Virus record (IMG/VR): IMGVR_UViG_3300025132_000021
Coordinates: 62,001 to 126,000 of that record
DNA length: 64,000 nt
Source: a virus
Strand: one strand, 5' to 3'
Part shown: in pieces, positions 1-64,000 of the stretch
Position numbering within the stretch: the first letter of the stretch is position 1
Layout: each line of letters starts with the position of its first letter
Position numbers and translations under genes: made by a program
The notes under the pieces: generated by a model
Databases searched by the model: none
The model's input: only the letters and a program-made list of their open reading frames with translations
What the model was told of the DNA's origin: nothing

Positions 1-4
1 ACCT

Positions 5-1399
5 ATGCGAATGAAAATTGTTAATCCACAACCACTTGTGCCACCTCATATAGTAATCACACCTTCTGGACCTGCGATGAAAATGGGAGATTTAGGGGGA
101 AGTATGAGAAGTGGACAATTAGATGAAACAGGAGGTATGATTTGGTCTATTCGTATGGATTGCCCACAAGCCCCAGAGTTTGCTTTGATGCAAATGCAAT
201 TACAGATGTGGAGTTTAATGTCAATTCCAGAAAGTCCTATTGGACCACCAATGACAGGACAAGGAATCCAAATGTGTCCTAATGATGTAGAAGGCGTGGC
301 CTTTGGAGAAGTAGCCAAAGAAAGATTAGAAGAAAAAATGAAAGAAGTTGAAGTCAAGGAAGATTCCGAAGAAGTTTTGACTACGAAGTTAGTTAATCTT
401 AAGGGTGATGCACCTGACGGTTCAGGAACTATGAGAGATTATTGGAAAAGATTACAAACGGAATCCGAAGTGCCATTAAAAATAATAGTAGGTTCAAGAG
501 TTGAGATAATTGGTGTAGACCGAGATGCAGAGTTTCAAACTATCACTACGGGAGATTTACTCAAATACCGACCCGGTGATTTAGAGGACAATCCTATTGG
601 TCGCCAGTGGCAAGCCAAAGTCCGAACTGAAAATCTTTTACTACCGCCCGGAGAAGATTCTTTATTAGGAATCACAGCACCCGGTTTTTCCTTTGTGGTT
701 TGTGAAGGCCGTAGTCGTGAAGCCTACCGAGATAAGCGAACCAATAATTGGGTTGATGTTAGCCCTGAATGTATTTCTTATCATAATCGTGAAGACCCCG
801 CAAATCCACTTACAGACCCAATTTATTATCCACGATGGACACAAACTCCTGCTAACGATTTAAGACCACCCGCACGAGGCACTTCAGAAGGAACTACGGT
901 TGCTAATGATGGAGATTATTATTGGAATCACACCACACACTTTTGTCAAGACCAATATGTTATTAACGATTATCTTTCTCAATTTATGGGAGGAAGTGCG
1001 TCAGAACCCACTTTAGAAAAGAGATTCCATGATTTCGGTTATGCTTGCGACCCAATTATTCAAGTAGACAAAGGTATTTACTACAATGTTTATGAATGTG
1101 CTACTTGTAAGAAAAAGTATGATATTGGCAGAGAACTACAAGCAGATGGAACATACAGCGAAGGCGCAGCCTCTATCGCTTACTGGAGTTCTAAAGGATT
1201 AGTAGATTCTGAAGGTAAAACTACGGATGAAGATTTATTCCCTCAAGAGTGCATTGATGCAGCCATTGAACAAGAAGAAGAAAACCCTGCAAACTTTGGT
1301 GTAGAAGATGCGACTATGCAAAACATGGGTCGTGGCGGTGGCCGAAGTGCCAAAGAAATGTTAGAAAATCCGAGATTGGTGGTGGAATTAGATGAATAA
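5..1399 (+). CDS. Hypothetical protein, probably cut by the left window edge
   Basis: Product not recognised. The frame is open to the first base of the window, so the ATG at 5 may be internal and the true N-terminus may lie outside. At least 464 residues: a Met/Pro/Gly-rich N-terminal third, an acidic Lys/Glu segment (about residues 105-125), a mixed alpha/beta middle and a C-terminal part with a CATC zinc-type cysteine pair near residue 367, followed by an acidic tail. There is no membrane segment. It overlaps the next small gene by 8 bases and sits upstream of the VWA and packaging-ATPase genes, so it is probably co-expressed with them. Reality as a gene is near certain; the function is open. 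Confidence 0.85.
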   Translation: MRMKIVNPQPLVPPHIVITPSGPAMKMGDLGGSMRSGQLDETGGMIWSIRMDCPQAPEFALMQMQLQMWSLMSIPESPIGPPMTGQGIQMCPNDVEGVAFGEVAKERLEEKMKEVEVKEDSEEVLTTKLVNLKGDAPDGSGTMRDYWKRLQTESEVPLKIIVGSRVEIIGVDRDAEFQTITTGDLLKYRPGDLEDNPIGRQWQAKVRTENLLLPPGEDSLLGITAPGFSFVVCEGRSREAYRDKRTNNWVDVSPECISYHNREDPANPLTDPIYYPRWTQTPANDLRPPARGTSEGTTVANDGDYYWNHTTHFCQDQYVINDYLSQFMGGSASEPTLEKRFHDFGYACDPIIQVDKGIYYNVYECATCKKKYDIGRELQADGTYSEGAASIAYWSSKGLVDSEGKTTDEDLFPQECIDAAIEQEEENPANFGVEDATMQNMGRGGGRSAKEMLENPRLVVELDE

Positions 1400-1502
1400 G
1401 ATGAAATGTATAAAGCCGTTAGTCCATAATCCCCAATTTGAAGGAAAACATCATTGTAAGCATTGTGCCAGAGAAGCCACAGAACAGGAGGAATCTCAAT
1501 GA
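1392..1502 (+). CDS. 36-residue Cys/His mini-protein
   Basis: Small gene tightly packed between its neighbours: it overlaps the upstream gene by 8 bases and its TGA overlaps the ATG of the VWA gene (ATGA arrangement). The peptide has one Cys near the N-terminus (C6) and a HHCKHC cluster (residues 20-25), a spacing that could bind one zinc ion. The C-terminus is acidic and encodes the GGAGG ribosome-binding site of the next gene. Translational coupling is likely. No family is assigned; it could be a nucleic-acid or protein adaptor. Confidence 0.6.
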   Translation: MNKMKCIKPLVHNPQFEGKHHCKHCAREATEQEESQ

Positions 1503-2689
1503 GTGATGTTCAAGCAGATTCGTGGGTAGACAACCCTTTTACTTTTGCCAAACAGTTTCCGTTGCCCGATATTAAGCCGTTGCCAGTTTCCCTTCGTAAT
1601 CCACTTAAAGATTGTTTTACGGCTTTGAAAGCAAAGTATATCAAAATGCCACCTGCTAAAATCAATCCTGTTGAACCAGTTAGCACTACTCAATGGACAC
1701 CTGAAATGGGAATGGGAGATACTTTAGCAGACCGATTCGCACCTAACCCTGCTTTTATTGGTTTGCCTCTTAAGCGTAAAGAAGTTCCAACCCAGCGTGG
1801 AACAAAAGGGTGGAACACTCATTACAACATCATGGTAGACCAATCAGGTTCTATGCAAGCACCATCCACCGATTTTGACGGAGTTACTATGGATAGAAGT
1901 ATGGTTTGTCGCTTGGCAACCGCTTGTTTAATCCAACAAGCCAGTTTGAACATAGACAGTTTTACTATTTACACCTATAACGATGTTGGCAAACTTGCAT
2001 GGCCGTTGCCAGATGGAGAACCCTCTTATGATTATCAAGGTGCTTTAGATTATCTTACCGCAGATTCCGTCAATAAGTTTTGGAACGGTTATGAAAAAGA
2101 CCAAGGTTCCGCAGGTTCATCAGCCTATACTCGTGAACATGGTTTGAATTATGCTTTGAATGCTTTAGCAGCCATGGTTCCAGACGGAGAAAACAATGAA
2201 GATTCGGCTTTTGAAGTAATGATTCGTAATTGTAAGAAACATGATATTCCCGGAATGATTACTGTATTTATTACTGATGGTCATAACTTAGCAGGTCCAG
2301 TTAAAAATGGAGAACGCTCAGACGATGCAGACGGAATGACTTTTGACCAGTGGATGCGTCAATTTGGTCATGTGTTTTATATTGTTCTTCAAAGTCAATC
2401 GGACGAAAGTGAAATCAGAAGATACAGAAACATGACTATTGAGGCGTTAATGAAAACTTATGGTTGGTCTCGTGAGTTGGCCTCAAAGTTTGTTTGGGGA
2501 TTCCCCGATAGTAAAATGATTGACCCAGAAACCGAAGAAAGAATTACTGAAGTTCAAGACCAAATGGGTTGGTTGTTTGCAGAAATTGGCAGAATCTTTG
2601 CTGGCACATCAGACGAGTTTGAAGACCTTGCTGAAGAACTTGGCGAAATTGGTCCAGATGGGGATTACAAGAATCCATTAGATGATTAG
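1499..2689 (+). CDS. VWA-domain protein
   Basis: 396 residues when started at the ATG at 1499, which has a good GGAGG site 7 bases upstream; an earlier in-frame codon at 1463 lacks one. A von Willebrand factor A domain begins near residue 108. The metal-ion-dependent adhesion site is visible as DQSGS (114-118) and a later ITDGH supplies the conserved downstream Asp. The N-terminal 100 residues are Pro-rich and the C-terminus is acidic. VWA domains mediate metal-dependent protein contacts and often partner with AAA+ ATPases, as in MoxR/VWA and CobS/CobT pairs. Here the neighbours are an unknown upstream protein and the HerA-type ATPase. A virion-assembly or particle-remodelling role is inference. 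Confidence 0.85.
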   Translation: MSDVQADSWVDNPFTFAKQFPLPDIKPLPVSLRNPLKDCFTALKAKYIKMPPAKINPVEPVSTTQWTPEMGMGDTLADRFAPNPAFIGLPLKRKEVPTQRGTKGWNTHYNIMVDQSGSMQAPSTDFDGVTMDRSMVCRLATACLIQQASLNIDSFTIYTYNDVGKLAWPLPDGEPSYDYQGALDYLTADSVNKFWNGYEKDQGSAGSSAYTREHGLNYALNALAAMVPDGENNEDSAFEVMIRNCKKHDIPGMITVFITDGHNLAGPVKNGERSDDADGMTFDQWMRQFGHVFYIVLQSQSDESEIRRYRNMTIEALMKTYGWSRELASKFVWGFPDSKMIDPETEERITEVQDQMGWLFAEIGRIFAGTSDEFEDLAEELGEIGPDGDYKNPLDD

Positions 2690-2698
2690 AACCAAAAC

Positions 2699-2708
2699 AA
2701 TTAAGTAG
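2699..2708 (+). promoter_or_regulatory. TATA-type promoter
   Basis: ATTAAGTAGTCGT element whose TATA-equivalent base is 30 nt before the ATG at 2730, matching the leaderless spacing used throughout this genome. Confidence 0.75.
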
Positions 2709-2729
2709 TCGTGCCTATAATGACTTATT

Positions 2730-3914
2730 ATGGAGTCAGGTTCACCAATTACCAAAGCAGACCATGTTTGCCTCGGTCAGAAACTAACTTTTCCAGCGTA
2801 TGGAGAAGATTCTTTAATTTCTAATGTCCTGTTTATCACAGGCAAGCGAGGTTCAGGTAAATCTTGGACAGCAGGTGTAATGATGGAAGAGTTTCATAGA
2901 CTTGGATTACAATTTGTTTGTTTTGATGCTTTGAATGCTCACGGTGGCATTGATAGTCTGCCCAGAGTGGAATCATTGAAACCAGAAATCGGACAGTCTA
3001 TTGATATGAAATCTTTAGTAGACCGTTTGAAGACTACGGATAAAAGTTTAGTAATTGCTTTAGGAGGTTTGCCTCTGGTTAAGCAACAAGAACTTATCGG
3101 AGATTATTGCGAAGCCTTGATTGAGGCACGACTTGGTAAAGGCATACACACAGTTATTGAAGAATGTCAAGACTTTGTTCCTCAAATGGGCAGACCTATT
3201 TCTTTTGACCCAATCGTAAGACTCTGCAAACTTGGTCGTGCTTTAGGATATGGTGCGTCTTTGGTTTCCCAACGACCCGCAGGTGTGAACAAAGAAGCCC
3301 TTTCGCAAGCATCGGTATATTTAGTTCACAATGTCATTAACAACCGAGACTTGAAAACTTTGGACGAACAATTAAGTTTTGGAACAGACAAGCGATTGAT
3401 TAAGAAAATCTTGAATGGTATTGCTTCGGCTCGCAAAGGAGAGTGTGTTGCCTATGCCCCAGAGTTTTTCCGAGACCGAGGTTATCTGGTTATTGACAAA
3501 GTTCGTGGCGACCGTCAAGCCAAACACACAGGAAACAATGTAGATGTGCGAAGCACTTTGGGTGGAGTTAGCCATAGCGAAGATGAAGAAACAGAACCTT
3601 TTGAAGCCGTAACTTCAGCAGCAGAGTTAATGCCCTTTGCTCGTCAAAGTTCCTCAATAACACCTGCACCAACCCTCGCTAACGAAACATCGCCTTCGGC
3701 TCTCCCGCCGCTTTCCCAAGAGTTTAGAGGTATGGCTAAAGAATATGATGTTTGGGAGCCAAGTGTTGATGATTATGCAACCGAGTATGATACTGAACCA
3801 TTAGTAGAAAAGAAAGAATCTAAAAATACCAAGTGGATTCCTGTTGCTGCTGTGGGAGGAGTTAGCCTTACCGCAGGATTGTTAATGGTTGTTTTACAAG
3901 GTTTTAAGCGATAG
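2730..3914 (+). CDS. HerA/FtsK-superfamily (A32-like) genome-packaging ATPase
   Basis: 394 residues. Walker A GKRGSGKS (38-45), Walker B TVIEE (141-145), and the SQRPAGV segment (180-186) expected in HerA/A32-type ATPases after the sensor strand. This family pumps DNA into preformed capsids in internal-membrane icosahedral viruses and giant viruses, and also includes HerA and conjugation motors. The C-terminus carries a Pro/Ser/acidic linker (about 285-365) and a terminal membrane segment ending GFKR, which is unusual for cytosolic packaging ATPases and suggests anchoring at a membrane vertex. It has its own leaderless promoter. ATPase identity is strong; the packaging role follows from the capsid-like genes in the same window. 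Confidence 0.88.
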   Translation: MESGSPITKADHVCLGQKLTFPAYGEDSLISNVLFITGKRGSGKSWTAGVMMEEFHRLGLQFVCFDALNAHGGIDSLPRVESLKPEIGQSIDMKSLVDRLKTTDKSLVIALGGLPLVKQQELIGDYCEALIEARLGKGIHTVIEECQDFVPQMGRPISFDPIVRLCKLGRALGYGASLVSQRPAGVNKEALSQASVYLVHNVINNRDLKTLDEQLSFGTDKRLIKKILNGIASARKGECVAYAPEFFRDRGYLVIDKVRGDRQAKHTGNNVDVRSTLGGVSHSEDEETEPFEAVTSAAELMPFARQSSSITPAPTLANETSPSALPPLSQEFRGMAKEYDVWEPSVDDYATEYDTEPLVEKKESKNTKWIPVAAVGGVSLTAGLLMVVLQGFKR

Positions 3915-3923
3915 TTTATATCG
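3914..3923 (+). promoter_or_regulatory. TATA-type promoter for GTG-started gene
   Basis: GTTTATATCG just after the packaging-ATPase stop; its first T is 31 nt before the GTG at 3946, supporting that GTG as the start. Confidence 0.6.
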
Positions 3924-3945
3924 CTGATACCGCTTACTTAAGAGC

Positions 3946-4785
3946 GTGACTATTTTTAATACACTTAGGGTTGGACAACCTCTTCTGTTGTGGGAGGATG
4001 TCAGAGATAAAGTCCCTTATGATGTAGAAATAGACGATTTTCATTCTTTGAATGCAGGTGATTTTGCTCGTCGTTATAGTCAAAGTAAAGTTGAACTGGT
4101 TGGAGATATGCGCTGTCCAGTGTGGTTTGCAGTTAGTCCCAAGACCAGAAAAAAGCAACATTATTGGAAAGTTGCTCAAGCCAATGGCGAAATCAAGTAT
4201 GTGCTACCCACCGATATTTTTAGCAGAGCCAAAGTTGCTCACCATAATAAAAACTTTGACCGTTGGGTTCATTTAGACTTGATTGTTCCTGATGGAGATA
4301 TAATGGATGTTGATAGACAACACTTACAGAAACATCCTTTTTCTTTTTTGTGTCCTATGACTGACCAATGGCTTCGTTATTCTACAATTCGTGGAAACTT
4401 TATTCTTCAAACTTTGCCTTACAAGTCTAATATCGGTGCAAGAGGGATTGTAGACCCAGATGATATGGAATTAGTAATGAACATGGGACATCTGAATCAA
4501 TGGAACTCAAAGTTTTACAAGTCTAAACATGGAATCGGCTATGTAGTTTCTCCAAAGTTCAAACCCGAATACTCTATTTCTAAAAAACTTAATGCAACTG
4601 CTTGGGAAAACTCTGGCGAAAAATGGCCTACTACTTTTGAGATGGATAATACAGATTATTACTATATCCCTTTATCATATTTTGAACCTTATGCCATTCC
4701 AGTATCCGACCTTGACCCTCTAACTACCCATGTTCTCAACTGGACAATCACTGGTTGCGACGATTTGATTAGAGCAAATCTTTAA
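3946..4785 (+). CDS. Hypothetical soluble protein
   Basis: 279 residues, GTG start chosen because the preceding TATA-like element is 31 nt upstream. Rich in aromatic residues (Trp, Tyr, Phe) and basic in the first half, with no membrane segment and no recognised motif. It follows the packaging ATPase. The stop TAA is 2 bases before the next promoter element. A structural or DNA-binding role is possible, but nothing in the sequence decides it. Confidence 0.82.
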   Translation: MTIFNTLRVGQPLLLWEDVRDKVPYDVEIDDFHSLNAGDFARRYSQSKVELVGDMRCPVWFAVSPKTRKKQHYWKVAQANGEIKYVLPTDIFSRAKVAHHNKNFDRWVHLDLIVPDGDIMDVDRQHLQKHPFSFLCPMTDQWLRYSTIRGNFILQTLPYKSNIGARGIVDPDDMELVMNMGHLNQWNSKFYKSKHGIGYVVSPKFKPEYSISKKLNATAWENSGEKWPTTFEMDNTDYYYIPLSYFEPYAIPVSDLDPLTTHVLNWTITGCDDLIRANL

Positions 4786-4789
4786 GTAT
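4780..4789 (+). promoter_or_regulatory. TATA-type promoter, long spacing
   Basis: CTTTAAGTATC element 41 nt before the ATG at 4822, so this mRNA should have a leader of about 11 nt, unlike the usual leaderless 30-nt class. Confidence 0.65.
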
Positions 4790-4821
4790 CAGGACTAACC
4801 AATTCTAATTAGGTTTTACCT

Positions 4822-5229
4822 ATGACAATGGATAATGGATTTAACGAACCCCTAATTGAAGACCCTAACTCTACGGTCGCAGACTATCCTTGGGATGGAG
4901 ACCACGGGGCAACTCGTTCATACCACACCAGTTCAATGGCTGTTATGACAAACCCAATGCCCTCTATGGTCGCACCAGCAAAGGACGCTGTTAGCGAAGA
5001 GTTTGAAGGATTAAAAGAAGAAGTTTCAGAGTCATCACCAGAAGGTGCTGACATGGGACAGACTGGCGACGCTGGTGGCGACGCAGACGGACAAAACTTT
5101 GGACAAGACCAAGGTTCACAAGATACAAAGGCTGCTGAAGGCATCAATGTGCCTATTGTTGGCTCTGTTTCTTTGATGACTATTGGTATTCTTGGCGTAG
5201 TTGGCTTCTTACTTTACAGGAGAAAGTAG
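4822..5229 (+). CDS. Acidic tail-anchored membrane protein
   Basis: 135 residues: a Pro/Ser/Asp-rich, strongly acidic, Gly/Gln-rich soluble part (1-108), then one C-terminal membrane helix (about 110-131) and the basic end YRRK. This is a classical tail-anchor topology with the acidic domain on one side. Likely a virion membrane protein; no family recognised. A second in-frame Met lies two codons in. Confidence 0.8.
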   Translation: MTMDNGFNEPLIEDPNSTVADYPWDGDHGATRSYHTSSMAVMTNPMPSMVAPAKDAVSEEFEGLKEEVSESSPEGADMGQTGDAGGDADGQNFGQDQGSQDTKAAEGINVPIVGSVSLMTIGILGVVGFLLYRRK

Positions 5230-5235
5230 GGCAAT

Positions 5236-5245
5236 CTTTAAGTAG
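5236..5245 (+). promoter_or_regulatory. TATA-type promoter
   Basis: ATCTTTAAGTAGT element, first T 30 nt before the ATG at 5267. Confidence 0.8.
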
Positions 5246-5266
5246 TAAAAGGAATAAGGTGATTAT

Positions 5267-6124
5267 ATGGCACGAGTAATTGGAAATGCAGTTCTACCAG
5301 ATTTGCCCTATTCCCCAAATCTAAACCCACTACCTTCAGTTAATATCACCCGTGATACACTGGCAGGATACAATGCAAAAATTGAAATGGGTCAAGGATT
5401 AAGTGCCAAGACCCCACGACCAGCACCCACACTAAGTAAAATGCCTGTAATCGGAGTTCCCGAATCAGCACCATTGTCAATGGAAGCACAGGCTATGGGT
5501 GCAGGATATGGACAAGGTATTGTTCCAATGACCCCTCGCCCAGCACCTACACAAATTAACATTCCTCGTGTAGATGTTCCTCTTGGTAGTATGGCTCAAG
5601 ATTACGCTTTGCAGAATTATGATTTGATGGGTCAAGGTATTACGCCTTCCGCACAATATCTACGCCCAACTCACACTATGGAAGTTTATGCACCAGCCGC
5701 AGCACCTAATGTTGCAGGTCTTGAGCGCATGAAGGCTGAAACCATGATGGGTCGTGTCAATGCACACCAACCAGCCATGAACTTCGGTGGAGACCCAAGA
5801 TTTGAAGCAGAGATGACTTCAATTCGTCCAACTAACCCTCGTCTACTTGCTCGTGCGCCAACAGTCAATGTTAAGCAATCCGAGCAAAGAATCCCAATTC
5901 GTGAGTTGCCTCTTGTGCCAGCCAGCACACAACCACGAGTTCCAAATGTCGGCAAACTTGTAGGCCCAGTTAAGGCTATCAAGATGGAAGCCGAGTATGT
6001 AGCCCCTCCTATCCGCAACTCTGACCTCGGTGGTATGTTAAACAGCACCAGTCGTGTTGGAGGATTTGGAAACAGTAGCGGTCGTAGTTTCGGTGCAGAA
6101 GCACCTTTGACAATGCGACTCTAA
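5267..6124 (+). CDS. Proline-rich repeat protein, probable virion component
   Basis: 285 residues, low-complexity Pro/Met/Ala/Gly. A unit with a GQG(L/I) lead-in recurs three times; the first two copies contain TPRPAPT (49-55 and 89-95), and a degenerate third lies near residue 125. There is no membrane segment. It contains RFEAEM and, eight residues from the C-terminus, FGAE, two instances of the F-x-A-E tetrad found across this genome's presumed structural proteins. Leaderless promoter upstream. Not recognised by family; an extended scaffold or linker protein is plausible. Confidence 0.8.
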   Translation: MARVIGNAVLPDLPYSPNLNPLPSVNITRDTLAGYNAKIEMGQGLSAKTPRPAPTLSKMPVIGVPESAPLSMEAQAMGAGYGQGIVPMTPRPAPTQINIPRVDVPLGSMAQDYALQNYDLMGQGITPSAQYLRPTHTMEVYAPAAAPNVAGLERMKAETMMGRVNAHQPAMNFGGDPRFEAEMTSIRPTNPRLLARAPTVNVKQSEQRIPIRELPLVPASTQPRVPNVGKLVGPVKAIKMEAEYVAPPIRNSDLGGMLNSTSRVGGFGNSSGRSFGAEAPLTMRL

Positions 6125-6129
6125 ACAAA

Positions 6130-6154
6130 ATAAAAAAACGGAGATGAACAAAAA
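6130..6154 (+). promoter_or_regulatory. A-rich leader with GGAGATGAAC ribosome-binding site
   Basis: An A-rich stretch followed by CGGAGATGAACAAAAA directly before the ATG at 6155. Almost the same leader (TGGAGATGAACAAA) precedes the minus-strand gene starting at 56675, suggesting a shared strong translation signal. Confidence 0.55.
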
Positions 6155-6373
6155 ATGGATACAAAAGTAATAATTGTAGGAACAAGTTTGTTGGTAGTCG
6201 GTGCTTTCGCAGCATTGGGTGGAACTTTAGAAGCGTTCACTGTGCCTCTCCCAATCGTCGGCATGAATGCCCTTCAAGTTGGAGGCGTTGTCGTTGCATT
6301 GGTAGGTGTAGGAACTCTTGTAGGTTTTGACCCACTTCGCTTGAAGCAAGCCGCAGCCTCAACAGCATTCTAA
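6155..6373 (+). CDS. Small two-helix membrane protein
   Basis: 72 residues, two hydrophobic helices (about 4-26 and 38-58) joined by a Pro-containing loop (PLPIVG) with Gly-rich packing faces. The same pattern occurs in the proteins at 17368 and 17638, so these appear to be diverged paralogues. A strong ribosome-binding site precedes it. Likely an abundant virion-membrane protein. Confidence 0.75.
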   Translation: MDTKVIIVGTSLLVVGAFAALGGTLEAFTVPLPIVGMNALQVGGVVVALVGVGTLVGFDPLRLKQAAASTAF

Positions 6374-6376
6374 GTG

Positions 6377-6394
6377 CCGCCTACGCTTAGGCGG
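6377..6394 (+). repeat. Intergenic hairpin
   Basis: CCGCCTA (6377-6383) pairs perfectly with TAGGCGG (6388-6394) around the loop CGCT, in the 31-base gap between two membrane-protein genes. It is followed at once by a GGTGAG ribosome-binding site. It may stabilise or process the upstream mRNA or tune translation of the next gene. Confidence 0.6.
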
Positions 6395-6404
6395 TGAGAT
6401 AGAA

Positions 6405-6755
6405 ATGGATTCCAAAACTTTAGCAGAAACACAACGCATTTGTGATGCAGGGCTTGGGGCATATTTGTCTCAAAAGCACTCAGACTTTAGGTTGAAAAAC
6501 TTTAGTCGTGGAATTGTTGCTGGTTCAGTTTTCTCTGTTATTACCTATGGACTTATGAGTTTTGTCTTTGATATGAAAACACAAGCCATGTCTTATGCTT
6601 TAATTCCATTTGGTGCAGGTCTTCTTGGTGGTTCTTACCGAGGATTGACTCAAGCCGAGTCTGAAGATACTTTACATACCACTGATTTTGATGAAGTTTG
6701 TGCCAGTTTAGAATCTGATGAAGATGAAGATGAAGCAGAAGAAGATTCTGAATGA
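6405..6755 (+). CDS. Membrane protein with acidic tail
   Basis: 116 residues: a basic N-terminal part, two hydrophobic segments (about 38-54 and 62-80) and an extremely acidic Asp/Glu C-terminal tail. No separate promoter is visible; it follows the 6155 gene after a hairpin and a GGTGAG site, so it is co-transcribed. Possible virion membrane protein; not recognised. Confidence 0.75.
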   Translation: MDSKTLAETQRICDAGLGAYLSQKHSDFRLKNFSRGIVAGSVFSVITYGLMSFVFDMKTQAMSYALIPFGAGLLGGSYRGLTQAESEDTLHTTDFDEVCASLESDEDEDEAEEDSE

Positions 6756-6763
6756 GCAGTAAT

Positions 6764-6773
6764 CTTTAAGTAG
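6764..6773 (+). promoter_or_regulatory. TATA-type promoter
   Basis: AATCTTTAAGTAGTCGT, first T 30 nt before the ATG at 6795; a canonical copy of the genome's promoter. Confidence 0.85.
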
Positions 6774-6794
6774 TCGTTCCATTTCATTTTAATT

Positions 6795-7082
6795 ATGGCA
6801 ACAGATATGTTCTCCGTTATTGTCCCTATGGTCGTTGGTGTTGGTCTTACTGCGGTGGTTGTTAAACTACTAATGAAGAAAACCGAAAAGAAATCAGAAC
6901 AGCAATCTGCTTTGATTACATCACCTACTGAAAATGAGATGCTCATGCGTAGTTTGCTTATGCGACCTACCGTTAATGCAGAACTTAATGCTAAGTATGG
7001 CTCTGCACCAAGTCCAGTTTCAGTTAGCACCATGACTGACCTGATTGTGGGAACTCCTTTACCCAGAGCCATCTATTCTTGA
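6795..7082 (+). CDS. N-terminally anchored small membrane protein
   Basis: 95 residues; one N-terminal helix (about 6-25), a Lys/Glu stretch (28-36), then a soluble Met/Leu/Pro-rich region. No family recognised. The next gene starts 10 bases downstream with a modest GAGGTTTT site, so the two form a short operon. Confidence 0.72.
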   Translation: MATDMFSVIVPMVVGVGLTAVVVKLLMKKTEKKSEQQSALITSPTENEMLMRSLLMRPTVNAELNAKYGSAPSPVSVSTMTDLIVGTPLPRAIYS

Positions 7083-7091
7083 GGTTTTATT

Positions 7092-7652
7092 ATGAGAACT
7101 ACCTACCTTAATAGTCAAAAATACGCCTTAATTGGCACACTTGCTGCTATTTGTGGTGGTGTTTTGATGGTAGATTATTTACAAAAACAAAAAGTTAATG
7201 AATCAGAAGATGAAAAAGATTCTGATTGTGGTTGCTCTCATAAGAAAAATGCAGAAGCCCGAATTACTCGTGGACAAGAGGTTTATCAGTCTGAAATGAA
7301 CCAAGATGTTTCTGGTTCTGCTGCTGATTTGAACAGACTTAATCCAGTAGAAGTTGGCGGTGCAGAAGATGTCTACGGTGCTGAAAGTTTTGACACACAA
7401 TATGTTAATATGAATCCAATGGATTATCAGACTCCAACGGCTTTTAGCAACTATTCAGGTTATGCTTCCCAACCTTTTTGGGACCAAGCCAATGATTACT
7501 TGCCAGAATATCGCTTTGCTATGCCATGGTCCAGCAGTTATCTACCAGTAGATGCTTACCGACCTCAAGATTACCAAGGCTACCCAGCAGGCCCACTTCC
7601 TTATGATATGAGAACTCGTAGTATGAATTATACTACTTATCAACGCTCTTGA
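7092..7652 (+). CDS. Membrane-anchored aromatic-rich protein with a YGAES motif
   Basis: 186 residues: one N-terminal helix (about 11-30), a charged CGCSHKK segment (48-54), then a Tyr/Pro/Asn/Gln-rich ectodomain. VYGAESFD near residue 97 is one of the best examples of the recurring aromatic-x-A-E tetrad, placed between the anchor and the Tyr-rich part, as expected for a processing site or hinge. Likely a virion protein with the Tyr-rich domain exposed. Confidence 0.75.
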   Translation: MRTTYLNSQKYALIGTLAAICGGVLMVDYLQKQKVNESEDEKDSDCGCSHKKNAEARITRGQEVYQSEMNQDVSGSAADLNRLNPVEVGGAEDVYGAESFDTQYVNMNPMDYQTPTAFSNYSGYASQPFWDQANDYLPEYRFAMPWSSSYLPVDAYRPQDYQGYPAGPLPYDMRTRSMNYTTYQRS

Positions 7653-7656
7653 GAAC

Positions 7657-7666
7657 TATTAAGTAG
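7657..7666 (+). promoter_or_regulatory. TATA-type promoter
   Basis: TATTAAGTAGT 29 nt before the ATG at 7687. Confidence 0.7.
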
Positions 7667-7686
7667 TATCTCTGACATTTAAGAGT

Positions 7687-8277
7687 ATGAAAACTCTTGA
7701 TGATGTGCAAGATGATAATTTTAATCCGAGGTATGCAGCCCCTAATTCTATGTTTGAATGGTTAAATGATAACTTACCTAATGGTTCTAAGATTTTAGAG
7801 TTCGGTTCAGGCACAGGAACAATTAAATTAACTAAAAGTTTTGAGGTCACTTCTATTGAAGATAATGAACAATGGTTGTATTTAGCCCCCGAAAGCACTT
7901 ACATTTATGCCCCATCAGTCAATGATTGGTATGATTGGCAAGCCTTAGAAATCTTACAAGATGAAACTTTTGAAGCAATTATTATTGACGGACCTGCTGG
8001 GATAAATAACCGAGTTCATTTGATAGATTGGATAAATGTTTATCCTAATGTTTTTAATCAAGCCAGATTTGTTGTCGTAGATGATGTCTTTTTACCAACT
8101 GGTGAAACGCCATTTGTTCAACTTTTCAAACAATTAGGGTGGGAATTACTACATCACAACCCAAGTGAGAAAGACGGTCATAATTGGAGTGTTTATGTTA
8201 AAATCCATGAATGTCCAGAATGCGGAGAAGAGTTTAATCGTTATAATGACATGATAGAATGTTGTGCTAATCTTTAA
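7687..8277 (+). CDS. SAM-dependent methyltransferase-like protein with C-terminal zinc motif
   Basis: 196 residues. A Rossmann-type SAM-binding motif I, LEFGSGTG (37-44), follows the first strand; an acidic end to strand 2 (SIED) and a later IIIDGP strand fit a class I methyltransferase. The C-terminal 30 residues contain CPECG and a later CC pair, probably a zinc knuckle. The substrate is unknown (nucleic acid, protein or glycan all possible). The stop TAA is embedded in the TATA element of the next gene. Confidence 0.65.
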   Translation: MKTLDDVQDDNFNPRYAAPNSMFEWLNDNLPNGSKILEFGSGTGTIKLTKSFEVTSIEDNEQWLYLAPESTYIYAPSVNDWYDWQALEILQDETFEAIIIDGPAGINNRVHLIDWINVYPNVFNQARFVVVDDVFLPTGETPFVQLFKQLGWELLHHNPSEKDGHNWSVYVKIHECPECGEEFNRYNDMIECCANL

Positions 8278-8281
8278 GTAG
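8272..8281 (+). promoter_or_regulatory. TATA-type promoter overlapping upstream stop codon
   Basis: AATCTTTAAGTAGTCGT, first T 30 nt before the ATG at 8303; the TAA of the upstream methyltransferase gene lies inside it. Confidence 0.85.
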
Positions 8282-8302
8282 TCGTAAGCCTCAACACATA
8301 CT

Positions 8303-8530
8303 ATGCGAAACTATCCAGCAGAGTTTTATGCGAAGGACAAAAAACCACTTCATCAAATTGGTTATAGTGTTTCTTTGGCTATGATGGCAGTAGGAGTTTT
8401 AGAAACTTTACATGGTGTCTATTATCAAGTGAAGCAAGGCGATGGAAACCTCATTCTTGGACCAGCCCTTTTTGTAGCAGGCGGTGGCACAGCCTACCTC
8501 TGGCTTAAAGAGGCTGGAGTTGTCTACTGA
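8303..8530 (+). CDS. Two-helix membrane protein
   Basis: 75 residues with two hydrophobic segments (about 21-41 and 50-68). Its TGA overlaps the ATG of the next gene (TGATG), so the two are translationally coupled. Not recognised. Confidence 0.72.
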   Translation: MRNYPAEFYAKDKKPLHQIGYSVSLAMMAVGVLETLHGVYYQVKQGDGNLILGPALFVAGGGTAYLWLKEAGVVY

Positions 8531-9069
8531 TGAGTGTTGAGTGTCCAATTTGTTTTCAAAAGTTTGACTCTTTCCGAGGGCTAAATGGACACATGAACCG
8601 CCATAGACCTAAACGCTTGCGTGCTGAATCATCTAATATGGATTGTCCTATTTGCGGTGAAACTTGTAGTCAAGTTTCCAATACTGATTATGAATGTTCC
8701 ACTTGTGAAACTTTGTGGACTAAAATGCAAGGCGATGGATTTACCTATTTAGAGGCCGAAGAAGAAGATATTCTCGTTCCTTTTTTTGAAGGACAAGTCA
8801 TTATGCTGGATTGTCCCTTATGTAGTTATAGAACACCTCTTATTCAAGTAGGCTCAGGATTTTGCGAGGATTGTGGAGAGATGGTAAGTGCTTTTGAATT
8901 AAAACATTATTGTTTAGAGAATCACCCAGAATCAGTGCGAGACATTATTGAAGATGACATAGATGCTTATAATGAAGCAGAGTTTTGGCTACTTGAGAGT
9001 CATGCAGATTTTTGCCCAGCCATTCAATCAGGAGCCTTCACAGTAGAGGACATAGAAGATAACCTTTAA
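8530..9069 (+). CDS. C2H2 and CxxC zinc-finger protein
   Basis: 179 residues. The N-terminus is a classical C2H2 finger (C5, C8, H21, H25) followed by the basic stretch RPKRLR. Two further CxxC pairs (CPICG, CSTC) make a zinc ribbon, and another set (CPLC and CEDC) follows. The C-terminal half is acidic and helical. It is probably a nucleic-acid-binding regulator or a protein adaptor; C2H2 fingers are common in archaeal virus proteins. The stop lies within the next promoter. Confidence 0.8.
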   Translation: MSVECPICFQKFDSFRGLNGHMNRHRPKRLRAESSNMDCPICGETCSQVSNTDYECSTCETLWTKMQGDGFTYLEAEEEDILVPFFEGQVIMLDCPLCSYRTPLIQVGSGFCEDCGEMVSAFELKHYCLENHPESVRDIIEDDIDAYNEAEFWLLESHADFCPAIQSGAFTVEDIEDNL

Positions 9070-9073
9070 GTAG
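9064..9073 (+). promoter_or_regulatory. TATA-type promoter overlapping upstream stop codon
   Basis: ACCTTTAAGTAGTCGT, first T 30 nt before the ATG at 9095. Confidence 0.85.
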
Positions 9074-9094
9074 TCGTATCGTGAAGGGTTTTTT

Positions 9095-9538
9095 ATGGCA
9101 CTAATGACCAACGGTTATGTTCGTAAAGATTCTAATTCTAAAATGGGATTCTTACCACCAACTTCAACAGAGGCTTTAATGATGGGAGATGGTTCATTGA
9201 TGGATACTGCTGCTTTCCGTGATGGACACCCAACTACTAAATACACTCCTGCTGAACTCGGCATGGATGTTACGGCTTCACCTTTTTACGACCCTGAGAA
9301 AACTCAAGCAGCCAAAGCCGAGCCACAGCCGAGCGAAGGCGAGACAGTGGCACAGGATAGCCAAACGGCTGCCGACTCGGAGTTCGGTGCAGATACTCTT
9401 AATCCATTAGGAGTTTCTATGCCAGATGCACTCCAAAACTTTAATTCGTGGGCATCTCTAAATGTAGGCAAAATAATTCTGGGCGCAGGAGTTCTATATT
9501 TAGCCTATCGTTTGGGGGCTAACACTAATGCTTCGTGA
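9095..9538 (+). CDS. Tail-anchored protein with FGAD motif
   Basis: 147 residues; a polar, Thr/Ala/Glu-rich soluble part and one C-terminal helix (about 124-141). SEFGADTL near residue 92 is an F-x-A-D variant of the recurring tetrad, located between the soluble part and the anchor. It overlaps the next gene by 11 bases. Confidence 0.75.
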   Translation: MALMTNGYVRKDSNSKMGFLPPTSTEALMMGDGSLMDTAAFRDGHPTTKYTPAELGMDVTASPFYDPEKTQAAKAEPQPSEGETVAQDSQTAADSEFGADTLNPLGVSMPDALQNFNSWASLNVGKIILGAGVLYLAYRLGANTNAS

Positions 9539-10058
9539 GTGGCATCCCGGACAGCGTGTAACTTCAATTGCTGTTCAATCATTAGGAGTAGGAACAATTC
9601 TTGTTCCCTCAATTAGTCATGTAATCGTTGAGTGGGATGATGGTTCTTGGTCTAAAGAACGATACCAAGATATAATTTATGTTGGCGAGTCTAAACTTGA
9701 ACCCTTACCGATTCCCACCAAAGGTGGAAATCCGATACCCCGCCGAGGCTCTAATGATAGCACATTAGATGGTGCTAACAAACTTGACTTAGACCCACAA
9801 ATAGATTTTGATGATGACACTATTCCTAATCAGATGAATCCAGACAGACCCTCAAACCAAAATCCCTATTCTTCAGGTAGTCTGAATCCAGAGATATTTT
9901 CAGTTGAAAGTTTTGATGAGATTTCTTACGCACCCGACCGTGGACGATTTTCTAATCCAACCCTACTTAGACAACAAACTTTAGATTCGGCTTTAGAGCG
10001 TGCGATGACCAATTGGTTGCTACAAGGCGGAGGCGACCGAATGAGGAGGAAAATCTAA
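9528..10058 (+). CDS. SH3/KOW-like barrel protein
   Basis: 176 residues. The first 60 residues (HPGQRV, VIVEWDDGSW, ERYQDIIYV) read as a small SH3-like beta barrel of the type seen in KOW and agenet domains. The rest is Pro/Asn/Asp-rich and probably disordered. The last base of its TAA is the first base of the next ATG. A similar barrel-like stretch appears in the next gene, suggesting related functions. Confidence 0.65.
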   Translation: MLREWHPGQRVTSIAVQSLGVGTILVPSISHVIVEWDDGSWSKERYQDIIYVGESKLEPLPIPTKGGNPIPRRGSNDSTLDGANKLDLDPQIDFDDDTIPNQMNPDRPSNQNPYSSGSLNPEIFSVESFDEISYAPDRGRFSNPTLLRQQTLDSALERAMTNWLLQGGGDRMRRKI

Positions 10059-11248
10059 TGATGCCTACTTATTATCAATCTTTTGATACAGGAGAAACTA
10101 AAACTCTTGATGCTTGGTCTCAAGGCTATGTGCTTTACACCCAAGCCGATGGCAGCATGGTAGGTTATACTAAGTTTTCAAATGGGATTCCACCTATTAC
10201 TTTGCGCCCTGTTGATTCACCTCCCGGTTCTGCTTCAGGACCCAACTTCCCTCCATTTGGGATTCAAACATCTGCTTTGTTTCATGCCGAGTCTACTCAA
10301 TTTGATTTACTACGCCGAGAACTTCGCTCACAAGGTTTAGACCTGCAAGCCAGCAAGCGTATTCCTGAAAACTGGGTAATCTTACTTGAAGAAAGTTTGC
10401 CTATGGGTTTTTCTATGCAAGCCTTAGTTGCCCCAGAATACTATTCGGGTTATGATGCTGACCCATTCCAACAAGTAGTAGGAGGACAAGGTGAAGCAGG
10501 AATTAACCAACAAGGAATCGGAGTTATTCTTCGTGGCAACGGACAAATGGCTAAAGATATTTGGTTAGAGGGTTCTTCTTTAGAACGCCAAACTGAAAAC
10601 TTTGACAAAGCCGTTAAAGTAGCCAGTCAATTTCTTAATCCAGTTGTTTCTCATCAAAACATTGGTGCGATTGAAGGTCGTAGTCCTTTCAACACAGATG
10701 GACGACCTTGGAAACCGGGCGACCTTGTGAATGTTTCCAGAGATTCATTAGATGGAGGCGGTTTAGCCACAGCCCATGTAGTCCGAGTTTATACTACTGA
10801 TGTTTTAGTTGTTTGGCCTAATGATGCTGACCACCCAAAGTCTGAATATCCACGAGGTTGGTTCACTCAAGAAGATAAAGAAGATTTAATTTTCATTAAA
10901 GAAGACCCAGCATGGTTGGTCGCATGGAAAAAACTTCCCTTGGATTTATCCTCTCGTTATGGTGCAGAAACTCGTTATGAAAATGAGTTAGGATACAATA
11001 TGGATGGACGCTGGTTCACCCCAAGTAATCCACTACCTTTGTATGGAGGCACGGCAGAACGCCAACAAGAAGCCATGATGATGGGTTCTCCTCCACCATG
11101 GGCTACTATGATAGATATGCCAATAGGCTTATCACTTCGCACTACACCTAAGCATTCTTCTTCAGATATTTACACCGAGATGGATGAAATCAGTCTTCAT
11201 CTTCGTCGTCAAGAGGCTCTTGCTGAACTCACAGGACTTCGCTTATAA
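10058..11248 (+). CDS. Hypothetical protein with SH3-like segment and AE motifs
   Basis: 396 residues from the ATG at 10058, supported by GAGGAGG 8 bases upstream and the TAATG overlap; an upstream in-frame TTG at 10013 has no such support. A region near residues 220-285 (KPGDLV, VLVVWPND, EDLIFI) resembles the SH3-like barrel of the preceding gene. RYGAET (near 307) and FHAEST (near 81) match the recurring tetrad. No membrane helix. A structural virion protein is a reasonable guess. Confidence 0.78.
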   Translation: MMPTYYQSFDTGETKTLDAWSQGYVLYTQADGSMVGYTKFSNGIPPITLRPVDSPPGSASGPNFPPFGIQTSALFHAESTQFDLLRRELRSQGLDLQASKRIPENWVILLEESLPMGFSMQALVAPEYYSGYDADPFQQVVGGQGEAGINQQGIGVILRGNGQMAKDIWLEGSSLERQTENFDKAVKVASQFLNPVVSHQNIGAIEGRSPFNTDGRPWKPGDLVNVSRDSLDGGGLATAHVVRVYTTDVLVVWPNDADHPKSEYPRGWFTQEDKEDLIFIKEDPAWLVAWKKLPLDLSSRYGAETRYENELGYNMDGRWFTPSNPLPLYGGTAERQQEAMMMGSPPPWATMIDMPIGLSLRTTPKHSSSDIYTEMDEISLHLRRQEALAELTGLRL

Positions 11249-11256
11249 TAGCAAAT

Positions 11257-11266
11257 CTTTAAGTAT
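11257..11266 (+). promoter_or_regulatory. TATA-type promoter
   Basis: AATCTTTAAGTATCGG, first T exactly 30 nt before the ATG at 11288; this decides against the in-frame TTG at 11282. Confidence 0.8.
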
Positions 11267-11287
11267 CGGAATGGATACAGATTGAGT

Positions 11288-12160
11288 ATGCGTCTGACTC
11301 AAGTAGGATTAGGTGTCGCTCTACTGTCTGTTGTCGCTTACATTAGTAGCGATAAAGTAAAGGACATGGCTTCCAAAGTTTTTGGAGCCGATGCCATCAC
11401 ACCCGCCGAATTAGAAGAAATGCACATTGAATCAAGCGGAGTCACAGTAGACACCGTTCCTGTTTCCAATGTTCAAGCGTTCCTCGGTTGGGAACAATTG
11501 CACCTGCAACACACTACGGCTGTTGCTAATGACTCGCCATTTATGGATGGCGTAGTTGATGCTCAACCAGTTTATACCAATCCATTTGACATCGGATACA
11601 GTTTTGACCAAGAGTATTACGGTGCAGAAAGTTTTAACGCTGATGTTAATGGAGGATACTCTGGAAACTATGCAGGACAAGGTGCATCTTCTTTTGATGT
11701 AGCAAACCCACCTAATGAAGTTCCAACCGCAGGAACTCCATATCGTGTTCAAGCCCACACAGGTCAGGTTTATTCCACAGACCCCGCAACTGGTGTCAAT
11801 GGACAACCACTTCCCTATTCGGGTGCAACCCCTGTGGCACGGCTTCCACCCGAAGTCAATTCTGACTTCCCATACATGGTGAGTTTGGTTAATGCACCGT
11901 TTGTTACTGTTCCCACTTCTGAAACTGGTAGCAACCGTTTTGGTAGTTTGGCTCGCAACTCTGTTGATGATGCTATCAACGGTCGTTTTGGAGAAACAGC
12001 ATTGGCTCCTGAAGTTGATGCTTCTTACATGAGTCCAGATGGAACAACTATGCCTTTGAGTCAATGGCGTAGCAAATACACAGTCCTTCGTCATTCAGAC
12101 ACAATGGTTTCAGCCATTCCGTTTAGTGGTGGAGTAGAATTACAGTTAAGGAGAGTATAA
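11288..12160 (+). CDS. N-anchored virion-type protein with two AE/AD motifs
   Basis: 290 residues, start set by the promoter spacing. One N-terminal helix (about 4-20), then VFGADAIT immediately after the anchor and YYGAESFN near residue 116, the two clearest copies of the recurring tetrad in one protein. Between and after them the chain is Pro/Ser/Thr/Asn-rich and beta-prone. Cleavage at the first motif would release the ectodomain from the membrane. Function inferred from context only. Confidence 0.78.
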   Translation: MRLTQVGLGVALLSVVAYISSDKVKDMASKVFGADAITPAELEEMHIESSGVTVDTVPVSNVQAFLGWEQLHLQHTTAVANDSPFMDGVVDAQPVYTNPFDIGYSFDQEYYGAESFNADVNGGYSGNYAGQGASSFDVANPPNEVPTAGTPYRVQAHTGQVYSTDPATGVNGQPLPYSGATPVARLPPEVNSDFPYMVSLVNAPFVTVPTSETGSNRFGSLARNSVDDAINGRFGETALAPEVDASYMSPDGTTMPLSQWRSKYTVLRHSDTMVSAIPFSGGVELQLRRV

Positions 12161-12162
12161 GA

Positions 12163-13833
12163 ATGAGTAAGAAAATGTTATATGTCCGTTCTAAGGATTA
12201 TTGGGGCTATGATGCTTCAGATTTTGATGCAACTATGAACTTTTACAAATATACTTGGGTTGTTCCTGAAGCCATGTATAACGACATGGACGATAGCAAC
12301 AAATCCCGTTTGTATCCTTGTGCTTTGTTTTATGTTCAAGGAGTTACTGATAATCATAATTTCTTAACTATCAGTGTAAATGTTGATGGCTCAAATGCTA
12401 CTGTTAAGGGTATGCAAGGCACAAAGCGTAGAACTCGTAAGTTTGAAGTTGGCGTTCCTTTTGCTTATACTGTTGGTAGTTTAACTATGAAAGAAGCACC
12501 AGCAGGTGCAACTTCAGTAGACTTTATTCAAGAAGAAGTTAAAGAAGGGCGAGCCACTACTGAAGGAAGTTTCATTATTGATGGTTTCCTAACTGAAGCC
12601 ACAGATATTGCTGAAGTTGTGGGACTAAGTTCTACTGCTGAAGCCGAAACCGTAATGGAGCCTGCTGATATGGCTTCACCTATGGAAGATGAACCAACTC
12701 CAAGTGGTTATGAACCCACATCTTATGAAGCCGAAATTGATGATTCAGTCGCAGTTTCCGATTTCTACCCTCAAGAATCTGCTCAAACCCACGATGTTGC
12801 TTCTGGACATGGTGTTCCAGTGGCTTACGGTTCTGGGTCTTCCCAGAATCTTGAACCTCCAGTTGTTGTAGATGATGAATACATGGCGGCTGAAGATTTT
12901 GAAGCAGAAGTTTCAGATTTCTACCCACAATCCTCTGCTGAAGTTGGCGATACTCAATCAGGACATGGAGTTCCAGTTGCTTATGGCTCTGGCTCATCAC
13001 AATATGTAGAGCCACCAGTTATGGTAGACGAAGAAATGGCTGCTGAATATGACGATTCCGTAGAAGTTTCTGATTTCTACCCGCAGGAATCTGCCCAAAC
13101 TCACGATGTTGCCTCTGGTCATGGCGTGCCAGTTGCTTACGGCTCTGGTTCATCTCAAAACCTTGAACCACCAGTTGTAGTAGATGAAGAAATGGCTGCT
13201 GAATACCAAAAAGGTCGTCGTGGTGCTGGTGGAAGATTCCGAAGCAAGCGTGCTATTCGCAACGAAGTGTTCGGAGAAACAGTTGCTAATCAAATGGCAG
13301 GTTATTGGAGAACAGGTGTCGTTGGCACAAACCCAGTCGTAGGTTCAGATGTTGCTCGTAGTAATCCTGACAAGCGATACAATTATTTTACTCAACCAGC
13401 AGTTCGTAATGAAAACACAGGAATGTATAACAAAGGACCTAACTTCCGTCAAGCACACAAGATTGCTAAGGGAGTTGCATGGGACAGAGTAGAACGCCTT
13501 GGACTCGCTGCTGAAGCAGAAGTTCTTATGGCTGAATCCAAGTTTGAAACTTTGGCTTCTAAGATTGCCAAGCAATACGAGAAGAAAGGTATGGAACCGG
13601 GCAAGGCTATGGATATTGGCCGACGCACCGCTTACAAAGTTGGAGTTTCTAAGTATGGTAAATCAGGTATGACTCGCAAATCAATTGCAGGTCGCAAGGC
13701 TGCTGAATCTTACTCCGCAGACCGATTCGTAGATTCACTTAATGAAGCCGCCCCAGCACGCCTACCTATTAAGGGCATGGCTGCTGCTATTGTTGGCACA
13801 CTTCTTGGTGTCGGCTACGCTATGAAGAAGTGA
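12163..13833 (+). CDS. Repeat-containing tail-anchored protein with a phage-type basic domain
   Basis: 556 residues. The N-terminal 130 residues are beta-rich. Three tandem 52-residue repeats follow (about 198-350), each opening VSDFYPQ and carrying GHGVPVAYGSGSSQ and an acidic end ending AAE or EAE. Then a basic stretch (KGRRGAGGRFRSKRA) and a helical segment (about 463-520: FETLASKIAKQY, KYGKSGM) of a type widely seen in phage and giant-virus structural proteins. A C-terminal helix ends GYAMKK. Ribosome-binding site AGGAGAGT. Probably a multi-domain virion membrane protein. Confidence 0.78.
   Translation: MSKKMLYVRSKDYWGYDASDFDATMNFYKYTWVVPEAMYNDMDDSNKSRLYPCALFYVQGVTDNHNFLTISVNVDGSNATVKGMQGTKRRTRKFEVGVPFAYTVGSLTMKEAPAGATSVDFIQEEVKEGRATTEGSFIIDGFLTEATDIAEVVGLSSTAEAETVMEPADMASPMEDEPTPSGYEPTSYEAEIDDSVAVSDFYPQESAQTHDVASGHGVPVAYGSGSSQNLEPPVVVDDEYMAAEDFEAEVSDFYPQSSAEVGDTQSGHGVPVAYGSGSSQYVEPPVMVDEEMAAEYDDSVEVSDFYPQESAQTHDVASGHGVPVAYGSGSSQNLEPPVVVDEEMAAEYQKGRRGAGGRFRSKRAIRNEVFGETVANQMAGYWRTGVVGTNPVVGSDVARSNPDKRYNYFTQPAVRNENTGMYNKGPNFRQAHKIAKGVAWDRVERLGLAAEAEVLMAESKFETLASKIAKQYEKKGMEPGKAMDIGRRTAYKVGVSKYGKSGMTRKSIAGRKAAESYSADRFVDSLNEAAPARLPIKGMAAAIVGTLLGVGYAMKK
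12754..13221 (+). repeat. Three tandem 156-bp coding repeats
   Basis: Units start at 12754, 12910 and 13066. Each encodes VSDFYPQ, SGHGVPVAYGSGSSQ and an acidic tail. Units 1 and 3 are nearly identical in protein, whereas the DNA differs at many third positions, suggesting selection on the protein or an old duplication with gene conversion. Confidence 0.85.
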
Positions 13834-13837
13834 TTTC

Positions 13838-14125
13838 ATGTATGGAGTTAATTCGTGGGATACCTACGGAACTCGTTTGGCCTTTAATGCTGATGAAGAA
13901 TCCGAAGATACTGAAGATTCTCAAGAAGATGTTGAAGAAACGACCCAATCTAAACCTTTGGCCGCCACTAAATCAAGTAATGTGTTAGGTTATGCAGTTC
14001 TGGGTGGAATTGGAGTCATGGCTTTTGGTTATCTTTACTTTATGATTAGTAATCCTCAAGCCTATGTTCAAGCCACGGCTATTCGCACAGGCGGAAACCT
14101 CTTGGGTCAAGCCTTAAGTTCATAA
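13838..14125 (+). CDS. Acidic single-pass membrane protein
   Basis: 95 residues: FNADEE tetrad (near 17-22) opening a highly acidic stretch, then one helix (about 49-69) and a C-terminal amphipathic end. It begins 4 bases after the preceding stop without its own promoter, so it is co-transcribed. Confidence 0.72.
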   Translation: MYGVNSWDTYGTRLAFNADEESEDTEDSQEDVEETTQSKPLAATKSSNVLGYAVLGGIGVMAFGYLYFMISNPQAYVQATAIRTGGNLLGQALSS

Positions 14126-14139
14126 GAGTAGTTTTACTT

Positions 14140-14502
14140 ATGAGTTCTATGGACGAGTTTAATTGGGGCATTTATGGTTATCCTGTTTCTGACGAAGATG
14201 AGTCAGAATCTTTAACTGAAATCACAGCCCTTGCTTGGACAGGAGATTATTCCAACTTAGATATTCAAGAATACCACTTTGTTGTAGGCCAACCCGACCC
14301 TCGTTGTAGCCAACATCAGGTCATGGCTATCCGCCGAGTTTCCTATCCTGATGCAGACCCAGAAATCCAAATACTTTTACAAGGCGAATGCACGGCTAAT
14401 TCATGGGAACAATTTAGAGTTTTAGCGTGGGAAACCTCTGCAATCGCAAAGGTGGCTTTTGAAAGCGAGATGTCTTGGGCAGGAACACCAAACTTTAAGT
14501 AG
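14140..14502 (+). CDS. Small soluble protein, unknown
   Basis: 120 residues, Trp-rich and acidic, beta-prone, without membrane segment or recognised motif. It starts 14 bases after the previous stop with a weak upstream site. Its final codons NFK-stop are the promoter of the next gene (AACTTTAAGTAG), so the C-terminal residues are constrained by the TATA element. Confidence 0.7.
   Translation: MSSMDEFNWGIYGYPVSDEDESESLTEITALAWTGDYSNLDIQEYHFVVGQPDPRCSQHQVMAIRRVSYPDADPEIQILLQGECTANSWEQFRVLAWETSAIAKVAFESEMSWAGTPNFK
14493..14502 (+). promoter_or_regulatory. TATA-type promoter encoding the upstream gene's last codons
   Basis: AACTTTAAGTAGTCGT; first T 30 nt before the ATG at 14524, and the TAG inside it is the stop codon of the gene at 14140. 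Confidence 0.85.
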
Positions 14503-14523
14503 TCGTTCAACTCAACTCTGATT

Positions 14524-15456
14524 ATGTCAGACGAAGGTATCTCTCCATTTTTAGCAGAGATTGAATCCGAGATTACTACGGAAGCAGCAGGTAATCCAAA
14601 CAATGCTGTCGCTTTTGATATGGAATCTCAAAAAAACTCCGTAGTCGGTGCAGTAGAAATTACTGATAGCGATTACTCCAAATATCTTAGTTCATCTCAA
14701 CGCTCATCTTTGCCTAAGCATTTACAAGAAGGAATTATTCGTAAAAAGAAAACTGCTGAAGCCGAAGAAGAAGCGATGCCCAGTTTTGAATCTCTTCGTG
14801 ATGAAACCAATGCTTCAGTTCCAGAGGCTCCGCAAGACCCTGCCGAACCTGAACCAGATATTAGCCACATGGGGGAAACTCCTGAACCCGGTATGTTTGA
14901 GCCAGACCTCGGTATTACCGAAGAAGGTGGTCCTGAAGAACCTCCCGCCGCCCCTTTGCCTCGTCCAGAACCCGTAGAAGTAAGTTTTGTAGCAGAACGC
15001 CTTAATAATCAAGAACAAGAACTTAAGATTGCCAGCATGACTCAAAAGCAATATGAGGATTGGTTGTTCCCTGATAACAAAGAAGAATCAGATTGGGCAT
15101 CAGGACAAGTGGCTTTGGCTCGTATCATGGCGAATCTCAAAGCAGCAGGCTATGATTCTGTCAGCCTAAGTTTAGATGATGAGTTATTCCCTGCTTATGT
15201 CCAAGTTGCTTCGGCACTTTGGAGTCGTCAAAACTTTTCAACACCAGTTCGTGAAGATGTTATTACTCAAATAGAAAACGCACCTGCGGCTCAATTGGTT
15301 TCCACTTTAGAAGCCACAGCCAGTGCAGTTCCCACAGAATTAGCGGCAGAACTTTTCAGAGTTCCTGTTGAAGAATCTACTAACTACATTCCTTATGTGG
15401 GTGTAGGATTGGCAACATTGTTTGCATTTATGAGTCCATTCTTCTGGAAGAGATAG
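14524..15456 (+). CDS. Acidic Pro-rich tail-anchored protein
   Basis: 310 residues. Central Pro/Glu-rich linker (about 90-155), a helical domain (about 160-280) and one C-terminal helix ending FFWKR. FDMES and TAEAEEE are weak matches to the genome-wide tetrad. Leaderless promoter. Likely a virion membrane protein; family not recognised. Confidence 0.76.
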   Translation: MSDEGISPFLAEIESEITTEAAGNPNNAVAFDMESQKNSVVGAVEITDSDYSKYLSSSQRSSLPKHLQEGIIRKKKTAEAEEEAMPSFESLRDETNASVPEAPQDPAEPEPDISHMGETPEPGMFEPDLGITEEGGPEEPPAAPLPRPEPVEVSFVAERLNNQEQELKIASMTQKQYEDWLFPDNKEESDWASGQVALARIMANLKAAGYDSVSLSLDDELFPAYVQVASALWSRQNFSTPVREDVITQIENAPAAQLVSTLEATASAVPTELAAELFRVPVEESTNYIPYVGVGLATLFAFMSPFFWKR

Positions 15457-15462
15457 GCAAAT

Positions 15463-15472
15463 CTTTAAGTAT
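15463..15472 (+). promoter_or_regulatory. TATA-type promoter
   Basis: AATCTTTAAGTATCAAGG, first T 30 nt before the ATG at 15494. Confidence 0.82.
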
Positions 15473-15493
15473 CAAGGACGGTGAGAATAATAC

Positions 15494-16297
15494 ATGAATC
15501 TTGACCTTGCTATTCAAAATGTTTTGAAGCGCAGTGAGATGGAGAACGCTATGCACGGCGTTATGTCCAACTTCGGCGGAACTTATCAACTTACTTCCTA
15601 CACCGAATCAGCCAAAGCAGCAGAAGATATTTTGGGAACTCCTGTGGCACACATGACTCCAAATGCTTTGAGCCGACCTACCTTGGTTCAACAGGCAGAA
15701 GTCTACGAAGCCAAGCCTCCTACTTCTAACATGAGTATGATGATTGATGGTTATGAAGTATCTTTTGACGCTCAAACTAAAAACTGGACTCTAAGCCAAG
15801 CAGGAAAGGCTGCTGGCTTCTGGGACAAACTTTTGGGTCGTGAGCCACAACCTACTATTATGGTTACTAAGTATGGAACTAATTCTACTAACCGATTCCT
15901 AAGTGCTGTGGAAAACTCTTCTATCAGCGCATCTACTAAAAATAAGATTGCAGGTTATGTTATGACCTCAATGCGTAGTGGTTCAGTTGAAACTTTTCAA
16001 CAAGGTTATTCAGTAGATACTAAACCTTCAGACGATGTGATTACTTCTTCATCATCTTCTCGCATTATGGAAGCCCCAACTCGTGAATATCATTCTCAAG
16101 AACTTAACCTTGCTTCCGAATATCAAGGAGTTGCCAAACAACGAAACAATACTTTCATGGGCGACACAGTTATTCCACAACCCTTGAGTTCTGCTCAAGT
16201 TGGTATGCTAAGAACACCACTCGGAGACCCAGTTGGACTTCATGTATCTCCGCCAACCCGCCACATGGGTAATGTAAAAACAAACCGAAGTCTTTAA
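15494..16297 (+). CDS. Hypothetical soluble protein
   Basis: 267 residues, Ser/Thr-rich, with no membrane helix. The middle (about 78-150) is a compact alpha/beta stretch with Trp and Lys; the flanks look extended. The C-terminal NRSL-stop overlaps the next promoter. Probably structural by neighbourhood; not recognised. Confidence 0.74.
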   Translation: MNLDLAIQNVLKRSEMENAMHGVMSNFGGTYQLTSYTESAKAAEDILGTPVAHMTPNALSRPTLVQQAEVYEAKPPTSNMSMMIDGYEVSFDAQTKNWTLSQAGKAAGFWDKLLGREPQPTIMVTKYGTNSTNRFLSAVENSSISASTKNKIAGYVMTSMRSGSVETFQQGYSVDTKPSDDVITSSSSSRIMEAPTREYHSQELNLASEYQGVAKQRNNTFMGDTVIPQPLSSAQVGMLRTPLGDPVGLHVSPPTRHMGNVKTNRSL

Positions 16298-16301
16298 GTA
16301 G
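16292..16301 (+). promoter_or_regulatory. TATA-type promoter overlapping upstream stop codon
   Basis: GTCTTTAAGTAGTTG, first T 30 nt before the ATG at 16323 (an out-of-frame ATG at 16315 is not used). Confidence 0.82.
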
Positions 16302-16322
16302 TTGAACAGGAGAGTATGAAAT

Positions 16323-17345
16323 ATGAACGCAATAACGAATGTCGCTCAAGAATCCTATGATGGATTGATGGATTCAAGTTTCTATTCAGGTGTCGCTGGT
16401 ATTGCTGTCGGCGGTATCCTTGGTAGTGTTGTCACTCTACTTCCTTTTTACAAATTAGGAATGTTTGGTAATATCACTCGCACAGTAGCCACAATGGGTT
16501 CAGGTGCATACCTTGTTATGAAGTCTAACCAAGTAACTGGTGATATGCAATCTCTTTATCGTGGTGCAGGTGCAGTTCTCGGATTCATCGGCGCATCACA
16601 AGTTGTCGGTTATCTAACTGCAACCACAGGACTTTCCATCCCCGGATTCAACGGACTTGGTTCAGTTCTAACAGGAAGTTTTGCTTCTGAAGGAGAAGAA
16701 GTTATTGCCCAGCGTGGAGATGGCCGAGTTCTCGGACAAGAAACTGCTACTCAATCTTATTCTGACATTTACAATGCTGACACTTTTGAAGAAGGCACTG
16801 TTGAAATGCAAAACCGTGTTTCACCAGATGACCCAATCAACTCGGTTGTAGAAGAAGCCCCTCTCGGTCATGGAGTCACTCAATGGTTCGGTGCAGACGG
16901 TGTTTCCGCAACTGGCGGTGTTGCTCAAAGTTTTGGAGGAGTTGCTGAATCTTCTACTATGAATCATTCTCCTCAAACAAATGTTTCTCAATATGTTTCC
17001 TCTGTGGATTCATTGGGAACTCGTGCTATGAATCTTAACAAAGGTTCAGCACTTGTTCAGTCGGCTTATGGTAAGGGCTACGAACCTCCTGTCCACTACT
17101 CGGCTGAAGAACCAACAGTAAGTGTTGGACAACCAACTCCTACCCCAATGGCGGGTTCAATGCCTGACTTGTGGAGTGCTTACTCCAAGCCCGGAACTAC
17201 CGCCGAAGAAAGCATCATGGACACCGTTAGGATTATGGCTCCCGGTCAGCCTATTCAGTGGTATGGTGCAGAAACCAGTGCAACTGGTATGATTTCCAAC
17301 CATGTGTCTTCAGCAGAAGGCTTTGGCAGTGTGGTAGGACAATAA
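16323..17345 (+). CDS. Multi-pass membrane protein with AE motifs and a WYGAE module
   Basis: 340 residues. Three hydrophobic segments (about 20-42, 52-64, 83-103) precede a long Ser/Gly/Glu ectodomain. This carries FASEGEE, YNADTFEE, HGVTQWFGADG, HYSAEEP, and near the end PIQWYGAETS, so both the F-x-A-E/D tetrad and a version of the GVPVWYGSAE module found in three other proteins. Likely a virion membrane protein. Confidence 0.76.
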   Translation: MNAITNVAQESYDGLMDSSFYSGVAGIAVGGILGSVVTLLPFYKLGMFGNITRTVATMGSGAYLVMKSNQVTGDMQSLYRGAGAVLGFIGASQVVGYLTATTGLSIPGFNGLGSVLTGSFASEGEEVIAQRGDGRVLGQETATQSYSDIYNADTFEEGTVEMQNRVSPDDPINSVVEEAPLGHGVTQWFGADGVSATGGVAQSFGGVAESSTMNHSPQTNVSQYVSSVDSLGTRAMNLNKGSALVQSAYGKGYEPPVHYSAEEPTVSVGQPTPTPMAGSMPDLWSAYSKPGTTAEESIMDTVRIMAPGQPIQWYGAETSATGMISNHVSSAEGFGSVVGQ

Positions 17346-17367
17346 ATAAAATGAATGGTGATTAAAA

Positions 17368-17625
17368 ATGATTGATAAATACTGTGAATGGACACAAGGA
17401 AAAAATGGAAAACTGATTTGTGCAACGCTTTCTACCGTTGGTGGATTGCATTTGCTAATGACCGCCCCACAACCTGTGCTTGGTTTCTTGCCAAGTTTCA
17501 GTTTCAATGTAATGGGTCGTGAAGTTGGCGCACAACAAATTGTTGGAATTGGACTATTAACTTGCGGAGTCTGCTGCTTAGTAGCCTGCCGTGGTAGCCC
17601 AGTTGCTAACATGATGGATATGTGA
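17368..17625 (+). CDS. Two-helix Cys-rich membrane protein
   Basis: 85 residues, two hydrophobic helices (about 16-33 and 53-73) with a Pro-containing loop and a CGVCC cluster in the second helix. Preceded by GGTGATTAAAA. Topology and Gly/Pro pattern match the proteins at 6155 and 17638. Confidence 0.72.
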   Translation: MIDKYCEWTQGKNGKLICATLSTVGGLHLLMTAPQPVLGFLPSFSFNVMGREVGAQQIVGIGLLTCGVCCLVACRGSPVANMMDM

Positions 17626-17637
17626 GTGTGATTAAAG

Positions 17638-18177
17638 ATGAACATTAAAGGAATGCTAATTAACAAATACACAGTCGGCGGTAGCCTTCTGTTAGTCGGT
17701 GCTGGATTCTTCAGCACTCGTTTTACTGACGCTCTATCTTACCAACTCTTTACCTTGCCATCGGGAATCCCAATGATTGGCGGTGCATCCGTCACTGTTG
17801 GCCGTGTCGCAGGTTTAGTCCCACTAAGTCTCGGAATCGCTTTCCTACTAAGTGAAGCACGACCTATCACCAGTCGTATTCCAGTAGTAGACCGTGTAGC
17901 CGCAATTGCAGACAACCTCGTTAGCGAGATTTCTGAACCAGTTTCCACTGAAGCCTCCACCATGGGCGCAGAAGAACTTGAAGCAGAAACCGTAGACCAC
18001 ATCAACCCTACTGAAGTTGCAGAAGACTCCGAAACAGAATCTTTTGAAGCAGAAGGTGGAAAGATGAAGTGGACTGATGCAGTTTCTAAGGCTCGCAAAG
18101 ACCTCGGAATTACTGGATTTACCCCTGTTAAGAAGGGAACTCCTCTTTACAACAAAGCCAAGTCATACACTGCTTGA
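17638..18177 (+). CDS. Two-helix membrane protein with C-terminal KKGT basic module
   Basis: 179 residues: two hydrophobic segments (about 13-27 and 52-72), an acidic linker with MGAEELEAE and FEAEGG, then a terminal basic helix-turn module, about residues 145-179 (WTDAVSKARKDLG, KKGTPLYNKA). Short W..A...AR..LG..GF..KKGT.LY modules of this kind are familiar from giant-virus proteins. The FEAE just before the module would let a protease release the basic peptide, which could condense DNA. That is inference. Confidence 0.75.
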   Translation: MNIKGMLINKYTVGGSLLLVGAGFFSTRFTDALSYQLFTLPSGIPMIGGASVTVGRVAGLVPLSLGIAFLLSEARPITSRIPVVDRVAAIADNLVSEISEPVSTEASTMGAEELEAETVDHINPTEVAEDSETESFEAEGGKMKWTDAVSKARKDLGITGFTPVKKGTPLYNKAKSYTA

Positions 18178-18185
18178 ACTTAAAA

Positions 18186-18195
18186 GTTTAATCAT
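18186..18195 (+). promoter_or_regulatory. TATA-type promoter with small inverted repeat
   Basis: GTTTAATCAT 29 nt before the ATG at 18216. An AACC-GTA-GGTT inverted repeat (18198-18208) lies between the TATA and the start and might be an operator. Confidence 0.5.
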
Positions 18196-18215
18196 TGAAC
18201 CGTAGGTTGAATCTT

Positions 18216-18311
18216 ATGGTTCATAGACATTGGGACGATGAGCCTGAGCCAGAAATTACTTTAGGTCTATTACTGGTTATTATGATTTTCGTTTTGATTT
18301 CTTTTATCTAA
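18216..18311 (+). CDS. 31-residue single-pass membrane peptide
   Basis: Short acidic N-terminus (HWDDEPEPE) followed by one uninterrupted hydrophobic helix running to the stop codon. The stop is immediately followed by the first base of the tRNA. A promoter at the standard spacing supports it. It resembles the 26-residue peptide at 18425 in layout: acidic head, then helix. Confidence 0.55.
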   Translation: MVHRHWDDEPEPEITLGLLLVIMIFVLISFI

Positions 18312-18385
18312 GGGGTCGTAGTTTAATTTGGAAGAACAACTCGTTTGCGACGAGTAGGCTGGGAGTTCAAATCTCCCCGACTCCA
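18312..18385 (+). tRNA. tRNA-Ala (anticodon UGC)
   Basis: Full cloverleaf: acceptor GGGGTCG/CGACTCC with the alanine identity pair G3:U70, D stem GTTT/GAAC with GG in the loop, anticodon stem ACTCG/CGAGT with loop TTTGCGA (anticodon TGC), five-base variable region, and T stem GGGAG/CTCCC with loop TTCAAAT. Discriminator A73; CCA is not encoded. No intron. It sits directly behind a tiny membrane-protein gene and is probably co-transcribed with it. Confidence 0.92.
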
Positions 18386-18424
18386 TACTTAGTTTTATGT
18401 AGGTTATACTATGTATGATATACT

Positions 18425-18505
18425 ATGTATGACCCAGAGAATGACCAGTTCGGAGAAATTGGTGCTTTGTTTTTACTCTTTCTTATTATGGTGACCTTAC
18501 TATGA
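18425..18505 (+). CDS. 26-residue single-pass membrane peptide
   Basis: Acidic head (DPENDQFGE) then one hydrophobic helix ending at a TGA that overlaps the ATG of the next gene (ATGA). A TTTATGTAGG element lies 31 nt upstream. Translational coupling to the pyruvyltransferase-like gene is likely. Short length limits confidence. Confidence 0.5.
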   Translation: MYDPENDQFGEIGALFLLFLIMVTLL

Positions 18506-19392
18506 AATCAATTAGTTTGCATTGTTTTTTGGGTGAAAAACTCTACAAAGCAGAGGAAAAAGGCAACTTTGGTGATGAGATTTCCCCTATTATTGTGCAA
18601 AATCTTATAGGTTCTGACTATGATTTGAGATATAATGATGACAATTGTGATGAAAGATTGCTGGCAATAGGGTCATTATTGCATGATGCCCAACCAAATG
18701 ATTACATCTTTGGCACAGGTTTCGGTCTTGAAGATAACGATAAACTTTCAGAACTAAATGTTTGCGCTGTCCGAGGACCATTGTCTCGTGAAAAGTTATT
18801 AGAAATCGGTGTGGATTGTCCAGAAGTTTATGGAGATGCGGCTTTACTTTTACCTGATTATTATGAACCTAACTATCTTCCAAACTTAGAGGGAAAAATT
18901 GGTGTTGTCCCACATTGGACGACCTACCCACATTATGAGAAACTTTTAGCCAACTCTAAACAATTCTATTTTATCAACCCAACTAATTCATGGCAACAAG
19001 TTATTGATGAAATCTATTCTTGCGATAAAATCGTATCTCAAGCATTACATGGTTTGATTTGTGCTGACGCTTACCAAACTCCTAATGTTTGGTTAGAGGA
19101 AAATATCTGGGCTTGTGTTTGTGGCAAACTTAGTGTAGATTCAGTCCTTAATCCTATTGAACCTCAACCACCTTGCTCATGCGGGTGGAACTACCATTCC
19201 ATAGGTAAAAATCTACCATTCCATAATGGAAACTTTAAGTTTTTAGATTACTTAGCCAGTCAAAACCGAGAAGTATCTCCTATTTCCCACCTACGGGAAG
19301 CCATCGGTGCAGATTACTATGAAGATGGAAACCAAATAGACTTAGAATTATTAAGAAACTCCTTTCCATTTGGTCAAAATACAAACCTTTAA
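18502..19392 (+). CDS. Polysaccharide pyruvyltransferase-family protein
   Basis: 296 residues. Segments typical of the family: NFGDEISP near the N-terminus, VRGPLSREKL (near 96), the VYGDAALLLP nucleotide/sugar-binding region (near 111-121), and a C-terminal SQALHGLICADAYQTP stretch. Family members transfer pyruvate, or act as sugar-modifying transferases, on cell-surface glycans. With the GT2 enzyme at 22486 it suggests the virus modifies a glycan, either on its capsid or on the host surface. Its C-terminus forms the next promoter. Confidence 0.75.
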   Translation: MKSISLHCFLGEKLYKAEEKGNFGDEISPIIVQNLIGSDYDLRYNDDNCDERLLAIGSLLHDAQPNDYIFGTGFGLEDNDKLSELNVCAVRGPLSREKLLEIGVDCPEVYGDAALLLPDYYEPNYLPNLEGKIGVVPHWTTYPHYEKLLANSKQFYFINPTNSWQQVIDEIYSCDKIVSQALHGLICADAYQTPNVWLEENIWACVCGKLSVDSVLNPIEPQPPCSCGWNYHSIGKNLPFHNGNFKFLDYLASQNREVSPISHLREAIGADYYEDGNQIDLELLRNSFPFGQNTNL

Positions 19393-19396
19393 GTAG
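19387..19396 (+). promoter_or_regulatory. TATA-type promoter for the first capsid-like operon
   Basis: ACCTTTAAGTAGTC; 30 nt downstream is the ATG of a seven-codon ORF (19418), and the first capsid-like gene starts 81 nt downstream. Confidence 0.8.
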
Positions 19397-19417
19397 TCAA
19401 AAAGTCCAATTAGTATT

Positions 19418-19441
19418 ATGAGCAACCATGTGTTGTTCTAA
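19418..19441 (+). CDS. Seven-residue leader peptide (MSNHVLF) upstream of the capsid-like gene
   Basis: The ATG is exactly 30 nt after the TATA element, where leaderless genes begin here. Seven sense codons then TAA, followed by an A-rich leader and GGAG before the capsid-like ORF. It could be a regulatory leader ORF or a loading site for leaderless initiation, or the ATG could be fortuitous. Confidence 0.4.
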   Translation: MSNHVLF

Positions 19442-19468
19442 AACCAAAAAAAATGGAGAATGAAAAAT

Positions 19469-20161
19469 ATGAGTATGAGAAGCCAAGTATATGAATGGTC
19501 AAACCTCGCACCATCTGGACAAGAGTTCACTCTACGAAGAACAACTGCTGACTTGCCAAAGGCATTGACAGCAAATCGTGAGTATGACTTGTTTATTGGA
19601 GGCGTTGGATTGAACATTACCAAGCCAGCAGAAACGACCGCAACACAGTTTATTGTGATTGAAGATATTGCGTGCAGCCCAACCCTAAACGGTGCTGTCC
19701 AAATCCGAATCAACACAACTGACTACTTCCAGAACCCTGATGTTACCGATATGGTCGGTATCCCGGGACTGGCAAGCCCTTACCCTCGTGGCGCACCAGC
19801 AACAGTCAATTTGGCTGCTGCAACTGTCGGCGCAGGAATCGTAGATTCAGACAACATCCTAAAGTCTTTTGACCTTTACCCAGATGTTTATGTCCTACCG
19901 GGTCAGACTTTCCAGATTCTTTACACACCTCTTGAATCCAGTCTTGTTGGTGGCGCAGGTTCAACTGCGGTAGTCTCTGCATTCATCAAATACACACTAT
20001 ATGATGGACCAGACGCTCTTATTGCTAACAAACTTTTGGAACTTGGTGTCACCATCAACCCAAACAATGTTGATTGGTATAAGCGAAGTCTAATTGAACA
20101 ACAACAACGCTCTGCTGCTGCTTCTGCGGCTGCTATGGCTGCAACCAACGGAGGTGTCTGA
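19469..20161 (+). CDS. Capsid-like protein 1 (probable single jelly-roll major capsid protein)
   Basis: 230 residues from the ATG at 19469 (GGAG 10 bases upstream; N-terminus MSMRSQVYEW identical in pattern to the next gene). Four paralogues in this window share QVYEW, FIGG-G-NI, FVVIED, R-I-TT-YF-NPD, PGLASPYPRG, DVYVLPGQ and the C-terminal YTLYDGPDALIANKLLE plus NPxNVDWYKRSL. The all-beta central part, size, tandem pairing and presence of an A32-like ATPase fit single jelly-roll capsid proteins of internal-membrane archaeal viruses, such as the VP4/VP7 pair of sphaerolipoviruses. That assignment is inference. A long leader and strong signals suggest high expression. Confidence 0.75.
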   Translation: MSMRSQVYEWSNLAPSGQEFTLRRTTADLPKALTANREYDLFIGGVGLNITKPAETTATQFIVIEDIACSPTLNGAVQIRINTTDYFQNPDVTDMVGIPGLASPYPRGAPATVNLAAATVGAGIVDSDNILKSFDLYPDVYVLPGQTFQILYTPLESSLVGGAGSTAVVSAFIKYTLYDGPDALIANKLLELGVTINPNNVDWYKRSLIEQQQRSAAASAAAMAATNGGV

Positions 20162-20162
20162 A

Positions 20163-20849
20163 ATGAGTATGCGAAGTCAAGTATATGAATGGGACGCTGG
20201 CCGTGGAACTAACCAAGTTCAAGCAGCCGAAGCAGGACAAAGAATCAGTATTTTTATCGGCGGATTCGGTAACAACATTACCAAGCCTGCTGAAACCACT
20301 GCAACCGAGTTCGTTGTTATTGAAGATATTGCTGTAACCCCTACACTATCTATTGGTGTAGATGCAACAGCAGGTGCGGCTGTCACAGGTCTTGCTGATG
20401 GTTCAGTTCGTGGTCTACTTTACAACAGCGTTCAGGGTGTCGCAGGTCCTCGTGCCTACACTCAAGTTCGTATCAACACCACTGATTACTTCTTGAACCC
20501 TGACAATGTGCCAAACGACGGTATTCCGGGAACTGCTTCCCCATACCCACGAAGTATCAACTTCCAGCCTTCGTTCAACCTATACCCTGATGTATATGTT
20601 CTACCGGGTCAAGTTTGGGATGTTATCGTAACCTTCTACAACGCACTTGGTCTTGGAGATGCTGCTACTGGCGCACCTCTGGCTGGCACAACCAATGTTG
20701 TCGCTACTAACCAATTGCAGTGTTTCGTGAAATACACTCTGTATGACGGACCTGATGCACTCATCGCTAACAAGTTGTTGGAGATGGGTATTTCCATCAA
20801 CCCCGGAAATGTAGACTGGTATAAGCGAAGCCTTCTTGCTTCACAGTAA
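20163..20849 (+). CDS. Capsid-like protein 2 (paralogue of the preceding gene)
   Basis: 228 residues from the ATG at 20163, one base after the previous TGA, with GGAGGT 8 bases upstream; the frame extends upstream but the shared MSMRSQVYEW N-terminus fixes the start. Shares the YEW, FIGGFGNNITKPAE, FVVIEDI, RINTTDYF, DVYVLPGQ and YTLYDGPDAL motifs with protein 1 but has a different central insertion (about residues 65-90). Adjacent diverged copies suggest a heteromeric capsid lattice or hexon/penton split. Confidence 0.75.
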   Translation: MSMRSQVYEWDAGRGTNQVQAAEAGQRISIFIGGFGNNITKPAETTATEFVVIEDIAVTPTLSIGVDATAGAAVTGLADGSVRGLLYNSVQGVAGPRAYTQVRINTTDYFLNPDNVPNDGIPGTASPYPRSINFQPSFNLYPDVYVLPGQVWDVIVTFYNALGLGDAATGAPLAGTTNVVATNQLQCFVKYTLYDGPDALIANKLLEMGISINPGNVDWYKRSLLASQ

Positions 20850-20878
20850 GTGTAGGACGCTGAAACCAACGAGCCGTT

Positions 20879-20928
20879 AGGCTTGTGGCCGAGGTATTGC
20901 CGAAAGGCTACCAATGAAGCCACAGCCT
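20879..20928 (+). ncRNA. Structured RNA element downstream of the capsid-like genes
   Basis: Nested stems: AGGC (20879-20882) with GCCT (20925-20928), TGTGGC (20884-20889) with GCCACA (20919-20924), GGTA (20893-20896) with TACC (20909-20912), and GCC (20899-20901) with GGC (20906-20908) closing a GAAA tetraloop. It lies in the 106-base gap after the second capsid-like gene. Possibly a 3' stability, processing or termination element, or a cis regulator of the following operon. Confidence 0.6.
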
Positions 20929-20955
20929 GATGTGCGCTCTAAGGGAGTAGATGTC

Positions 20956-21174
20956 ATGCGTAGGCTGTTAAAGGATGTTATCGTTGTCGGCACAGCACTT
21001 TTTGTGTTAGGCACATGGATGACTTCGCACCACAGTCATAAGGTAATAACACAGGAACACCCTGAACATAAAGTTCGGGACTTCTTGATTTACACTTGTG
21101 TCGGTATTGCGTTAATCACCGTGGGCAGCAACATGATGACTGATGGGTTCGTTAGCAGACTCCGAGGAGATTAG
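20956..21174 (+). CDS. Two-helix membrane protein A (tandem paralogue pair)
   Basis: 72 residues from the ATG at 20956, with GGGAG upstream; the earlier in-frame ATG at 20914 lies inside the structured element and is rejected. Two helices (about 8-22 and 44-62) with a His-rich loop (SHHSHK) between them and the pattern VG..L...GSN...G..S.L at the end, which is repeated in the next gene. Confidence 0.7.
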   Translation: MRRLLKDVIVVGTALFVLGTWMTSHHSHKVITQEHPEHKVRDFLIYTCVGIALITVGSNMMTDGFVSRLRGD

Positions 21175-21175
21175 T

Positions 21176-21376
21176 ATGACCGTCAAGAATAGTTCACTAT
21201 TGATTGGCGGTGTTATGTTTCTCACAGGGTTTGTTTTAACAACTTATCATGTGTCGTATCTGATGGACCCTCAACGAAGTGCGCTAAAACACCTCGTCTG
21301 GGCGATAGTAGGCGTAGGTTTGTTCCAAATTGGTTCAAACTTAACTGCCAGTGGAATCCATGATAAGTTGTCTTAG
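21176..21376 (+). CDS. Two-helix membrane protein B (tandem paralogue pair)
   Basis: 66 residues, ATG at 21176 directly after the previous TAG and preceded by GAGGAG. It aligns with the preceding protein over its full length: first helix with G...FL.G...T..H, a 13-15 residue loop, then HL...VGVGL...GSN...G...KL. A recent tandem duplication that has diverged. Confidence 0.72.
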   Translation: MTVKNSSLLIGGVMFLTGFVLTTYHVSYLMDPQRSALKHLVWAIVGVGLFQIGSNLTASGIHDKLS

Positions 21377-21387
21377 GTGTTGTTCAC

Positions 21388-21843
21388 ATGAGCATCTTTG
21401 ATGTAGATAAGTATTTTATTGTCAAAGATTGGGGCATTAACCCTTACGACCCAGATTCAACATGGGACGGATTGAAAAGCCTTCAGTTAAAAGAATTGAT
21501 GCGACTTGCTAAATCATTAACTGATGTTGATGGAGGCATGAAAAGCAACTACGAATCTTACAAAGAAAAGGATTCCTATGCGAAGCGAGACACACTCGTA
21601 GGTTGGATTATGGGTTTAATTTACTTTAATGATGTAAATTATTTCCACGACAAATTGAGTTCTCCGAAAGGATTTCTTGCACCCAGCCATCCTTTTGTAA
21701 TGTCTTTTGTTGAGTATTTTGTGCTGAACTATCAACGACCCACCCAGATTCTTAACTGTTCTGATGCCTTTTTAGTAAGTATGATGCGTCGTTATGGTGG
21801 AGGCAAATGGATTATTGCTCACAAGAAATATGGTGATGCTTAA
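21388..21843 (+). CDS. Hypothetical soluble protein
   Basis: 151 residues, aromatic and Lys/Asp-rich, mostly helical by appearance, no membrane segment and no recognised motif. Its TAA shares one base with the next ATG (TAATG), so it is translationally coupled to the following unknown. Confidence 0.72.
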   Translation: MSIFDVDKYFIVKDWGINPYDPDSTWDGLKSLQLKELMRLAKSLTDVDGGMKSNYESYKEKDSYAKRDTLVGWIMGLIYFNDVNYFHDKLSSPKGFLAPSHPFVMSFVEYFVLNYQRPTQILNCSDAFLVSMMRRYGGGKWIIAHKKYGDA

Positions 21844-22463
21844 TGAATCCAGAGATATTTCAATCGCTACGACAGGCTCGTATTCTTAATTGGACTTATT
21901 TTGCTCACATAGAACAATTTATCCGTGCCAATCTTGAAGATTTTAAGAATCTTTACACTGATAGATACTGGCGTGCCAAAATGACAGACGAAGACCGCAA
22001 AATGGCGAGCCATCCAAATCGTGGATACAGATGGATACCTAATTATTTAGAGAAACAGCGTTCAGAATTACAAGAAAAACTTTTAGATTATGTAGTTGGA
22101 CCTGATAATTATGAAAGCGGTTTGTGGAGTAGTTCTAAGTTTTGTTATAGTTGTGGAGTTACACAAGAAGACCGCAACGATTTCTTAAGAGATATGAACG
22201 AATGCTTAAAAAGCAAATCTACGAAAACCCCTCCCGACGCATTTCTCACAGGCTTAGGTGTTTTAGAATATAAAAGGATAAGAAGTGCGTGTTTCCAAGA
22301 AACTTCTACTAAATATGACCCTAAAGTTTCTCTTAGTATGAGCGAAGAAAGGTGGGAAATGGGTTCAATTCCATTTGCGGCTACTATGAATTATGGTTTT
22401 TGTAGTGGTTGTTGGGACGATATTAAAAAACAGAGTCAAGAACTAATCCGAAGGTTTAAGTAG
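21843..22463 (+). CDS. Hypothetical protein with paired cysteines
   Basis: 206 residues, basic, with CYSC (near 101-104) and CSGC (near 187-190) pairs that could form one zinc site, and a long helical N-terminal part. It ends RRFK-stop inside the promoter of the glycosyltransferase gene. Not recognised. Confidence 0.72.
   Translation: MNPEIFQSLRQARILNWTYFAHIEQFIRANLEDFKNLYTDRYWRAKMTDEDRKMASHPNRGYRWIPNYLEKQRSELQEKLLDYVVGPDNYESGLWSSSKFCYSCGVTQEDRNDFLRDMNECLKSKSTKTPPDAFLTGLGVLEYKRIRSACFQETSTKYDPKVSLSMSEERWEMGSIPFAATMNYGFCSGCWDDIKKQSQELIRRFK
22454..22463 (+). promoter_or_regulatory. TATA-type promoter overlapping upstream stop codon
   Basis: GGTTTAAGTAGG, first T 31 nt before the ATG at 22486. 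Confidence 0.75.
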
Positions 22464-22485
22464 GTATCAACGCATAGTTAGCATA

Positions 22486-23373
22486 ATGTTTGATGTTATC
22501 GTCCCTACTTACAAAGTTTCTACCGAGTTCCTGAAACCTTGTTTAGACTCTATCTTGAATCAAAACTTTACAGATTGGCACTGTTGGATTGCAGATGGCA
22601 CACCCGAAGACGATGCTACTTACCAGCCCATGATGGACTTAATAGCAAACTATCCTGCGGATAGATTTACTTATCTGCGCCAATCGGGTCGTGGAGTTTC
22701 TCAAGCCCGAAACGAGGCTATTGCTCAAGGCACACAGCCCTTTATTGCTACTTTAGATGGTGATGATTTGTGGTATCCAGAACACTTAACTTGGATGGTA
22801 GAAGCGATTGAATCTACTACGGACGACCATGTTTTGTGGTGGGCAGGTGCAGATGCTCTCATAGAAATGATTTCAATGAAAACAGGAAACCATTATCAGA
22901 ACCGAGGCATTATTGGCTGGTTTGAAGATTACTCAAAGGTTCGTCCTGAAGATTTACATTTCTTTTTACGAGGCAACCCAGTTATTCCTTCCAACACAGT
23001 TTGTCGTCGTAATCGTTTTGAAACCGTTGGAGGCTACGATGAAGTCTTACAAATTGGAGAAGATACTGATTTATACACTCGTATGATTGCATGGGGTGAA
23101 CCCTACCGAGGCCATCAAATTGATGCTGTTTCAGGTTATCATGGTTGTGGACCACATCAAACTACTCAATTTGGTTCACAAAGTTCTGCGGCTCATGGTC
23201 GTAATGAAGACGAGTTAAAATCCGAGTTTATTAAACAGAAACTATACTGGTATGGCAAAAATAATGAAATGCCTGAATGTCCCGAAGGCGTAGACCCTGA
23301 TTATTGGTTCTGGTTAATAGATTCTGTGAACAACCGATTTAAGGATAACCTAATGTTTGAGATTCAGGGATAA
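22486..23373 (+). CDS. Family 2 glycosyltransferase
   Basis: 295 residues. GT-A fold signatures: N-terminal VIVPTYKVS (4-12), LDSILNQ (20-26), SQARNEAI (72-79) and the DxD-type metal-binding motif DGDD (91-94). Length is normal for a cytosolic GT2 enzyme transferring a nucleotide-activated sugar. With the pyruvyltransferase-like gene at 18502 it flanks the capsid-like genes, so a role in glycosylating virion or host surface structures is inferred. No membrane segment. Confidence 0.85.
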   Translation: MFDVIVPTYKVSTEFLKPCLDSILNQNFTDWHCWIADGTPEDDATYQPMMDLIANYPADRFTYLRQSGRGVSQARNEAIAQGTQPFIATLDGDDLWYPEHLTWMVEAIESTTDDHVLWWAGADALIEMISMKTGNHYQNRGIIGWFEDYSKVRPEDLHFFLRGNPVIPSNTVCRRNRFETVGGYDEVLQIGEDTDLYTRMIAWGEPYRGHQIDAVSGYHGCGPHQTTQFGSQSSAAHGRNEDELKSEFIKQKLYWYGKNNEMPECPEGVDPDYWFWLIDSVNNRFKDNLMFEIQG

Positions 23374-23377
23374 TGAA

Positions 23378-23387
23378 CCTTAAGTAA
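23378..23387 (+). promoter_or_regulatory. TATA-type promoter
   Basis: ACCTTAAGTAAGTCCT, TATA-equivalent base 31 nt before the ATG at 23410. The same AAGTAAGTCCTACA variant precedes the gene at 43848. Confidence 0.7.
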
Positions 23388-23409
23388 GTCCTACAATCTA
23401 TGCTATGCT

Positions 23410-24771
23410 ATGAGCCGAATTGAAATAGAAACTCCTATCGGGCCAATTAGTGCCGATTTAGACAACCTAAGCGAAGATTTATCCTACCTACTAAGTAAGG
23501 TCAAGAAAACAGACAAAATTGATGAATCAACTTTGGCTTTCTTAGGTATTGCTCGTGATGATGATAGCGTGGCCGTAGAGTCTAAGAGAACCTACTATCA
23601 CGATAGGTCTTATGTGTTTTGGATGGATGCTATGCTCACAGTTTTAGAAAAAGATTACCGAATTGTTAAAACTGAAAATTACAATTACGGCAACAACAAA
23701 ACCGCACCTATTTGGTTTGATGAAAAAGTAGGAGATAAAACTATTAAAGTTCCACACAAATTAGTGATGTTTGTAGAGTCTAAAACCAATGATGAAAGAT
23801 TTGTTATTACTTTCTCACCATTTGACGAGTTTGAAATTGATATGTGTTTTCAATTCCGTAGTGATAATGATTTTAATTACACAACTTTCTGGGAATCAGT
23901 AGAAAGTTATTTCTATACAGAAGGCTTGCTCAAGAATGCTCACTTTTCAGCCGATTTCAAATTATTAGATACTGAAACTTTTACATGGAATCACATGGTT
24001 ATCAAAGATACTCACCGCCGTAGTCTGGAAAGAAACTTAGTAAGGTTTATTGATTCCGTAGAACTTTTCCAAAGCAAAGGACTTCGTGGTAGTCGTGGAG
24101 TTTTGCTTGCTGGACCACCCGGAACTGGTAAAACTTTGACTTGTAAGGTTTTAATGAGCGAAATTGATGCCACAGTGCTATATGTGGCTCGTGATGCTAT
24201 CCAAAATGTAGGACAAATCACAGAACTTTACAAAATGGCACGCCGTTTTGCACCTGCAATCGTTATCTTAGAAGATATTGACACGCTTGGAGGATTGGGT
24301 CGTGATGAAGGCGACCACCCGCTACTTGGAGAGTTCCTTAACTGTTTAGCAGGAGTAGAAGAAAACAATGGAGTAGTTACTTTGGCAACTACTAATCATC
24401 CTGAAAAACTTGATTGGGCATTGACAGACCGACCCGGTAGATTTGATGTTAGAATTACTTTTGATTATCCAGATTCAGACCATCGGTTAGCGATTCTGGA
24501 GAAGTATCTTGAACCATTTAACACCAAAAAACTCAACCTCAAGAAGATTATTAAGCGAACCGAAAAGTTTTCAGGTGCTTATCTACAAGAGTTGGTTCAA
24601 TCTGCCTTTATGTTAGCCCATGAAGAATGTGGTTATTGTTCTGAACCTCAAATTACTTTAACTCATTTGGAACAAGCCATGGAACTTTTAGAATCCCAAC
24701 GACGAAAAGTTAGCCGTGAAAAGAACCTAAGTTATGGTGATGAAGTTACTATTGAAGAACTGTATAACTAA
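23410..24771 (+). CDS. AAA+ ATPase
   Basis: 453 residues. The C-terminal half is a classical AAA module: Walker A GPPGTGKT (235-242), Walker B VILEDID (285-291), sensor region ATTNHPE and the PGRFD second-region arginine segment. The N-terminal 200 residues form an unrecognised substrate or adaptor domain. The AAA part resembles the Cdc48/FtsH/BCS1 group rather than MCM or RFC. Likely an unfoldase or remodeller; it could act with the VWA protein, though that is speculative because they are not adjacent. Confidence 0.87.
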   Translation: MSRIEIETPIGPISADLDNLSEDLSYLLSKVKKTDKIDESTLAFLGIARDDDSVAVESKRTYYHDRSYVFWMDAMLTVLEKDYRIVKTENYNYGNNKTAPIWFDEKVGDKTIKVPHKLVMFVESKTNDERFVITFSPFDEFEIDMCFQFRSDNDFNYTTFWESVESYFYTEGLLKNAHFSADFKLLDTETFTWNHMVIKDTHRRSLERNLVRFIDSVELFQSKGLRGSRGVLLAGPPGTGKTLTCKVLMSEIDATVLYVARDAIQNVGQITELYKMARRFAPAIVILEDIDTLGGLGRDEGDHPLLGEFLNCLAGVEENNGVVTLATTNHPEKLDWALTDRPGRFDVRITFDYPDSDHRLAILEKYLEPFNTKKLNLKKIIKRTEKFSGAYLQELVQSAFMLAHEECGYCSEPQITLTHLEQAMELLESQRRKVSREKNLSYGDEVTIEELYN

Positions 24772-24778
24772 GAGTAAT

Positions 24779-24788
24779 CTTTAAGTAT
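24779..24788 (+). promoter_or_regulatory. TATA-type promoter
   Basis: AATCTTTAAGTATCAGG, first T 30 nt before the ATG at 24810, which therefore outranks the in-frame GTG at 24792. Confidence 0.82.
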
Positions 24789-24809
24789 CAGGTGCGCCAA
24801 CCTTTTAGC

Positions 24810-26690
24810 ATGAGTGATTTCAATTATTACTATACATTTTATGACAAGTCCAGAGGCGACGAAGTTTTAACGGCCTTGCGTCAAAGTGGGGCAGAGACTA
24901 AATCTGAAGCCATTGATTTTTTGATAGACGGTGGTTATTTACATTCTGACGAAGTTTATGATTCTGCTGTTGCTAATGCTATGGGCGACTTTTTAGGCAT
25001 TTCCTCGTATAATCCTGATGAAGATGAAGAGTTTGAAGCCCCAGTTGGCACTAAGCATTCCGCACTTGATGAAGTCCACCAAAGACTTCGTGAATCAGGT
25101 AAGAAAAGACGACAGCAAGAGATTGCTAAGGCTCGCCGTATGAAACAAAGAAAGTTTGATGCAGAAGGCACTGTCCGAATGAAAATTGAATACGAGTGGT
25201 GGTGCGACTTTTATGATGATGAAGAGGGGAGACTATACAAAGATTACAAAGGTTATTCACAAGACGATAGAATGAAAATTGAAGACTTAGTTAAGAGAGA
25301 AATTGAGTTCCATCTTGCATCTGGTGATTCCTCTGGGTATTACCCTTATGGAATGGCTGAACTTGGCTGGTCAGATGATGAAGGTTCTTATGATATTGGA
25401 TACGAGTTTTATGTCATGGCTGACGCAGACGATGGAGTAGTTTTTGATGCTGACATGGAAATGACTCCAGATATTATGGATTATCCCGGTTTGCCAGTAG
25501 TTCCTGATTCTTACGGCACTAATTCTGCTTTAGATTCTGGTAATGGTGTTCCAGTTTGGTATGGTTCGGCTGAATCAAACAGAGCGCATGGGCAATTACG
25601 CTACGACGCACGCTTTGACAGAGACCAAACAGGAGAACAAGAATTATTGCAGAATTACTATGTAAAATATAGGGTTTATGATATTGAGAACGATAAAACC
25701 TATAATGACTTGCACCCAGCATTCAGATATGAGTTTAACAAAATGATTAAAGCAGACATTGAAAGTAATTTTGATACTTTATGGATGAACGATGAAGAAG
25801 ATTTGCGGAACTTCTATGGAGAGATTGAGTATGAGGGTCCAGAAGGAGAAAAAGTAGTAATTGACTACGAGGCAACTTTGAGTCCACCTCAAATCCTATC
25901 GGAAAAATTATATTCAGATAGGAGTAATTCATATTATGAGTTTGGTGTGAACTTCAAGGGTGAAACTTTTGAAGCCCCATTCGCTGGCGCAGGTTCATTG
26001 TTTAAGTTTGGAGGAAACGATTCAGCCCTTGGCGGTTTTACCGCCAAAGAATTGACCGAATCTTCGTCCATTCACGGCGATTTTGACCACGCTTCTTTGA
26101 ATTATTCTGGTAAGCAAAACATTGAAGCCCGTGCTGAAAGTGCTAATCCAACAGGCGGTGCTACTGGCGACCAAATTATCGCATGGGAACATAATGGACT
26201 TTCTTCTCCATCTGGACCTCCTTCTGATATTTTCTGGTCTGAAGGTTCATCTGATGGTATCCATATTGTAATTCCATCATCACAAGTAAAGGAATTAACT
26301 AATCACTTTGGTATTTCCAAAGAACAATTAGAAAAAATTATGAAACACGCCATTAAGGAAGAGTTAGAAACAACTCAACAAGGAAGTTATGCCAGTTTCC
26401 CGTATGGATACAATGATGATTTATCTAACATACAACTTGATGCTGAAGGCTATGGAGATGTTCAAAAGTATGTTTCTATTGATTTTAATTGGGATTATTC
26501 TGGAGAGCATGAAGATGCTGTTTCTGATGGTGATTACTACATCACCGACCAAATTAAAGATTTGGTAGAATCGGAGGTAGAAAGCGGTGAATACAGTGGT
26601 AGTGGTTGGTATTCTTACACAGTTGAAATTGAAGATGATAAAGGCGAAATTACCGAAGAAGATGTAGATATTGATTATTCATGGGGATGA
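24810..26690 (+). CDS. Large acidic repeat protein with GVPVWYGSAE module
   Basis: 626 residues. Three diverged copies of an approximately 80-residue acidic aromatic domain (about 118-205, 275-360 and 545-626), each with an (I/K)(E/D).W.Y-type strand and a later helix rich in Lys/Glu. Between copies 1 and 2 lies PDSYGTNSALDSGNGVPVWY followed by GSAE (227-254), a module nearly identical to two copies in the gene at 28734. FDAEG, FDADM, LDAEG and FEAPF match the recurring tetrad. No membrane helix. Confidence 0.78.
   Translation: MSDFNYYYTFYDKSRGDEVLTALRQSGAETKSEAIDFLIDGGYLHSDEVYDSAVANAMGDFLGISSYNPDEDEEFEAPVGTKHSALDEVHQRLRESGKKRRQQEIAKARRMKQRKFDAEGTVRMKIEYEWWCDFYDDEEGRLYKDYKGYSQDDRMKIEDLVKREIEFHLASGDSSGYYPYGMAELGWSDDEGSYDIGYEFYVMADADDGVVFDADMEMTPDIMDYPGLPVVPDSYGTNSALDSGNGVPVWYGSAESNRAHGQLRYDARFDRDQTGEQELLQNYYVKYRVYDIENDKTYNDLHPAFRYEFNKMIKADIESNFDTLWMNDEEDLRNFYGEIEYEGPEGEKVVIDYEATLSPPQILSEKLYSDRSNSYYEFGVNFKGETFEAPFAGAGSLFKFGGNDSALGGFTAKELTESSSIHGDFDHASLNYSGKQNIEARAESANPTGGATGDQIIAWEHNGLSSPSGPPSDIFWSEGSSDGIHIVIPSSQVKELTNHFGISKEQLEKIMKHAIKEELETTQQGSYASFPYGYNDDLSNIQLDAEGYGDVQKYVSIDFNWDYSGEHEDAVSDGDYYITDQIKDLVESEVESGEYSGSGWYSYTVEIEDDKGEITEEDVDIDYSWG
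25491..25574 (+). repeat. GVPVWYGSAE module, copy shared between genes
   Basis: Encodes a 28-residue segment (LPVVPDSYGTN ... GVPVWYGSAE) that recurs, with one to three substitutions, at 29115-29201 and 29799-29885 in a different gene. Confidence 0.8.
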
Positions 26691-26694
26691 TTTA

Positions 26695-28698
26695 ATGAGT
26701 TTCAAACCTCCTCAATCTGCGATTAACAACGCCAAGCGTGGCTTAAAGTTGCGTCAAGAGTGGGGTCGTGGAGGCTTGTCGCCCGCAGAGGCTAAGGCTC
26801 AAGGTATTGATTCAGGAGTTACTCGTGCCAGAAAGATTTCATCAGGCACAGTTTCCGAACATGATGTTCGTAGAATGTCGGCTTTTAACCGACACCGTAA
26901 AAACTATCGCCCTGAAAAGAAAATGCCCGACGGAGGACCAACCGCAGGAACTATTGCATGGTTGCTTTGGGGTGGAACTTCTGGTGTGAATTGGGCTAAG
27001 AAAAAGTCTGCTGCTATGAATGCCGAAACTTTTAGTTCTGATGAGTTCACTGAAGAAGAAGAAACTTTAGAAGAACTCTACGAAGATTACTTAGAAGAAT
27101 TAGATACTTACGGACACGATGGTCCTATTATGTCTAAATCTGAATATGGTCGTTACCTTTCAGATATGGAAGATAAAACTTTTGAGGCTCCTAAGATTTG
27201 TTGGGAATGCAACAAAGAATGGGAATATAGTTCACGAGATAAAAGCCATTCCAACTTCTGTCACGATTGTTCTCCAAGACCAGAAACTTTTGATGCTGAA
27301 GAATACGCACCAGAGATGACTGATGAAGAAATGGAAGAGATTTTGCGACAGCGTGAAGCCTTTGAAGAGGAATTAGAACGCTTACAAAATGACCCAGATT
27401 TTACTACTCTTGAAGCCGAAGACCCTGATGACCCTGAATTATTAGGCTACATGGTTAATGTTCCTGTTTTACATTATTACACAGTTGGTCCAGTAGAAGC
27501 GTATAACCGAGAAGATGCTGAAGATGAAGTAGTAGACAACTGGCGTTATTGGCGAAGCACTATTGACAACAATGGCGATTGGGGAGGTCCTATTTGGCGT
27601 TATCGTGGTATTGACATCAGCGAACCAGAAGCCTATTTCCCCACAGAGTATCAAGCCGAATACAAAACCATGCGTAAAGATGAAATCGGTCAATTAGTCT
27701 CTGCTACCAAAGCCTGCTTAGATGCTTTGAATGATTGTTTAGAAGATGATGGGCGTTTCAACATGGACGAATATGATGCTCTTTGGGCTACACATCCTAT
27801 TCTGGCAGACTTACAATCCAAAAGATTTGAAGCGTCTGGTCTAACTATGCCCGCAGGTTTCCAAGAAACTGACGATTATTATTCCGACGACGGCGCACAC
27901 ATTATTACTGCTGAAATCCCATTTTTGGCTCCTAAAGGATACTATATTTCTGATATGGAGTTCCATGATGGACACATTGAAGTAATTTTTATCAGCGAAG
28001 ATGATAAAACTTTTGATGCAGATTGGCGAGAATTGCCTCGTGATTCCAAAGGTCGCTGGATGTCTAAAAAACAACCAAAAGTTTCAACTTATTCTCGTAG
28101 TCTAATTACTCTGCGTGACTTATCTGAACAACTTCAAGAAGGTTTAGGATTAGAAGATTTCAACTCCGCTTACTTTACGGTTCAACAAATGTTAGATGCT
28201 TTCCCCGGTGGAGATTCTGCCGAAGCCCGCCGAGCCTTAAGAGATACCATAGAAGACACGGCTCTTGTGCTACAATATAATGAAGAAATTGATTATCCTA
28301 CTCATATTCAAATCATGGCAGACATTTACCGAGAATCTGGTGATGTTCCTCCAGAACAATACGAAGATGCAGTATTCAATAGACTTGCTTTTGAAGATGA
28401 GTTCGCTGCTGAACGCCGAGTTAAACCAAATCTCCCAAGAACCAGTCCAGACTACACTTATTCTGAAACTTTTGGAAAGAACATTGTTTTGTTGGCAGAA
28501 GATGACGAAGACGAAGGACCTACCGTAGAAGATTTTTTCCGAGAGGCAGAAAAACTTTTCAACAAATATGGTGAGTTCAATTGGGATTCAGAACAGCACG
28601 ATGATGGTTTGCACATCAGTTGCTTTTTAGTTCCGTGGAATGGGGCATATAACTTTTTCCAATACGACGAAGATTTTTCCGAATATCGTGATGAATGA
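26695..28698 (+). CDS. Large acidic multi-domain protein with phage-type N-terminal domain
   Basis: 667 residues from the ATG at 26695, preceded by GGGGATGA; the in-frame TTG at 26671 is rejected. Residues 1-105 resemble a small domain widespread in phage and archaeal mobile elements: MSFKPPQSAINNAKRGL, RRMSAFNRHRKNY, IAWLLWGGTSG..WAKKK. Then acidic linkers with MNAETF, FDAEEY, FDADW and FEASG motifs, a CWECN/CHDC zinc pair, and a PRDSKGRWM basic patch near residue 445. Probably several folded modules separated by processing sites or hinges. Confidence 0.76.
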   Translation: MSFKPPQSAINNAKRGLKLRQEWGRGGLSPAEAKAQGIDSGVTRARKISSGTVSEHDVRRMSAFNRHRKNYRPEKKMPDGGPTAGTIAWLLWGGTSGVNWAKKKSAAMNAETFSSDEFTEEEETLEELYEDYLEELDTYGHDGPIMSKSEYGRYLSDMEDKTFEAPKICWECNKEWEYSSRDKSHSNFCHDCSPRPETFDAEEYAPEMTDEEMEEILRQREAFEEELERLQNDPDFTTLEAEDPDDPELLGYMVNVPVLHYYTVGPVEAYNREDAEDEVVDNWRYWRSTIDNNGDWGGPIWRYRGIDISEPEAYFPTEYQAEYKTMRKDEIGQLVSATKACLDALNDCLEDDGRFNMDEYDALWATHPILADLQSKRFEASGLTMPAGFQETDDYYSDDGAHIITAEIPFLAPKGYYISDMEFHDGHIEVIFISEDDKTFDADWRELPRDSKGRWMSKKQPKVSTYSRSLITLRDLSEQLQEGLGLEDFNSAYFTVQQMLDAFPGGDSAEARRALRDTIEDTALVLQYNEEIDYPTHIQIMADIYRESGDVPPEQYEDAVFNRLAFEDEFAAERRVKPNLPRTSPDYTYSETFGKNIVLLAEDDEDEGPTVEDFFREAEKLFNKYGEFNWDSEQHDDGLHISCFLVPWNGAYNFFQYDEDFSEYRDE

Positions 28699-28702
28699 GA
28701 AT

Positions 28703-28712
28703 CTTTAAGTAG
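28703..28712 (+). promoter_or_regulatory. TATA-type promoter
   Basis: AATCTTTAAGTAGTCGT, first T 30 nt before the ATG at 28734. Confidence 0.85.
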
Positions 28713-28733
28713 TCGTGATGATAAACAATTGTT

Positions 28734-30245
28734 ATGACTGACTTTGAGGCCATGTCCGTTTATGATGCGGGCGAAGACGACATTCTGAACACATTGAGTA
28801 AGTTCAGTAGAGATTATCCTTCCATGAATTACTCAAAAGGTAGTATGGAATACTTGACTTACACCAGTGGTGCATCCAACAAGTTCCACAATTTCTTCCT
28901 TGCTCAAGACGGTTCAGGAAACTATTTCGCTTTCAATGGCTATGCTCGTATTGGGTATGGTCCAACTATCCATCGTATTGCAGGACCTACTTCTGAAGAA
29001 ATGGCTCGTGGTGCTATGCGTAAAAAGATGCGTCAAAAGGAACGCAAGGGCTATGTGAACCGCACTCGTGATTTCAAAAGTTCTATGCGTGCTGAATATG
29101 TAGTCACTGAATCTGGACTTCCAGTTATTCCTGATTCCTATGGCACAAACTCCGCTTTGGACTCTGGACAAGGAGTTCCAGTTTGGTATGGCTCTGCTGA
29201 AGGTGATGACAAGGCTAATTCCGCCCGTAAGTTAGTTGAAATGCTCGGTAATGGAAAGATTGAAGTTAATTCAATTGATAATTTCGTCCAAAACTTTACT
29301 CGTGATACTGATTTCCATGAACTTAGTGAAGATGAATTAGATATTATTTTCCGTGATGGTTCAATGGCAACTATGATTGCTGATAAAACAGCAGATGGTT
29401 ATGAAATCAGCACAGTAGTTGTGGCTTATGACTCCGAACACCACAAGGGACAAGGATACAACGATGAGATGGACGAATCTCTCGGTATGAGACACCGAGG
29501 CTCACACAGCCAAAGTTTCAAAGACCGCCGAGATGAAGCCTCGGCTATGGATAAGCGACACTCCAAAATGGGTCGTAAATATGATGATGTGATGGCTATG
29601 GACAGTGAACACCACAAAGGACAAGGATATAATGATGAAATGGATGAATCTCTCGGAATGCGCCATCGTGGTTCGCACTCCCAAAGTTTCAAAGACCGAA
29701 GAGATGAAGCATCTGCTATGGATAAGAAATATGGCATGATGCGTAAGTATGACGATGTAGCCGCTATGGATGCTGAAGACTATGTAGTTCTTGAATCTGG
29801 ATTACCAGTTATTCCTGATTCTTACGGAACAAACTCTGCTCTTGACTCTGGACAAGGTGTGCCAGTTTGGTATGGTTCTGCTGAAGGAGATTATGATTAC
29901 CAAAGCACTATGGGCGACATTGACTCTGCACCATTTACAGAAGGCACAGTCAATCCAATTACTTTTACTCGTTTGGGTGCTTATGATGTCCCAGTGATTG
30001 ACAATTCTGAAGGCCAAGATTCCGCTATTGGAGGTCGTGGTGTCCCAGAATGGTATGGAAGTGCAGAAGGAGATTACGAAACTTTTATGGACGACTTTGA
30101 CCGCACTGAATACGAATACAAAGATGTTGAACTTGTTAAGCCTTTCAAGACTGGATTTATGGGTGCATTAGGAGTTATCATGGCTCCAGTAGCCGTAACT
30201 TTTGGTGCAGCACTTTTGGGAATGTTTTTGAACCGTGGTGAATAA
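28734..30245 (+). CDS. Repeat-rich tail-anchored protein
   Basis: 503 residues. Two 33-residue repeats (ESGLPVIPDSYGTN ... GVPVWYGSAEGD) near 126-158 and 354-386, a third diverged GRGVPEWYGSAEGD near 431-444, and two 42-residue copies of a His/Arg/Asp-rich block starting DSEHHKGQGY (about 233-274 and 290-331). A C-terminal helix (about 477-496) anchors it. MDAEDY and MRAEYV tetrads precede the repeats. Likely a virion membrane protein with a modular ectodomain. Confidence 0.78.
   Translation: MTDFEAMSVYDAGEDDILNTLSKFSRDYPSMNYSKGSMEYLTYTSGASNKFHNFFLAQDGSGNYFAFNGYARIGYGPTIHRIAGPTSEEMARGAMRKKMRQKERKGYVNRTRDFKSSMRAEYVVTESGLPVIPDSYGTNSALDSGQGVPVWYGSAEGDDKANSARKLVEMLGNGKIEVNSIDNFVQNFTRDTDFHELSEDELDIIFRDGSMATMIADKTADGYEISTVVVAYDSEHHKGQGYNDEMDESLGMRHRGSHSQSFKDRRDEASAMDKRHSKMGRKYDDVMAMDSEHHKGQGYNDEMDESLGMRHRGSHSQSFKDRRDEASAMDKKYGMMRKYDDVAAMDAEDYVVLESGLPVIPDSYGTNSALDSGQGVPVWYGSAEGDYDYQSTMGDIDSAPFTEGTVNPITFTRLGAYDVPVIDNSEGQDSAIGGRGVPEWYGSAEGDYETFMDDFDRTEYEYKDVELVKPFKTGFMGALGVIMAPVAVTFGAALLGMFLNRGE
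29109..29207 (+). repeat. 99-bp coding repeat A, copy 1
   Basis: Encodes ESGLPVIPDSYGTN through GSAEGD; copy 2 at 29793-29891 is identical in protein over 33 residues with synonymous differences. Confidence 0.85.
29430..29555 (+). repeat. 126-bp coding repeat B, copy 1
   Basis: Encodes DSEHHKGQGYNDEMDESLG and on to SAMDK (42 residues); copy 2 at 29601-29726 encodes the same 42 residues with synonymous changes. Confidence 0.88.
29601..29726 (+). repeat. 126-bp coding repeat B, copy 2
   Basis: Second copy of the His/Arg/Asp-rich block; separated from copy 1 by 45 bases. Confidence 0.88.
29793..29891 (+). repeat. 99-bp coding repeat A, copy 2
   Basis: See 29109-29207; same 33 residues. Confidence 0.85.
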
Positions 30246-30247
30246 GT

Positions 30248-30601
30248 ATGAAAACAGGAAACTTTTTGGCTATTGGTCTGGCAATTGCTGGAGTCATAGT
30301 TGTTTTTCAAGGAATGAAAAATAAAGAAACCAAAGAGGCTCATGTTTCTCCATCTCAAGAACAATTCGTAGCACGCAACTGGGGAACAGTAGAGCGTGTT
30401 TCTACTGAACGCAACATTTTGGGAGGACAAGCCGTAGGACAAACTTTGAACTATAATGGCATGGGTATCACTCCTGCTGGGCTACAATCCTCAAATGGTA
30501 TTGGACAAGTTTTAGATTTGAATGTTTATGCAGCAACTATGCGTAGCACTGACCCTATCTGGGGACAGAACTACCCGGGTCGTGCTATTGGACAAGAGTA
30601 A
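30248..30601 (+). CDS. N-anchored small membrane protein
   Basis: 117 residues: one N-terminal helix (about 5-22), basic KNKETK, then a Gly/Gln/Asn-rich soluble domain. It starts 2 bases after the preceding stop without a promoter, so it is co-transcribed with the repeat protein. Its stop lies just before the next TATA element. Confidence 0.74.
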   Translation: MKTGNFLAIGLAIAGVIVVFQGMKNKETKEAHVSPSQEQFVARNWGTVERVSTERNILGGQAVGQTLNYNGMGITPAGLQSSNGIGQVLDLNVYAATMRSTDPIWGQNYPGRAIGQE

Positions 30602-30602
30602 T

Positions 30603-30612
30603 CTTTAAGTAG
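30603..30612 (+). promoter_or_regulatory. TATA-type promoter, long spacing
   Basis: AATCTTTAAGTAGTTG, 41 nt before the ATG at 30645; here a GGAG site precedes the ATG, so the mRNA likely has a short leader, as at 4822. Confidence 0.7.
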
Positions 30613-30644
30613 TTGGGCAACGCCATAATACTTGGAGATAGATT

Positions 30645-31178
30645 ATGCTGGATTTTGCAGAACTTCGCAACCGTATTCTTTTGGGAGAAGATGAAGTCTC
30701 CGAAGATGTTAAAGAATCTCCAATAACTCAAGAGTTTCTCCGCCCTGCTACTGGTTTTCCAATTTTGTTTGGTGGACTTTCAGTTGCCTTTGTTATTGCC
30801 GATAAACTCAAGTTAGAAATCTTAGCCGAAGATGGTGAATACAACTATCGTCCTTTGATTCTTTCTATCTTTGGATTATTCCCATTGGGCTTTGGTCTGG
30901 GAGAACTATTCCGTGGACTCTCGGCTCAAAAACAATTTGAACGCTATGAACGCTTAGTCGTGGCTGCTGAATCCGAAGTTGAACGCCTTACCGAAGAAGA
31001 GGAAGAACAAGCAGAACAAGACAATGCTAACGAAGGCAACACCTACGAAGCCGAAAGTTTCTTTAATTTAGACCCAATTGCAGGAGTAGAAGGCGTATTT
31101 TCAGGACCTTTAGTGGGTCAGACTTCTCCTACTATGGGGCGAAGACCTTCGTATGAAGCACAGACCTTTGGATGGTAA
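30645..31178 (+). CDS. Membrane protein with YEAESF motif
   Basis: 177 residues: polar N-terminus, two hydrophobic stretches (about 38-52 and 67-90), a Glu-rich coiled-coil-like segment (about 95-125), then TYEAESFF and a terminal SYEAQTFGW. Both match the recurring tetrad, with the second nine residues from the C-terminus. Virion membrane protein by inference. Confidence 0.75.
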   Translation: MLDFAELRNRILLGEDEVSEDVKESPITQEFLRPATGFPILFGGLSVAFVIADKLKLEILAEDGEYNYRPLILSIFGLFPLGFGLGELFRGLSAQKQFERYERLVVAAESEVERLTEEEEEQAEQDNANEGNTYEAESFFNLDPIAGVEGVFSGPLVGQTSPTMGRRPSYEAQTFGW

Positions 31179-31179
31179 G

Positions 31180-31189
31180 TATTAAGTAG
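31180..31189 (+). promoter_or_regulatory. TATA-type promoter
   Basis: TATTAAGTAGTCGT, TATA-equivalent base 30 nt before the ATG at 31211. Confidence 0.8.
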
Positions 31190-31210
31190 TCGTAAGTAAT
31201 AGGTGATAAT

Positions 31211-32011
31211 ATGGAAAAGTTCTATTGTGTCGGTTGTAAAAATCACTACGAACTGGAGGTTGTAGAAGCCGTAGAGAAACCTTCAAAGGGAGGTAGCATT
31301 CGTTATTCTTTGGTTTCACGCTGTCCGAAAGGGCATAAAACTACTAAAATCTGCAAGCGAGAGGTTTATGATTCCTATTCTTCTATGGAGGCTGAAACTA
31401 TTGATACCACACCAGTTGAGGCTCCTGCCTCTGAACCTGAAGGTTCAGAACCAACCCCTGCGGGTCCTTCCGCCGTTCCTGCGGTTGATGACCCACGATT
31501 AGAAGTTCCCAAGGCTTTCTGTGCAGAACACAATGAAAGTTTTGAGGCTTGCGGTTGTTCCAGCAAAGATGCTGAAACCATTGTTGGCACAATGACTCCC
31601 GGTGTTAATCTTGAAGCCCTAACTCCTTTGGAGGGTGGCTTAGAAAACGGCGACGGAGAGCCATTAGTTCCTGCTGATGACTTCCTTCCAGAAGGCTCTG
31701 GTCGTGTGATTGGTTCACAATCTACCAGTCATAATTACACACCTATGCACGCTGAAGATGTAGGCGATGACGAAGATGTTTGCGACTCTTGTGGAATTGT
31801 TTGTGGATTAGATGAAATGGTTTATTTCGTAGATGAAGATGACGCTGTTCATCAGAGTGCTTGTTCTGCTTGCTTTGATTCTGAAGAAGTAGAAATGATT
31901 TATGTTGGTGAACCTCGTTCATGGGCAGACAGAAACCGTGCTAAACTTGCTACTGCGGCGGCTGCATTAGCACTTGGTATCCTTTATTTCAATTCCCAGA
32001 AAAAAGAGTAA
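31211..32011 (+). CDS. Zinc-ribbon, tail-anchored protein
   Basis: 266 residues. N-terminal Cys set FYCVGC ... RCPKGHK ... CKREV suggests a zinc ribbon; a second set CDSCGIVC ... CSACFD lies near residues 194-222. A Pro/Glu linker with SMEAETID and KDAETIVG tetrads separates them. One C-terminal helix (about 245-261). Likely virion- or membrane-associated with nucleic-acid or protein-binding ends. Confidence 0.76.
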   Translation: MEKFYCVGCKNHYELEVVEAVEKPSKGGSIRYSLVSRCPKGHKTTKICKREVYDSYSSMEAETIDTTPVEAPASEPEGSEPTPAGPSAVPAVDDPRLEVPKAFCAEHNESFEACGCSSKDAETIVGTMTPGVNLEALTPLEGGLENGDGEPLVPADDFLPEGSGRVIGSQSTSHNYTPMHAEDVGDDEDVCDSCGIVCGLDEMVYFVDEDDAVHQSACSACFDSEEVEMIYVGEPRSWADRNRAKLATAAAALALGILYFNSQKKE

Positions 32012-32012
32012 T

Positions 32013-32022
32013 CTTTAAGTAT
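32013..32022 (+). promoter_or_regulatory. TATA-type promoter
   Basis: AATCTTTAAGTATCAAG, first T 30 nt before the ATG at 32044. Confidence 0.82.
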
Positions 32023-32043
32023 CAAGATGACTAAATCTTAGTC

Positions 32044-32613
32044 ATGGCAGGATACAATATCTCGTGCGACCCCGGTGATTTATACTCTCGTAAGTGTTAT
32101 GTCGTTACCTCATCAGGTGATAGACAAGAAATTATTGGCTATGACCAGCAAGGCAACCCTATTTCTAAAGCACCTACAACTGCGGCAGGAACAGCGTGGC
32201 AACCCAGCATCACAGTTTTAGATGATTCTGGAAATGCTTATCAACCTTATGGCAGCGCAGGACTACCATTTACTATGAGTGGAATCTCTGGTGTCGGAGG
32301 CATTATGCCCTCATCTGGTGCAGACCCACAAGATTGGAAGTATATTACTGAATCCGCACCCGGTTCACAAGCCCGAAAGATGTATCAAGAGCGCACCTGC
32401 AATCCGCTTTGGCCTACCTTTGGATGTAAAACTTCTAAGAATATCAATCCCACAGGCGTTACCACAGCCCCAACTGATGGCAACCCTCCTGCTGCTTCTG
32501 AAGCATGGTATAACAAGTATTTTGGTTGGTTTAATGCAGAAGAAGATAACTATGCAGACAAAACCACAGATTCTAAGATTTTGACATGGTGTAAAAGTTT
32601 ATTCGGTCAGTGA
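32044..32613 (+). CDS. Hypothetical Cys-containing protein
   Basis: 189 residues, Ser/Thr/Gly/Pro-rich, with spread cysteines (CDPGDLYSRKC early, CNPLWPTFGCK later) that might form disulphides in an exposed domain. FNAEED near residue 160 is another tetrad. No membrane helix. Not recognised. Confidence 0.72.
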   Translation: MAGYNISCDPGDLYSRKCYVVTSSGDRQEIIGYDQQGNPISKAPTTAAGTAWQPSITVLDDSGNAYQPYGSAGLPFTMSGISGVGGIMPSSGADPQDWKYITESAPGSQARKMYQERTCNPLWPTFGCKTSKNINPTGVTTAPTDGNPPAASEAWYNKYFGWFNAEEDNYADKTTDSKILTWCKSLFGQ

Positions 32614-32617
32614 TATT

Positions 32618-32923
32618 ATGACAGACCACGAAAAGAGTCGTATTGAAGAAGAGTTTGCTTCTAAGCAAAAGGCTCAAGAAATTGCGGCTCGTCAAGCATG
32701 GCGAGGACTTTTAGTTCCTGCTGTCGGTTCAGCAGCGTTTTTTGCGTCAGCCGTTGTTGGTTTTATTCGCACCTATCGTAAATATGGATTTCCACACGAT
32801 GCTTTCAAACCATTTGATTATGCTCTAATGGGTATTCCGTTTGTGATTATCGGCATGGCATTCTTCTATCAGTCTGAAGAAGCCGAGTTGGAAAGCAACG
32901 GAGGCAGTTCAAGTGCCGTTTAA
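32618..32923 (+). CDS. Two-helix membrane protein
   Basis: 101 residues: charged amphipathic N-terminal helix, two hydrophobic segments (about 29-47 and 66-84), acidic Ser-rich C-terminus. It starts 4 bases after the previous stop and overlaps the next gene by 11 bases. Confidence 0.72.
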   Translation: MTDHEKSRIEEEFASKQKAQEIAARQAWRGLLVPAVGSAAFFASAVVGFIRTYRKYGFPHDAFKPFDYALMGIPFVIIGMAFFYQSEEAELESNGGSSSAV

Positions 32924-34364
32924 GTCCCGAAAACAGCAAGACTTCTTGCGAATCAATGAACCTGAAATCTATGATAGATGGATGCGTCTTTATGGACCTT
33001 ATGAAGCCGACTCTGAATCTTGGCAAGGCATTTCTTTAGCAGGTAAAGTAGATGAAATCTCTGAAATGTTAGGAACTCGTAAGAAAAAAGCCGAAGGTGA
33101 CCCAAGTTGGATGAAAAATCCTGAAGAGAAAAGAAAAGTTTTCTTAAAACTTCAGAAACAAGATGGAGTCCCTCGTATTTGTGAAGTCTGCGAAGATGCC
33201 TACACAGGTTTGTATTACTACACAGAAGATAACGAAACTTTTGTAGTTTGTCGCCCGTGTGTTCAACAAGGAGAACAAGATTGGTCAGAACTATTTGGTG
33301 TTAAACCAGATTGGACAGGTGAACGAGGAGGTCGCACTCGTAATTTAGTAATGCGTAGTGATTATGATTATGTGCCTAAAGCAGATTGTTCTAATTGTGG
33401 AAAACCTGCTGACTTTGCAGTTTATTCTTTGCCCGTTGGTAGCCGATATTTCTGTCAAGAACGCTGTTATTCTGATTATGTAGGATTGCCACCAGAGCCA
33501 GAAGGTTATTATGGCTACACAGCCGAAGATGAACCCGAATGGGTAGTATCTTCTGAAGATATTCAAATCGGAGATAAAGTTAGAAGTTATGATTTTTGTT
33601 TTGGAGGTAAAACTTTACAACTTGATTCTTATGTAGAAGGATATGTTTTACAAATTGCCCCTGTTGAATGGTGTTCACCAACTTGTAATCATTATCATAT
33701 TCGCACCACTGCTCGCCTAATGGGTGGAAAAGTGCAAGAAGATTACGAAGATTATTACTTTCCAGTAGCCGATGCGAACCAAACCGTAGTTAGGCGTTTG
33801 CGAAGTATGAATGCTGAAGATACTCCAAAGCGTATATTTAGCCTAAGTAATCTATGTTGCTCTCGCTGTGGTAGGTATAGTTTTTGTAAAGAAACTTTCA
33901 AATGCTTGCGAGAAGATTGTGACTATGAAGAAGAACCAAGAGAAAGAGTAAGTAATGTGATTACTCTCAAAGGTAAAGTAGTAGATAAAGGACATGGAAC
34001 TATCACAGGATTTGAAGAAAATGATTTATGGGATGTCCATGATTCTGAAAATTGGGGTGGAGACCCAGAAGGACAATTAGCGAAAGCATTGGCTAAGGCT
34101 CGTGAAGATTCTAAAAAGCCTCGTCGTCCATTAAAAATAACTAAACTTCCGCACCGAGACCAAAAAACTTTGAAAGATTTTGAAGCCGAGACTGAAAAAG
34201 AAGTGGCTTTTGAAATGACTCGTAAAGATATTGCTTTAGTAAGTTTTGGTGCTATTCTGGGTGTGATTTCAGGAGTTGTTGGAGAAGTTTTAGCAGAGTT
34301 TTGGTTAGACCGCTACCGCAGAGACCCAGAATTAGTAGTTAGTGAAGAAAAACAGAACGCTTAA
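32913..34364 (+). CDS. Zinc-rich tail-anchored protein with phage-type N-terminal motif
   Basis: 483 residues, GTG start. Residues 1-27 (PFKSRKQQDFLRINEPEIYD) match a short N-terminal module common in phage and archaeal virus proteins (PFRS..QRRYL..N.PEIA..W). Three cysteine clusters follow: CEVC/CRPC, CSNCGK/CQERC, and CCSRCG/CLREDC. YEADS, YTAED, MNAED and FEAET tetrads punctuate the chain. A C-terminal helix (about 438-462) anchors it. Probably a modular virion protein. Confidence 0.76.
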   Translation: MPFKSRKQQDFLRINEPEIYDRWMRLYGPYEADSESWQGISLAGKVDEISEMLGTRKKKAEGDPSWMKNPEEKRKVFLKLQKQDGVPRICEVCEDAYTGLYYYTEDNETFVVCRPCVQQGEQDWSELFGVKPDWTGERGGRTRNLVMRSDYDYVPKADCSNCGKPADFAVYSLPVGSRYFCQERCYSDYVGLPPEPEGYYGYTAEDEPEWVVSSEDIQIGDKVRSYDFCFGGKTLQLDSYVEGYVLQIAPVEWCSPTCNHYHIRTTARLMGGKVQEDYEDYYFPVADANQTVVRRLRSMNAEDTPKRIFSLSNLCCSRCGRYSFCKETFKCLREDCDYEEEPRERVSNVITLKGKVVDKGHGTITGFEENDLWDVHDSENWGGDPEGQLAKALAKAREDSKKPRRPLKITKLPHRDQKTLKDFEAETEKEVAFEMTRKDIALVSFGAILGVISGVVGEVLAEFWLDRYRRDPELVVSEEKQNA

Positions 34365-34368
34365 GTAG
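34359..34368 (+). promoter_or_regulatory. TATA-type promoter overlapping upstream stop codon
   Basis: GCTTAAGTAGG; TATA-equivalent base 30 nt before the ATG at 34390, which is therefore preferred over the in-frame GTG at 34369. Confidence 0.75.
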
Positions 34369-34389
34369 GTGCGTGCTTTTATTCTGCTT

Positions 34390-34860
34390 ATGGATGCCGA
34401 TAGTTTCTGGAAGGGTTATTTGATGGCTCGTCGGGAAAGATTTGCACAAGAAAAGCGTGCTTTAATTGGTGGCGAATACAATTCTAATACCAAGTATTGG
34501 GATGGCATGATTGAACAAGAATGGCTTATTTTCAAAGATAGATTGTCTACGGGGTTTGATGTTTCCAAAGATGTTAAAGCCCAATTAGGATTAGATTTTT
34601 TCACTCTTGATGAAATCCACTCACCTGTCTCTGGAACTTACACTTTAGAATCAGGTGAAACTTTGCCGTTTTATGCTTATGAAGATTATGTGATGTTAAG
34701 TAATCAAGGTATTTTCCGAGAAGAAGATTTTATTTTAGACCGTGAACGCCGTTGGCAACCCAAAGTTGAAAAACTTTTAGCCAAGTCAGGTTATCAACGA
34801 GTAGATGTTATTTGGGACGGAGGTGTGTCGTATCTTAGATTCTGCAAAAGAACAGACTAA
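34390..34860 (+). CDS. Hypothetical soluble protein
   Basis: 156 residues from the promoter-supported ATG. Aromatic and Arg/Glu-rich, no membrane helix and no recognised motif. It overlaps the start of the next gene by 56 bases in another frame. Confidence 0.7.
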   Translation: MDADSFWKGYLMARRERFAQEKRALIGGEYNSNTKYWDGMIEQEWLIFKDRLSTGFDVSKDVKAQLGLDFFTLDEIHSPVSGTYTLESGETLPFYAYEDYVMLSNQGIFREEDFILDRERRWQPKVEKLLAKSGYQRVDVIWDGGVSYLRFCKRTD

Positions 34861-35359
34861 ATGGGAAAAAGTTTCTGAACAAGAGTTCATCACTGTTCGG
34901 ATTATGATTAAGATTATTGTTTCTTTATCATTAGTGATTCAGATTCCATTTATTGCTATGGCCGAAATGTGGAATGTAGCACCCTTTAGTTTTGAATGGT
35001 GGATGATGCAATTTTTCGGATTTGTTATGGCAACCAACTTGGGTGCTGTGATTTTGGCTATGATTGCTCAAGATTCTGCTACTAAAATTGGGGCGATACA
35101 ATCTACTGCATTTACGGCTGAGTTTATGGAAGGTGTAGAAACTTTAACTAAAATAATGACTGTTTTTAATGAAACTGCGTCCGAAGAAAATGAATCTTTA
35201 GATGCTCAAATTGAAGAGTTTGCACCCGCATTCTACCGATTGGGACTACAATACTTGCGAACTCATGCCCTTCCTTCGGAAGAACCACCCACTCTTGATG
35301 AGTTGGGTATCGCCGCCGCCGATTTCCAGTGTGAAGATGAAGAACTCTTTGAAGCATAA
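34805..35359 (+). CDS. Two-helix membrane protein with acidic tail
   Basis: 184 residues if begun at the ATG at 34805, but a GTG at 34823 or the ATG at 34904 is possible. Two hydrophobic helices (about 36-52 and 66-87), then FTAEFM and an acidic helical C-terminus. The 56-base overlap with the upstream gene favours a later start. Confidence 0.68.
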   Translation: MLFGTEVCRILDSAKEQTKWEKVSEQEFITVRIMIKIIVSLSLVIQIPFIAMAEMWNVAPFSFEWWMMQFFGFVMATNLGAVILAMIAQDSATKIGAIQSTAFTAEFMEGVETLTKIMTVFNETASEENESLDAQIEEFAPAFYRLGLQYLRTHALPSEEPPTLDELGIAAADFQCEDEELFEA

Positions 35360-35368
35360 TGCCATAAC

Positions 35369-35378
35369 ACTTAAATAG
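35369..35378 (+). promoter_or_regulatory. TATA-type promoter
   Basis: ACTTAAATAG 33 nt before the ATG at 35403, with an AAAAGGAG site in the short leader. Confidence 0.6.
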
Positions 35379-35402
35379 TAAAAACCCACAAAAAGGAGTA
35401 AT

Positions 35403-35771
35403 ATGAACCGTCTTGTTAATTGGTATTTTTACATAGTCATCTTGTTATTATCTTCATGTGTCTATTACACTTATTTGGTAATGCAAGTAGGTTCTATGAA
35501 TCCCCAAGTAATACGAGCCGAAATACTTAAAGATAGCACTTCATTAGGCGCATGGGCATTTTTGTTAGATATTATCTTTTTGTTTTTGATTGGAGTATTC
35601 ATTAAAAAACGCATGGTAAAAAGAAAAGAAACTAAATGGATGTCGGCGTTTGACGGACAATCTCAACTTATTATGGACTTAGAACCACTTCCAGTCCCGC
35701 ATTTACCTCCACCACCTCCCACACCAGAACAAATGGAATTGTTAGGCATACTTAAAGATGAGAACCTTTAA
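35403..35771 (+). CDS. Two-helix membrane protein with Pro-rich tail
   Basis: 122 residues: helices at about 8-27 and 48-66, then KKRMVKRKE and a polyproline C-terminus (PHLPPPPPTP). Positive-inside logic places both termini on the same side. The stop is embedded in the following promoter. Confidence 0.74.
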   Translation: MNRLVNWYFYIVILLLSSCVYYTYLVMQVGSMNPQVIRAEILKDSTSLGAWAFLLDIIFLFLIGVFIKKRMVKRKETKWMSAFDGQSQLIMDLEPLPVPHLPPPPPTPEQMELLGILKDENL

Positions 35772-35775
35772 GTAT
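35766..35775 (+). promoter_or_regulatory. TATA-type promoter overlapping upstream stop codon
   Basis: ACCTTTAAGTATCAG, first T 30 nt before the ATG at 35797. Confidence 0.83.
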
Positions 35776-35796
35776 CAGAACCAACCTATCTGAAGT

Positions 35797-36276
35797 ATGG
35801 CAAATCAAGACCCTCAACCAGAAGTCTACACAACCAGTCACCAATTCGCTGGTGCTGCTCTATCTGGAACTTCAAATGTAATCTCAATTTTTACCAACCA
35901 AGCAAACAACGAAGAAGTCCGTTTGTATGCTATTGGAATTGAAATGTTGGATGCTACCACTGGTTCGCCTTTAGCGGCAGACCTTGATTATTCCGTATCT
36001 ATTCAAGTAGGTCCAAACAATGTTCCTTCTAACGCTTTCAGCGCAGGATTTATCAACAGCAAGAACGACCGCACTTTGGCTTTTAGTAGCCCAATTCTTT
36101 GTTTGTTCCAGCAACCACTTCAAGTAACCGTTACTACCAACCAAGCCGTTGCAGCCAACGGAAGCATTATCAAAGTAACACTCATTGGAGAACTTGCTAT
36201 CCAAAAGATTGCAGTTCACGCTGGCAACTGGGAACATCAGATGAACTCTATGGGACCACAATCTCGCCAACGCTAA
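35797..36276 (+). CDS. All-beta protein, possible minor capsid or penton-type protein
   Basis: 159 residues, almost entirely beta-strand-prone (VISIF, VRLYAIGIEML, YSVSIQVG, LQVTVTT, IIKVTLIGELAI), consistent with a single jelly roll. It opens the exterior-module gene run that continues with the second capsid-like pair, Pro-rich spike candidate and fibre, so a vertex or minor capsid protein is plausible. No sequence motif shared with the four YEW proteins was seen. Confidence 0.65.
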   Translation: MANQDPQPEVYTTSHQFAGAALSGTSNVISIFTNQANNEEVRLYAIGIEMLDATTGSPLAADLDYSVSIQVGPNNVPSNAFSAGFINSKNDRTLAFSSPILCLFQQPLQVTVTTNQAVAANGSIIKVTLIGELAIQKIAVHAGNWEHQMNSMGPQSRQR

Positions 36277-36288
36277 GTAGATGGAATG

Positions 36289-36298
36289 CTTTAAGTAG
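36289..36298 (+). promoter_or_regulatory. TATA-type promoter for the second capsid-like pair
   Basis: GCTTTAAGTAGCAG, first T 30 nt before the ATG at 36320. Confidence 0.83.
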
Positions 36299-36319
36299 CA
36301 GACCCGTCATATTACGACT

Positions 36320-37027
36320 ATGAGCATTCGTCGTCAAGCCTATGAGTGGCGAAACATTGTTCAGGGTTCTACTGCTATTGTCAGTAATTCTGGACATCCT
36401 ATTTTGAATTACGCTGGTGATACCTCCGTAATAGGCAGAGCAATTGAGATTCCGCCATTCGTTCCTTATGATATTATGGTCGGAGGCATCGGAAACAACT
36501 TAGAAGAACCAGCCATGCTTAGAGCGCATCAATTGATTGTAATAGACCACATGGGTAGTTATCCTGCTTCAGCAGGTCTAAACATTCGTATTGGCACAAC
36601 TCGTTATTTTCAAAATCCAGACGGTATTCCTGATATTGGAATGCCCTCATCGGCTATGCCTTTTCAACCAATTACTATTTCGGTTGGTGAATCCAAGTTA
36701 GGATTTTTTGAAGAAATCACTCCTCCTGTCTATGTCTTACCCGGTCAAACATGGGGTATTGAGTTCACTTCTTTTGAAACTTTGAACTCTGGAAGTCCAG
36801 TTCCTACATCAGACACCCAAATTGCCAGAGCCTATGTGCGTTATTTACTGATTGATGGTCCTGACCAACTAATTGCTATGAAACTTTTACAACAAAACAT
36901 TCCTATCAGTCCAGAAAACATTCAGTGGTATAAGCAAAACTTAATTCGCAACCGACTTCGTGCTGATTTGGGAATGGAAGAAATGCTGGAAGAACGCCTC
37001 CGTGATAAAGAAAGGAGGTTGATTTGA
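36320..37027 (+). CDS. Capsid-like protein 3
   Basis: 235 residues, N-terminus MSIRRQAYEW. Shares with proteins 1 and 2 the MVGGIGNN, LIVIDH, RIGTTRYFQNPDG, PPVYVLPGQTWGI strand and the C-terminal LIDGPDQLIAMKLLQ and IQWYKQNL motifs; the C-terminus is more basic. It is leaderless rather than having a long leader, suggesting lower expression than the 19469 pair. Possibly a minor capsomer or vertex component. Confidence 0.72.
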   Translation: MSIRRQAYEWRNIVQGSTAIVSNSGHPILNYAGDTSVIGRAIEIPPFVPYDIMVGGIGNNLEEPAMLRAHQLIVIDHMGSYPASAGLNIRIGTTRYFQNPDGIPDIGMPSSAMPFQPITISVGESKLGFFEEITPPVYVLPGQTWGIEFTSFETLNSGSPVPTSDTQIARAYVRYLLIDGPDQLIAMKLLQQNIPISPENIQWYKQNLIRNRLRADLGMEEMLEERLRDKERRLI

Positions 37028-37794
37028 TGGCAATTACTTATCAAAACTATGAATGGACACTGGCAGGCCAAAGTTCTACGGGAGCAGCCAGACCCTCGGA
37101 TTTTCCACCTGCTGGTGTAGAAACTTCTATCTTTGTAGGTGGTTTTGGAAATAACATTGAGATTCCACCATTTGTCAATGAAGACCAATTTGTAGTAATT
37201 GAAAAGTTTGGTAGCACAGGAGGTGTATTAGCAAATATCCGAGTAACAGGAGATGGAACACATAGATTAACAAACTTTGTTCCCAATGGTTTCATTCAAA
37301 TTGTTATCAATTCAACTGGATATTATCAAGACCCACAAAACACATGGCAACATGGAATTAGTGGTGATGCAGCCCCTTATCCATTCGGAACTACTGATAT
37401 TCCACCCAGTTATGTGTTAGACCCTCCTGTTTATGTGCTTCCAGAGCAAACATGGGATATTCGCTACACCATGATGAATAATCTACCAGAGTTTATTCAA
37501 GCATACAATGTAACTAACACGCCAAATACTCTTAAGATTCCTCCAACCACTCAAATTGCCAAATGTCATGTGCAATATCATTTATTTGATGGACCAGATG
37601 CTTTAATTTGTCATCAACTTTTAGAATTGGGTATTCCTATCAATGTCGCTACGGTAGAGTGGTATCGTAGAATCTTGCTTAAAAGTCGTGGTTTGGACAC
37701 ATCTACATGGGAACATTACTTGGAAGTTTCTCAAGCCTTCCGAGACAAAGAAAAAAAGTATGAAGAACTCTATGGTCGCCAAAGAAAGGCATAA
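37027..37794 (+). CDS. Capsid-like protein 4
   Basis: 255 residues from the ATG at 37027 (shares a base with the preceding TGA; GGAGG 8 bases upstream). N-terminus MAITYQNYEW; FVGGFGNNIEIPP, FVVIEKF, VINSTGYYQDP, DPPVYVLPEQTWDI, HLFDGPDALI and VEWYRRIL align it with the other three. It is longer in the loop around residues 60-85. The pairing 3+4 mirrors 1+2, so the whole two-gene cassette may have been duplicated. Confidence 0.72.
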   Translation: MAITYQNYEWTLAGQSSTGAARPSDFPPAGVETSIFVGGFGNNIEIPPFVNEDQFVVIEKFGSTGGVLANIRVTGDGTHRLTNFVPNGFIQIVINSTGYYQDPQNTWQHGISGDAAPYPFGTTDIPPSYVLDPPVYVLPEQTWDIRYTMMNNLPEFIQAYNVTNTPNTLKIPPTTQIAKCHVQYHLFDGPDALICHQLLELGIPINVATVEWYRRILLKSRGLDTSTWEHYLEVSQAFRDKEKKYEELYGRQRKA

Positions 37795-37795
37795 A

Positions 37796-37805
37796 CTTTA
37801 AGTAG
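37796..37805 (+). promoter_or_regulatory. TATA-type promoter
   Basis: AACTTTAAGTAGTCGGAGG, first T 30 nt before the ATG at 37827. Confidence 0.83.
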
Positions 37806-37826
37806 TCGGAGGAGGTAAGGATAAGT

Positions 37827-38786
37827 ATGTCAGGCTCGTATGGAGAAGATATTAGGGATGTTAAGCGTCCTTATCGTAAGAAAGCCTTCCAAACAGGTTA
37901 TTCACAAAAAGGTTCTGCTGTTTCCAGCACACCGTTGCCACAGCACACCTATTCAACTACTACTACGCAACAAACTGAAGCCCAGAGACCGGGAGTAGAC
38001 CCTCACACCTTTCGTCGTGCCGTCAGGCCAACCCCTGAATCTTTGGACGGAGGCACAGCAATTGCTGGTGCGTTTTATCCGTGGCATACATCACCTAAGC
38101 CAGAATCGGCTAACTTGGTTCAAAGACAAAAAGTAGATTTGAATGCTACACCCCTTCCTCAAAACAATTATATTGATGCCGTAGTTATCAATGTATCAGA
38201 TGGTTCAATAGGAACTACCTCTTGGGTCGCTGGAGTGCCAACACCCACTCCATTTACAGGAGTAGCACCAGCACCACAAATCGCTCAAAATGCAGGTTTA
38301 ATTACGAATACGCCCGGTGCGCCCAGTTCAACTACACAGGCTAAAACTGTGTCTGCTTCTACTAATCCTAACTCTCCACAAGCCACAGGAGGAACAACAT
38401 TTGTTCCACAAGGAGTTCCCGCAGGACCAGCACCCCAAGTGAATGCTTTGATTACACCCGGTTCTAACCAAGAGATTTACCGAGTTTCTACATTTGGACA
38501 CTCCGAAACCGCAGCAGGAACAGCAGGAGTCACTTATCAAATCTGGGTAGATGGTTCATTGTTTATGGAATGGTCTGACTATCAATGGTCGCCTATTACT
38601 CCTCGTTCCTACCAATGGTTCTTTGATAATCCTATCGTAGTTCAACAACAAATTGTCTATCGTGTTATTAACGAAACTTCGGGTGCAATTAGCGCAGCAG
38701 GAGAAGTTGCTGAAGCCGCCTTTGCAGGTTGGACTGAACAACGCTTCGGATACAACGATGTTGGATACACACAACTTCAATCTTGA
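37827..38786 (+). CDS. Pro/Thr-rich protein with C-terminal beta domain, spike or penton candidate
   Basis: 319 residues. Residues 1-205 are low-complexity Pro/Thr/Ser/Gln, probably extended. The last 115 residues are strand-rich (EIYRVSTFGHS, VTYQIWVDGSLFMEW, PIVVQQQIVYRVI), compatible with a jelly-roll or receptor-type domain. The position between the capsid-like pair and the fibre gene suggests a vertex-to-fibre connector. No family is assigned. Confidence 0.68.
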   Translation: MSGSYGEDIRDVKRPYRKKAFQTGYSQKGSAVSSTPLPQHTYSTTTTQQTEAQRPGVDPHTFRRAVRPTPESLDGGTAIAGAFYPWHTSPKPESANLVQRQKVDLNATPLPQNNYIDAVVINVSDGSIGTTSWVAGVPTPTPFTGVAPAPQIAQNAGLITNTPGAPSSTTQAKTVSASTNPNSPQATGGTTFVPQGVPAGPAPQVNALITPGSNQEIYRVSTFGHSETAAGTAGVTYQIWVDGSLFMEWSDYQWSPITPRSYQWFFDNPIVVQQQIVYRVINETSGAISAAGEVAEAAFAGWTEQRFGYNDVGYTQLQS

Positions 38787-38790
38787 TAAA

Positions 38791-38800
38791 CTTTAAGTAG
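38791..38800 (+). promoter_or_regulatory. TATA-type promoter
   Basis: AACTTTAAGTAGTTG, first T 30 nt before the ATG at 38822. Confidence 0.83.
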
Positions 38801-38821
38801 TTGTGCAACTAATGAAGGAAC

Positions 38822-41800
38822 ATGGCATCCTCTACGCCTCCAGAATATACGGGTTCAGACCGTGGTAGTGGTTTGCTTACGGTTACTGATGGCACAATTA
38901 TTGGTAACAACATTAACGAAATCGTAGTCTCACCGGGAACTTTAGGAGTTACGGGACAAACAGCCACAATAGCCACAGGCGGAGGTGGCGGTGGTGGTTC
39001 TGGAACAGTCACTTCTGTTAGCACTACTTTATCTGGCATTACTGTCAATAATTCTACTACGGCGGCTCAAATTGTGGGAACTTTAGGAGTTGCTTCAGGA
39101 GGAACAGGTGCAACTACATTAACCGATGGCGGAATCCTGTTGGGTTCTGGAACAGGGGTTATCACGGCTACGGCACAACCCGCTAATGGACAGTTGCTTA
39201 TTGGTTCATCAGGTTCAGACCCCGTATTAGCAAACTTAACTGAAGGCACGAACATTACTATTCAAAATACTCCCGGTGGTATTGAAATTGGAACTACGGC
39301 TGCCGCTTACGGCAATTGGACTGTAAAAGCAGGAGCCTCAACAGGTTTAGTAGCCTCTGGAGATGAAGTAGATTTTGTAGGTGGAACAGGTATAGCCACA
39401 CCTACACTAACAGGTGCGAGTCCCAACTTTGATGTCAATATCGCTGTGGATAGCACAGTTCTGACTGTTTCTCCAGCACCGAGCGCAAATCAACTTCCTT
39501 ATTTTAGTGGTGTGGGTGCAGGTATCAGCGCAGTAGGACCCCTTGCGAATGGAGAATTGTTGATTGGTAGCGGAGGTAGCGCACCAGTTCCCGCCGTTTT
39601 AACCGAAGGTGCAAACATTACTATTGCCGAAGGACCGGGAACAATTACCATTGGAACAACAGGACTCGGAACTATGAGTCAATGGGATATAGCAGCAACG
39701 GCTGGTGCTACCCAATCAGTTCAGAACGGACAAGAAGTGGAGTTCTTAGGAGATACAGCCCTTTTACCTACTGTTGCAGCAGGAGGCATAGACTATACTT
39801 TAACTTACAGTATTATCCCAACAGGTGACATACAATCCAGTTCAAATGTTCAATTTAAGTTCACTCAAGCAACTGATTCCACAGATGGACCTGAACTTAG
39901 ACTTCGCAAAACCAGAGGCAACACGGGTGCGCCTTCAGCCATTTCAGACGGAGATACTCTCGGTCGCATTACTGCCTATCCTTACACAAGCACAGTTCCC
40001 ACTTATGAATTATCTGGTGGATTAGGCTGGACAGCCAACGGCAACGCAGGAGATTCTCGGTATAGTGTTGATACTCAAGTTTCAAATGTTACTGCCATGC
40101 GATTTGGAACGACTAATGCAGGAAACTTTTACGCAGGTAATCTTACCGCAGCCACAGGATATGCTTTCCCACTCGTAGATGGTTCTGCTAATCAAACTTT
40201 AGTTACTGATGGTGGAGGAAACTTAAGTTTCGCTACCACAGGTTCAATCAGTAGCGGAGTTGCCACTCAAGTAGCCTTTTATTCCGCCACTAATACTTTA
40301 ACAGGTTCAAGTAAGTTCACATGGGACGACACAGCAGCAGCAGAACACTTAGAGATTCAATCAAGCAATCCGTTGCCAATGATTATTGCTACCTCATCTT
40401 CAGGAATTAACGGAGCCAGAATGGATTTAACCAGCACAGCCACAGCATTGGACAATCGTTCCGTAGGAATTATTGACTTTGCAGGACAGGATTCCGCAGG
40501 TAATTCAGATTATTATGTTATTGTTTCGGGCAAGTCTAAACTTACAACAAGTGGTTCAGAGCAAGGTTTATTGAGTTTCCAAGTAGCAGGAACTTCTGAC
40601 ACGGTGCAAGGATTCCCAGAAGTTATGACTTTAGATAACACAGGGGTTATTGTCAATCCGGGAACTTTAACTGAAATGGATTTCACAGTTGCCACAGCCA
40701 ATTTTGATACTGCTTTCCAAATAGATGCTTCTTTAGACGATATTGTTACCGCAGTTCCTTTCCGTAATGAAATTGAAATCAAAAAGATTGATGCAGGAAT
40801 CAATGTAGGACCAGACTTAAAACTTTATAGAGATTCTGCTTCACCTGCTGCTTCCGATATTTTAGGACAAGTTTTGTTTTCGGGCAACGATGATACATCA
40901 CCTACTCCTGTGAAGATAAATTATGCTTCAATTACTGGATTTATTACAGATGCTACCGCAGGGGCGCATGATGGTTCAATTGTATTCAACTGTGTGCGAA
41001 ACGGCACAAGTGCGCCCTATATGAACATTGGTAAGTTATCTGCTGGTGGTGTGCGAAGTGTTACTATTAACGAAAATCAATTAGACAATGATTTTATCGT
41101 GGCGACCACTGGGCAAGCCGAAGCCCTCAAGATTGATGGTTCAACCGATACTCTCTCATTGGCTGTTCCTATTAACAGTTATCAGGGTTCAACCCCTGCT
41201 AATGGTGAATTACTGATTGGAAACGGCTCGCAATTCACTAAAAACACTTTAACACAAGGGACAGGAATCACCATTACCCCCGGTGCAGGTTCTATTGAAA
41301 TTGCCGCTACAACATTGGGAACGGTCACAGAAGTAGGCTTGGCAGCCCCCGCCGCTTTCACGGTAAGTGGTTCACCAGTCACAGGTTCAGGAACTTTAAC
41401 TTTCGCTGGTGCTGGAAACGCAACTCAAGTAGTTCTGGGAAATGGAAACTTAGGAACAAAGTTTGAACAATTTACGGTTTCAGGCAATACAGGAACTCCT
41501 CAAGATATTACCACAGGCAACACCCTCAAGATTGATGGAACAGCAGCATCAGGAATTACCACCGAGGCTATTGCTACCGACACCTTAAGAGTAAGTTTAA
41601 CTACCACAGGAGTTACTGCTGCAACTTATGGTTCGGAATCAGTTGTCCCAGTTATTACCGTAGATGCACAGGGGCGCATCACCAGCGTAGTTGATACTAC
41701 TATCGCAGGATTTACTCTAACGGCTGATTCTGGTAGCAACCAAACAGTATCTATTGGCGAGACCATGGATATTGCTGGAGGAACAGCGATTAGCACAGTA

Positions 41801-42949
41801 GTCGGTGCTACGGATACTGTCACTATTAACCTTGATGACATAGCAGGTGTAGAAGGTGTTTATACCAATGCCGACATTACTGTTGATGGTCAAGGTCGTG
41901 TCACAGCCGCCGCAAGCGGTAGTGGTGGAGGCGGAGTCATAGTTCAAGACGAAGGAACACCATTAGCCACTACTGCCACCACTCTTAACTTTGTAGGTTC
42001 TGGCGTAGTAGCATCGGGAACAGGGGCTACCAAAACTATTACCATCTCAGGTGGAAGTGGTTCAGGAACAGTCAATACAGCCAATCAATTTGAAGTTGCT
42101 TATTATGCCGCCGCAGGCACAGCAGTTAGTGGAAACACAGGTTTTACCTATAATGATACAGGAATCGCTGGCACAGCAGGATTATCTGTGGCCGAGGATA
42201 TTTTCGTAGGTAGCAAATTACAACACTTGGGAGATGCTGATACTTACCTTGAGTTCAGCGTAGATACTCTAAACGGCTTTACAGGTGGTAAAAACTGGCT
42301 TAATTCACAAGCCTCTCAAACCTCGGTTGGTTATGCTGATGATTTAACAGCCCCGACAACTGGTTTTGCAGCGAACTTTCAGGCTTCCAGATTCAGCATT
42401 GAGTCTTTTAGCGACCAAATTGGCCGTTTTAACAAGAACGGCACAGACAATCAAGTTACCCTAACTAAACTACACACAACGGCATTTGGACAATCTACTC
42501 GTGCGATTACGGGTTCTGGAACTACAACTGCGACTCCAGAAGGTTCTGGTGTTTATGCGGTTCAAACAACTGCCGCAGTAGTAGTTGATTTAACAGTGGG
42601 CATAATTGACTTAGGTGGTGGCAATCTGGGCGGTGTAGACAGCAGAACTGTGCCTGTTGGACAAGTCGCAGATACAGGATTTAATGGATATGGAACTTGG
42701 CAAGTCGGAGACCAAGTAACTATTATTGCTGATTGTGGAGGCACACCTAACATTACTATTGTTTCACAATACAATGAAACAGATGGTGCAGGAAATGTAA
42801 CCTCCGCAGCCGCAGGTCAAGTTAATATCAATCAAAGTGCTGCCCCAGTTACTATTACCACAGACTTTACAGCCAAAACTTTTGTTTTAGTTGAAGATAG
42901 TTCGGCAGGTGCAACCGCCCCTGATGTTCGTTGGGTCGCTATCGGGTGA
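38822..42949 (+). CDS. Fibre/adhesin-like giant repeat protein
   Basis: 1,375 residues, Gly/Thr/Ser-rich and almost Cys-free. Repeated segments such as GNWTVKAG, NGQLLIGSSGSDPVLANL, LTEGTNITI, ASGGTGATTLTDGGILLGSG and DGQGRVTAA are typical of phage tail fibres and other trimeric receptor-binding fibres built from beta-helical or triple-stranded repeats. The C-terminal 180 residues look like a globular head. Leaderless promoter. It likely forms the host-recognition spike of the particle, the largest protein in the window. No chaperone domain was recognised. Confidence 0.82.
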   Translation: MASSTPPEYTGSDRGSGLLTVTDGTIIGNNINEIVVSPGTLGVTGQTATIATGGGGGGGSGTVTSVSTTLSGITVNNSTTAAQIVGTLGVASGGTGATTLTDGGILLGSGTGVITATAQPANGQLLIGSSGSDPVLANLTEGTNITIQNTPGGIEIGTTAAAYGNWTVKAGASTGLVASGDEVDFVGGTGIATPTLTGASPNFDVNIAVDSTVLTVSPAPSANQLPYFSGVGAGISAVGPLANGELLIGSGGSAPVPAVLTEGANITIAEGPGTITIGTTGLGTMSQWDIAATAGATQSVQNGQEVEFLGDTALLPTVAAGGIDYTLTYSIIPTGDIQSSSNVQFKFTQATDSTDGPELRLRKTRGNTGAPSAISDGDTLGRITAYPYTSTVPTYELSGGLGWTANGNAGDSRYSVDTQVSNVTAMRFGTTNAGNFYAGNLTAATGYAFPLVDGSANQTLVTDGGGNLSFATTGSISSGVATQVAFYSATNTLTGSSKFTWDDTAAAEHLEIQSSNPLPMIIATSSSGINGARMDLTSTATALDNRSVGIIDFAGQDSAGNSDYYVIVSGKSKLTTSGSEQGLLSFQVAGTSDTVQGFPEVMTLDNTGVIVNPGTLTEMDFTVATANFDTAFQIDASLDDIVTAVPFRNEIEIKKIDAGINVGPDLKLYRDSASPAASDILGQVLFSGNDDTSPTPVKINYASITGFITDATAGAHDGSIVFNCVRNGTSAPYMNIGKLSAGGVRSVTINENQLDNDFIVATTGQAEALKIDGSTDTLSLAVPINSYQGSTPANGELLIGNGSQFTKNTLTQGTGITITPGAGSIEIAATTLGTVTEVGLAAPAAFTVSGSPVTGSGTLTFAGAGNATQVVLGNGNLGTKFEQFTVSGNTGTPQDITTGNTLKIDGTAASGITTEAIATDTLRVSLTTTGVTAATYGSESVVPVITVDAQGRITSVVDTTIAGFTLTADSGSNQTVSIGETMDIAGGTAISTVVGATDTVTINLDDIAGVEGVYTNADITVDGQGRVTAAASGSGGGGVIVQDEGTPLATTATTLNFVGSGVVASGTGATKTITISGGSGSGTVNTANQFEVAYYAAAGTAVSGNTGFTYNDTGIAGTAGLSVAEDIFVGSKLQHLGDADTYLEFSVDTLNGFTGGKNWLNSQASQTSVGYADDLTAPTTGFAANFQASRFSIESFSDQIGRFNKNGTDNQVTLTKLHTTAFGQSTRAITGSGTTTATPEGSGVYAVQTTAAVVVDLTVGIIDLGGGNLGGVDSRTVPVGQVADTGFNGYGTWQVGDQVTIIADCGGTPNITIVSQYNETDGAGNVTSAAAGQVNINQSAAPVTITTDFTAKTFVLVEDSSAGATAPDVRWVAIG

Positions 42950-42954
42950 TTAAC

Positions 42955-43809
42955 ATGAGTCCACCAATTATTATCGGAGTTTGCGCTCAACAAAGTAGCG
43001 GAGGTGGAGGCGGAGGCATTACTTTTTCTATTAACTCCGTTGGTGGAAACAATCAGTCACCAGTTACTTCACCACCCGGTTCTTCTGCTTCATTTGCAGA
43101 TGTCGGAAACTCATTTACCTTTCCTTTGGCAGTAGACAATCCACCCAACTCCACAGGACTTGCCTCTACCCTTGTCGTAGGAGGCACACCCGGAGCAGGA
43201 AGGTATGATTGGGGCATCAGATATGATAGCACACCTTTTGATGGTTCTCAAAATCTTTTTAGTGCTGGTAAGGTCTTAGACGGTGCTTCTTCAGGACCCA
43301 ATGCAGGTAAGGCTATGAAAATCTCTTGGGAATATGATGTTTCAGTGCTTGGCGACCCCGGTTTAGTTGATGCTTTATACGAAACTTGGTGGGCTTTTGA
43401 TGAGGAGAATCAACTTTACCCACCACTTTCTGCTTCACCCGGTAAGATAGAAGTTAATATACTTGGTGGCACAGTTCCCGTTAATGCTGTTATGCCCGGT
43501 GGAGGCGGATTGGTGACTGTTAATTTGGGCGACCCTGCGAATCCATTTATTGAACCCGGTTCTATTATTAGAGTTACTTCTGATTCAGACCCCGACGGCA
43601 TCCCTGCCTCCCCAGAATTATTCAAATGGGGTTCTAATGGTGCATATTTTGACAGTGGTGAGTTGGGAACACCTACAATCCCTATGCTTCAAACCATTAC
43701 TTTTATCGCCCTTGATGGCACAGAAAGCACCGCCACTCAAAATCTGATTTGGACTTGTGGATTGAACCCATTTGACACACCAATTGCAGATGTCTTAACT
43801 TATCCATGA
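42955..43809 (+). CDS. Gly/Pro-rich beta protein, probable adhesin partner
   Basis: 284 residues from the ATG at 42955 (GGTGAT upstream); the in-frame TTG at 42931 lies inside the fibre gene and is rejected. A short N-terminus with one Cys, a Gly-run linker (SSGGGGGG), then a Pro/Gly/Ser-rich beta domain with repeated G-x-P turns. Co-transcribed with the fibre gene 6 bases upstream. May be a second spike component or a fibre-associated protein. Confidence 0.7.
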   Translation: MSPPIIIGVCAQQSSGGGGGGITFSINSVGGNNQSPVTSPPGSSASFADVGNSFTFPLAVDNPPNSTGLASTLVVGGTPGAGRYDWGIRYDSTPFDGSQNLFSAGKVLDGASSGPNAGKAMKISWEYDVSVLGDPGLVDALYETWWAFDEENQLYPPLSASPGKIEVNILGGTVPVNAVMPGGGGLVTVNLGDPANPFIEPGSIIRVTSDSDPDGIPASPELFKWGSNGAYFDSGELGTPTIPMLQTITFIALDGTESTATQNLIWTCGLNPFDTPIADVLTYP

Positions 43810-43816
43810 TGTAAAG

Positions 43817-43826
43817 GTTTAAGTAA
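43817..43826 (+). promoter_or_regulatory. TATA-type promoter
   Basis: GGTTTAAGTAAGTCCTACA, first T 30 nt before the ATG at 43848; this reveals the small gene there. Confidence 0.8.
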
Positions 43827-43847
43827 GTCCTACACGATAGTCTTATT

Positions 43848-44015
43848 ATGCCTACCGTAGAGTTAAGCAACGAAGATATTACGCTTCTTTTAGAAGTATT
43901 GAACCAAACCACCATTCAAGGTCGTGAAGGTGCGATTCGCTTTTTGAAAGTATATCATGCACTGGAAAACGGTCTTGAAGAATCCGAAGGAGATGAAAAC
44001 CATGACGACAATTGA
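43848..44015 (+). CDS. 55-residue protein, tandem paralogue A
   Basis: Start set by a perfect promoter at 30-nt spacing. Sequence opens MPTVELSNEDITLLLEVLNQ, then TTIQGREGAIRFLKVYHAL and an acidic tail. It aligns with the next gene across 40 residues (T(V/I)EL.N..I..LL..LN.T.IQG.E.I..F...). Helical, no membrane segment. A small regulatory or DNA/protein-binding protein is possible; not recognised. Confidence 0.7.
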   Translation: MPTVELSNEDITLLLEVLNQTTIQGREGAIRFLKVYHALENGLEESEGDENHDDN

Positions 44016-44157
44016 ATTAGAAAATAAAGAAATTGGAATCCTACTTCAAATCTTGAATACTACTCAAATACAAGGTGCAGAAAACATTAAAGTATTCATG
44101 GAAATCTGGGATAAACTGGTTTCAGTTTATGAACCCACTACTAACATTGAAGACTAA
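44002..44157 (+). CDS. 51-residue protein, tandem paralogue B
   Basis: Starts at the ATG at 44002, with GGAG at 43989-43992 inside the upstream gene (14-base overlap). MTTIELENKEIGILLQILNT, then TQIQGAENIKVFMEIWDKL aligns with paralogue A. A tandem duplication. Earlier in-frame starts at 43957 and 43993 would not align with the paralogue. Confidence 0.7.
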   Translation: MTTIELENKEIGILLQILNTTQIQGAENIKVFMEIWDKLVSVYEPTTNIED

Positions 44158-44158
44158 A

Positions 44159-44168
44159 CTTTAAGTAG
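44159..44168 (+). promoter_or_regulatory. TATA-type promoter
   Basis: AACTTTAAGTAGTCGT, first T 30 nt before the ATG at 44190; it begins at the end of the upstream stop. Confidence 0.83.
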
Positions 44169-44189
44169 TCGTGGGTAGTAATACTCACT

Positions 44190-44384
44190 ATGACTCCTGC
44201 TGACCGCACTTGGACATGGCTTTCTATGGGCTTTGCTGCTTTAGCCATGCTAACCAGTTTATTTGCTTTAGCCACCGACCCATCTTTTACCAAACAATCT
44301 GAAGTTGATTACTTAGATGAAAACCTTCCTGAAGAAGTCTTAGATGAGATGAGAGGCTTAGGAATGTCTACCTCGGACAACTAA
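44190..44384 (+). CDS. Small single-pass membrane protein
   Basis: 64 residues: one helix (about 8-28) with a Trp-Thr-Trp lead-in, then an acidic soluble tail. Leaderless promoter. Not recognised. Confidence 0.72.
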   Translation: MTPADRTWTWLSMGFAALAMLTSLFALATDPSFTKQSEVDYLDENLPEEVLDEMRGLGMSTSDN

Positions 44385-44391
44385 TACAAAG

Positions 44392-44401
44392 CATTAAGTA
44401 T
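44392..44401 (+). promoter_or_regulatory. TATA-type promoter
   Basis: GCATTAAGTATCAG, TATA-equivalent base 30 nt before the ATG at 44423. Confidence 0.75.
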
Positions 44402-44422
44402 CAGCCACTATTATGAATAATC

Positions 44423-44629
44423 ATGTCGGAAGAGAGTCCAATCCCTAAACGCATGACTGTCAAGAAGTTGGGTCAAAAAGTGGATGAACTACAAGAAGTC
44501 GTAGATATTATCCATAGTGATATTGGAGAACTCAAAGAACTTTTGAAGACTATGATTGAACTTCAAATTGTTAAAACTCCAGAAATTGCTGATTCCAATG
44601 CGGCTTGGGTAGACCGTATGTATTCATAG
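44423..44629 (+). CDS. Small coiled-coil protein
   Basis: 68 residues; residues 11-50 form heptads (VKKLGQKVDELQEVVDIIHS) typical of a short coiled coil. Its last codons overlap the 3' end of the convergent PolD gene by 6 bases. Function unknown. Confidence 0.7.
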   Translation: MSEESPIPKRMTVKKLGQKVDELQEVVDIIHSDIGELKELLKTMIELQIVKTPEIADSNAAWVDRMYS

Positions 44630-47600
44630 TTTCTCAAACAAAGTTTGTTGTTTGCCTAATTCTTTGCTTTCAAATGTTTCGGCTACCCATTTGCTCACTT
44701 GAGCATACAAGCCCGCAATATAATGATTACATCCATATTTGTCAATAAGGGTCTGCATCAGTCCATCATATTTACTAACACCACCTTCAGTCACAGTCAA
44801 AATCAAACGACCGGGACATAAAGTTTCTACTTCTTCGCCCGTGAATGGGTCAGTCTTGGTTTCCATAATAGTCCGACACTTACCACTCACAGGCACACGG
44901 CGATAACTTGCCCCACACTTAGGACATCTAACCTTTTGTTGCCCATAGGCTCTTAGATTACCTCGCATATCTCTGATAAGGTGTCTGTCTATCAATTTAC
45001 TGGCTTGTTCTTTATTGTCCACAGAAGCCAACATCTCACCTAATGCGAACTGTTCCATAGTTTTCCTTCGCATAGAATCTAAAGTATTGTAAGGATTGTT
45101 TCTTGGACCTGCTGCACAATCTTCAGTATCGTGCGTATAGCCGATTTTACCTACGGGCAATTCGCCAGCATCGGTTAAAGTTTCTACAATGGCTATGCCT
45201 TCAACTTTCAAAGCCGACTTCGGACTTGGTGGTTCATCTGCCTGAGTCAATTCATAAAACTCCACAGGATATTCCCAAACCACATCTACATTCAAGGCTT
45301 CTTTATCAATTTCAGTAGCCACAATTCTGGTTGTCAAAGTCAAAGGTGCGTCCATGCGTCCACCACGACTCTTAGGTAAAAACATACGGCTAAAGTTTAT
45401 TAGTCCTTCTGCCAAGAGCAAGATACAATCAATATCTCCATCACAATTTCGGCGTTTCGCTGCATGATAAAATGGATGTCCGTAATGACCTTTAACACCC
45501 GCTACACCAATGATACGAGCCAATACTGCCCCACTGGTATGCGGTGCAAGACCCATAATCAATTGTCCAATCAAACTTTCTTGAGGGTTATCTTCGTTGA
45601 TTTCATAAAAAGGTTCAAGTTCATACATGGTTTCTAACATATCATTAGTAAATCTCATAGCGGCGACCAAAGAGTTCACACAATTTTCAGCAACCACTAC
45701 ATCTTGAGGCATCAATTCAATAATCTGGTCATCTGCGACCACAGGTTTTCCTTGACAATCTACCACATAACCTAAATCTACTGCTTGTGCTGCCGTTAGT
45801 CCGATTTCATCGGGTCTAAAATGAGTCATGGTAATATCTACCATGTCAAAGCGAATAGTGCCATCACGGAAGGCACTCGTTCCATTTCGGTGTCTTAACA
45901 CTCCTTTGAGCATAGCCTCTGGAGTTTTCTCAGCACTTCGTAGACCTTTGCTACCTTTTACTTCAGGTTCAGTGGCTTGATGAGTAGTTTCTAAACAATC
46001 TTTCCAAATCTCCTCTGTCCCCAGATGTTGTTTAATGACTCCTACAAAGTTTGTTTCCGTTGCCTCGTGCGGTGCTGTCGCATCGCCCGAACAAACACCC
46101 CGCCAAGTCTGTGTATCACAAGTTGGACACACACGGACACCTACTGATACGCTTTCGTTCTTGCGAGCAGCATCACGAATACGGCGTTGAGAACCAGAGT
46201 TAAAACCCACAGGCCAAAGCCCATGCACAGGAGGATTCATCTCCCGATGTTTAGAACCTTCGGGCTTGCCCATTCTGGCTCCAATTCGCAAAGTTGTTCT
46301 GGGTCGGATTTCATAATCGGCCAAATCATTTAACCACTCTATTGCGGATTCATAAATACTTAAGTTTATTTTCAAAGATTTCTCAACTTTGGCTAATAAA
46401 TTAAGAACTAATAAACTTTCATCTCCAAACAGATTGCCCTCTGCGTCTATGTTAATCTGCGCTCGGTAGACCAATTCCCTAAACTTTTCAGGAACTTGAA
46501 TCTTTTCTCCACACAGGCTAATCGTGATATTACTCATCAACTCATAACCTTCTTCGGCTGTCAAATCTTGCCAGCCTGTGGCGACATATTGAGGTGCAAT
46601 TGGCACGCCATAAACTTTTGATTGTTCTACCGCTTCCAAGAAATTAGCAGGTGCGCTAATCATTTCTTTCTTTAACACAGCATTGTGCCATTCTGAAACA
46701 TAAGGACTCGGAGGAAGTGGATGGTTATTTTCTAAGAACTCACCTAATGGAACTAAGAGTTCACCCAAGTCCCAAACTTTACGAATCGGCCACTCTGGTT
46801 CAGTTGGCAGAACCGTCCAATCGTCCTCTGGTTCTAATCCTGCTAAAACTTTCAACTCTGCATCGGAATTAAACCTCTGTGCCGAACCATCATTAAGTTC
46901 TACATAAGGTCCGTCAATACTTGTGCAAGGAGTTGCCACAGTTGCTTTACCCGGTCTCTCATATTTCATTTGAGTTCCACAGATAACGAAACCTGCCATA
47001 GCCATCATAGTAACTGGGTGCATAGCAGTTGTCGCCAATCCTGCTAATCGGCTTCGCCCATAGCGCAATCTTAACCCGCCGCTTTGCATGGGCAATCCAA
47101 ACAAAGGTCGTCCTGCTAAGAAATCACTCATAAACTTATCACTTGGTTTAATTTCCGTAGACCCTGTTTTTGTTTGCACAAAACTTTTTAGCCAATCCCA
47201 GCCATCAAGTTCTAACGCTTCCACATATTTTAGAATCTTTGGTGCTTTCAGAACCAGACCTTCACACATAACCAACAGCATACCTTCACGAACTTTGTTA
47301 GTTGGCACTCTGGGTAAATCACGCTGTCCTGTGACTTCACCACCCACGCCTTCACCATCAACATAAACAGGACAATTTTGGGCAATTACTTCTAATTGAG
47401 GATTACTTGGTCTGTATTGTAGACCACGACTATATTTAGAAACTTCTTCCTTGTATCTTTCCACTTCTGCAAAAGTAACTTTCGGAGTTCCCAAACCAAA
47501 ATCACGGCGTAAGACATCTGCAATCAAAACACTAAGAGCCTGACCTGTTCCACCTGCTGAACGAATTGGTCCAGCATAGTTCACGGCTAAACATTCCGTA

Positions 47601-48190
47601 GCGTCATCATTAGATAGAATCCGACAGGATACTACACCTTCCAGTGGGGCTACAAGGATTCCTTCAGTTAGCACCGCCAATCCTGCACAGATACCATGAT
47701 ACAAACAAGCAGAGATTCTCAAATGTTCACCACGAGCCTTCTGCGCTTCAGTTTCATAAGTTTCTAAAGTTTCTTTCCAATTGGCTTTTCCAATGTCATT
47801 ATTGAATCCCATAACACTTCCAGTGCCTCCGCAATCATCACACGGAACTTTCCAAGTGGGTGTTTTAGCAATTTCACCAGAACCATTACAAGGTTTGCAC
47901 TTTTGTTTAACACCATACAATAAACTTTCAGCCGTTACAATACGAGCAATATCAATTGCTACCAATTCACGGTTTCCATCGTGAATCTCTGTTAATTCAC
48001 GGATTTGCTCTGCGGTGCGACGAAGATGTAAGAAATCCAGAAGTTTTTGAGTTCGGTCTGCCAAGTCGCTGGCTCTTGGGATTTCTACTGTTAAACGAGG
48101 GTCTAAACCTTTCGCACGAGCCTTATCTGCTAATTGATAAACAACATCACACTCTTCTTCTAATCTCTGAATGTATGCTTCATAATCCAT
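44624..48190 (-). CDS. polC: DNA polymerase II (family D) large subunit, DP2
   Basis: 1,188 residues, full length for DP2. The N-terminal Zn motif CKPCNGSG ... CDDCGGTG, AVNYAGPIRSAGGTGQALSV, the VDGEGVGGEVTGQRD region, a second Zn set CPTCDTQTW ... C, the catalytic Asp cluster NCDGDID near residue 915 followed by NFSRMFLPKSRGGRMDAPL, and a C-terminal Zn finger CPKCGASYRR. It ends KQQTLFEKL, a PCNA-interaction-type tail. In the usual NCDGDED the Glu is here Ile, with the Asp residues retained. It acts as the replicative polymerase with a DP1 subunit, which is not in this window and may come from the host. Gene symbol by homology to archaeal polC. Confidence 0.95.
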   Translation of the reverse strand: MDYEAYIQRLEEECDVVYQLADKARAKGLDPRLTVEIPRASDLADRTQKLLDFLHLRRTAEQIRELTEIHDGNRELVAIDIARIVTAESLLYGVKQKCKPCNGSGEIAKTPTWKVPCDDCGGTGSVMGFNNDIGKANWKETLETYETEAQKARGEHLRISACLYHGICAGLAVLTEGILVAPLEGVVSCRILSNDDATECLAVNYAGPIRSAGGTGQALSVLIADVLRRDFGLGTPKVTFAEVERYKEEVSKYSRGLQYRPSNPQLEVIAQNCPVYVDGEGVGGEVTGQRDLPRVPTNKVREGMLLVMCEGLVLKAPKILKYVEALELDGWDWLKSFVQTKTGSTEIKPSDKFMSDFLAGRPLFGLPMQSGGLRLRYGRSRLAGLATTAMHPVTMMAMAGFVICGTQMKYERPGKATVATPCTSIDGPYVELNDGSAQRFNSDAELKVLAGLEPEDDWTVLPTEPEWPIRKVWDLGELLVPLGEFLENNHPLPPSPYVSEWHNAVLKKEMISAPANFLEAVEQSKVYGVPIAPQYVATGWQDLTAEEGYELMSNITISLCGEKIQVPEKFRELVYRAQINIDAEGNLFGDESLLVLNLLAKVEKSLKINLSIYESAIEWLNDLADYEIRPRTTLRIGARMGKPEGSKHREMNPPVHGLWPVGFNSGSQRRIRDAARKNESVSVGVRVCPTCDTQTWRGVCSGDATAPHEATETNFVGVIKQHLGTEEIWKDCLETTHQATEPEVKGSKGLRSAEKTPEAMLKGVLRHRNGTSAFRDGTIRFDMVDITMTHFRPDEIGLTAAQAVDLGYVVDCQGKPVVADDQIIELMPQDVVVAENCVNSLVAAMRFTNDMLETMYELEPFYEINEDNPQESLIGQLIMGLAPHTSGAVLARIIGVAGVKGHYGHPFYHAAKRRNCDGDIDCILLLAEGLINFSRMFLPKSRGGRMDAPLTLTTRIVATEIDKEALNVDVVWEYPVEFYELTQADEPPSPKSALKVEGIAIVETLTDAGELPVGKIGYTHDTEDCAAGPRNNPYNTLDSMRRKTMEQFALGEMLASVDNKEQASKLIDRHLIRDMRGNLRAYGQQKVRCPKCGASYRRVPVSGKCRTIMETKTDPFTGEEVETLCPGRLILTVTEGGVSKYDGLMQTLIDKYGCNHYIAGLYAQVSKWVAETFESKELGKQQTLFEKL

Positions 48191-48230
48191 GGCTACGCCT
48201 CTCTATGATAACATAGGGGCTATCACTGGC

Positions 48231-50939
48231 TTAAACTTGTCCGTCCATGAAAGAATATGGGCTACGGTCGTTAATAGAAACAACTTTTAGTTCACCATTC
48301 CAAACTAAAGTAGAACCATTTTCTAACTTGCGAGAAGGAATTGGTGCTAACGCCAAATCAGGGAAAGACCCTGAATCTTTAGGGAAACCTTTCTCTACAT
48401 TAAAACTTTCAATTTGCATCTCTGAACCATCTGGGAAAATCAGATAAATAAAATCTTCAGAATAAGTGTTGCCTAAATCTACGGCCACTACCATATCTTC
48501 GGATTTCCAATCCTCCATTCCTACATCATCAGCAGCCATTTCTATCCAGTTTAACAAATACTCGGCTAATTGAAAACTAATGTTTTCTAATCCATCGTTA
48601 TTCTTTTCTTCAAAAGAAAGAATTGGTTGTCTAAGCATAGTAATATCGCCATCATTATATCCTAAATAACTAAAACTAAATTGACGAGGTGAGCGAGCAT
48701 TAGCATCTCTAATAAAACCAAAGTTTTTACTACGATAGATACGGGCTAAGTTTCGGTGAAATACTAAGTTTTCATCTGACATCCAGAGCCAAAACAAATC
48801 AGCATCACTACTTACTGAACTTTCAGCCCCTTTTGCTAATGCCTTGTAGCAAGCACACTTTGGTTCAATTGCCGAGCAACTCATTGGCTCAGGTGCTTTC
48901 ATGCAAACACAAGGATTGGATTTAGTAGCACCACAGCAACACGAAGTTTTGCTAAGTTTTTCTTCAGCATCACGACGGCGTTTGAGCGACGGTGTTCCGT
49001 CCAGAGGAGTCCAGTTCACAGGTTCTCCAAACTCCATTGGTCTTTGAATAGGTGCAGAACCTTCTTCAGATGCAAAAGGATTTAATTTTTTAGCAGCAGT
49101 TTGAGCCTTATCTTTAATTTTTTGAGTTGCTGGCATCTGTTCTACGGTAGACCTTACTCCACCATATTTGCGGTTGCACCACTCTTCTTGTCTTTCTCTT
49201 TCCTCTACCAATGCCGACTCATCTTTAGTATTCGCAAAGACAGATGCTTTAATTGCATTCCCGAACTCTTGATAAAATGCTGCTTTTTCATTATGTGTCA
49301 GACCTGAGATTTCGGGGGCAACATCTTCTACCAACATATTAACAATCATTGAGCAATTTATGTTCTTTTGAGGAGTTGAATACAGGGTGTAGTTATCATC
49401 ACCAGCCCGACAATAAATACCCATAGCCCTCGCAATAGGCCATGCCAATCTTTTAATTGCGCCTGATGGAATCTCAAACCGTTGCTTAACATAATCTTTA
49501 CCTTCTTTCTTATCCACCATTGTTGCTTGTTTAGTAAAACTACTAACCATTTCTGCAACACCCATCACTGAAGGTTCACTTGTTGCACTGGCGGTTGGAA
49601 TCTTTGACATAGGTTCTCCACGAGCCAAGGCCGCTACCACATCTAATGGAGATTGCACCACACCAGTTCCACTGACAGTAGGACCAGTAGTGCCTGTTTC
49701 TAATTGGGCTAACTCTTCCATCATAATTGATGACAAATCTCTGTAAAACTTCTGACTTTTATTTCCATAAGGCGGTGCAGCCACGACATAACCATCTTTG
49801 GCTAATCTTTTTAATCCACCAATTAAAGCGGCTCGTAATGGTTCAGTTCTTGATTTTGCCCCATCAACTTCTCCCTTAACATAATCTGCTTGAAAACTTT
49901 GTTCAGCACGCATTTCTGGAGGCTTATAGGTGCGACCCAACAAATCATAGATTTCTTCTTCAGTTGCCCCGCCGAGATACTCGTTGGTATCACGGTCAAA
50001 CAATCCGTATTCATTAAGTTTCAAACCTTTGCGCTTGGCTGCCGAGCGCATACCAATGTTATATCCAGAAGGTCCTGTAAAATAAAGTAAGGCTGCGCCG
50101 ATACCAGTAGGTGTGCTAACTTTAATATCTACTTTAACACCATCAATAACTAATTGAGTTTTCTTTTCACCCAACCAATTATATTTCTCATAGTTTCCTT
50201 CTAAGTCGGCTACTATTTCTGGCAAAGTAATACCTTCTTTAAGAATAACTACTACATCAAGGTCGCCCGGGTCTTCCCGACCACGACGATAACTTCCACA
50301 AACTTCTACAAAGTCTGCATAAGGTTCTAACATATCTGAAACTTTATTGGCTAAGAGTTCTGCTTCTGCACGAGTCATACGCTCTGATTCATCTCGGTCT
50401 TCTGCCCCAAACTTTTCAACTAATTGTTTCATAATTTCTTCTTCACTAATCAATCCTAATCTAACCATAGATTCCAACTGCAACAAAGTTTCTTGCATCT
50501 GGGCTTCTTCAATCATCTTTTGATACATCACAGCACGCTCGGCGTAACCTTTTGGAACTTTACCTCTGACCACGGCATTAAAAGTTTCAATTTCGTCCAC
50601 ATCAACTTCTTCCATAACATACAAAATACGATAAGCAGGTTCGTCGTCTAAACTTTCTTCTTGGAGAATGTAGGAAACTTGGTCTTCCGCTTCGCCACGA
50701 ACACCAATGAAAACTTTGTAAGGTAAATCTGCTTTAGTAGACACGGCTTCTAAACTCACGAACTCATCAGCAGGCAAAAGTTCTTGAACACGATATTCCG
50801 CATCAAAGTCCATTAGATATTTAGAATTACGAAACATTTGTTGAGCAAATTGATAAGGCACTAAAACATACCTTTGATTATCTCTGGGGTCAGAAACAAT
50901 AGTTCCCATAGGAGATACAGAAACAAAATTAAGTTGCAT
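48231..50939 (-). CDS. Large fusion protein containing a family X DNA polymerase domain
   Basis: 902 residues. Residues about 185-340 are a PolX nucleotidyltransferase: GSYRRG (215-220), DLD metal ligands (226-228), third Asp at 271 (VDIKVSTP) and YFTGPSGYNI (286-295), then LKLNEYGLFD. Unlike bacterial and archaeal PolX there is no PHP domain and the helix-hairpin-helix region is not obvious. It is flanked by an unrecognised 180-residue N-terminal part and a 550-residue C-terminal part with a Cys cluster (SCCCGATKSNPCVC, CACYKA). Promoter 31 nt upstream; probably an operon with PolD 41 bases downstream. It may repair gaps, act at genome ends, or serve a terminal role in replication. Confidence 0.85.
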   Translation of the reverse strand: MQLNFVSVSPMGTIVSDPRDNQRYVLVPYQFAQQMFRNSKYLMDFDAEYRVQELLPADEFVSLEAVSTKADLPYKVFIGVRGEAEDQVSYILQEESLDDEPAYRILYVMEEVDVDEIETFNAVVRGKVPKGYAERAVMYQKMIEEAQMQETLLQLESMVRLGLISEEEIMKQLVEKFGAEDRDESERMTRAEAELLANKVSDMLEPYADFVEVCGSYRRGREDPGDLDVVVILKEGITLPEIVADLEGNYEKYNWLGEKKTQLVIDGVKVDIKVSTPTGIGAALLYFTGPSGYNIGMRSAAKRKGLKLNEYGLFDRDTNEYLGGATEEEIYDLLGRTYKPPEMRAEQSFQADYVKGEVDGAKSRTEPLRAALIGGLKRLAKDGYVVAAPPYGNKSQKFYRDLSSIMMEELAQLETGTTGPTVSGTGVVQSPLDVVAALARGEPMSKIPTASATSEPSVMGVAEMVSSFTKQATMVDKKEGKDYVKQRFEIPSGAIKRLAWPIARAMGIYCRAGDDNYTLYSTPQKNINCSMIVNMLVEDVAPEISGLTHNEKAAFYQEFGNAIKASVFANTKDESALVEERERQEEWCNRKYGGVRSTVEQMPATQKIKDKAQTAAKKLNPFASEEGSAPIQRPMEFGEPVNWTPLDGTPSLKRRRDAEEKLSKTSCCCGATKSNPCVCMKAPEPMSCSAIEPKCACYKALAKGAESSVSSDADLFWLWMSDENLVFHRNLARIYRSKNFGFIRDANARSPRQFSFSYLGYNDGDITMLRQPILSFEEKNNDGLENISFQLAEYLLNWIEMAADDVGMEDWKSEDMVVAVDLGNTYSEDFIYLIFPDGSEMQIESFNVEKGFPKDSGSFPDLALAPIPSRKLENGSTLVWNGELKVVSINDRSPYSFMDGQV

Positions 50940-50960
50940 ATAACTAAGTTATACTCAACC

Positions 50961-50971
50961 GATACTTAAAG
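50961..50971 (-). promoter_or_regulatory. TATA-type promoter for the PolX-PolD operon
   Basis: CTTTAAGTATC on the minus strand, first T at 50970, 31 nt before the ATG at 50939. It overlaps the 3' end of the upstream gene (stop at 50966). Confidence 0.8.
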
Positions 50972-52351
50972 ATATGGATAAGGAGTAGCACTCCAAACCT
51001 CTATGGTTTCCGCACCATATTCTCCAGACATCAATTCATAACCAACAAACTTCCAGATTTCAGCCCATGAGCCTCCGCAGGAATTACACCTTACTTCTTG
51101 TAAGCCGTTTTCTAAAGAACCCTCGTAGCCAATATCGTCTGCACCACACCAAGGACAGTGCATCAATTCTGCCATTTCCATGAAAGTTTCAGCATTCATA
51201 GCCTTGTCTATCTCCCAATCTCCATCATTATTCTCTTCATCAAGATAATTACGGGATACTCCAAGTTCATACACAGGTTCTTTATCCATGACACAAAGTT
51301 CATTTTCTTGCCAGAAAAAACTGATGTTATAGGCAATTGTAGAAGCCCAATCTACGGCTTCCCACGGAATCCAAGCAGTTAATACGATACGGTCAAAATC
51401 TTTTCCTTCTTCGCCTTTCATGTGGTCTATACCCTCATGTCCGAACAATGCCCCTGCGTAAAACTTACTCTGCCACAACCAAGAAGTAATCTTATCTCCA
51501 TAAACTCCATATTGGTCTTGCTTTCTATTTTCCCAATTGCCTAATGAATCTACATTAACTGGTGTGCCTACGGGAACATAAAGAACTCTCCATGCTTGCA
51601 TCATTATTCCATGGTCGTCATCAGAATACATCCAAGTTCCCTTTTCAAATCTTTCAAGCCAAATATCAAACATCCTCTCAAAGTATTCATCTTTAGTGGT
51701 ATCTTCGCCAAGTTCCGAACCATCAGGCAAGTCAAACCCTTCCTCATAAGCCCCCAATCCTCCTCCAGCCATATTATGTTCTGCCCAATGTTTAATATCT
51801 TCTTGAGCAGGTGAATACCAAATCCGTTTTATTTCATTTATGATATAATCTGTGCAAGCAAAGTTTTCTTCACTTGATTCTGCATCCAATCTACGGGTCT
51901 CATTGTTTTTGGGAAATAAACTGCTGCCCCAAAACTTTTTGCCAGTGCGCTTGGCCTTACGAACTACCATTGGAGTTCCTGTGCTATCACGAGGCACACG
52001 GTTTAGATAACCAGACTTGACTAAGTTCTCTAACTCATAAACACGGTTTAACAAATTGCGTCGCCAGTTTTCTACTCGGTGAACTCTGGTCGTTCCAGCA
52101 ACTTTCACTCCATCTACCCAGTATTGCACTCGGATAGCATCACGACCTTTCGCCCGACTGGTCTGCCCAGTCACGCTGGAATAAACTCGGATTTCGCCCT
52201 CACCCAAAGGACGGGTGAACACTCTTTCTTTGACAACTCGGATTGCCCCACTGGGATATTTACTGGACCGTTCTTCTATGGAAAGTTCCCTAAAACTCAA
52301 GGCTTCCATAAAATCTTGCATTTGAGCCACGCTAATATCAACATAACTCAT
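50966..52351 (-). CDS. Phage-type domain protein with degenerate topoisomerase-like zinc finger
   Basis: 461 residues. Residues 1-110 (PSGAIRVVKERVF, EIRVYSSVTGQTSRAKGRDA, RVHRVENWRRNL) match a domain common in phage and archaeal-element proteins that normally precedes a topoisomerase-type C4 zinc finger. Here the finger is still recognisable (GTPMVVRK ... KKFWGSSLFP, 125-153) but its four cysteines are replaced by R121, T124, S143 and N149. The C-terminal part has a separate CPWCG/CNSCGG pair and MNAET and YGAET tetrads. Leaderless promoter. It might act in DNA handling or be a virion protein. Confidence 0.76.
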   Translation of the reverse strand: MSYVDISVAQMQDFMEALSFRELSIEERSSKYPSGAIRVVKERVFTRPLGEGEIRVYSSVTGQTSRAKGRDAIRVQYWVDGVKVAGTTRVHRVENWRRNLLNRVYELENLVKSGYLNRVPRDSTGTPMVVRKAKRTGKKFWGSSLFPKNNETRRLDAESSEENFACTDYIINEIKRIWYSPAQEDIKHWAEHNMAGGGLGAYEEGFDLPDGSELGEDTTKDEYFERMFDIWLERFEKGTWMYSDDDHGIMMQAWRVLYVPVGTPVNVDSLGNWENRKQDQYGVYGDKITSWLWQSKFYAGALFGHEGIDHMKGEEGKDFDRIVLTAWIPWEAVDWASTIAYNISFFWQENELCVMDKEPVYELGVSRNYLDEENNDGDWEIDKAMNAETFMEMAELMHCPWCGADDIGYEGSLENGLQEVRCNSCGGSWAEIWKFVGYELMSGEYGAETIEVWSATPYPYL

Positions 52352-52371
52352 AGATTATCTCAAGTCGTGCG

Positions 52372-52382
52372 ACTACTTAAAG
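52372..52382 (-). promoter_or_regulatory. TATA-type promoter
   Basis: CTTTAAGTAGTCG on the minus strand, first T at 52381, 30 nt before the ATG at 52351. It directly abuts a plus-strand ATTAAGTATC element, making a divergent pair. Confidence 0.82.
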
Positions 52383-52391
52383 ATTAAGTAT
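52382..52391 (+). promoter_or_regulatory. Divergent TATA-type promoter with no ORF downstream
   Basis: GATTAAGTATCAAGG in plus orientation has the same core and context as promoters of protein genes, but no start codon occurs at the 30-nt position (about 52413). It would drive a transcript into the hairpin cluster. Confidence 0.6.
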
Positions 52392-52411
52392 CAAGGACTC
52401 GCAGCCCTCAT

Positions 52412-52515
52412 CCCATCGGCTTCGCCTCAAGTGTCTACGACACAGGGGGCAACCTATCCCTCTGTTGCTACGCAACATTCACCCCATCCGGGGAGAGGAG
52501 ATTCCTCTTAGGGTA
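52412..52515 (+). ncRNA. Candidate structured small RNA
   Basis: Predicted start about 52413, 30 nt after the plus-strand TATA element. In about 100 bases there are several compact stems: GGC/GCC (52418-52426), GTGTC/GACAC with loop TAC (52431-52443), TGTTGC/GCAACA with loop TAC (52463-52477), CCCC/GGGG (52482-52493) and AGAGG/CCTCT (52494-52508). An alternative 8-bp stem pairs 52442-52449 with 52458-52465. GC content is visibly higher than the neighbourhood and there is no ORF. The 3' end is not defined. It would run convergent to the small gene at 52524. Confidence 0.6.
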
Positions 52516-52523
52516 TAGTCCAC

Positions 52524-52682
52524 TTACTCGTTGAGGTCGGCCATGCGGTCGCTCAAAAGCAATAGTGCTGATGCCCAAAGTCCGACAAAGATACCAAGGT
52601 TCTCGTCGTGAGCAAAGTAAATAGCAATACTACCCAAGATTGATACAAGGCTTGCACCTAATCCCAACTTTTTCCAGTTCAT
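52524..52682 (-). CDS. 52-residue two-helix membrane protein
   Basis: Starts at the ATG that overlaps the TGA of the SAP-domain gene (ATGA), so it is translationally coupled. Two hydrophobic stretches (about 5-24 and 30-43) followed by SDRMADLNE. Too short for family assignment. With the SAP protein it forms a small membrane-linked cassette. Confidence 0.65.
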   Translation of the reverse strand: MNWKKLGLGASLVSILGSIAIYFAHDENLGIFVGLWASALLLLSDRMADLNE

Positions 52683-53101
52683 GCCAATGCCTCCTGAAGT
52701 CGTGCCAACAAGTCTGCCTTCTTACCAGTGATAGGAAGGTTAAGTTCTTTGAGTCGGTCTTTAAGTTGAGCGACAGTCAGAGCCTTGAGTTCTTCAATTT
52801 CTTCAGTAGCCGACTCAACAGCAGAGTCCACCGCAGCATCTACTACATCTTCAATGCTTTCTCCTGCTTCCAATGCTTCTTCTACATCGTCTACCACATC
52901 TTCTGCAACATCTTCTGCGGCAGAAGCAATAGTTTCAACGACACTATCAAGTTCTACATCAATGCCTGTGGCATCTTCAATAGCGTCTTCAATTTTGTCA
53001 GCAATTTGTTCAATCGTCTTTCCTCGGTTTTTGAGCCACCAGCCAGCGACAGCCGCCGTAGCGATGCCCAGACCAGTTAGCAATACGGTGTTTGGTTCCA
53101 T
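52679..53101 (-). CDS. Membrane-anchored SAP-domain protein
   Basis: 140 residues: one N-terminal helix (about 5-23), a long very acidic helical stalk of repeated (A/V)-(E/D)-rich units (about 28-105), and a C-terminal SAP motif (LTVAQLKDRLKELNLPITGK, about 108-127, then KADLLARL). SAP domains bind DNA or chromatin; this architecture could tether viral DNA to the membrane or virion interior. Promoter 30 nt upstream. Confidence 0.78.
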   Translation of the reverse strand: MEPNTVLLTGLGIATAAVAGWWLKNRGKTIEQIADKIEDAIEDATGIDVELDSVVETIASAAEDVAEDVVDDVEEALEAGESIEDVVDAAVDSAVESATEEIEELKALTVAQLKDRLKELNLPITGKKADLLARLQEALA

Positions 53102-53121
53102 GATTCTAATAAGTCGTATGA

Positions 53122-53132
53122 CCTACTTAAAG
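53122..53132 (-). promoter_or_regulatory. TATA-type promoter overlapping upstream stop codon
   Basis: CTTTAAGTAGG on the minus strand, first T at 53131, 30 nt before the ATG at 53101; it contains the TAA of the gene ending at 53127. Confidence 0.82.
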
Positions 53133-54077
53133 TTGTTCATCATTGAGATTGTGTTTAACCTCTATGACTTCTGGCTTAGTGGGATACTGCATGGCCGTAT
53201 CTTCATTAAGGAACATCACTTGAAATTGTCCCTTTGAGGTTTCTTCGGTTAATTCACTCTTGGATAAATAAATAGGTGGTCGGAACATTAAGTTATCATC
53301 AACACCTGTGGATACATCACTCATCATCTTGGCTTCGTATCTTTGCAGGATTTGTTCTAAGCGAGTTAAGTCCATATCTCCAGATGCCGAAATACGACCT
53401 GTGCTGGCAGCGTGAGCCGAAACTTTTGAATTGCCTAAGAACTTGTTGGCTAAATCAGCATCAGAAATAATTAAACTTTCCAACTTTTGTCTAAGTATTG
53501 TCATTACTTGCGGTTTCCAAAACTCTGCTACTTCAAAAGGACTCAAGGTGCTGTTCCAGTTTTCAAAGTCCACTTGCCACCAAATATCCATGTATTCAGC
53601 ATCGGCTTCAGCAGGTGTAGCCTTTGGTCCCATTTGTTCTCCACGACCAATAGTAGTTCCACCCAATCCCAGAATGCCTCCATAATATACTAATGAATAG
53701 TTTTCAGTTTTGACAAAGTTTGTTTGCCACTTACCACCAGTTCTGGAGATAACATATTCTTCAACTCCACTACCCGGAAAAGTTTCATAAGTTTGTCTGC
53801 TCATGGTTTTCACAGTGGTTTCTAATTCTTTTGCAGCCGCAGTTGCCGACTTTCCTTCATTCATTAGGTCAATCATTTCAAATCTTTTCTGTTCAGGTGT
53901 GCGAACAATTTCAAATCTGCGGTTCTTGATAATCCATTTAATTCCTTTGGCAGCCAAATAACCTTTCAAAGTTTTCGGAGTAGTGCGTGCCAGTTTAGTG
54001 GCTCTGGTCATACTAATGCCACGACTCAATAACAAATCCAGAGCAATTAAGGCTCTTTGTTGGGTCAATGGATTCAT
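53127..54077 (-). CDS. HTH-domain protein, replication-cluster
   Basis: 316 residues from the ATG at 54077; the TATA-type promoter is 30 nt upstream and a GGAG site precedes it, which rejects the in-frame TTG at 54098. The N-terminal 90 residues hold helix-turn-helix-like repeats (ALDLLLSRGISMTRATKLAR, and later GKSATAAAKELETTVKTMSR) suggestive of two DNA-binding units. The rest is unrecognised and beta-rich. It lies next to mcm and could be an origin-binding or regulatory protein, which is inference. Confidence 0.7.
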   Translation of the reverse strand: MNPLTQQRALIALDLLLSRGISMTRATKLARTTPKTLKGYLAAKGIKWIIKNRRFEIVRTPEQKRFEMIDLMNEGKSATAAAKELETTVKTMSRQTYETFPGSGVEEYVISRTGGKWQTNFVKTENYSLVYYGGILGLGGTTIGRGEQMGPKATPAEADAEYMDIWWQVDFENWNSTLSPFEVAEFWKPQVMTILRQKLESLIISDADLANKFLGNSKVSAHAASTGRISASGDMDLTRLEQILQRYEAKMMSDVSTGVDDNLMFRPPIYLSKSELTEETSKGQFQVMFLNEDTAMQYPTKPEVIEVKHNLNDEQL

Positions 54078-54098
54078 ATTATCACTATCTCCTATCAA

Positions 54099-54108
54099 CT
54101 ACTTAACT
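54099..54108 (-). promoter_or_regulatory. TATA-type promoter overlapping the mcm stop
   Basis: AGTTAAGTAGTTG on the minus strand, TATA-equivalent base at 54107, 30 nt before the ATG at 54077; the TAA of the mcm-like gene is inside it. Confidence 0.75.
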
Positions 54109-55827
54109 GTTGTCATCGTCCCACATATCAGGTGGAAGCACTTGAATGAATGTGGCTTTCTGTATGTTTTTCTCTGTGCATTCCAACCAACCTTGGTTAA
54201 TCATGTATTCCCATTCTTTGTCGCTAAATGGAACTCTGTCCCGCATTTCTTTGACATCTGCAAACGCTCTTTCTAAAGTTTGTGCATAGTCATTTAAGCG
54301 TTGGTGAACTTCAGCAATTCTTTTAGATGCCCCTGACTTAATATACTTCCAATCTCCATCTTGAATCAATGTATTCAAAGATTCAGTAAAGATGCGCTCG
54401 GCTTTTTCAATACTCATGCGAGAAACTACTCTTTCACCATTTAGTCGGGCAAACCCTTTGCACAGGTTCACAAACTCTTGAAACTTTCGGAAATCACGAC
54501 TGGTTCTTTTGTCTAAGAAAGCAGCAGAGAACTCTGGCATCGCCTTAATACGATTCATGGCTTCACGAATGTCCATACGATGTGGAGTAATATCGGGTTC
54601 TTGTTCACTTACATACCTTAGATACTGACGGAAGAAACTTCTCCACATACTCAAGTTGTTGTTAAACTCTTTCTTGAGATACTTACCATTCATAGCATCA
54701 AGGATTTTATCTTCAATAGCATACTCGGTATCACCATCAGTCAAGGTCATACGAGCGAAAATCAATGTCAAACGACTAAGAATCTGTGGTGTGTATTCTC
54801 CAAAAGCACCTAACATACCCATTTTAGCAGGTCTACCATCTTTGGTTTCTGTTTTGGGGTCCCAATCACGAGGAGGATTACCTAAGAACATAAAATTAAC
54901 TTTACCTTCTCTTTTGGTGTCCACTTGTCCTTTTTGCATTGTGAAACTACCATTAGCCATCACATTCATTAGTTCACCGAATACCTCTTGATTCCATGTT
55001 TGAAACTCGGACACAGCGATGCGTTCATTATTCATCTTTGGTATCAATCCCAACTCAATTGAGTTGAGGTCTTCGCCACTCATGGCTCCGAATAACCCCG
55101 GAATTGTGCAAAGTTTTCCACTGGAGGCTACGCCACACGGCACTAAAGGTTCAATCATCTGTTCAATCAAATGGTCTTTACCCTCGCCCATACTGCTGAT
55201 AATACCCATGTGTAGCATATCAGTTTTCTTTTGAGGACTTAGGCAATACAACATAACTCCATATTTGATAGGAGGGTCTGCATAAAGTTTAGACCATAAA
55301 GTATCATCACGAACCATCAATTCTAATGGGCTGAAAGCAGGACCGTGTTCATCACACAAAGCCATAAACTCCGTGAACTGTTCATCAGTCATCTGGCTAC
55401 TTTGCATTTCAACATTCTTTTGAATGTCAGTGACTACAAAGACCTTATCACGACCCATCATTTGATAAGCACCGCTTACCATGAGTTGTGAACCATCACG
55501 AATACTTTCAGTTAGCATCATCATTGTTTGACGCAGCCGTTCTGAATCCATACCACCGGGTCTGGAATCTAAACTACCATTATGTGCCATGCACTCTACG
55601 GCGTAAGTTCCATCACTGATGAAGAAACGAATAGCCGACTGGTCAGGATTAGGACTTTTAGAATTAAGAGGAACTTCTTCCATCTTCAGACAAATGCCTG
55701 AACCTATTTCTAAATGCTTCTGTGAAATCTTAGCGGCATAGATGCGCTCAATGTTGGCATCGGTGCTATGATAGGTGGATGTTGCAGACTCTACGAACTC
55801 ATGTATTTCGCTCGGAATGTCTAACAT
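54103..55827 (-). CDS. Diverged MCM-type replicative helicase
   Basis: 574 residues. N-terminal OB-like region with no clear zinc finger, then an AAA+ MCM module: P-loop SSMGEGKD (211-218), ISEF-like Walker B (IAVSEFQ, 270-276), an MCM-style LMNVMANGSFTMQKG segment (286-300), sensor 1 GNPP, and LSRLTLIFARM for the arginine-finger strand. Key positions are altered: the first P-loop Gly is Ser, the final Ser/Thr is Asp, and the Walker B Asp is Ser. It is probably active with changed chemistry, or a regulatory paralogue. Leadered mRNA with a GGTGAT site. Confidence 0.8.
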   Translation of the reverse strand: MLDIPSEIHEFVESATSTYHSTDANIERIYAAKISQKHLEIGSGICLKMEEVPLNSKSPNPDQSAIRFFISDGTYAVECMAHNGSLDSRPGGMDSERLRQTMMMLTESIRDGSQLMVSGAYQMMGRDKVFVVTDIQKNVEMQSSQMTDEQFTEFMALCDEHGPAFSPLELMVRDDTLWSKLYADPPIKYGVMLYCLSPQKKTDMLHMGIISSMGEGKDHLIEQMIEPLVPCGVASSGKLCTIPGLFGAMSGEDLNSIELGLIPKMNNERIAVSEFQTWNQEVFGELMNVMANGSFTMQKGQVDTKREGKVNFMFLGNPPRDWDPKTETKDGRPAKMGMLGAFGEYTPQILSRLTLIFARMTLTDGDTEYAIEDKILDAMNGKYLKKEFNNNLSMWRSFFRQYLRYVSEQEPDITPHRMDIREAMNRIKAMPEFSAAFLDKRTSRDFRKFQEFVNLCKGFARLNGERVVSRMSIEKAERIFTESLNTLIQDGDWKYIKSGASKRIAEVHQRLNDYAQTLERAFADVKEMRDRVPFSDKEWEYMINQGWLECTEKNIQKATFIQVLPPDMWDDDNS

Positions 55828-56126
55828 TTATCATCACCTTCACCTACCAATACTCGCTATTACCCTATTAAGGATGATGCAGTAGCCGCCGAACCCCTTT
55901 TTTGACGAAGGAGGGGGATTCATTATCACCAATTACGGTGTTTTGACCCAATCCATTCCTGACGCATTATTACTTTTCAATAACGCTAACGCCAATCATG
56001 TTAGTGGTGGCAACAACGGGGGTGTAAAGTCCGACGCAGCAAGGAGCCTTACAGGAAGGAGCCTATACGCTACGCCAGACCCTACATTACGAAGTCTGCA
56101 TCAACCCCAGACGGGGCTGGTTTGTC
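55828..56126. other. Structured intergenic region between mcm-like and downstream cluster genes
   Basis: 299 bases with no convincing gene. It contains hairpins: GAACCCC ... GGGG(GA)TTC (55891-55921), CACC-AATTAC-GGTG (55927-55940), CAGAC ... GTCTG (56076-56098), CCCC-AGAC-GGGG (56105-56116), and CATCA (56099-56103) with TGATG (56133-56137, just inside the adjacent coding end). AAGGAGCC is repeated at 56041 and 56056. The central part (55963-55985) is AT-rich. A small RNA, a long mcm leader or part of a replication origin are all possible. Confidence 0.5.
55863..55873 (-). promoter_or_regulatory. Putative promoter of the mcm-like gene
   Basis: CTTAATAGGG on the minus strand, TATA-equivalent base at 55872, 45 nt before the ATG at 55827; the predicted 15-nt leader holds GGTGAAGGTGAT. 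Confidence 0.45.
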
Positions 56127-56675
56127 TCACTCTGATGGTGCAGGTGGGCTGTATGGTTCAGTAGTTTGCTGGTCAGCAGGGACTTCTGGTAGAGCCTCAC
56201 GGAGAGCGTCAGCGTCAGCGTTTCGGATAATTCCGTGGAAGGACTTGAAGGTTCTTCCTGCATTCTTCTGACTCTCGTTCATCTTACGAAGGAAGTCAAG
56301 TTGGACTGGCAAGTGATATTGGTTCTTACCATCTTCATTCATTTCAACAAGGTTGTTCTGCTTGATAAAGCGTTCAAAGTCTTGCTTTTCGTATCCATTC
56401 AAGTAAAACTTGACACGGCGGCCTGCATCTGCTTCACCATCATTACCCGGTGCGACACATCGTAGAACCATAGACTCACTACCCAGTGGGCTTGTGGTCT
56501 CGTTGTATGAAATTAGTGTGTATCCAGAATAGACTTTACCCATCTCTGGCTTAATAACCTCATATACGGTGCGAGGGCCACGAGTTGCGGCACGCTCGGC
56601 TCGGCGGTCGTTGTCAATTGTTTCAAGTTCCGAAAGGAACGCATCTACATCATTATTTACGGTTTCTTTGCTCAT
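56127..56675 (-). CDS. Hypothetical replication-cluster protein
   Basis: 182 residues starting MSKETVNND at the ATG at 56675; GGAG lies 10 bases upstream in an A-rich leader, and the longer in-frame version from 56738 runs through that leader. Mixed alpha/beta: an acidic N-terminal helix, YEVIKPEMGKVYSGYTLISY strands, then a basic helical part (VKFYLNGYEKQDFERFIKQ). Location next to mcm and polymerase genes and strong translation signals suggest an abundant DNA-associated protein such as an ssDNA-binding protein, but no OB signature is visible. Confidence 0.72.
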   Translation of the reverse strand: MSKETVNNDVDAFLSELETIDNDRRAERAATRGPRTVYEVIKPEMGKVYSGYTLISYNETTSPLGSESMVLRCVAPGNDGEADAGRRVKFYLNGYEKQDFERFIKQNNLVEMNEDGKNQYHLPVQLDFLRKMNESQKNAGRTFKSFHGIIRNADADALREALPEVPADQQTTEPYSPPAPSE

Positions 56676-56717
56676 TTTGTTCATCTCCATTTTTGTTTTC
56701 AGTTTTTTTTTTAATGC

Positions 56718-56736
56718 GCCCAATTCAGTGGTGGGC
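56718..56736 (-). promoter_or_regulatory. Hairpin at the predicted start of the cluster-gene mRNA
   Basis: On the minus strand GCCCA (56736-56732) pairs with TGGGC (56722-56718), 30 nt after the second TATATGGG element. It could be a 5' stabilising stem of the mRNA for the gene at 56675. Confidence 0.4.
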
Positions 56737-56756
56737 AATCTTACTAAGTGGTATCA

Positions 56757-56766
56757 CCCATATAAA
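56757..56766 (-). promoter_or_regulatory. Putative promoter, proximal copy
   Basis: TTTATATGGGTGATA on the minus strand, first T at 56766. The predicted start near 56736 gives a 60-nt A-rich leader for the gene starting at 56675. Confidence 0.45.
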
Positions 56767-56775
56767 CATAAGCAT

Positions 56776-56835
56776 CTACTCGCAGAAGCGAATAGAAACC
56801 ACATAGTTCTGATTGCTGACCTCCTTGTTGGACAT
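56776..56835 (-). CDS. 19-residue micro-ORF
   Basis: ATG at 56835 lies exactly 30 nt after a TTTATATGGG element (first T 56865), the leaderless spacing seen genome-wide. It encodes MSNKEVSNQNYVVSIRFCE then TAG. Like the MSNHVLF peptide before the capsid-like gene it begins MSN and precedes a gene with a strong ribosome-binding site. Regulatory leader or coincidence. Confidence 0.4.
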   Translation of the reverse strand: MSNKEVSNQNYVVSIRFCE

Positions 56836-56844
56836 AATACTACT

Positions 56845-56860
56845 ATGGGTCATCACCCAT
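56845..56860. repeat. Palindrome next to a TATA element
   Basis: ATGGGT-CATC-ACCCAT is a perfect 6-bp inverted repeat that overlaps the distal TATATGGGTGAT element; CACCCATATAAA also recurs at 56755-56766. It could be an operator or dimer-binding site. Confidence 0.45.
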
Positions 56861-56866
56861 ATAAAG
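56856..56866 (-). promoter_or_regulatory. Putative promoter, distal copy
   Basis: TTTATATGGGTGATG on the minus strand, first T at 56865, 30 nt before the micro-ORF ATG at 56835. It uses TTTATATGG instead of the usual TTTAAGTAG. Confidence 0.5.
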
Positions 56867-56873
56867 TTGCAGA

Positions 56874-57320
56874 TTATTGGGTCTTAATCTTGGTTTCAAC
56901 CGCTTTCACATGAAACAGAAAGCAGTGTTTTTGGTGTGAAGCAGGAATACTATTGATTCTATCCAGACCTTCTTTGCCAGTGTAATACAATTCAAAACCT
57001 TCATCTTGAATCGCCGCCCAGAATAACCAGAAATCTACTGTGCCATCATTCATTTCTTGAGACTTACGGCATATTTTGTCAAACGCCGTGGCTTCATCAT
57101 CGTCTAAGTAATCCTCAAACTCCTGTTGATAAAATGAAGTCACTCGCATACTTTTTAACATTTCCAATAAGTTCTCGTAAATATCTTGGTCAGTCATGGG
57201 TAAATAACGAATACGGGTTTTAGTAATCGGCAGTTTGGCAGGATTACTTTTAGACACACGCATGAGTAACACCTTATTAGGTGGCGCACGAGTCCAGTTG
57301 ATAATATCTATTGGGTTCAT
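56874..57320 (-). CDS. Hypothetical soluble protein
   Basis: 148 residues from the ATG at 57320, which shares its T with the first base of the upstream TGA. Mixed alpha/beta with a basic N-terminal RVSKSNPAKLPITKTR stretch and a Trp/Phe-rich centre. No recognised motif. Coupled to the 298-residue gene upstream in the minus-strand cluster. Confidence 0.7.
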   Translation of the reverse strand: MNPIDIINWTRAPPNKVLLMRVSKSNPAKLPITKTRIRYLPMTDQDIYENLLEMLKSMRVTSFYQQEFEDYLDDDEATAFDKICRKSQEMNDGTVDFWLFWAAIQDEGFELYYTGKEGLDRINSIPASHQKHCFLFHVKAVETKIKTQ

Positions 57321-58216
57321 CAATAACTCACCATTAGGGCATCTCCATCTACTTCTACATAGAAAATATCCCAACGGTCAATTGCTTTACCTAAACTTTT
57401 TGATTTGGCAGTTTCTACATGAACAGAAGTTGTATCTGAATAAGTAATAGTAATACCTGATTCTTTGAACCATTCTGTCAAAGCAGAAATTGTAGACATC
57501 ATACGGTCGCCCAAAAGTTTTACCTCTTCACAGACCATCCAACCCTTTGGAGGAGTTTCCATCATGGCTTCTTCACCAGTTTTGATATTGACGCAAAGTT
57601 TTTCACGACCTGTGAACATTCCGCCTCTAACTGTTTGTTTAGTTTTATCCGCCATAGCAGTATAACCACTATATTCTACTTCAGCGATTTCTCCAGAGAG
57701 CGAATTATCATTGATTGCTAAGTTTTGTTCCATAACTACATCAGGTGGTAAAAACATTTTGAGGTTTTCTTTTCTCATAAACAAACACCAATGTCCTTTC
57801 GCAGCGATTATCATTGGCGCAGCCATAGCCGCAGGAACAAGGTCTTTTGAAGAAATAATCACAAAGTTTTCAGGGTCAGGATTCTGCACCCAATCTACGA
57901 TATTAACTTCATAACCAATACCCAGATAAGGTGGTGCATAACCATTCATAATTTGTCCTAAAACATAATCCGTCATTTTTCCATTGTGTTCTGGATTTTC
58001 AAACAGAGTCATCTGTCCATTAAAATTGATAATCTCGGTAGCCTCTCCTAATTGACGCTCATATTCTTGTTCACTCATAGATTCAAGTTGGTCTTGTTTA
58101 TCCATTTGTTCGTCCCAACCCTTGTCGTAATCCTCTTTATCACTATCGGGTAGTCCTGATTCAGTAAATGCTTGTTCTTTTGCATCTTTGTAAGGTTTAA
58201 CCATTCCACGACTCAT
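57320..58216 (-). CDS. Hypothetical soluble protein
   Basis: 298 residues from the ATG at 58216 (AGAGGAGG upstream, TAATG overlap with the preceding gene); the longer in-frame version from 58246 is rejected. Charged Lys/Asp/Glu-rich N-terminal 70 residues, then an alpha/beta domain (PPYLGIGYEVNIVDWV, FVIISSKDLVPAAMAAP). No recognised motif. It is sandwiched between a low-complexity protein and replication genes. Confidence 0.72.
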   Translation of the reverse strand: MSRGMVKPYKDAKEQAFTESGLPDSDKEDYDKGWDEQMDKQDQLESMSEQEYERQLGEATEIINFNGQMTLFENPEHNGKMTDYVLGQIMNGYAPPYLGIGYEVNIVDWVQNPDPENFVIISSKDLVPAAMAAPMIIAAKGHWCLFMRKENLKMFLPPDVVMEQNLAINDNSLSGEIAEVEYSGYTAMADKTKQTVRGGMFTGREKLCVNIKTGEEAMMETPPKGWMVCEEVKLLGDRMMSTISALTEWFKESGITITYSDTTSVHVETAKSKSLGKAIDRWDIFYVEVDGDALMVSY

Positions 58217-60348
58217 TATACCATGCCTCCTCTGGCATTTAGCCAATCACGGGCTTCATCTTCTTCTTCAAAGATTATATCTTCTCCATAAGTAGTTGCT
58301 ACCCACGAGTTTGTATCCGTATTCCAAATGCCCCATTGATTTTCAGATTGTGTTTCTGCACGCTGTAATTGTTCTTGCATTTGAGTGTTTTCATCTAATG
58401 CTTTTTGCACATCAGGGTCAGAACCGTCCATTTCATTAAGTGCTTGTGCCGTATCTTCTAAGGCTTCTTTCATCGCCTCACGGTCTTCGGGATTATACGG
58501 ATTCATAGCATCCATCGCTTCTTTGGATTTATCATGCGCTTCTAACGCTTTTTCTTGAGCATTTTCTAATTCATCAGGACTACTGGCATCTTGCGAGTCG
58601 TTAATACTTTCTTTAGCCTTTTCTGATGCTTCTTTCGCTTTGTTTTGACATTCGGCTCTATCCTCTTGTCGGTCTTTAACTTCTTCGTGCGCTTCTTGTA
58701 GCATATCACGAAGTTTGTCTGCGGTTTCTTCATCTATTTCATCGGCTTGTTCAGCGTAATCAATTGCCCATTCTGCATCTTCAATGGCTTGCATAGCCGA
58801 ATCGTCTGCATCAGCCATGTTTTTCTGGTCTTGAGTATTACGCTCATCACCTTTTTCGTTAGCACGGTCGGCGGCTTCTTTAGAAGCCATAGCCTGTTCA
58901 ATAGCCTCCATCATAGCATCAGCACTATTGTCATCTCTTTTTTCGGCTTCATCTTTGGCTTCTGATGCGGCCTCTTGATGTGCCTTTGCTTCTTGAGCAG
59001 CCATACCCGATGGGCTGGTATCTTGCCCCGGTTTCATATCATCTACTGCATCTTTGAGAGCATCTGCCTTGGTTTTTTGAGCATCGGCTTGCTCTTGAGT
59101 CATATCACCTTGTTCTACGGCTTTATCTGCGGCTTCTTTGGCTGCGTCCAAAGCATCTTTAGCATCTTGCTTGGCTTGTTCGGCCATATCTACTTCATCA
59201 GGTTTATCAGGATTACAGTTTCCGCAACATTCTCTTGCCCCATCAACTGCTTCTTTAGCGGCTTGCGCTGCTTGTTCAAAGTCCGAAGGCATTTCTCCAC
59301 CGCCAGATGGGTCGCCATCTTCAGAGGGTTCTCCACCTTCTCCAGTTCCCGATGGTTCGCCTTCACCTTCTCCTGAACCTTCTCCTTCACCGCCTTCGCC
59401 TTCGCCTTCGCCGCCCTCTCCAGAACCTTCTCCCCCTTCGCCACCTTCACTTCCGCTTCCAGAACCTTCGCCACTACCTTCTCCGCCTTCTCCGCCTCCG
59501 CTTCCACTGCTTTCGCCTGAACCCGAACCGCTTCCTTCAGAACCATCACTTTCGCCGCCGCCTTTGCCTGCTGCTTTTTCTGCATCGGCTTTACCTTGCG
59601 CTGCTCTTTCTGCACCTTGTTGCATACCTTGTTGGCGTTGGGCTTCAGATTGAGCCTGTGATTTTTGAGCATCAGATTGACCTTTAGATTCTGCGGAACT
59701 TTCTCCACTTCCAGAGCCACTACCTTCTCCTCCACTCATACCATTGATTCCTTCTCCTTCGCCACCTTCTCCATCTAAAAATGGGTCTGGTCCGGGGAAT
59801 GGTGGTGGTTGTTCGGGAGATGGTCCCGGTGATGGTCCCGGTGATGGACCCGGTGCTGGCCCGGGTCTTGCTGGTCCTCTTTGTGGCCCGGGTGTCGGTG
59901 TTCCTCTTTGTCCTCCTCCTCCGCCCGGTGGTGCTTCATCATAAACGAAATCATCATCTGTGGCATCGGACATCCCGACCCATTGAGATTTTTCAGGCCA
60001 TGTGGTTCTCTCTACATAAGTAAATACTAAAGCATCTCCGAAACCAGACATTTCAATACACCAAAATTGAGTTAGTGCATCAGCGATTACATCTATGTCA
60101 GAGGGATTTACTACAAAACCTTCTACCCGATATACTGCATCATTGGCAGGATTGCGAATCAGTTTAACTTCTTCTAACGAAGTATTGGCACGCAACCATT
60201 CTGCGAAACTGACCAGTGTGCTACGAAAAATAGAACCTTTAACTATTACCCATTTTACAGGCAACCAACCCTCATTGGCTTGATAGAGGTTTTCATCACC
60301 TTCTATTATCTCACCAGAGCCTACATTAACCCATTGAACCGTTGCCAT
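58216..60348 (-). CDS. Low-complexity protein with Pro/Gly and Ser/Gly/Glu tracts
   Basis: 710 residues from the ATG at 60348, which follows a GTG and is 31 nt from a TATA-like element. Layout: N-terminal folded part (about 1-140), Pro/Gly tract with repeated GPSP (about 150-190), Ser/Gly/Glu-rich tract (about 200-360), a CCGNC site, a long Ala/Lys/Glu/Asp helical region with AKEA-type repeats (about 375-650), and a compact C-terminal domain (WGIWNTDTNSWV, EEDEARDWLNA). An extended tether or scaffold is likely; disordered acidic regions like these are also known from CobT-type VWA partners. Confidence 0.75.
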   Translation of the reverse strand: MATVQWVNVGSGEIIEGDENLYQANEGWLPVKWVIVKGSIFRSTLVSFAEWLRANTSLEEVKLIRNPANDAVYRVEGFVVNPSDIDVIADALTQFWCIEMSGFGDALVFTYVERTTWPEKSQWVGMSDATDDDFVYDEAPPGGGGGQRGTPTPGPQRGPARPGPAPGPSPGPSPGPSPEQPPPFPGPDPFLDGEGGEGEGINGMSGGEGSGSGSGESSAESKGQSDAQKSQAQSEAQRQQGMQQGAERAAQGKADAEKAAGKGGGESDGSEGSGSGSGESSGSGGGEGGEGSGEGSGSGSEGGEGGEGSGEGGEGEGEGGEGEGSGEGEGEPSGTGEGGEPSEDGDPSGGGEMPSDFEQAAQAAKEAVDGARECCGNCNPDKPDEVDMAEQAKQDAKDALDAAKEAADKAVEQGDMTQEQADAQKTKADALKDAVDDMKPGQDTSPSGMAAQEAKAHQEAASEAKDEAEKRDDNSADAMMEAIEQAMASKEAADRANEKGDERNTQDQKNMADADDSAMQAIEDAEWAIDYAEQADEIDEETADKLRDMLQEAHEEVKDRQEDRAECQNKAKEASEKAKESINDSQDASSPDELENAQEKALEAHDKSKEAMDAMNPYNPEDREAMKEALEDTAQALNEMDGSDPDVQKALDENTQMQEQLQRAETQSENQWGIWNTDTNSWVATTYGEDIIFEEEDEARDWLNARGGMV

Positions 60349-60370
60349 CACTATACCGTATGCGTAGCAA

Positions 60371-60380
60371 CTATTTAATG
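60371..60380 (-). promoter_or_regulatory. TATA-type promoter, minus strand of a divergent pair
   Basis: CATTAAATAGTTG on the minus strand, 31 nt before the ATG at 60348; a plus-strand TCTTAAATAGTTG lies only 16 bases away, so the two promoters share a 76-base intergenic region. Confidence 0.65.
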
Positions 60381-60394
60381 TTTGTTATGGTTAA

Positions 60395-60404
60395 TCTTAA
60401 ATAG
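60395..60404 (+). promoter_or_regulatory. TATA-type promoter, plus strand of a divergent pair
   Basis: ATCTTAAATAGTTGAG, TATA-equivalent base 29 nt before the ATG at 60425. Confidence 0.68.
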
Positions 60405-60424
60405 TTGAGTCCTAAACAATAAAC

Positions 60425-61180
60425 ATGGTTGCCAATGTTGCCATTCAAATCTCTGCGTGGTGGGGTGAGATTGATGATGACTCCACAGCCTTTACTTCAT
60501 TTTCTGGTCAAAGAATTATGTTGGCTCAAAACTTTGATATTAAGAAATTGATGACTATGACTAATCAACAAGCCTTAAAACATTTTGTAGTTAATGTAGA
60601 TATGAGAGGGCCTCAACAGATTTATGCTGATAAAGAGGGTTATGCAAAAGCCATAGACGGAGTTCGTAATAAACCCATCAAAAGTCTTAGTTATAGTCCC
60701 AGTTCAATCACTGATGGAAATAATGATTGGCTCTGGATTGATTTATACCCAGTAGAGTTCTTGGCTCACGAGGACACCGAATCAGAGTTTGCGATGTTTA
60801 ACGAATCACTTGGGGATGATGAGAGCCTAAATTACTTTAACTTTTGCTATAATCTAAAAGAATGGCTCACTGCATGGAATAGACAACTCCAGTTCACAGA
60901 GGGTTCAAAAAAAATAATCTCCAAACTATCAGCAGGCCGTATGCCTCTTTTTGAAAGTTTTAAGACAATACCTGATTATGTAGGACCTCCGGGAATAAAT
61001 GTAGATGAAACTTACACAAATCTCATAGATAATCCTGAATATCAAAGATTAAAAGATTTTGGCATTTATTTGATGTCTTCCGAAGCAGCCACAGATTTTA
61101 GAAGGCTTCTGGGTAATTTAACTAATTCTATTCTAAATTGGACACAAACTTCGGTTGATGACCTGCTAAACTTTAAGTAG
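60425..61180 (+). CDS. Hypothetical soluble protein
   Basis: 251 residues, Asp/Asn/Tyr-rich, mixed fold, without membrane segment or recognised motif. N-terminal VANVAIQISAWWGEIDDD reads as a buried strand pair. Its final LLNFK-stop lies in the next promoter. Divergent from the low-complexity gene. Confidence 0.72.
   Translation: MVANVAIQISAWWGEIDDDSTAFTSFSGQRIMLAQNFDIKKLMTMTNQQALKHFVVNVDMRGPQQIYADKEGYAKAIDGVRNKPIKSLSYSPSSITDGNNDWLWIDLYPVEFLAHEDTESEFAMFNESLGDDESLNYFNFCYNLKEWLTAWNRQLQFTEGSKKIISKLSAGRMPLFESFKTIPDYVGPPGINVDETYTNLIDNPEYQRLKDFGIYLMSSEAATDFRRLLGNLTNSILNWTQTSVDDLLNFK
61171..61180 (+). promoter_or_regulatory. TATA-type promoter overlapping upstream stop codon
   Basis: AACTTTAAGTAGTCGT; first T 30 nt before the ATG at 61202, so that ATG, rather than the in-frame ATG at 61193, is the likely start. 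Confidence 0.82.
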
Positions 61181-61201
61181 TCGTGCGACAGCATGGTAAC
61201 T

Positions 61202-61999
61202 ATGGAACCTTGGCGTAAGCACTTTGAAATGTTTTCAGCAGATGCTCTGGAGGACATGAAAACTTATTCTGACAATACTCACGAAGAAAGGGAATGGATG
61301 TGTTATGTCTACGAAAAGGATGGTCGTTATGAACTTGGCTCGCCGTCGCTTGGCACAGAATCTCGTATTGAGGTTAATCCAGTCGCTAAGGCAGCGCAAG
61401 ATGCTGGCAAAGGTTTGACTAATCGTATGTGGACTATCCACGGACACCCTCTAAAAGATGGTAAGATTTACACAGGTCGCCAATACTTTTCCTCTACGGA
61501 TATTATCAATGAGTTCCTAAAAACTCGTGATACCAACGAACCCGTAGTTCAATGGATTACTTATCCTCATCAACAATTAGATACTAATACTGGTAAGAAA
61601 GTTATTCACAACCGATGCCGAACTTTAGTGTTTCCATCTCGTGATGTAGTTATCAAGGCCATGCAAGTTAGCAATCCAGATGTAGATGTTATGGCAATTA
61701 CCAGAGAATCTGGACAAAACCGCAACGCTGCCGATGGTAGTTTAGTAAATGATTCAGGTATTGATTGGTTCGCTTTCCAAGAAGCACTGGGAGATATGGG
61801 CTACATGGGCATTATGGATTTAGAAGGACCAGCCGCAGGAGCCAAGCCTTTCCGTAGTGAATCTATGTTTGTGAAAAAGTTTGGAATGCTTTCTGTGATT
61901 GCACTCGGAATTGCAGGATTCGCATACTTGAGCAAAACTCAAGGATTTGGTGCAGAAGTTGAAGTCGTTGATGGCTTAGGCGAATGGCACGAAATCTGA
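61202..61999 (+). CDS. JAMM/MPN-like metalloprotease candidate, tail-anchored
   Basis: 265 residues. IHGHP (79-83) followed by FSSTD (96-100) resembles the H-x-H-P ... S-x-x-D zinc-binding and catalytic set of JAMM/MPN+ proteases, with an upstream Glu (E31 or E38) as the possible general acid. The gap between His and Ser is longer than usual, and the S/T after the first His is Gly. JAMM enzymes cleave isopeptides or process proteins, and phage relatives act in tail assembly. A C-terminal helix (about 226-246) and FGAEVE tetrad follow. It is a candidate for the enzyme acting on the A-E motifs; that is speculation. Confidence 0.6.
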   Translation: MEPWRKHFEMFSADALEDMKTYSDNTHEEREWMCYVYEKDGRYELGSPSLGTESRIEVNPVAKAAQDAGKGLTNRMWTIHGHPLKDGKIYTGRQYFSSTDIINEFLKTRDTNEPVVQWITYPHQQLDTNTGKKVIHNRCRTLVFPSRDVVIKAMQVSNPDVDVMAITRESGQNRNAADGSLVNDSGIDWFAFQEALGDMGYMGIMDLEGPAAGAKPFRSESMFVKKFGMLSVIALGIAGFAYLSKTQGFGAEVEVVDGLGEWHEI

Positions 62000-62008
62000 T
62001 GTGAGTTT

Positions 62009-63631
62009 ATGTTTGGTAAGATTGTGGGTGCAGGACAAGCAGGATTCGTTTTTGAGAATCCCAAAAATCCCGATAGTTATTACAAAATTGTGGCTTTACC
62101 AGAACAACCTTTAGAAAAAATGCCTTTGCGTTCCACGAAAGCCCGATTAGGTGCTATCAATCAAAATCAAGCAGAACTTTTCTTTAGACTCTACCAAGAA
62201 GACTTGGACATCCCACAACTTCCAAAAGTTTTTGCTTTCTACACTGGGACAGTAACGCCGAAACTGCGCCGAAACTTATTGAACGCTGCTTCTGAAGATG
62301 AGGAACTTGAAAGTTTAGTTCGTGGTCTCAAAACTAATCAAAAAATTGCTGTGTGGGAAATGGAACGCATACCTTGTTTGAGCGAAAATGATTTCTGCGA
62401 GCGTTATCCTACTCGTCAGCCTCATAATAATCCAGATTATCAAAACTTATTGGATACTATGTTAGACCTTGGTTTTGTAGTTCGTGATGTTGCCAATCCT
62501 GAAAACTTTGGTTATCGTGAAAATGGAACACAAGTTTTCTACGACCCTATTGTGGCTCCTTGGCCTGTGCAAGAGGTAACAAAAGTTTCAGACCCGAACC
62601 GTTATGCTCGTTTCGTAGCCAGTTTTGGTCCCGACCAGATTAGCACCACTCGTCGTGCGATTCAATCTGGAGATTATTTCGGTTGGTATCATAGTGGAGG
62701 AGTTATGGAGGCAGAAATGTCCCATGAACAGGATGCTGACATAGTTAATGAATACCGATATGCAACATTTATTCTAATTGCTCGCACGCCAAGTGGTAAT
62801 GATTACCAAGTTTCACCTTTAAGCGAACATAATTCGGCTTGGAGAACCGCTTTTGGCAAGAAACCACACGGCGTAGAAGAATTAGTTGAAGAAATTGCTT
62901 TCATATTTGATAATCTGGGGACAGCACCTAATCCCTATGCCATTGATATTTTCCTTTTAGTTCCTGATGGAAGGCTGAAGTTAGCAGGTGTAATCAAATA
63001 TGGTAAAGTAGAAGCCAGTTATCCTTACGAGAACCTTGCTAAACTTTTGAATCGTCGTCTGGACTTTGAGCGTTCTGCTGAAACTTTGCAGGACAACTAT
63101 TTCCCAGAAGGAACTATTTACAATCCTAATCAATCAGGAGCCATAAACTGGATTAAACCTGCACCTTATTTAGACATCTGGGCTTCTTTTTATGGTGATA
63201 TTGTAGAGTGGCTACAAGAAAATGTTTATGAAATGGATGATGATGGCGATTCAGCCATAGAAATGTGGGAACGATTCTCACCTGACTTAAAACCACTTAT
63301 GGAGTATGTTCAACAAAACGATTTAGACCCCGATGATATTTTACCAGAAATCATGGAGGAATCTCCATTGAACAGACCTTATTCAACAGTTTCTAAACCC
63401 CAACTAATCAAATCCAGAAATGCAGGATTTTTGAACTTCATGCGTAGAGCCACTTTATCCGTTCCATGTGCTGAATGTTATGGTAAAGGATACATCAATC
63501 GCACAGCAGGAGAATACGATGAACACGAGTGGACAGAAGAGTGCGAAACTTGTAATGAAGAAGGAGAAGTAGATATTGATAACACTGATAATCGCTATTA
63601 TAGACAGCATAAGGAGGACTACCCACTATGA
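62009..63631 (+). CDS. Kinase-like protein with C-terminal DnaJ-type Cys motifs
   Basis: 540 residues. The first 190 residues read like a reduced protein kinase: glycine-rich loop KIVGAGQAGFVFE (4-16), YYKIVAL (Lys), VWEMERIP hinge, then VRDVANPENFGY and VFYDP in place of the HRD/DFG regions. It may be a pseudokinase. The middle is unrecognised. The C-terminus has CAECYGKGY and CETCNEEGE, the spacing of DnaJ-type zinc motifs. It overlaps the ligase gene by 4 bases. Confidence 0.6.
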   Translation: MFGKIVGAGQAGFVFENPKNPDSYYKIVALPEQPLEKMPLRSTKARLGAINQNQAELFFRLYQEDLDIPQLPKVFAFYTGTVTPKLRRNLLNAASEDEELESLVRGLKTNQKIAVWEMERIPCLSENDFCERYPTRQPHNNPDYQNLLDTMLDLGFVVRDVANPENFGYRENGTQVFYDPIVAPWPVQEVTKVSDPNRYARFVASFGPDQISTTRRAIQSGDYFGWYHSGGVMEAEMSHEQDADIVNEYRYATFILIARTPSGNDYQVSPLSEHNSAWRTAFGKKPHGVEELVEEIAFIFDNLGTAPNPYAIDIFLLVPDGRLKLAGVIKYGKVEASYPYENLAKLLNRRLDFERSAETLQDNYFPEGTIYNPNQSGAINWIKPAPYLDIWASFYGDIVEWLQENVYEMDDDGDSAIEMWERFSPDLKPLMEYVQQNDLDPDDILPEIMEESPLNRPYSTVSKPQLIKSRNAGFLNFMRRATLSVPCAECYGKGYINRTAGEYDEHEWTEECETCNEEGEVDIDNTDNRYYRQHKEDYPL

Positions 63632-64000
63632 AAACAATACCAAACTTTCCGTTTCCTGAACCCGACTTAGCACCCACTGGCAAAGCCCTTGATGTAGAGG
63701 CTCGTAAGCCTCGTCAAATGTTTAACCCTGCTAATGGTTCAGAATGGTGGTGTCTCAACAAATATGACGGTGTTCGTTCTTTATCAGGATATTGGGCTGT
63801 CAATGATTACTTAGCCCAGACCAGTCGCAAAGACAACATCCAAGATGGATATAACACTGAATACCCCCGTGAATGTCTACAAGAGGTTTATCGTTATCTT
63901 CGTGATGCAGGAGTCTGGAAACAAGTAGGCGAGGGCGTAGGGCCTGTTATTGATGGTGAGATGTATGATGACCGAGTAACTGCCGACCCTGACTATTTTG
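63628..64000 (+). CDS. DNA ligase/nucleotidyltransferase, 3' end cut by the window edge
   Basis: Starts at the ATG overlapping the previous TGA, with AAGGAGG upstream. At least 124 residues before the window ends. Motif I is visible as KYDGVR (45-50; catalytic Lys45), a downstream TSRKDN, and motif III-like IDGEMYD (108-114), as in ATP- or NAD-dependent DNA ligases and related covalent nucleotidyltransferases. It would seal nicks in the virus's own replication system. Only the N-terminal adenylation part is in the window, so the class is uncertain. Confidence 0.8.
   Translation, partial: MKTIPNFPFPEPDLAPTGKALDVEARKPRQMFNPANGSEWWCLNKYDGVRSLSGYWAVNDYLAQTSRKDNIQDGYNTEYPRECLQEVYRYLRDAGVWKQVGEGVGPVIDGEMYDDRVTADPDYF

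Follow-up and report, generated by a model that had tools for sequence, protein, structure and literature searches.

Described maturation systems and the present virus

Many core and membrane-facing proteins of adenovirus, itself a jelly-roll virus, are cut at adenain sites, which have a hydrophobic residue at P4, a small one at P2, and a Gly-type residue at P1. The gp21 protease of phage T4 cuts after the glutamate of [IL]-x-E, a pattern with a large hydrophobic residue upstream that is enriched in its substrates. In the HK97-type tailed phage SPN3US, the phiKZ-type protease gp245 cuts between the Glu and Ser of A-x-E-S, making several cuts per propeptide, and many internal head proteins are processed there (PMC10052503). 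Borgs, which are archaeal genetic elements, carry genes for a JAMM-fold metalloprotease as well as for HCIV-1-like single jelly-roll capsid-like proteins, with their multicopy, cytoplasmic JAMM proteins having been read as de-SAMPylation enzymes (PMC12660748). Our literature search found nothing on the virus group considered here. Moreover, we know of no report of proteolytic maturation in archaeal single jelly-roll viruses, to which this process would extend if the cleavage considered below were confirmed.

The DNA that we analyzed, called the window here, is a stretch of 64,000 nucleotides (positions 62,001 to 126,000 of record IMGVR_UViG_3300025132_000021), in which the tetrad [F/M/Y]-x-A-E (FxAE) recurs in many presumed virion proteins. 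The motif shares with the SPN3US site its Ala and Glu, a favored Ser thereafter, and several occurrences per protein, though the order is x-A-E with F, M, or Y at P4 rather than A-x-E. It resembles the T4 pattern in its Glu and upstream hydrophobic residue, but differs in having an aromatic residue or Met at P4 and Ala at P2; moreover, no gp21-like protease was found here, and, as far as seen, the virus has no tail. While a hydrophobic P4, a small P2, and a probable jelly-roll capsid are shared with the adenain system, P1 is Glu, and no adenain homolog appeared among the families listed in our Pfam scans. Where Borgs have several JAMM copies, the present virus has one conserved JAMM-like gene with a possible C-terminal transmembrane helix.

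Several genes bear on the type of virus. A HerA/FtsK-type packaging ATPase with a C-terminal transmembrane helix (2730..3914, + strand) marks the virion module; it weakly matches the putative ATPase of SH1 (25.6%, E 6e-3), and its Pfam DUF87 match is below cut-off. Two paralogous single jelly-roll-like capsid proteins (19460..20849, + strand) were recognized by alignment, structural model (pLDDT 68), and Foldseek, which matched SPV1 (probability 0.99, E 1.8e-3) and also HCIV-1, with alignment adding two more paralogs (36320..37794, + strand). The virus is a large marine archaeal one, probably with an internal membrane and a jelly-roll capsid. SH1, a Haloarcula virus of the Sphaerolipoviridae, is similar in that its packaging ATPase looks related and its capsid is of jelly-roll type (here, by the model, of HCIV-1/SPV1-like fold), but it measures 31 kb and lacks the FxAE excess, whereas the present virus measures 160 kb. 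A comparison of the virus DP2 with phage records gave no match.

A four-residue motif in the presumed virion proteins

Within two presumed virion blocks (4.8-18.2 and 24.8-34.9 kb of the window), 29 proteins contain 48 copies of [FYM]-x-A-[ED], as against 10.6 in per-protein residue shuffles that preserve composition (z ~12). The first block (4822..18177, + strand; 18 proteins of at least 90 residues) accounts for 27 of these (5.1 in shuffles, z 9.7), exemplified by FEAE (5801-5812), YGAE (7374-7385, 11618-11629, and 17262-17273), FGAD (11381-11392), and MAAE (13036-13047), all on the + strand. The second (24792..34860, + strand; 11 proteins) holds 21 (5.6 in shuffles, z 7.2), among them, again on the + strand, MNAE (27016-27027), FDAE (27289-27300), MDAE (29766-29777), YEAE (31044-31055), FNAE (32530-32541), and FEAE (34179-34190). 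The counts showed no excess over shuffles in the minus-strand replication cluster (7 vs 5.7) and across the right arm of the record (8 vs 7.8), nor was there one at 35403-44600 (0 vs 1.6).

All 21 occurrences listed in the preliminary description, which had reported the motif, are present in the genes named there, with three of the gene starts lying a few codons away (11282 for 11288, 26671 for 26695, and 61193 for 61202). The comparison it had proposed, of virion-type with replication proteins against shuffles, came out as it had anticipated, and its caveat that a high Ala/Glu content might explain the frequency is excluded by shuffles of this kind. Its remark that replication enzymes have fewer copies is generally correct, but not for a multi-domain PolX fusion (48231..50939, - strand), which has five sites, nor for the unassigned replication-cluster protein at 50966..52351 (- strand), which has two (MNAE 51188-51199 and YGAE 51008-51019).

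The consensus is sharper than previously proposed, and reads F, M, or Y, then a Gly-rich position without Pro, Ala, and Glu (weakly Asp), with Ser or Thr favored thereafter. Here, the earlier [E/D] at the fourth position is strongly borne out for Glu, which alone gives 35 sites versus 5.9 in the two blocks (z ~12), whereas the Asp version is enriched in the virion blocks only (13 vs 4.8). At the first position, Leu is a weak fourth option, and Ile and Val are not enriched. Gly occupies P3 in 21.7% of motif sites versus 5.4% of other AE dipeptides, Pro does so in 0/355 versus 77/1237, and Ser or Thr is preferred at P1'. Reversed, shifted, and substituted control patterns (EAx[FYM], [FYM]Ax[ED], and [FYM]xV[ED]) were flat, with slight enrichment of [FYM]xxA[ED] and [LIV]xA[ED] in the second block only (z 2.3-2.4). 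Since the codons at motif sites vary like the background, selection acts on the protein level, and a DNA-level repeat was rejected as the source.

Genome-wide, the excess is also present in relatives, namely three viruses and two contigs (z 7-10). The pattern [IL]xE, known from T4 gp21 and used as a positive control, was found 46 times versus 22 in gp21 and its substrates. Looking in uncultured virus genomes for a four-residue pattern that abounds in virion-type genes but is missing from replication genes offers a simple route to linear processing or docking motifs.

Placement of the sites and its possible meanings

Of 28 sites, none lies within a Pfam domain, where 5.0 were expected, and 11 are near domain edges as compared with 3.3 at random. 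In alignments of relatives, the sites lie in variable, gapped flanks, which are linkers rich in Ala and Glu, and their positions change from one relative to another while density is kept. As the motif is about 1.4-2.6 times denser in transmembrane proteins, its earlier placement, either separating a membrane anchor from a soluble domain or one domain from the next, is partly upheld. By masked BLAST, sites are also enriched at module edges, but AE without the aromatic residue lies about as near, and so this was dropped as specific evidence. Sites flank a PolX domain and a LigD phosphoesterase domain on either side. In the PolX fusion, whose PolX domain (palm and thumb by Pfam) covers residues 187-344, the brackets are FGAE (50400-50411) and MRAE (49902-49913), with further sites at 50796-50807, 49884-49895, and 48528-48539 (all - strand). 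Such domain-bracketing fusions suggest that enzymes are packaged as polyproteins.

We regard it as an even proposition, judging from the sequence, that a maturation protease encoded by the virus recognizes FxAE, in the form [F/M/Y]-[G, E, D, N; not P]-A-E-[S/T...]. In membrane-anchored virion proteins and multi-domain fusion proteins, the flexible linkers would be cut by this protease in the course of assembly, either after Glu or at the Ala-Glu bond, so that domains, with repair and redox enzymes among them, would be set free within the particle. For the putative scissile bond, a cut between Ala and Glu is not favored over one after Glu, because the strict Glu preference resembles that in T4 and SPN3US, whose proteases cleave on the C-terminal side of Glu. 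In favor of processing are the strict Glu with its cooperating subsites (Gly at P3, Pro excluded, Ser or Thr at P1') and an excess that is confined to presumed virion-type proteins and fusions and recurs in five other genomes or contigs. The likeness to prohead sites drawn in the preliminary description fits the subsites, linkers, and bracketing, but not the turnover of positions, as key maturation sites are usually kept between relatives, nor the lack of a known maturation-protease family among those listed in our searches. The capsid proteins, with 0 motifs in all four paralogs and no excess, also speak against processing. If cleavage were confirmed, FxAE sites could reveal where mature proteins end and, in uncultured relatives, which other proteins are packaged.

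The main rival takes FxAE to be a short motif for docking or sorting, through which a capsid, membrane, or scaffold pocket would recruit unrelated proteins uncleaved, a reading that we hold to be possible though on the doubtful side. Several copies per protein, in linkers, with position turnover at kept density, are typical of short linear motifs, and the diverse cargo sharing the motif (PolX, SOD, and LigD phosphoesterase) would suit recruitment. However, the exclusion of Pro, strictness for Glu over Asp, and Ser or Thr after the motif resemble protease subsites, and the domains are bracketed on both sides. That the motif is functionless in itself and merely carried along when repeat modules like the SALDSGQGVPVWYGSAE unit are copied seems very improbable. 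While modules of this sort do occur in several proteins, and MAAE recurs three times in protein 12163, across four viruses 266/267 ten-residue contexts are distinct, which largely refutes copying as the sole cause; in addition, the excess persists without protein 12163 (42 vs 9.5 in both blocks), and site codons vary as the background does. Scarcely credible is chance from a high Ala, Glu, and aromatic content, or a general amphipathic-helix bias. The weaker LxAE and AExF excess and the Ala- and Glu-rich linkers would agree with it, but the z of ~12 in composition-preserving shuffles does not, nor does Gly being favored inside the motif, which opposes a helix. Moreover, with no excess in E. 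coli (7 vs 5.9), T4 (13 vs 8.8), or SH1 (0 vs 3.9), a composition artefact was rejected.

Candidate enzymes

For the maturation protease reading, no known maturation-protease family (prohead, adenain, or other) was found among the families listed in Pfam, NCBIfam, and PHROGs searches of the window proteins or, by Pfam, outside the window. Likewise, there was no Pfam or PHROG match to a prohead protease homolog, terminase, or portal among the families listed (in one Pfam scan, 25 of 35), and an HK97-type prohead protease system (T4 gp21, S78) was rejected for want of such homologs among them. A scan of shared proteins for conserved His, Cys, and Ser patterns singled out the JAMM-like and HExxH proteins alone. 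The latter belongs to a MoxR-like AAA/HExxH/VWA group that starts left of the window (L003:15227-19204 and L003:19238-19999) and includes a VWA-like protein, assigned by sequence (1463..2689, + strand). The HExxH protein is a second, less likely candidate, as the group is absent from one relative (G003) whose motif excess is equally strong.

The best candidate, held with low confidence, is a JAMM/MPN+-like metalloprotease (61193..61999, + strand) with an invariant Glu and HGHP...SSTD. Among relatives, the Glu and HxHP...SxxD residues are invariant, and the spacing from P to S is longer than in canonical members. In Foldseek, the model matches Rpn8/Rpn11, BRCC36, and COPS5 (E 4e-3), and the protein also matches phage JAB/MPN/RadC, although there was no Pfam JAB match and the JAMM profile retrieved nothing useful from the PDB sequences. 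By analogy, it may instead be a de-SAMPylase, as proposed for the Borg proteins (PMC12660748), or may serve a role unrelated to FxAE sites. We consider it unlikely, if conceivable, that a marine archaeal single jelly-roll virus matures via a new protease, possibly this membrane-anchored JAMM, which would cut FxAE and so free PolX, LigD phosphoesterase, and superoxide dismutase loaded as fusion polyproteins. The JAMM-like protein itself has FSAD near its N terminus (61232-61243) and FGAE (61946-61957) adjoining the possible C-terminal transmembrane helix.

Enrichment and consensus of the FxAE tetrad

The preliminary description had listed 21 instances of a repeated [FYM]-x-A-[ED] tetrad, here called FxAE for short, in presumed virion proteins, and all 21 are present in the sequence. 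Compared with shuffles that preserve composition protein by protein, the two virion blocks hold 27 copies versus 5.1 (window 4822-18177) and 21 versus 5.6 (24792-34860), which pooled gives 48 versus 10.6, or 42 versus 9.5 without the repetitive protein 12163 (proteins being named by window start); 19 of the 29 proteins are carriers. As had been anticipated for virion-type against replication proteins, there is no excess in the minus-strand replication cluster (7 versus 5.7), nor is there one in the jelly-roll and fibre-like block (0 versus 1.6) or the right arm of the record (8 versus 7.8), while the left arm has a mild excess (28 versus 17.5). Control patterns (reversed, shifted or substituted) were flat or almost flat, and E. 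coli (7 versus 5.9), T4 (13 versus 8.8) and Haloarcula virus SH1 (0 versus 3.9) show no motif excess.

In each of four virus records, [FYM]xAE reaches z values of 8.7-10.2, with excesses again in two more contigs (8.7 and 7.5). Across the four records, z never exceeds 2.5 for [FYM]xA followed by D, Q or K/R, for [FYM]xGE or for [IV]xAE; [FYM]xSE gives 4.2 in the related record G001 only, and the AD form is clearly enriched only in the virion blocks of the window (13 versus 4.8). Here, AE dipeptides with [FYM] at the first position were compared with those lacking it (rows from kindred viruses, p-values nominal), and the residue between [FYM] and Ala is more often Gly (21.7% versus 5.4%), never Pro (0 of 355 versus 77 of 1237) and scarcely Val or Ile, with Ser or Thr commoner after Glu. 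This shows that the residues neighbouring AE cooperate with [FYM]. Phe two residues past Glu is likewise enriched, in part through overlapping copies such as AETFxAE, and is so without an upstream aromatic residue as well. Moreover, 266 of 267 ten-residue contexts from four viruses are distinct, and codons at the sites are chosen as in the background, so the signal sits in the protein. The FxAE motif is real and selected.

Placement and turnover of the sites

Motif flanks are less conserved than those of control tetrads (identity 0.31 versus 0.40-0.42) and more gapped (0.20 versus 0.10-0.12). The sites had been placed between a membrane anchor and a soluble domain or between domains, a view that holds in part: proteins with a TM have a motif density about 1.4-2.6 times that of the others, and in eight multi-domain proteins none of 28 sites falls within a Pfam domain (5.0 expected), whereas 11 of 28 domain edges have a site nearby (3.3 at random placement, 0 of 5000). 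The polymerase domain (187-344) of the PolX fusion at window 48231-50939 is flanked by FGAE (177) and MRAE (343), and the LigD phosphoesterase domain (640-739) of the relative G004 by FGAE (627) and MEAE (756); other fusions contain superoxide dismutase, GNAT and DUF5872 domains. Ten more proteins yielded two WGR domains, with a site near one of the four edges. A test of module edges by masked BLAST also gave a positive result, though almost as strongly for AE without the aromatic residue, and so says only that linkers are AE-rich.

The large fusions (L022:11891-14662, L053:17544-20000 and L001:5800-8514 in separate sequence pieces) differ by relative in their domain sets, drawn from superoxide dismutase, PolX thumb, LigD phosphoesterase, GNAT and DUF5872. 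We also noticed a repeated module, (V/I)PDSYGTNSALDSGQGVPVWYGSAE, which is about 26 residues long and occurs in otherwise unrelated proteins and in relatives (window 24792-26690 and 28734-30245; L003:1271-2203, left of the window; L056:13559-15547), with a shorter form, GHGV..(W/Y)(F/Y)GAE.

Proposed processing, possible docking and candidate enzymes

Processing by a viral protease at FxAE is the best-supported mechanism, and we give it an even chance of being correct; the main rival, that FxAE is a docking or sorting motif, we regard as possible, if rather doubtful. The known T4 gp21 cleavage pattern, [IL]xE, occurs 46 times versus 22 in gp21 and its substrates, so that a proven maturation site leaves the same kind of footprint, and the prohead protease of Salmonella phage SPN3US cuts after A-x-E, favours Ser at P1' and makes several cuts in each propeptide (PMC10052503). 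Motif positions turn over between relatives while overall density is kept: four viruses retain the GGDPRFEAE site of protein 5267 and two have it in degenerate form, the FGAD past the N-terminal hydrophobic stretch of 11282 is retained in three of six, and other sites appear and disappear. Such turnover is consistent with sites that are numerous and in part redundant, be they cut or, as docking would have it, bound. For processing, the cleavage earlier proposed between Ala and Glu is one of two possible scissile bonds, and the preference for Glu favours a putative cut after it instead.

Known maturation-protease families are absent among the matches listed, and a conserved-residue scan left two hydrolase-like proteins. 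One (window 61193-61999; 54-69% identity across four viruses) has invariant Glu and HxHP...SxxD residues, a fold with modest likeness to Rpn11, BRCC36 and COPS5 and to phage JAB/RadC/MPN proteins, and a helix predicted near the C terminus with FGAE adjoining. Borg elements encode JAMM enzymes that have been interpreted as de-SAMPylases (PMC12660748), so this JAMM-like protein may serve a purpose other than FxAE cutting. The other is an HExxH metallopeptidase-like protein adjoining a MoxR-like AAA ATPase and a VWA protein (L003:15227-19204, L003:19238-19999 and window 1463-2689). This group is missing from the corresponding place in the related record G003, where neighbouring genes remain in order, yet G003 has the motif excess, which counts against the HExxH candidate.

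The presumed virion module and the kin of the virus

In the phage collection, the sole match to the ATPase at window 2730-3914 is the putative ATPase of SH1. The paralogs at 19460, 20094, 36320 and 37024 have a predicted single jelly-roll fold of modest confidence, for which SPV1 is the best structural match, HCIV-1 being also among the matches listed. We take the genes lying among and next to these to be the virion module, whose products are read as virion proteins because of neighbourhood and TM content. A tRNA-Ala (TGC) gene (18312-18385) lies within a virion-type block. A 951-aa protein (L003:3093-5948; record 43093-45948) has a C-terminal DGPxxLIA...WYK segment in common with the small capsid proteins of jelly-roll type, as though it were a spike or a large capsid protein that used their anchor. 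The small protein at window 52679-53101 (minus strand), with an N-terminal hydrophobic helix and an apparent C-terminal SAP domain, perhaps tethers DNA to membrane; SAP is matched at 2e-13 in one window protein. Single-TM proteins abound in the virus, several of them having the TM at the C terminus, and its ArsA/Get3-type ATPase (L003:6473-7618; record 46473-47618; Pfam ArsA_ATPase, 3.5e-61), kept in four relatives, is perhaps a tail-anchor insertion factor.

The window covers positions 62001-126000 of an IMG/VR record of 160,342 bases. The record also encodes a PolD large subunit, MCM-like and PolX-like proteins, TFB, ArsA, an XPD-like helicase, a 5'-3' nuclease, a class II ribonucleotide reductase, an ERCC4 nuclease, TBP and a small primase, a gene set that points to an archaeal virus. 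Three IMG/VR records (G001-G003) are close kin of it, as are contigs binned in three MAGs; the isolate names of these MAGs (SAT45, RS826 and NAT686) suggest Tara Oceans marine samples. Contigs PALK01000017.1, PBOB01000001.1 and NZVE01000013.1 of this virus group sit in bacterial MAGs (Rickettsiales, Acidiferrobacteraceae and Rhodobacteraceae) and are probably mis-binned.

Follow-up and report, generated by a model that had tools for sequence, protein, structure and literature searches.

Archaeal viruses with jelly-roll capsid proteins and a membrane are known chiefly with genomes of 16–30 kb. The Sphaerolipoviridae have two jelly-roll major capsid proteins (MCPs), a shorter VP7 and a taller VP4, which occur as heterodimers, together with a separate penton protein (VP9) and an internal membrane (PMC6414509). 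SPV1 is also an archaeal virus, icosahedral and with an internal lipid layer (PMC8459092). The duplication behind the two-MCP lattice of such viruses was inferred from structure (PMC8812541). At the locus described here, what seems to be a capsid-gene duplication is still legible in the sequence and has been carried further: the shell of a ~160-kb marine archaeal virus seems to be built from related single-barrel capsid proteins whose family is of unusual size.

The analysed stretch of 64,000 nucleotides (the window) comes from a linear virus record of 160,342 bp. This record has inverted terminal repeats of 99 bp; those of a sister genome are 3.46 kb long. Four related genes form pair 1 (A1 and B1) and pair 2 (A2 and B2), and lie among the following features.

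2730..3914, + strand: HerA/FtsK-type ATPase with a C-terminal TM-like segment (PDB HerA, E = 6.5e-7; phrog_2666, E = 5.1e-13)
14524..18177, + strand: conserved block upstream of pair 1 (ORFs at 14524, 15494, 16323 and 17638), identified by synteny
19469..20161, + strand: A1, first gene of pair 1, lean protein of 230 aa, predicted single-jelly-roll capsid type (paralogy, AF2, VIA)
20163..20849, + strand: B1, the DE-loop-extended jelly-roll paralogue (228 aa) that follows A1 in pair 1
22486..24771, + strand: glycosyltransferase-like ORF and AAA+ ATPase, which come after pair 1 in relatives
34369..35359, + strand: two small genes (34369-34860 and 34805-35359, the latter with TM-like segments), conserved in position upstream of W0 among relatives
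35797..36276, + strand: W0, conserved 159-aa protein upstream of A2, candidate vertex or capsid accessory protein (synteny)
36320..37027, + strand: A2, first gene of pair 2, lean paralogue, 235 aa
37027..37794, + strand: B2, second gene of pair 2, DE-loop-extended paralogue whose 255 aa include a long C-terminal helix (AF2, VIA, junction)
37827..38786, + strand: W5, conserved protein of 319 aa encoded after B2 and before the fibre gene, which may be a penton or serve to anchor the fibre
38822..42949, + strand: repetitive fibre-like protein of 1375 aa (weak PHROG tail-fibre match, E = 2.7e-4)
44624..48190, - strand: DP2, large subunit of archaeal family-D DNA polymerase (Pfam E = 1e-104), a non-structural, host-type marker

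The sequence-only reading had placed four paralogous genes at 19469, 20163, 36320 and 37027, and all four positions matched exactly or within a few bases. The proteins share 31–46% identity, and all-against-all BLASTP gave E = 4.9e-64 for A1/B1, 7e-40 for A1/A2, 4e-43 for B1/B2, 8.5e-33 for A2/B2, 6.7e-33 for A1/B2 and 1.5e-31 for B1/A2. Therefore, they are true paralogues and a chance motif is excluded. The segments YEW, VYVLP, DGPD and WYK/WYR fall within conserved alignment columns. Translational coupling, proposed for both tandem pairs, was borne out by the two gene junctions. The A1 stop codon TGA is followed after one base by the B1 ATG, which is preceded by GGAGGT, and the B2 ATG overlaps the A2 stop TGA and is preceded by AAGGAGGT. 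A long leader of pair 1 was not evident; the previous ORF ends at 19392, only 76 nt before A1. None of the four proteins matched PHROGs or Pfam, capsid families included, and profile searches of the PDB with the paralogues gave chance-level matches only.

The suggested jelly-roll fold was checked with AF2 models of one member per pair. Both A1 (pLDDT 72, pTM 0.64) and B2 (31-sequence alignment, pLDDT 86.3, pTM 0.73) were predicted to be single jelly rolls. VIA ranked SPV1 VP4 first with each model (Z 8.6 for A1 and 8.0 for B2, close to the typical best Z of 7–8 that the tool states as background), and further matches included HHIV-2, the STIV turret, P23-77 VP17, SH1 and HCIV-1. Nucleoplasmin-type jelly rolls reached Z 7.1–7.3 with B2, and PHM reached about 5–6 with the models. 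Foldseek returned no PDB match reaching E 1e-3. As unrelated jelly rolls score only slightly lower, the fold class is better supported than the lineage. With Z values near background and such nucleoplasmin scores, the fold alone proves neither a capsid role nor a lineage. A search for homologues of the sphaerolipovirus type had also been suggested; the sequence search gave no profile match to the PDB chains of helvetiaviral MCPs at E ≤ 10, and the structural resemblance was weak, with Z values of 5.2–6.5 against helvetiaviral MCPs, equal to those of unrelated jelly rolls.

A/B-family proteins, whole or partial, were found in seven related records, and related records ranged from 123 to 166 kb. 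Apart from the contig that holds the window, scans of IMG/VR recovered four related ones, among them G007, which is close to G002 across the capsid-gene region. Three GTDB contigs binned as bacteria also bear A/B-family relatives and are most likely mis-binned viral contigs. Searches by tblastn found no match for A1, B2 or DP2 in 50,697 phage records and none for A1 in plasmids. DP2 was found in 6/7 records, and the lineage has TBP and TFIIB genes besides those of PolD.

Pair 1 was present in seven viruses, in every record covering the region, and lies within a conserved block. Its identity to the sister genome was 81%, compared with 61% for pair 2. Major capsid proteins should be universal and slow-evolving; pair 1 is both, and its proteins are therefore probably the major capsid proteins, as had been proposed, with A1 a probable MCP. 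In the block upstream, ORFs 16323 and 17638 have TM-like segments, and this block may encode sub-capsid or membrane proteins. The many membrane proteins noted earlier were also seen here: by a crude test, at least 16 of the 59 ORFs in the window have a TM-like segment. Pair 2 was found in five viruses, adjoined by W0 and W5, and its reported association with fibre genes held, the conserved block including the fibre-like gene. From these neighbours, pair 2 probably forms capsomers at or near the vertices. In G003, pair 2 is missing from the W0-W5-fibre block, so its presence there is inessential to the plan. W0 itself occurs once in G000, G001 and G002, twice in G004 and three times in G003. 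As extra members of the A/B family, W0 and W5 were rejected on profile comparison, which showed no similarity.

An A32-like ATPase had been claimed, and a HerA/FtsK-type ATPase was indeed conserved in 7/7 records tested. Judged from sequence, it is a candidate genome-packaging ATPase. Its phrog_2666 match carries the label 'terminase large subunit', which we rejected; the protein is actually a HerA-type ATPase, and the family also matches 14/14 control genomes. The terminase large subunit expected of Caudoviricetes was not found (Terminase_6N matched 0/5 records). HK97-fold MCP and portal were absent among the matches listed (25 of 30 PHROG families) and from ten late proteins scanned.

Every pair consists of a lean A member with a short DE loop and a B member with a DE-loop hairpin, and A always comes first. 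Among 32 sequences, the DE loop has 10–15 residues in A (21 in one) versus 20–48 in B and the split copy described below, and the FG loop has 14–30 residues in A versus 10–12 (27 in one) in B and the split copy.

A fifth copy lies outside the window, 20 kb upstream of it (42582-45945 of the record), and its jelly roll is divided over two genes at the HI loop. Gene 1 holds strands B–H. Gene 2 encodes a very large fast-evolving domain, followed by strand I and C-terminal helices; the inserts span roughly 340 to 1,400 residues. This copy was found in seven records. In all of them ORF1 ends in TGA, and a possible ORF2 start lies 2–17 nt downstream. The two ORFs are offset by +1 in three records and by +2 in the remainder, and stop codons in frame 2 preclude any fusion in G003. 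A programmed frameshift was thus rejected as a conserved mechanism, and the split copy should be made as two polypeptides.

We consider it likely that the four genes and the split copy code for the capsomer proteins of an archaeal dsDNA virus that is large, linear and tailless. We infer a capsid function, heteromeric capsomers, an internal membrane, and vertex and spike roles. On the model of the VP7/VP4 heterodimers found in sphaerolipoviruses, the A and B proteins of each pair would most simply join as A-B capsomers. Pair 1 would form the bulk of the lattice, and pair 2 would supply minority capsomers linked to the W0-W5-fibre block. The split copy would be a spike-bearing capsomer; with strands B–H in gene 1 and strand I in gene 2, both polypeptides would have to complete one barrel. 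Packaging would proceed via the HerA/FtsK-type ATPase.

The origin of the pairs can be read in two ways. The maximum-likelihood tree grouped A1 with B1 (89/91) and placed B2 outside A2 plus pair 1 (97/93), as would be expected if separate tandem duplications had given rise to B2, A2 and then A1/B1, and no ancestral A-B cassette had been duplicated. We regard this order of events as possible, though somewhat improbable, because an A versus B partition (A1+A2 against B1+B2) was not rejected (AU P = 0.355), two loop-length characters set A apart from B in both pairs, A comes before B in each pair, and the closeness of A1 and B1 could also stem from slow evolution or gene conversion. The cassette duplication proposed earlier is thus supported by the loop lengths, and the sequence tree neither favours nor rejects it. 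For the split copy, a reading without a complemented capsomer, in which the N-half gene would be a relic and gene 2 would encode a free spike protein with a retained jelly-roll tail, is rather doubtful. A lone half barrel may not fold, and our literature search found no known precedent for a capsid jelly roll made of two gene products. However, six distinct viruses have kept both halves, which are conserved and under constraint: identity to the sister genome is 65% for the N-half and 67% for the C-terminal jelly-roll end (38% for the whole of gene 2), with pN/pS of 0.42 and 0.32, respectively, at saturated pS. The halves are always adjacent and jointly span the whole family profile (positions 1–149 plus about 157–206). 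On the tree, the copy of G003 falls with B1 on a long branch, a hint that the same loop was split independently.

The paralogues might also be jelly rolls of the surface or decoration type (fibre heads, receptor- or glycan-binding or nucleoplasmin-like proteins), with the true MCP encoded by another ORF. Many non-capsid jelly rolls scored nearly as well as viral ones, pair 2 adjoins a fibre-like gene, and the jelly-roll proteins of Borgs pose the same ambiguity, having been compared by their authors with cellular jelly rolls (PMC12660748). We consider this explanation unlikely, given that pair 1 contains the most conserved paralogues, that a shell protein, SPV1 VP4, tops the VIA list for both models, and that the scanned proteins yielded no further capsid-like family. 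Borgs also raise the question of whether the element is viral at all. They are large linear archaeal elements with inverted repeats and runs of several jelly-roll paralogues (PMC12660748), as here. By their description, on which our comparison is based, they are Methanoperedens elements with PolB and five consecutive jelly-roll genes, compared with two lean/extended pairs and a split copy here. A non-viral, Borg-like extrachromosomal element is very improbable in view of the record sizes, the HerA/FtsK-type ATPase in every record, PolD instead of PolB and the viral classification of the records by IMG/VR.

If the capsomer interpretation is true, it would make a long-standing question testable: in what way a single-barrel lattice can be enlarged to enclose 160 kb, with capsomers diverging into major, minor and spike-bearing types. 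The two-polypeptide barrel would be an unusual mount for a large receptor-binding domain. More tentatively, with a little less than an even chance, we propose a new high-rank lineage of linear, PolD-encoding, tailless archaeal viruses of about 150–166 kb, with serial jelly-roll duplication (single gene, A/B pair, two pairs) and a two-gene barrel, split possibly twice, whose spike domain reaches about 1,400 residues.

Among described systems, the Aoguangviridae (magroviruses) are likewise archaeal viruses from the sea and encode an extensive replisome (PMC10768690). They are tailed (HK97, TerL, portal), with PolB and genomes of 90–100 kb, whereas the present records gave no Terminase_6N match and carry PolD and jelly-roll proteins. 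The candidate Huracanviridae of ANME-1 have MCPs related to those of Helvetiavirae, with no PolD or paralogue expansion reported in the accessible part of their description. A link to Charybdis elements (PMC12324425) was rejected because proteins and genome size differ, by their description. SPV1 VP4, a single jelly roll like the A1 and B2 models, is the best solved match, at a Z near background. Nevertheless, SPV1 has a 20-kb circular genome and a T=43 shell of VP4 hexamers and VP10 pentamers (PMC8459092) and is without a packaging ATPase (PMC8812541). The present virus has a HerA/FtsK-type ATPase, a 160-kb linear genome with terminal inverted repeats and five paralogues that belong to a single sequence family, and so departs from the Portogloboviridae (about 20-kb circular genome, no packaging ATPase). 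With the realm Singelaviria and the kingdom Helvetiavirae it shares predicted single-jelly-roll proteins, a shorter/taller gene pair (here two such pairs) and an FtsK/HerA-superfamily ATPase. The Sphaerolipoviridae also have a linear genome with inverted terminal repeats (PMC12643093). However, their genomes and those of their relatives (Helvetiavirae, Singelaviria) are 16–30 kb versus 160 kb, their VP4 is taller through a second jelly roll, and here there are four to five paralogues, two pairs plus a split one. The evidence is best read as a hitherto undescribed lineage of large archaeal viruses that are tailless and probably contain a membrane.

The proteins of the four capsid-like genes in the two tandem pairs matched one another with high significance in all six pairwise comparisons (E 1e-31 to 1e-64, identity 31-46%), and 42 columns of their alignment are invariant. 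The kinship claimed by the sequence-only reading was thus confirmed. The genes are as follows (window coordinates).

19469-20161, A1, first gene of pair 1, 230 residues
20163-20849, B1, second gene of pair 1, 228 residues
36320-37027, A2, first gene of pair 2, 235 residues
37027-37794, B2, second gene of pair 2, 255 residues

In both pairs, the second gene is preceded by a strong ribosome-binding site located where the first gene stops. One base separates the A1 stop and the B1 start, and the A2 stop and B2 start overlap as TGATG, so the coupled translation proposed for both pairs also held. The proposed long leader of pair 1 did not: the distance from the preceding ORF to A1 is only 76 nt. 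A tRNA-Ala(TGC) gene (18312-18385, +) lies a little upstream of this pair.

The family is larger than first noted, with additional paralogues, one of them split. Searching the whole 160,342-bp IMG/VR virus record, of which the window covers positions 62001-126000, with a family profile added just a single member. It lies across two neighbouring genes, 20 kb ahead of the window (record coordinates).

42582-43079, split gene 1, 166 aa, family profile 2-148
43093-45945, split gene 2, 951 aa, profile 158-206 close to the C-terminus

Relatives were found in four further IMG/VR contigs and three GTDB contigs.

G001, 166 kb, sister of the present record (G000)
G002, 150 kb
G003, 123 kb
G004, 136 kb
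G005, 61 kb
G006, fragments
G007, 84 kb, near G002 (split-copy proteins of both look identical)

The GTDB contigs (PALK01000017.1, PBOB01000001.1 and NZVE01000013.1) carry the viral genes in MAGs of Rickettsiales, Acidiferrobacteraceae and Rhodobacteraceae; they are most likely mis-binned archaeal virus.

Each of the seven records searched encodes a HerA-type ATPase, and six of them encode DP2, the PolD large subunit. A1 and B1 occurred in 7/7 viruses with a contig spanning the region, and A2 and B2 in five viruses. Pair 1 stands in a recurrent block (genes at 14524, 15494, 16323 and 17638, A1, B1, glycosyltransferase, AAA). A second block comprises the genes at 34369 and 34805, W0, A2, B2 and W5, with a fibre-like gene downstream wherever the fetched stretch extends that far.

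35797-36276, +, W0, before A2
37827-38786, +, W5, after B2
38822-42949, +, fibre-like gene

Neither A2 nor B2 is present in the second block of G003, where two additional W0 copies occupy their position and give three W0 in tandem (L114:6001-7340). Pair 2 is therefore modular, unlike pair 1. Two W0 copies adjoin pair 2 in G004, and an additional A-type copy (X) lies near pair 1 in G003 and G005.

The family separates cleanly by loop length. A-type proteins (A1, A2, X) have DE loops of 10-15 residues (one of 21) and FG loops of 14-30, and B-type proteins (B1, B2, split) have DE loops of 20-48 and FG loops of 10-12 (27 in the G003 split copy). The A gene always precedes the B gene. These loop characters favour the proposed duplication of an A-B cassette, but the sequences themselves range from neutral to slightly against it. 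The ML tree supported A2, B2 and split clades (the last excluding G003) and placed A1 adjacent to B1; the AU test neither favoured nor rejected the A|B partition (p 0.355), with 0.066 for B1+B2 alone and 0.205 for A1+B1.

Between G000 and G001, identity was 81% for pair 1, 61% for pair 2, 65% for the split N-half and 38% for split gene 2 (67% at its C-terminal jelly-roll end). The pN/pS values rose from pair 1 (0.23-0.25) through pair 2 (0.40-0.42) to the whole split gene 2 (0.62), and are to be read as ranks, not rates, with synonymous sites near saturation. Universal and slow, pair 1 would fit a major capsomer. Pair 2, dispensable, faster and adjoining the fibre-like gene, might be a minor or vertex capsomer, and the split copy, a conserved barrel with a fast insert, might bear a spike.

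Structure prediction, suggested earlier as a check, gave a single jelly roll with C-terminal helices for one protein of each pair: A1 (15 sequences, pLDDT 72, pTM 0.64) and B2 (31 sequences, pLDDT 86.3, pTM 0.73). The long DE loop of the B2 model forms a beta hairpin. The top VIA-align match of both was SPV1 VP4 (for A1, Z 8.6 across 127 residues; for B2, Z 8.0 across 133), a level to be read against the best Z of 7-8 that, according to the tool, models without clear relatives reach. HHIV-2, STIV turret, P23-77 VP17, SH1 and HCIV-1 scored Z 5.2-6.5, and nucleoplasmins up to 7.3 against B2. Foldseek against PDB gave no match at E 1e-3 for either model; BFVD gave three below 1e-3, each an unnamed or uncharacterised protein of a virus, while SPV1 VP4 followed at 3.9e-3. 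Because of the near-background Z, the nucleoplasmins and the Foldseek PDB result, we limit the claim to the predicted single-jelly-roll fold class and do not extend it to ancestry in any named lineage.

The two-gene arrangement of the split copy recurs in G001, G002, G003, G004, G006 and G007. Split gene 2 has an open frame of 433 (G003) to 1,574 (G004) residues, with about 340 to 1,400 ahead of the jelly-roll end. The split is always in the HI loop, between the penultimate and last strands, and the halves fused in silico align across the whole family. Gene 1 always stops with TGA, with a possible gene 2 start 2-17 nt downstream. The offset between the two frames varies (+1 in three viruses, +2 in the others), and second-frame stops block fusion by frameshift in G003. 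The split copy is thus best read as encoding two separate polypeptides. On the tree, the G003 copy stands with B1, apart from the remaining split copies; splitting may therefore have occurred twice, a tentative reading given the long branch. As B2 of G004 has a different insert of roughly 265 residues in its DE loop, the family takes up inserts in both the DE and HI loops. Both are at one end of the barrel in the standard jelly roll, a position that would suit an outward-facing domain.

Two genes past the split copy, and also in G001, is an ArsA/Get3-type ATPase (Pfam E 3.5e-61; L040:6473-7618, record 46473-47618). As a C-terminal TM-like segment occurs in several proteins of the window (2730, 4822, 28734, 32913, 61193), a role in tail-anchor targeting is conceivable.

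Several short motifs recurred. Two ~47 bp fragments of the conserved capsid segment KYTLYDGPDxLI...NKLLELG lie inside the G001 inverted terminal repeat (record 1-3462, 162714-166176), and a similar one close to the G004 contig start (C16:507-578). The adjoining 12-nt motif TACTGCGAGCCT occurs five times in the G001 repeat, once in G004 and not in the window; the region had no Rfam match. A linear motif like IPDSYGTNSALDSGQGVPVWYGSAE, with seven window matches, is scattered across several otherwise unlike late proteins and, in both G000 and G001, the gene region that precedes the split copy (window 12163-13833, 24792-26690, 28734-30245; L040:1271-2203; L045:10717-12165). Proteins of the window contain the tetrapeptide [FYW]xAE 29 times, compared with 10.9 for shuffles (maximum 24). 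It is mainly in late proteins, mostly at 5267-34805 (+), and might serve as a signal for sorting or for a maturation protease.

Inverted terminal repeats (99 bp, exact, in G000; 3,462 bp, 99.4%, in G001) indicate linear genomes, with at least these two close to complete. The encoded PolD DP2, MCM-like, PolX-like, TBP, TFIIB, PCNA, class-II ribonucleotide reductase and ligase indicate a virus of archaea. DP2 (44624-48190, -) is a complete archaeal family-D large subunit in a viral genome, adjoined by a 902-aa protein with DNA polymerase X palm/thumb domains (48234-50939, -). Terminase_6N had no match in the five records searched for it, and no capsid or portal family was among the PHROG matches listed. 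At least 16 of the 59 window ORFs have TM-like segments. The earlier interpretation is supported in part: the proteins are probably single-jelly-roll capsid proteins, belonging to a large archaeal virus with no tail; a membrane, vertical packing, a vertex role and the lattice are what we infer.

No relative of A1, B2 or DP2 was found by tblastn among 50,697 phage records, nor an earlier description of this lineage in open-licence literature. Vertical single-jelly-roll viruses form the realm Singelaviria (PMC12714852), with genomes of 16-30 kb in two published profiles (PMC12643093, PMC12642351). A duplication has been proposed to explain their two-MCP state, and SPV1 placed close to the base (PMC8812541); Borgs have jelly-roll proteins in five consecutive genes (PMC12660748). 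The building block of HCIV-1 is a heterodimer of short VP7 and tall VP4 (PMC6414509). Our lean/extended A/B pair is reminiscent of these two proteins, although HCIV-1 VP4 is taller through a second barrel.

Follow-up and report, generated by a model that had tools for sequence, protein, structure and literature searches.

In the window, by which we mean the whole 64,000-nt stretch of DNA analysed here (bases 62001-126000 of the 160 kb IMG/VR virus record G000), about 130 non-coding bases separate the stop codon (52524) of a 52-aa gene from the promoter box of a 461-aa gene. An array of small hairpins fills this gap. The features of the locus are listed below, where G001 is a related virus.

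52524-52682, minus strand: 52-aa gene with its stop at the array, coding for a small hydrophobic protein, 83% identical in G001
50966-52351, minus strand: 461-aa gene, family not assigned, downstream of the minus-strand promoter
52373-52381, minus strand: TATA-type box TTTAAGTAG of the leaderless 461-aa gene, conserved in G001
52383-52392, plus strand: orphan promoter-like box ATTAAGTATC, predicted transcript start near 52413, not conserved in G001
52393-52523, plus strand: hairpin-array element, window copy, fold z -3.95, with a homologous array at the same gap in G001; covariance-model match at 52445-52495
52395-52521, plus strand: possible closing stem, GGACT (52395-52399) with AGTCC (52517-52521), present in the MFE and centroid structures and not found in other copies
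52418-52426, plus strand: small hairpin GGC-TTC-GCC, seen in the fold
52431-52443, plus strand: interchangeable triloop hairpin H1, GTGTC-TAC-GACAC
52445-52461, plus strand: core hairpin H2, GGGGG-CAACCTA-TCCCT, loop CARCCUW kept in all copies while the stem covaries
52463-52477, plus strand: interchangeable triloop hairpin H3, TGTTGC-TAC-GCAACA, absent from the G001 28k copy
52482-52493, plus strand: core segment H4, CCCC-ATCC-GGGG, of YUAUCCGG type, one T missing in the window copy
52494-52508, plus strand: hairpin H5, AGAGGA-GAT-TCCTCT

Elsewhere the window codes for an MCM-like helicase (a Pfam match below cut-off) and a SAP-domain protein found by domain search, and its virus also has a terminase gene. 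The gene at 44624-48190 (-) we read as the large subunit of an archaeal DNA polymerase, presumably of family D, and that at 48231-50939 (-) encodes a protein of 902 aa in which Pol-beta/X palm and thumb domains are recognised, the long rest being unassigned. A tRNA-Ala (TGC) is located at 18312-18385 (+); G001 has a tRNA-Pro instead. The DP2 alignment search recovered only two relatives sharing the polymerase, G001 (166 kb, 72% identity) and G002 (150 kb, 56%), and these viruses appear to form a small clade of large, tailed archaeal viruses. A hairpin-rich intergenic stretch precedes the MCM-like gene in both the window (55828-56126) and G002 (L077:6338-6654, z -2.84 in G002), possibly a replication or RNA element of another kind. 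At L002:2387-4988, G001 carries three tandem genes that resemble cytosine methyltransferases by sequence, with none at the matching place in the window. The 52-aa protein is highly conserved and recurs in contigs of ~95 kb that lack the polymerase and place it among different neighbours. Because that size resembles that of magroviruses (PMC10768690), we infer an archaeal host, possibly Poseidoniales.

Promoters in these genomes are of the archaeal TATA type, leaderless and very regular across G000, G001 and G002. In G000, counted without the 2.1 kb piece L096, 51 of 64 TTTAAGTA boxes are followed at 29-32 nt by a start codon opening an ORF of at least 40 codons, as are 7 of 14 ATTAAGTA boxes. 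A start codon lies 29-32 nt downstream of 59 of the 73 TTTAAGTA boxes in G001 and at that distance from the first base of ATTAAGTA in 26 of 31 cases in G002. The TTTAAGTAG box fits this pattern: the 461-aa gene has its ATG at 52351, 30 nt downstream of the first T of the box. The first-pass annotation had described a plus-strand promoter element adjoining this minus-strand promoter, and such an element is indeed present at 52383-52392 beside 52373-52381; the two boxes together form a 7-bp inverted repeat (52374-52390). It had also stated that no start codon lies at the 30-nt point. Among four ATTAAGTATC boxes in G000, an ATG follows three at exactly 30 nt and the copy at 52383 alone has none, which makes it an orphan member of a genuine promoter class.

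The window array is structured beyond chance. Its plus strand (52393-52523) folded to -48.6 kcal/mol, compared with -35.2 (sd 3.4) for 200 dinucleotide shuffles, none of which was as low; the excess stability that the first-pass annotation had proposed to look for was thus found on this strand. The minus strand of the same interval gave z -1.47, with 14 of 200 shuffles as low, and the plus strand treated as single-stranded DNA gave z -3.58. A repeat with separate shuffles returned z -3.5 for all pairs and -2.7 when only local hairpins were allowed. The predicted string of hairpins comprises six mini-stems at 52418-52508, three of them with at least five perfect pairs. As the annotation had also said, the array holds no ORF of at least 40 aa on the plus strand. 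The TAC loops ascribed to it occur in two hairpins, H1 and H3, the third triloop being GAT. When local folding was ranked at a given G+C, the site came about fifteenth among 47,468 windows from the three related genomes and is therefore strong yet not unique on folding energy alone.

Comparison of the related genomes revealed six copies of the element, two in G000 (the window copy and one at 135.7k) and four in G001 (28k, 50k, 84k and 123.6k). The G001 copy at 50.5k occupies the same intergenic gap as the window copy, with the same hairpin order and different stems. The 84k and 123.6k copies were located through a search for the conserved loop, and those at 135.7k and 28k by a motif scan of the three genomes. 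The latter two directly follow orthologous endonuclease VII-like genes, which played no part in locating them. A near-identical strain of G000 (L103/G017) holds an extra copy, at the 135.7k locus. Since the six copies derive from two viruses (plus this one strain), counts over them are not independent. A covariance model of the six cores, trained on those same copies, gave exactly six matches in 477 kb from the three viruses (E 1e-11 to 1e-5), the next at E 4. With a model built from the four G001 copies and searched in G000 and G002, the 135.7k copy took first place (E 9.6e-6); the window copy followed in second place at an E of only 0.83, so its membership rests on synteny as well as score. 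The covariance search suggested beforehand did yield homologues with compensatory changes, one of them at the same place in G001. No copy was detected by the model in 15 further virus records (G002 and 14 other contigs), even though G002 has the same polymerase.

Wider searches added little. The pattern GGGGNCAACCTWTCCC matched 49 stretches, of which three, all from G001, contained the array; matches in L068 and L073 were chance hits inside coding sequence, and L084:10517, which has the H1 hairpin in common, proved to be coding. Thirteen viral stretches carried a relaxed pattern: four from G001, one from L103 and a remainder with weak scores. The same relaxed pattern, a narrow one, matched 49 stretches in the genomes of 84,980 species, all bacterial, at about the number estimated by hand for chance and with a best score of 25 bits, and no host copy was found. 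Viral-contig searches with the 461-aa and MCM-like proteins singly found nothing, and searches of phage DNA and phage proteins gave only chance or remote matches. Against Rfam release 15, only a tRNA elsewhere in the window reached the gathering score, the group I core RF00028 did not reach it there, and seven further loci, of which five contain copies, matched no family at that score; a permissive search of 52350-52560 returned two chance-level matches. We take AGGGTATAGTCC to resemble the S element of group I introns, a resemblance not common to the other copies. The array is like Rfam structured RNAs in being non-coding and built of compact covarying hairpins, and no description of such an element was found in the open-licence literature searched. 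The best reading is that these copies form a dispersed family of structured elements that is undescribed and not in Rfam.

The copies share a simple anatomy. Core hairpin H2, with a 5-bp stem and the 7-nt loop CARCCUW, is common to all of them. Core segment H4 reads CYUAUCCGG, usually with a short closing stem, which is weak or absent in the 28k copy; its first U is missing in the window copy. Between H2 and H4 lies an optional hairpin that the 28k copy lacks. The outer hairpins mostly have three-base loops closed by C-G and are wholly different from copy to copy. Taken together, the six copies contain 20 perfect hairpins with stems of at least 5 bp, where 3.1 would be expected and none of 500 shuffled sets had more than 10; the 135.7k copy contributes one, no more than its shuffles. 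In the core alignment A6, which was fitted to the model and so favours structure, 94% of cells are paired and four of nine pairs have changed on both sides, a level reached by 3 of 500 shuffles; the covariation signal, from core pairs in six distinct rows, was lost when the partner was slid. With the loops fixed and the stems free, the pattern argues for hairpin-loop recognition in a single strand by a common partner. On the sense strand the core cells contain six G.U pairs and one A.C, the latter being a G.U on the other strand, and these counts weakly favour a sense-strand RNA. Local folding of the sense strand ranges from z -1.1 to -5.0 over the six copies. In most of them folding of the antisense strand is almost as good, and global folding is ordinary in two (135.7k, z -0.02; 28k, z -0.85).

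These comparisons bear directly on the proposal that a promoter of the regular class drives a structured non-coding transcript at the window locus, that is, a stand-alone viral small RNA starting near 52413 from the box at 52383. Much of that proposal stood: boxes of its class are elsewhere followed by an ATG at exactly 30 nt, and the sequence behind the box at 52383 is non-coding, structured, conserved with compensation and richer in G.U than in A.C pairs. Its reading as a small-RNA gene was not borne out in that form. The box is missing upstream of the other five copies, ortholog included, and the sense-strand promoter score is 9.8 for the window copy and at most 1.5 for the others, with the caveat that the matrix was trained on TTTA boxes and undervalues ATTA boxes. 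In addition, a start at 52413 would omit the closing strand GGACT, and the same core is found elsewhere without such a promoter. The element is a dispersed family rather than a single gene, and we consider a dedicated small RNA from the orphan box unlikely.

The position of the copies relative to genes was then compared. Each of the six occupies the gap from a stop codon to the promoter of the following gene, the stop at 123.6k in G001 falling just inside the array, into which the upstream ORF continues. At three of the four loci (28k/135.7k, 84k and 123.6k) the core is on the strand of the upstream gene and has no promoter of its own; at the window/50k locus it is opposite to the upstream gene, in both viruses. 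Gene-relative orientation varies between loci, in conflict with a plain 3'-UTR function. A transcription boundary working in either orientation, or a cluster of terminator-like hairpins, would account for the position of every copy. In so compact a genome, however, nearly any non-coding element would sit there; moreover, the hairpins are not followed by a T run, a terminator has no need of conserved loops, and most intergenic gaps are without such arrays. We therefore regard a boundary role as quite improbable.

The distribution of copies suggests that some were added later than others. The 123.6k site of G001 is empty in G000, where 34 bp separate stop from ATG, and the genes flanking the G001 84k copy are non-adjacent in G000 and have no array there, so that both comparisons display presence and absence at orthologous sites, as expected of a REP/MITE-type mobile element. 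Whole-element likeness among the G001 copies at 50k, 84k and 123k is high (z 12 to 19), compared with z 3.9 between the window copy and its 50k ortholog, 7.9 between window and 135.7k, and 0.0 between 135.7k and 28k. At loop position R the window and 50k copies both have A, and the 135.7k and 28k copies both have G. As this base is shared within each pair, both loci appear to be ancestral; the copies at 84k and 123.6k are of the 50k type and seem to have been added afterwards.

Such a history would also be expected of a mobile, non-autonomous palindromic DNA element, whose hairpins would act in DNA and spread by gene conversion, possibly aided by the viral endonuclease VII-like protein as in the F-CphI case discussed below. 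Two to four copies per genome, the empty and array-free sites in G000, the close mutual likeness of the G001 copies and the free orientation all agree with it. No target-site duplication was seen. No Y1_Tnp, Phage_integrase or TnpB-type domain (Y1 transposase, tyrosine recombinase and TnpB) was found in G000, G001 or G002; a host enzyme might act in trans. The report on GC42, a family of mobile GC clusters in yeast mitochondria (PMC4478555), describes conserved stems and variable loops. In that account GC42 is like the array in its GC-rich palindromes, intergenic and dispersed location, variable copy number and constrained structure. The array differs from it in that the loops are conserved and the stems vary with compensation, the reverse of GC42 as described there, and in having only two to four copies.

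The genes directly before the 135.7k and 28k copies are as follows.

L097:9917-10813, minus strand, and L085:7068-7988, plus strand: endonuclease VII-like gene, with several CxxC ribbons ahead of the nuclease domain

The protein carries the motif DHDHETG..RGVLC..CN, and its two versions are 40% identical. All three element-bearing records have an endonuclease VII-like gene, and none of the 15 element-free records does; this co-occurrence comes from a single clade, four of the 15 being fragments below 10 kb and most of the others belonging to another virus group. Comparison of strains L103 and L097 gave a mosaic in which the block of endonuclease VII gene, array and a 46-aa gene is 99.5% identical, with breaks on both sides. 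OMEGA systems combine a TnpB or IscB nuclease with an omegaRNA. In the TnpB-like layout a structured RNA lies directly 3' of the nuclease gene with further copies elsewhere, and the array is arranged likewise, its RNA form being putative. Compared with TnpB systems, the array locus differs in lacking a TnpB domain and, in the sequences compared, a guide-like match: there the 110-nt flanks of the copies matched only promoter, coding or short stretches of at most 17 nt, which tells to some extent against an RNA-guided nuclease. The array could still work as RNA together with the multi-zinc-ribbon endonuclease VII-like protein: one copy would be made in cis, at the 3' end of the transcript of the nuclease gene, the others would come in trans from solitary loci, and the two partners would form an RNA-directed or RNA-assisted Endo VII-fold nuclease used for homing or inter-virus conflict. 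We judge this very improbable.

A precedent for mobility is F-CphI, a nuclease with the DHHRN / Endo VII motif that is reported (PMC6083498) to drive the spread of an adjoining non-coding element by collaborative homing. As described there, it resembles the array locus in that a gene for an Endo VII-motif nuclease stands on its own in a viral genome, next to non-coding sequence with structure. The two differ in that the sequence spread by F-CphI is a group I intron interrupting a gene, and the array consists of intergenic hairpins with no group I match. The gene association agrees with mobile DNA, yet the endonuclease may be a mere junction resolvase. Considering all of these points, we view a mobile DNA element as a possible explanation, though a doubtful one.

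The reading we favour, and hold with about even confidence, is a dispersed non-coding structured family acting as folded sense-strand RNA read through two fixed loops, with copies added to intergenic sites. The active form would be the single-stranded folded sense strand; judged from the sequences, RNA is more likely than DNA to be the form recognised. The CARCCUW and YUAUCCGG hairpins would serve as the recognition part, probably read by a common protein or RNA partner, and the other hairpins as spacers or insulators in which pairing alone matters. The transcript could come by read-through from the upstream gene at three of the four loci, or from the orphan divergent promoter at the window locus. 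Further intergenic sites would have gained copies within one lineage, and the element may affect viral gene expression.

To our knowledge, viral non-coding elements of uncultured archaea have been little explored. The element offers a concrete family to seek in metatranscriptomes: its loops are conserved, its stems covary, it occurs in several copies and a nuclease may be its neighbour. As a viral RNA, it would point to an RNA-based function not yet described for large tailed viruses of archaea; as mobile DNA, it would show that such viruses can carry dispersed palindromic elements.
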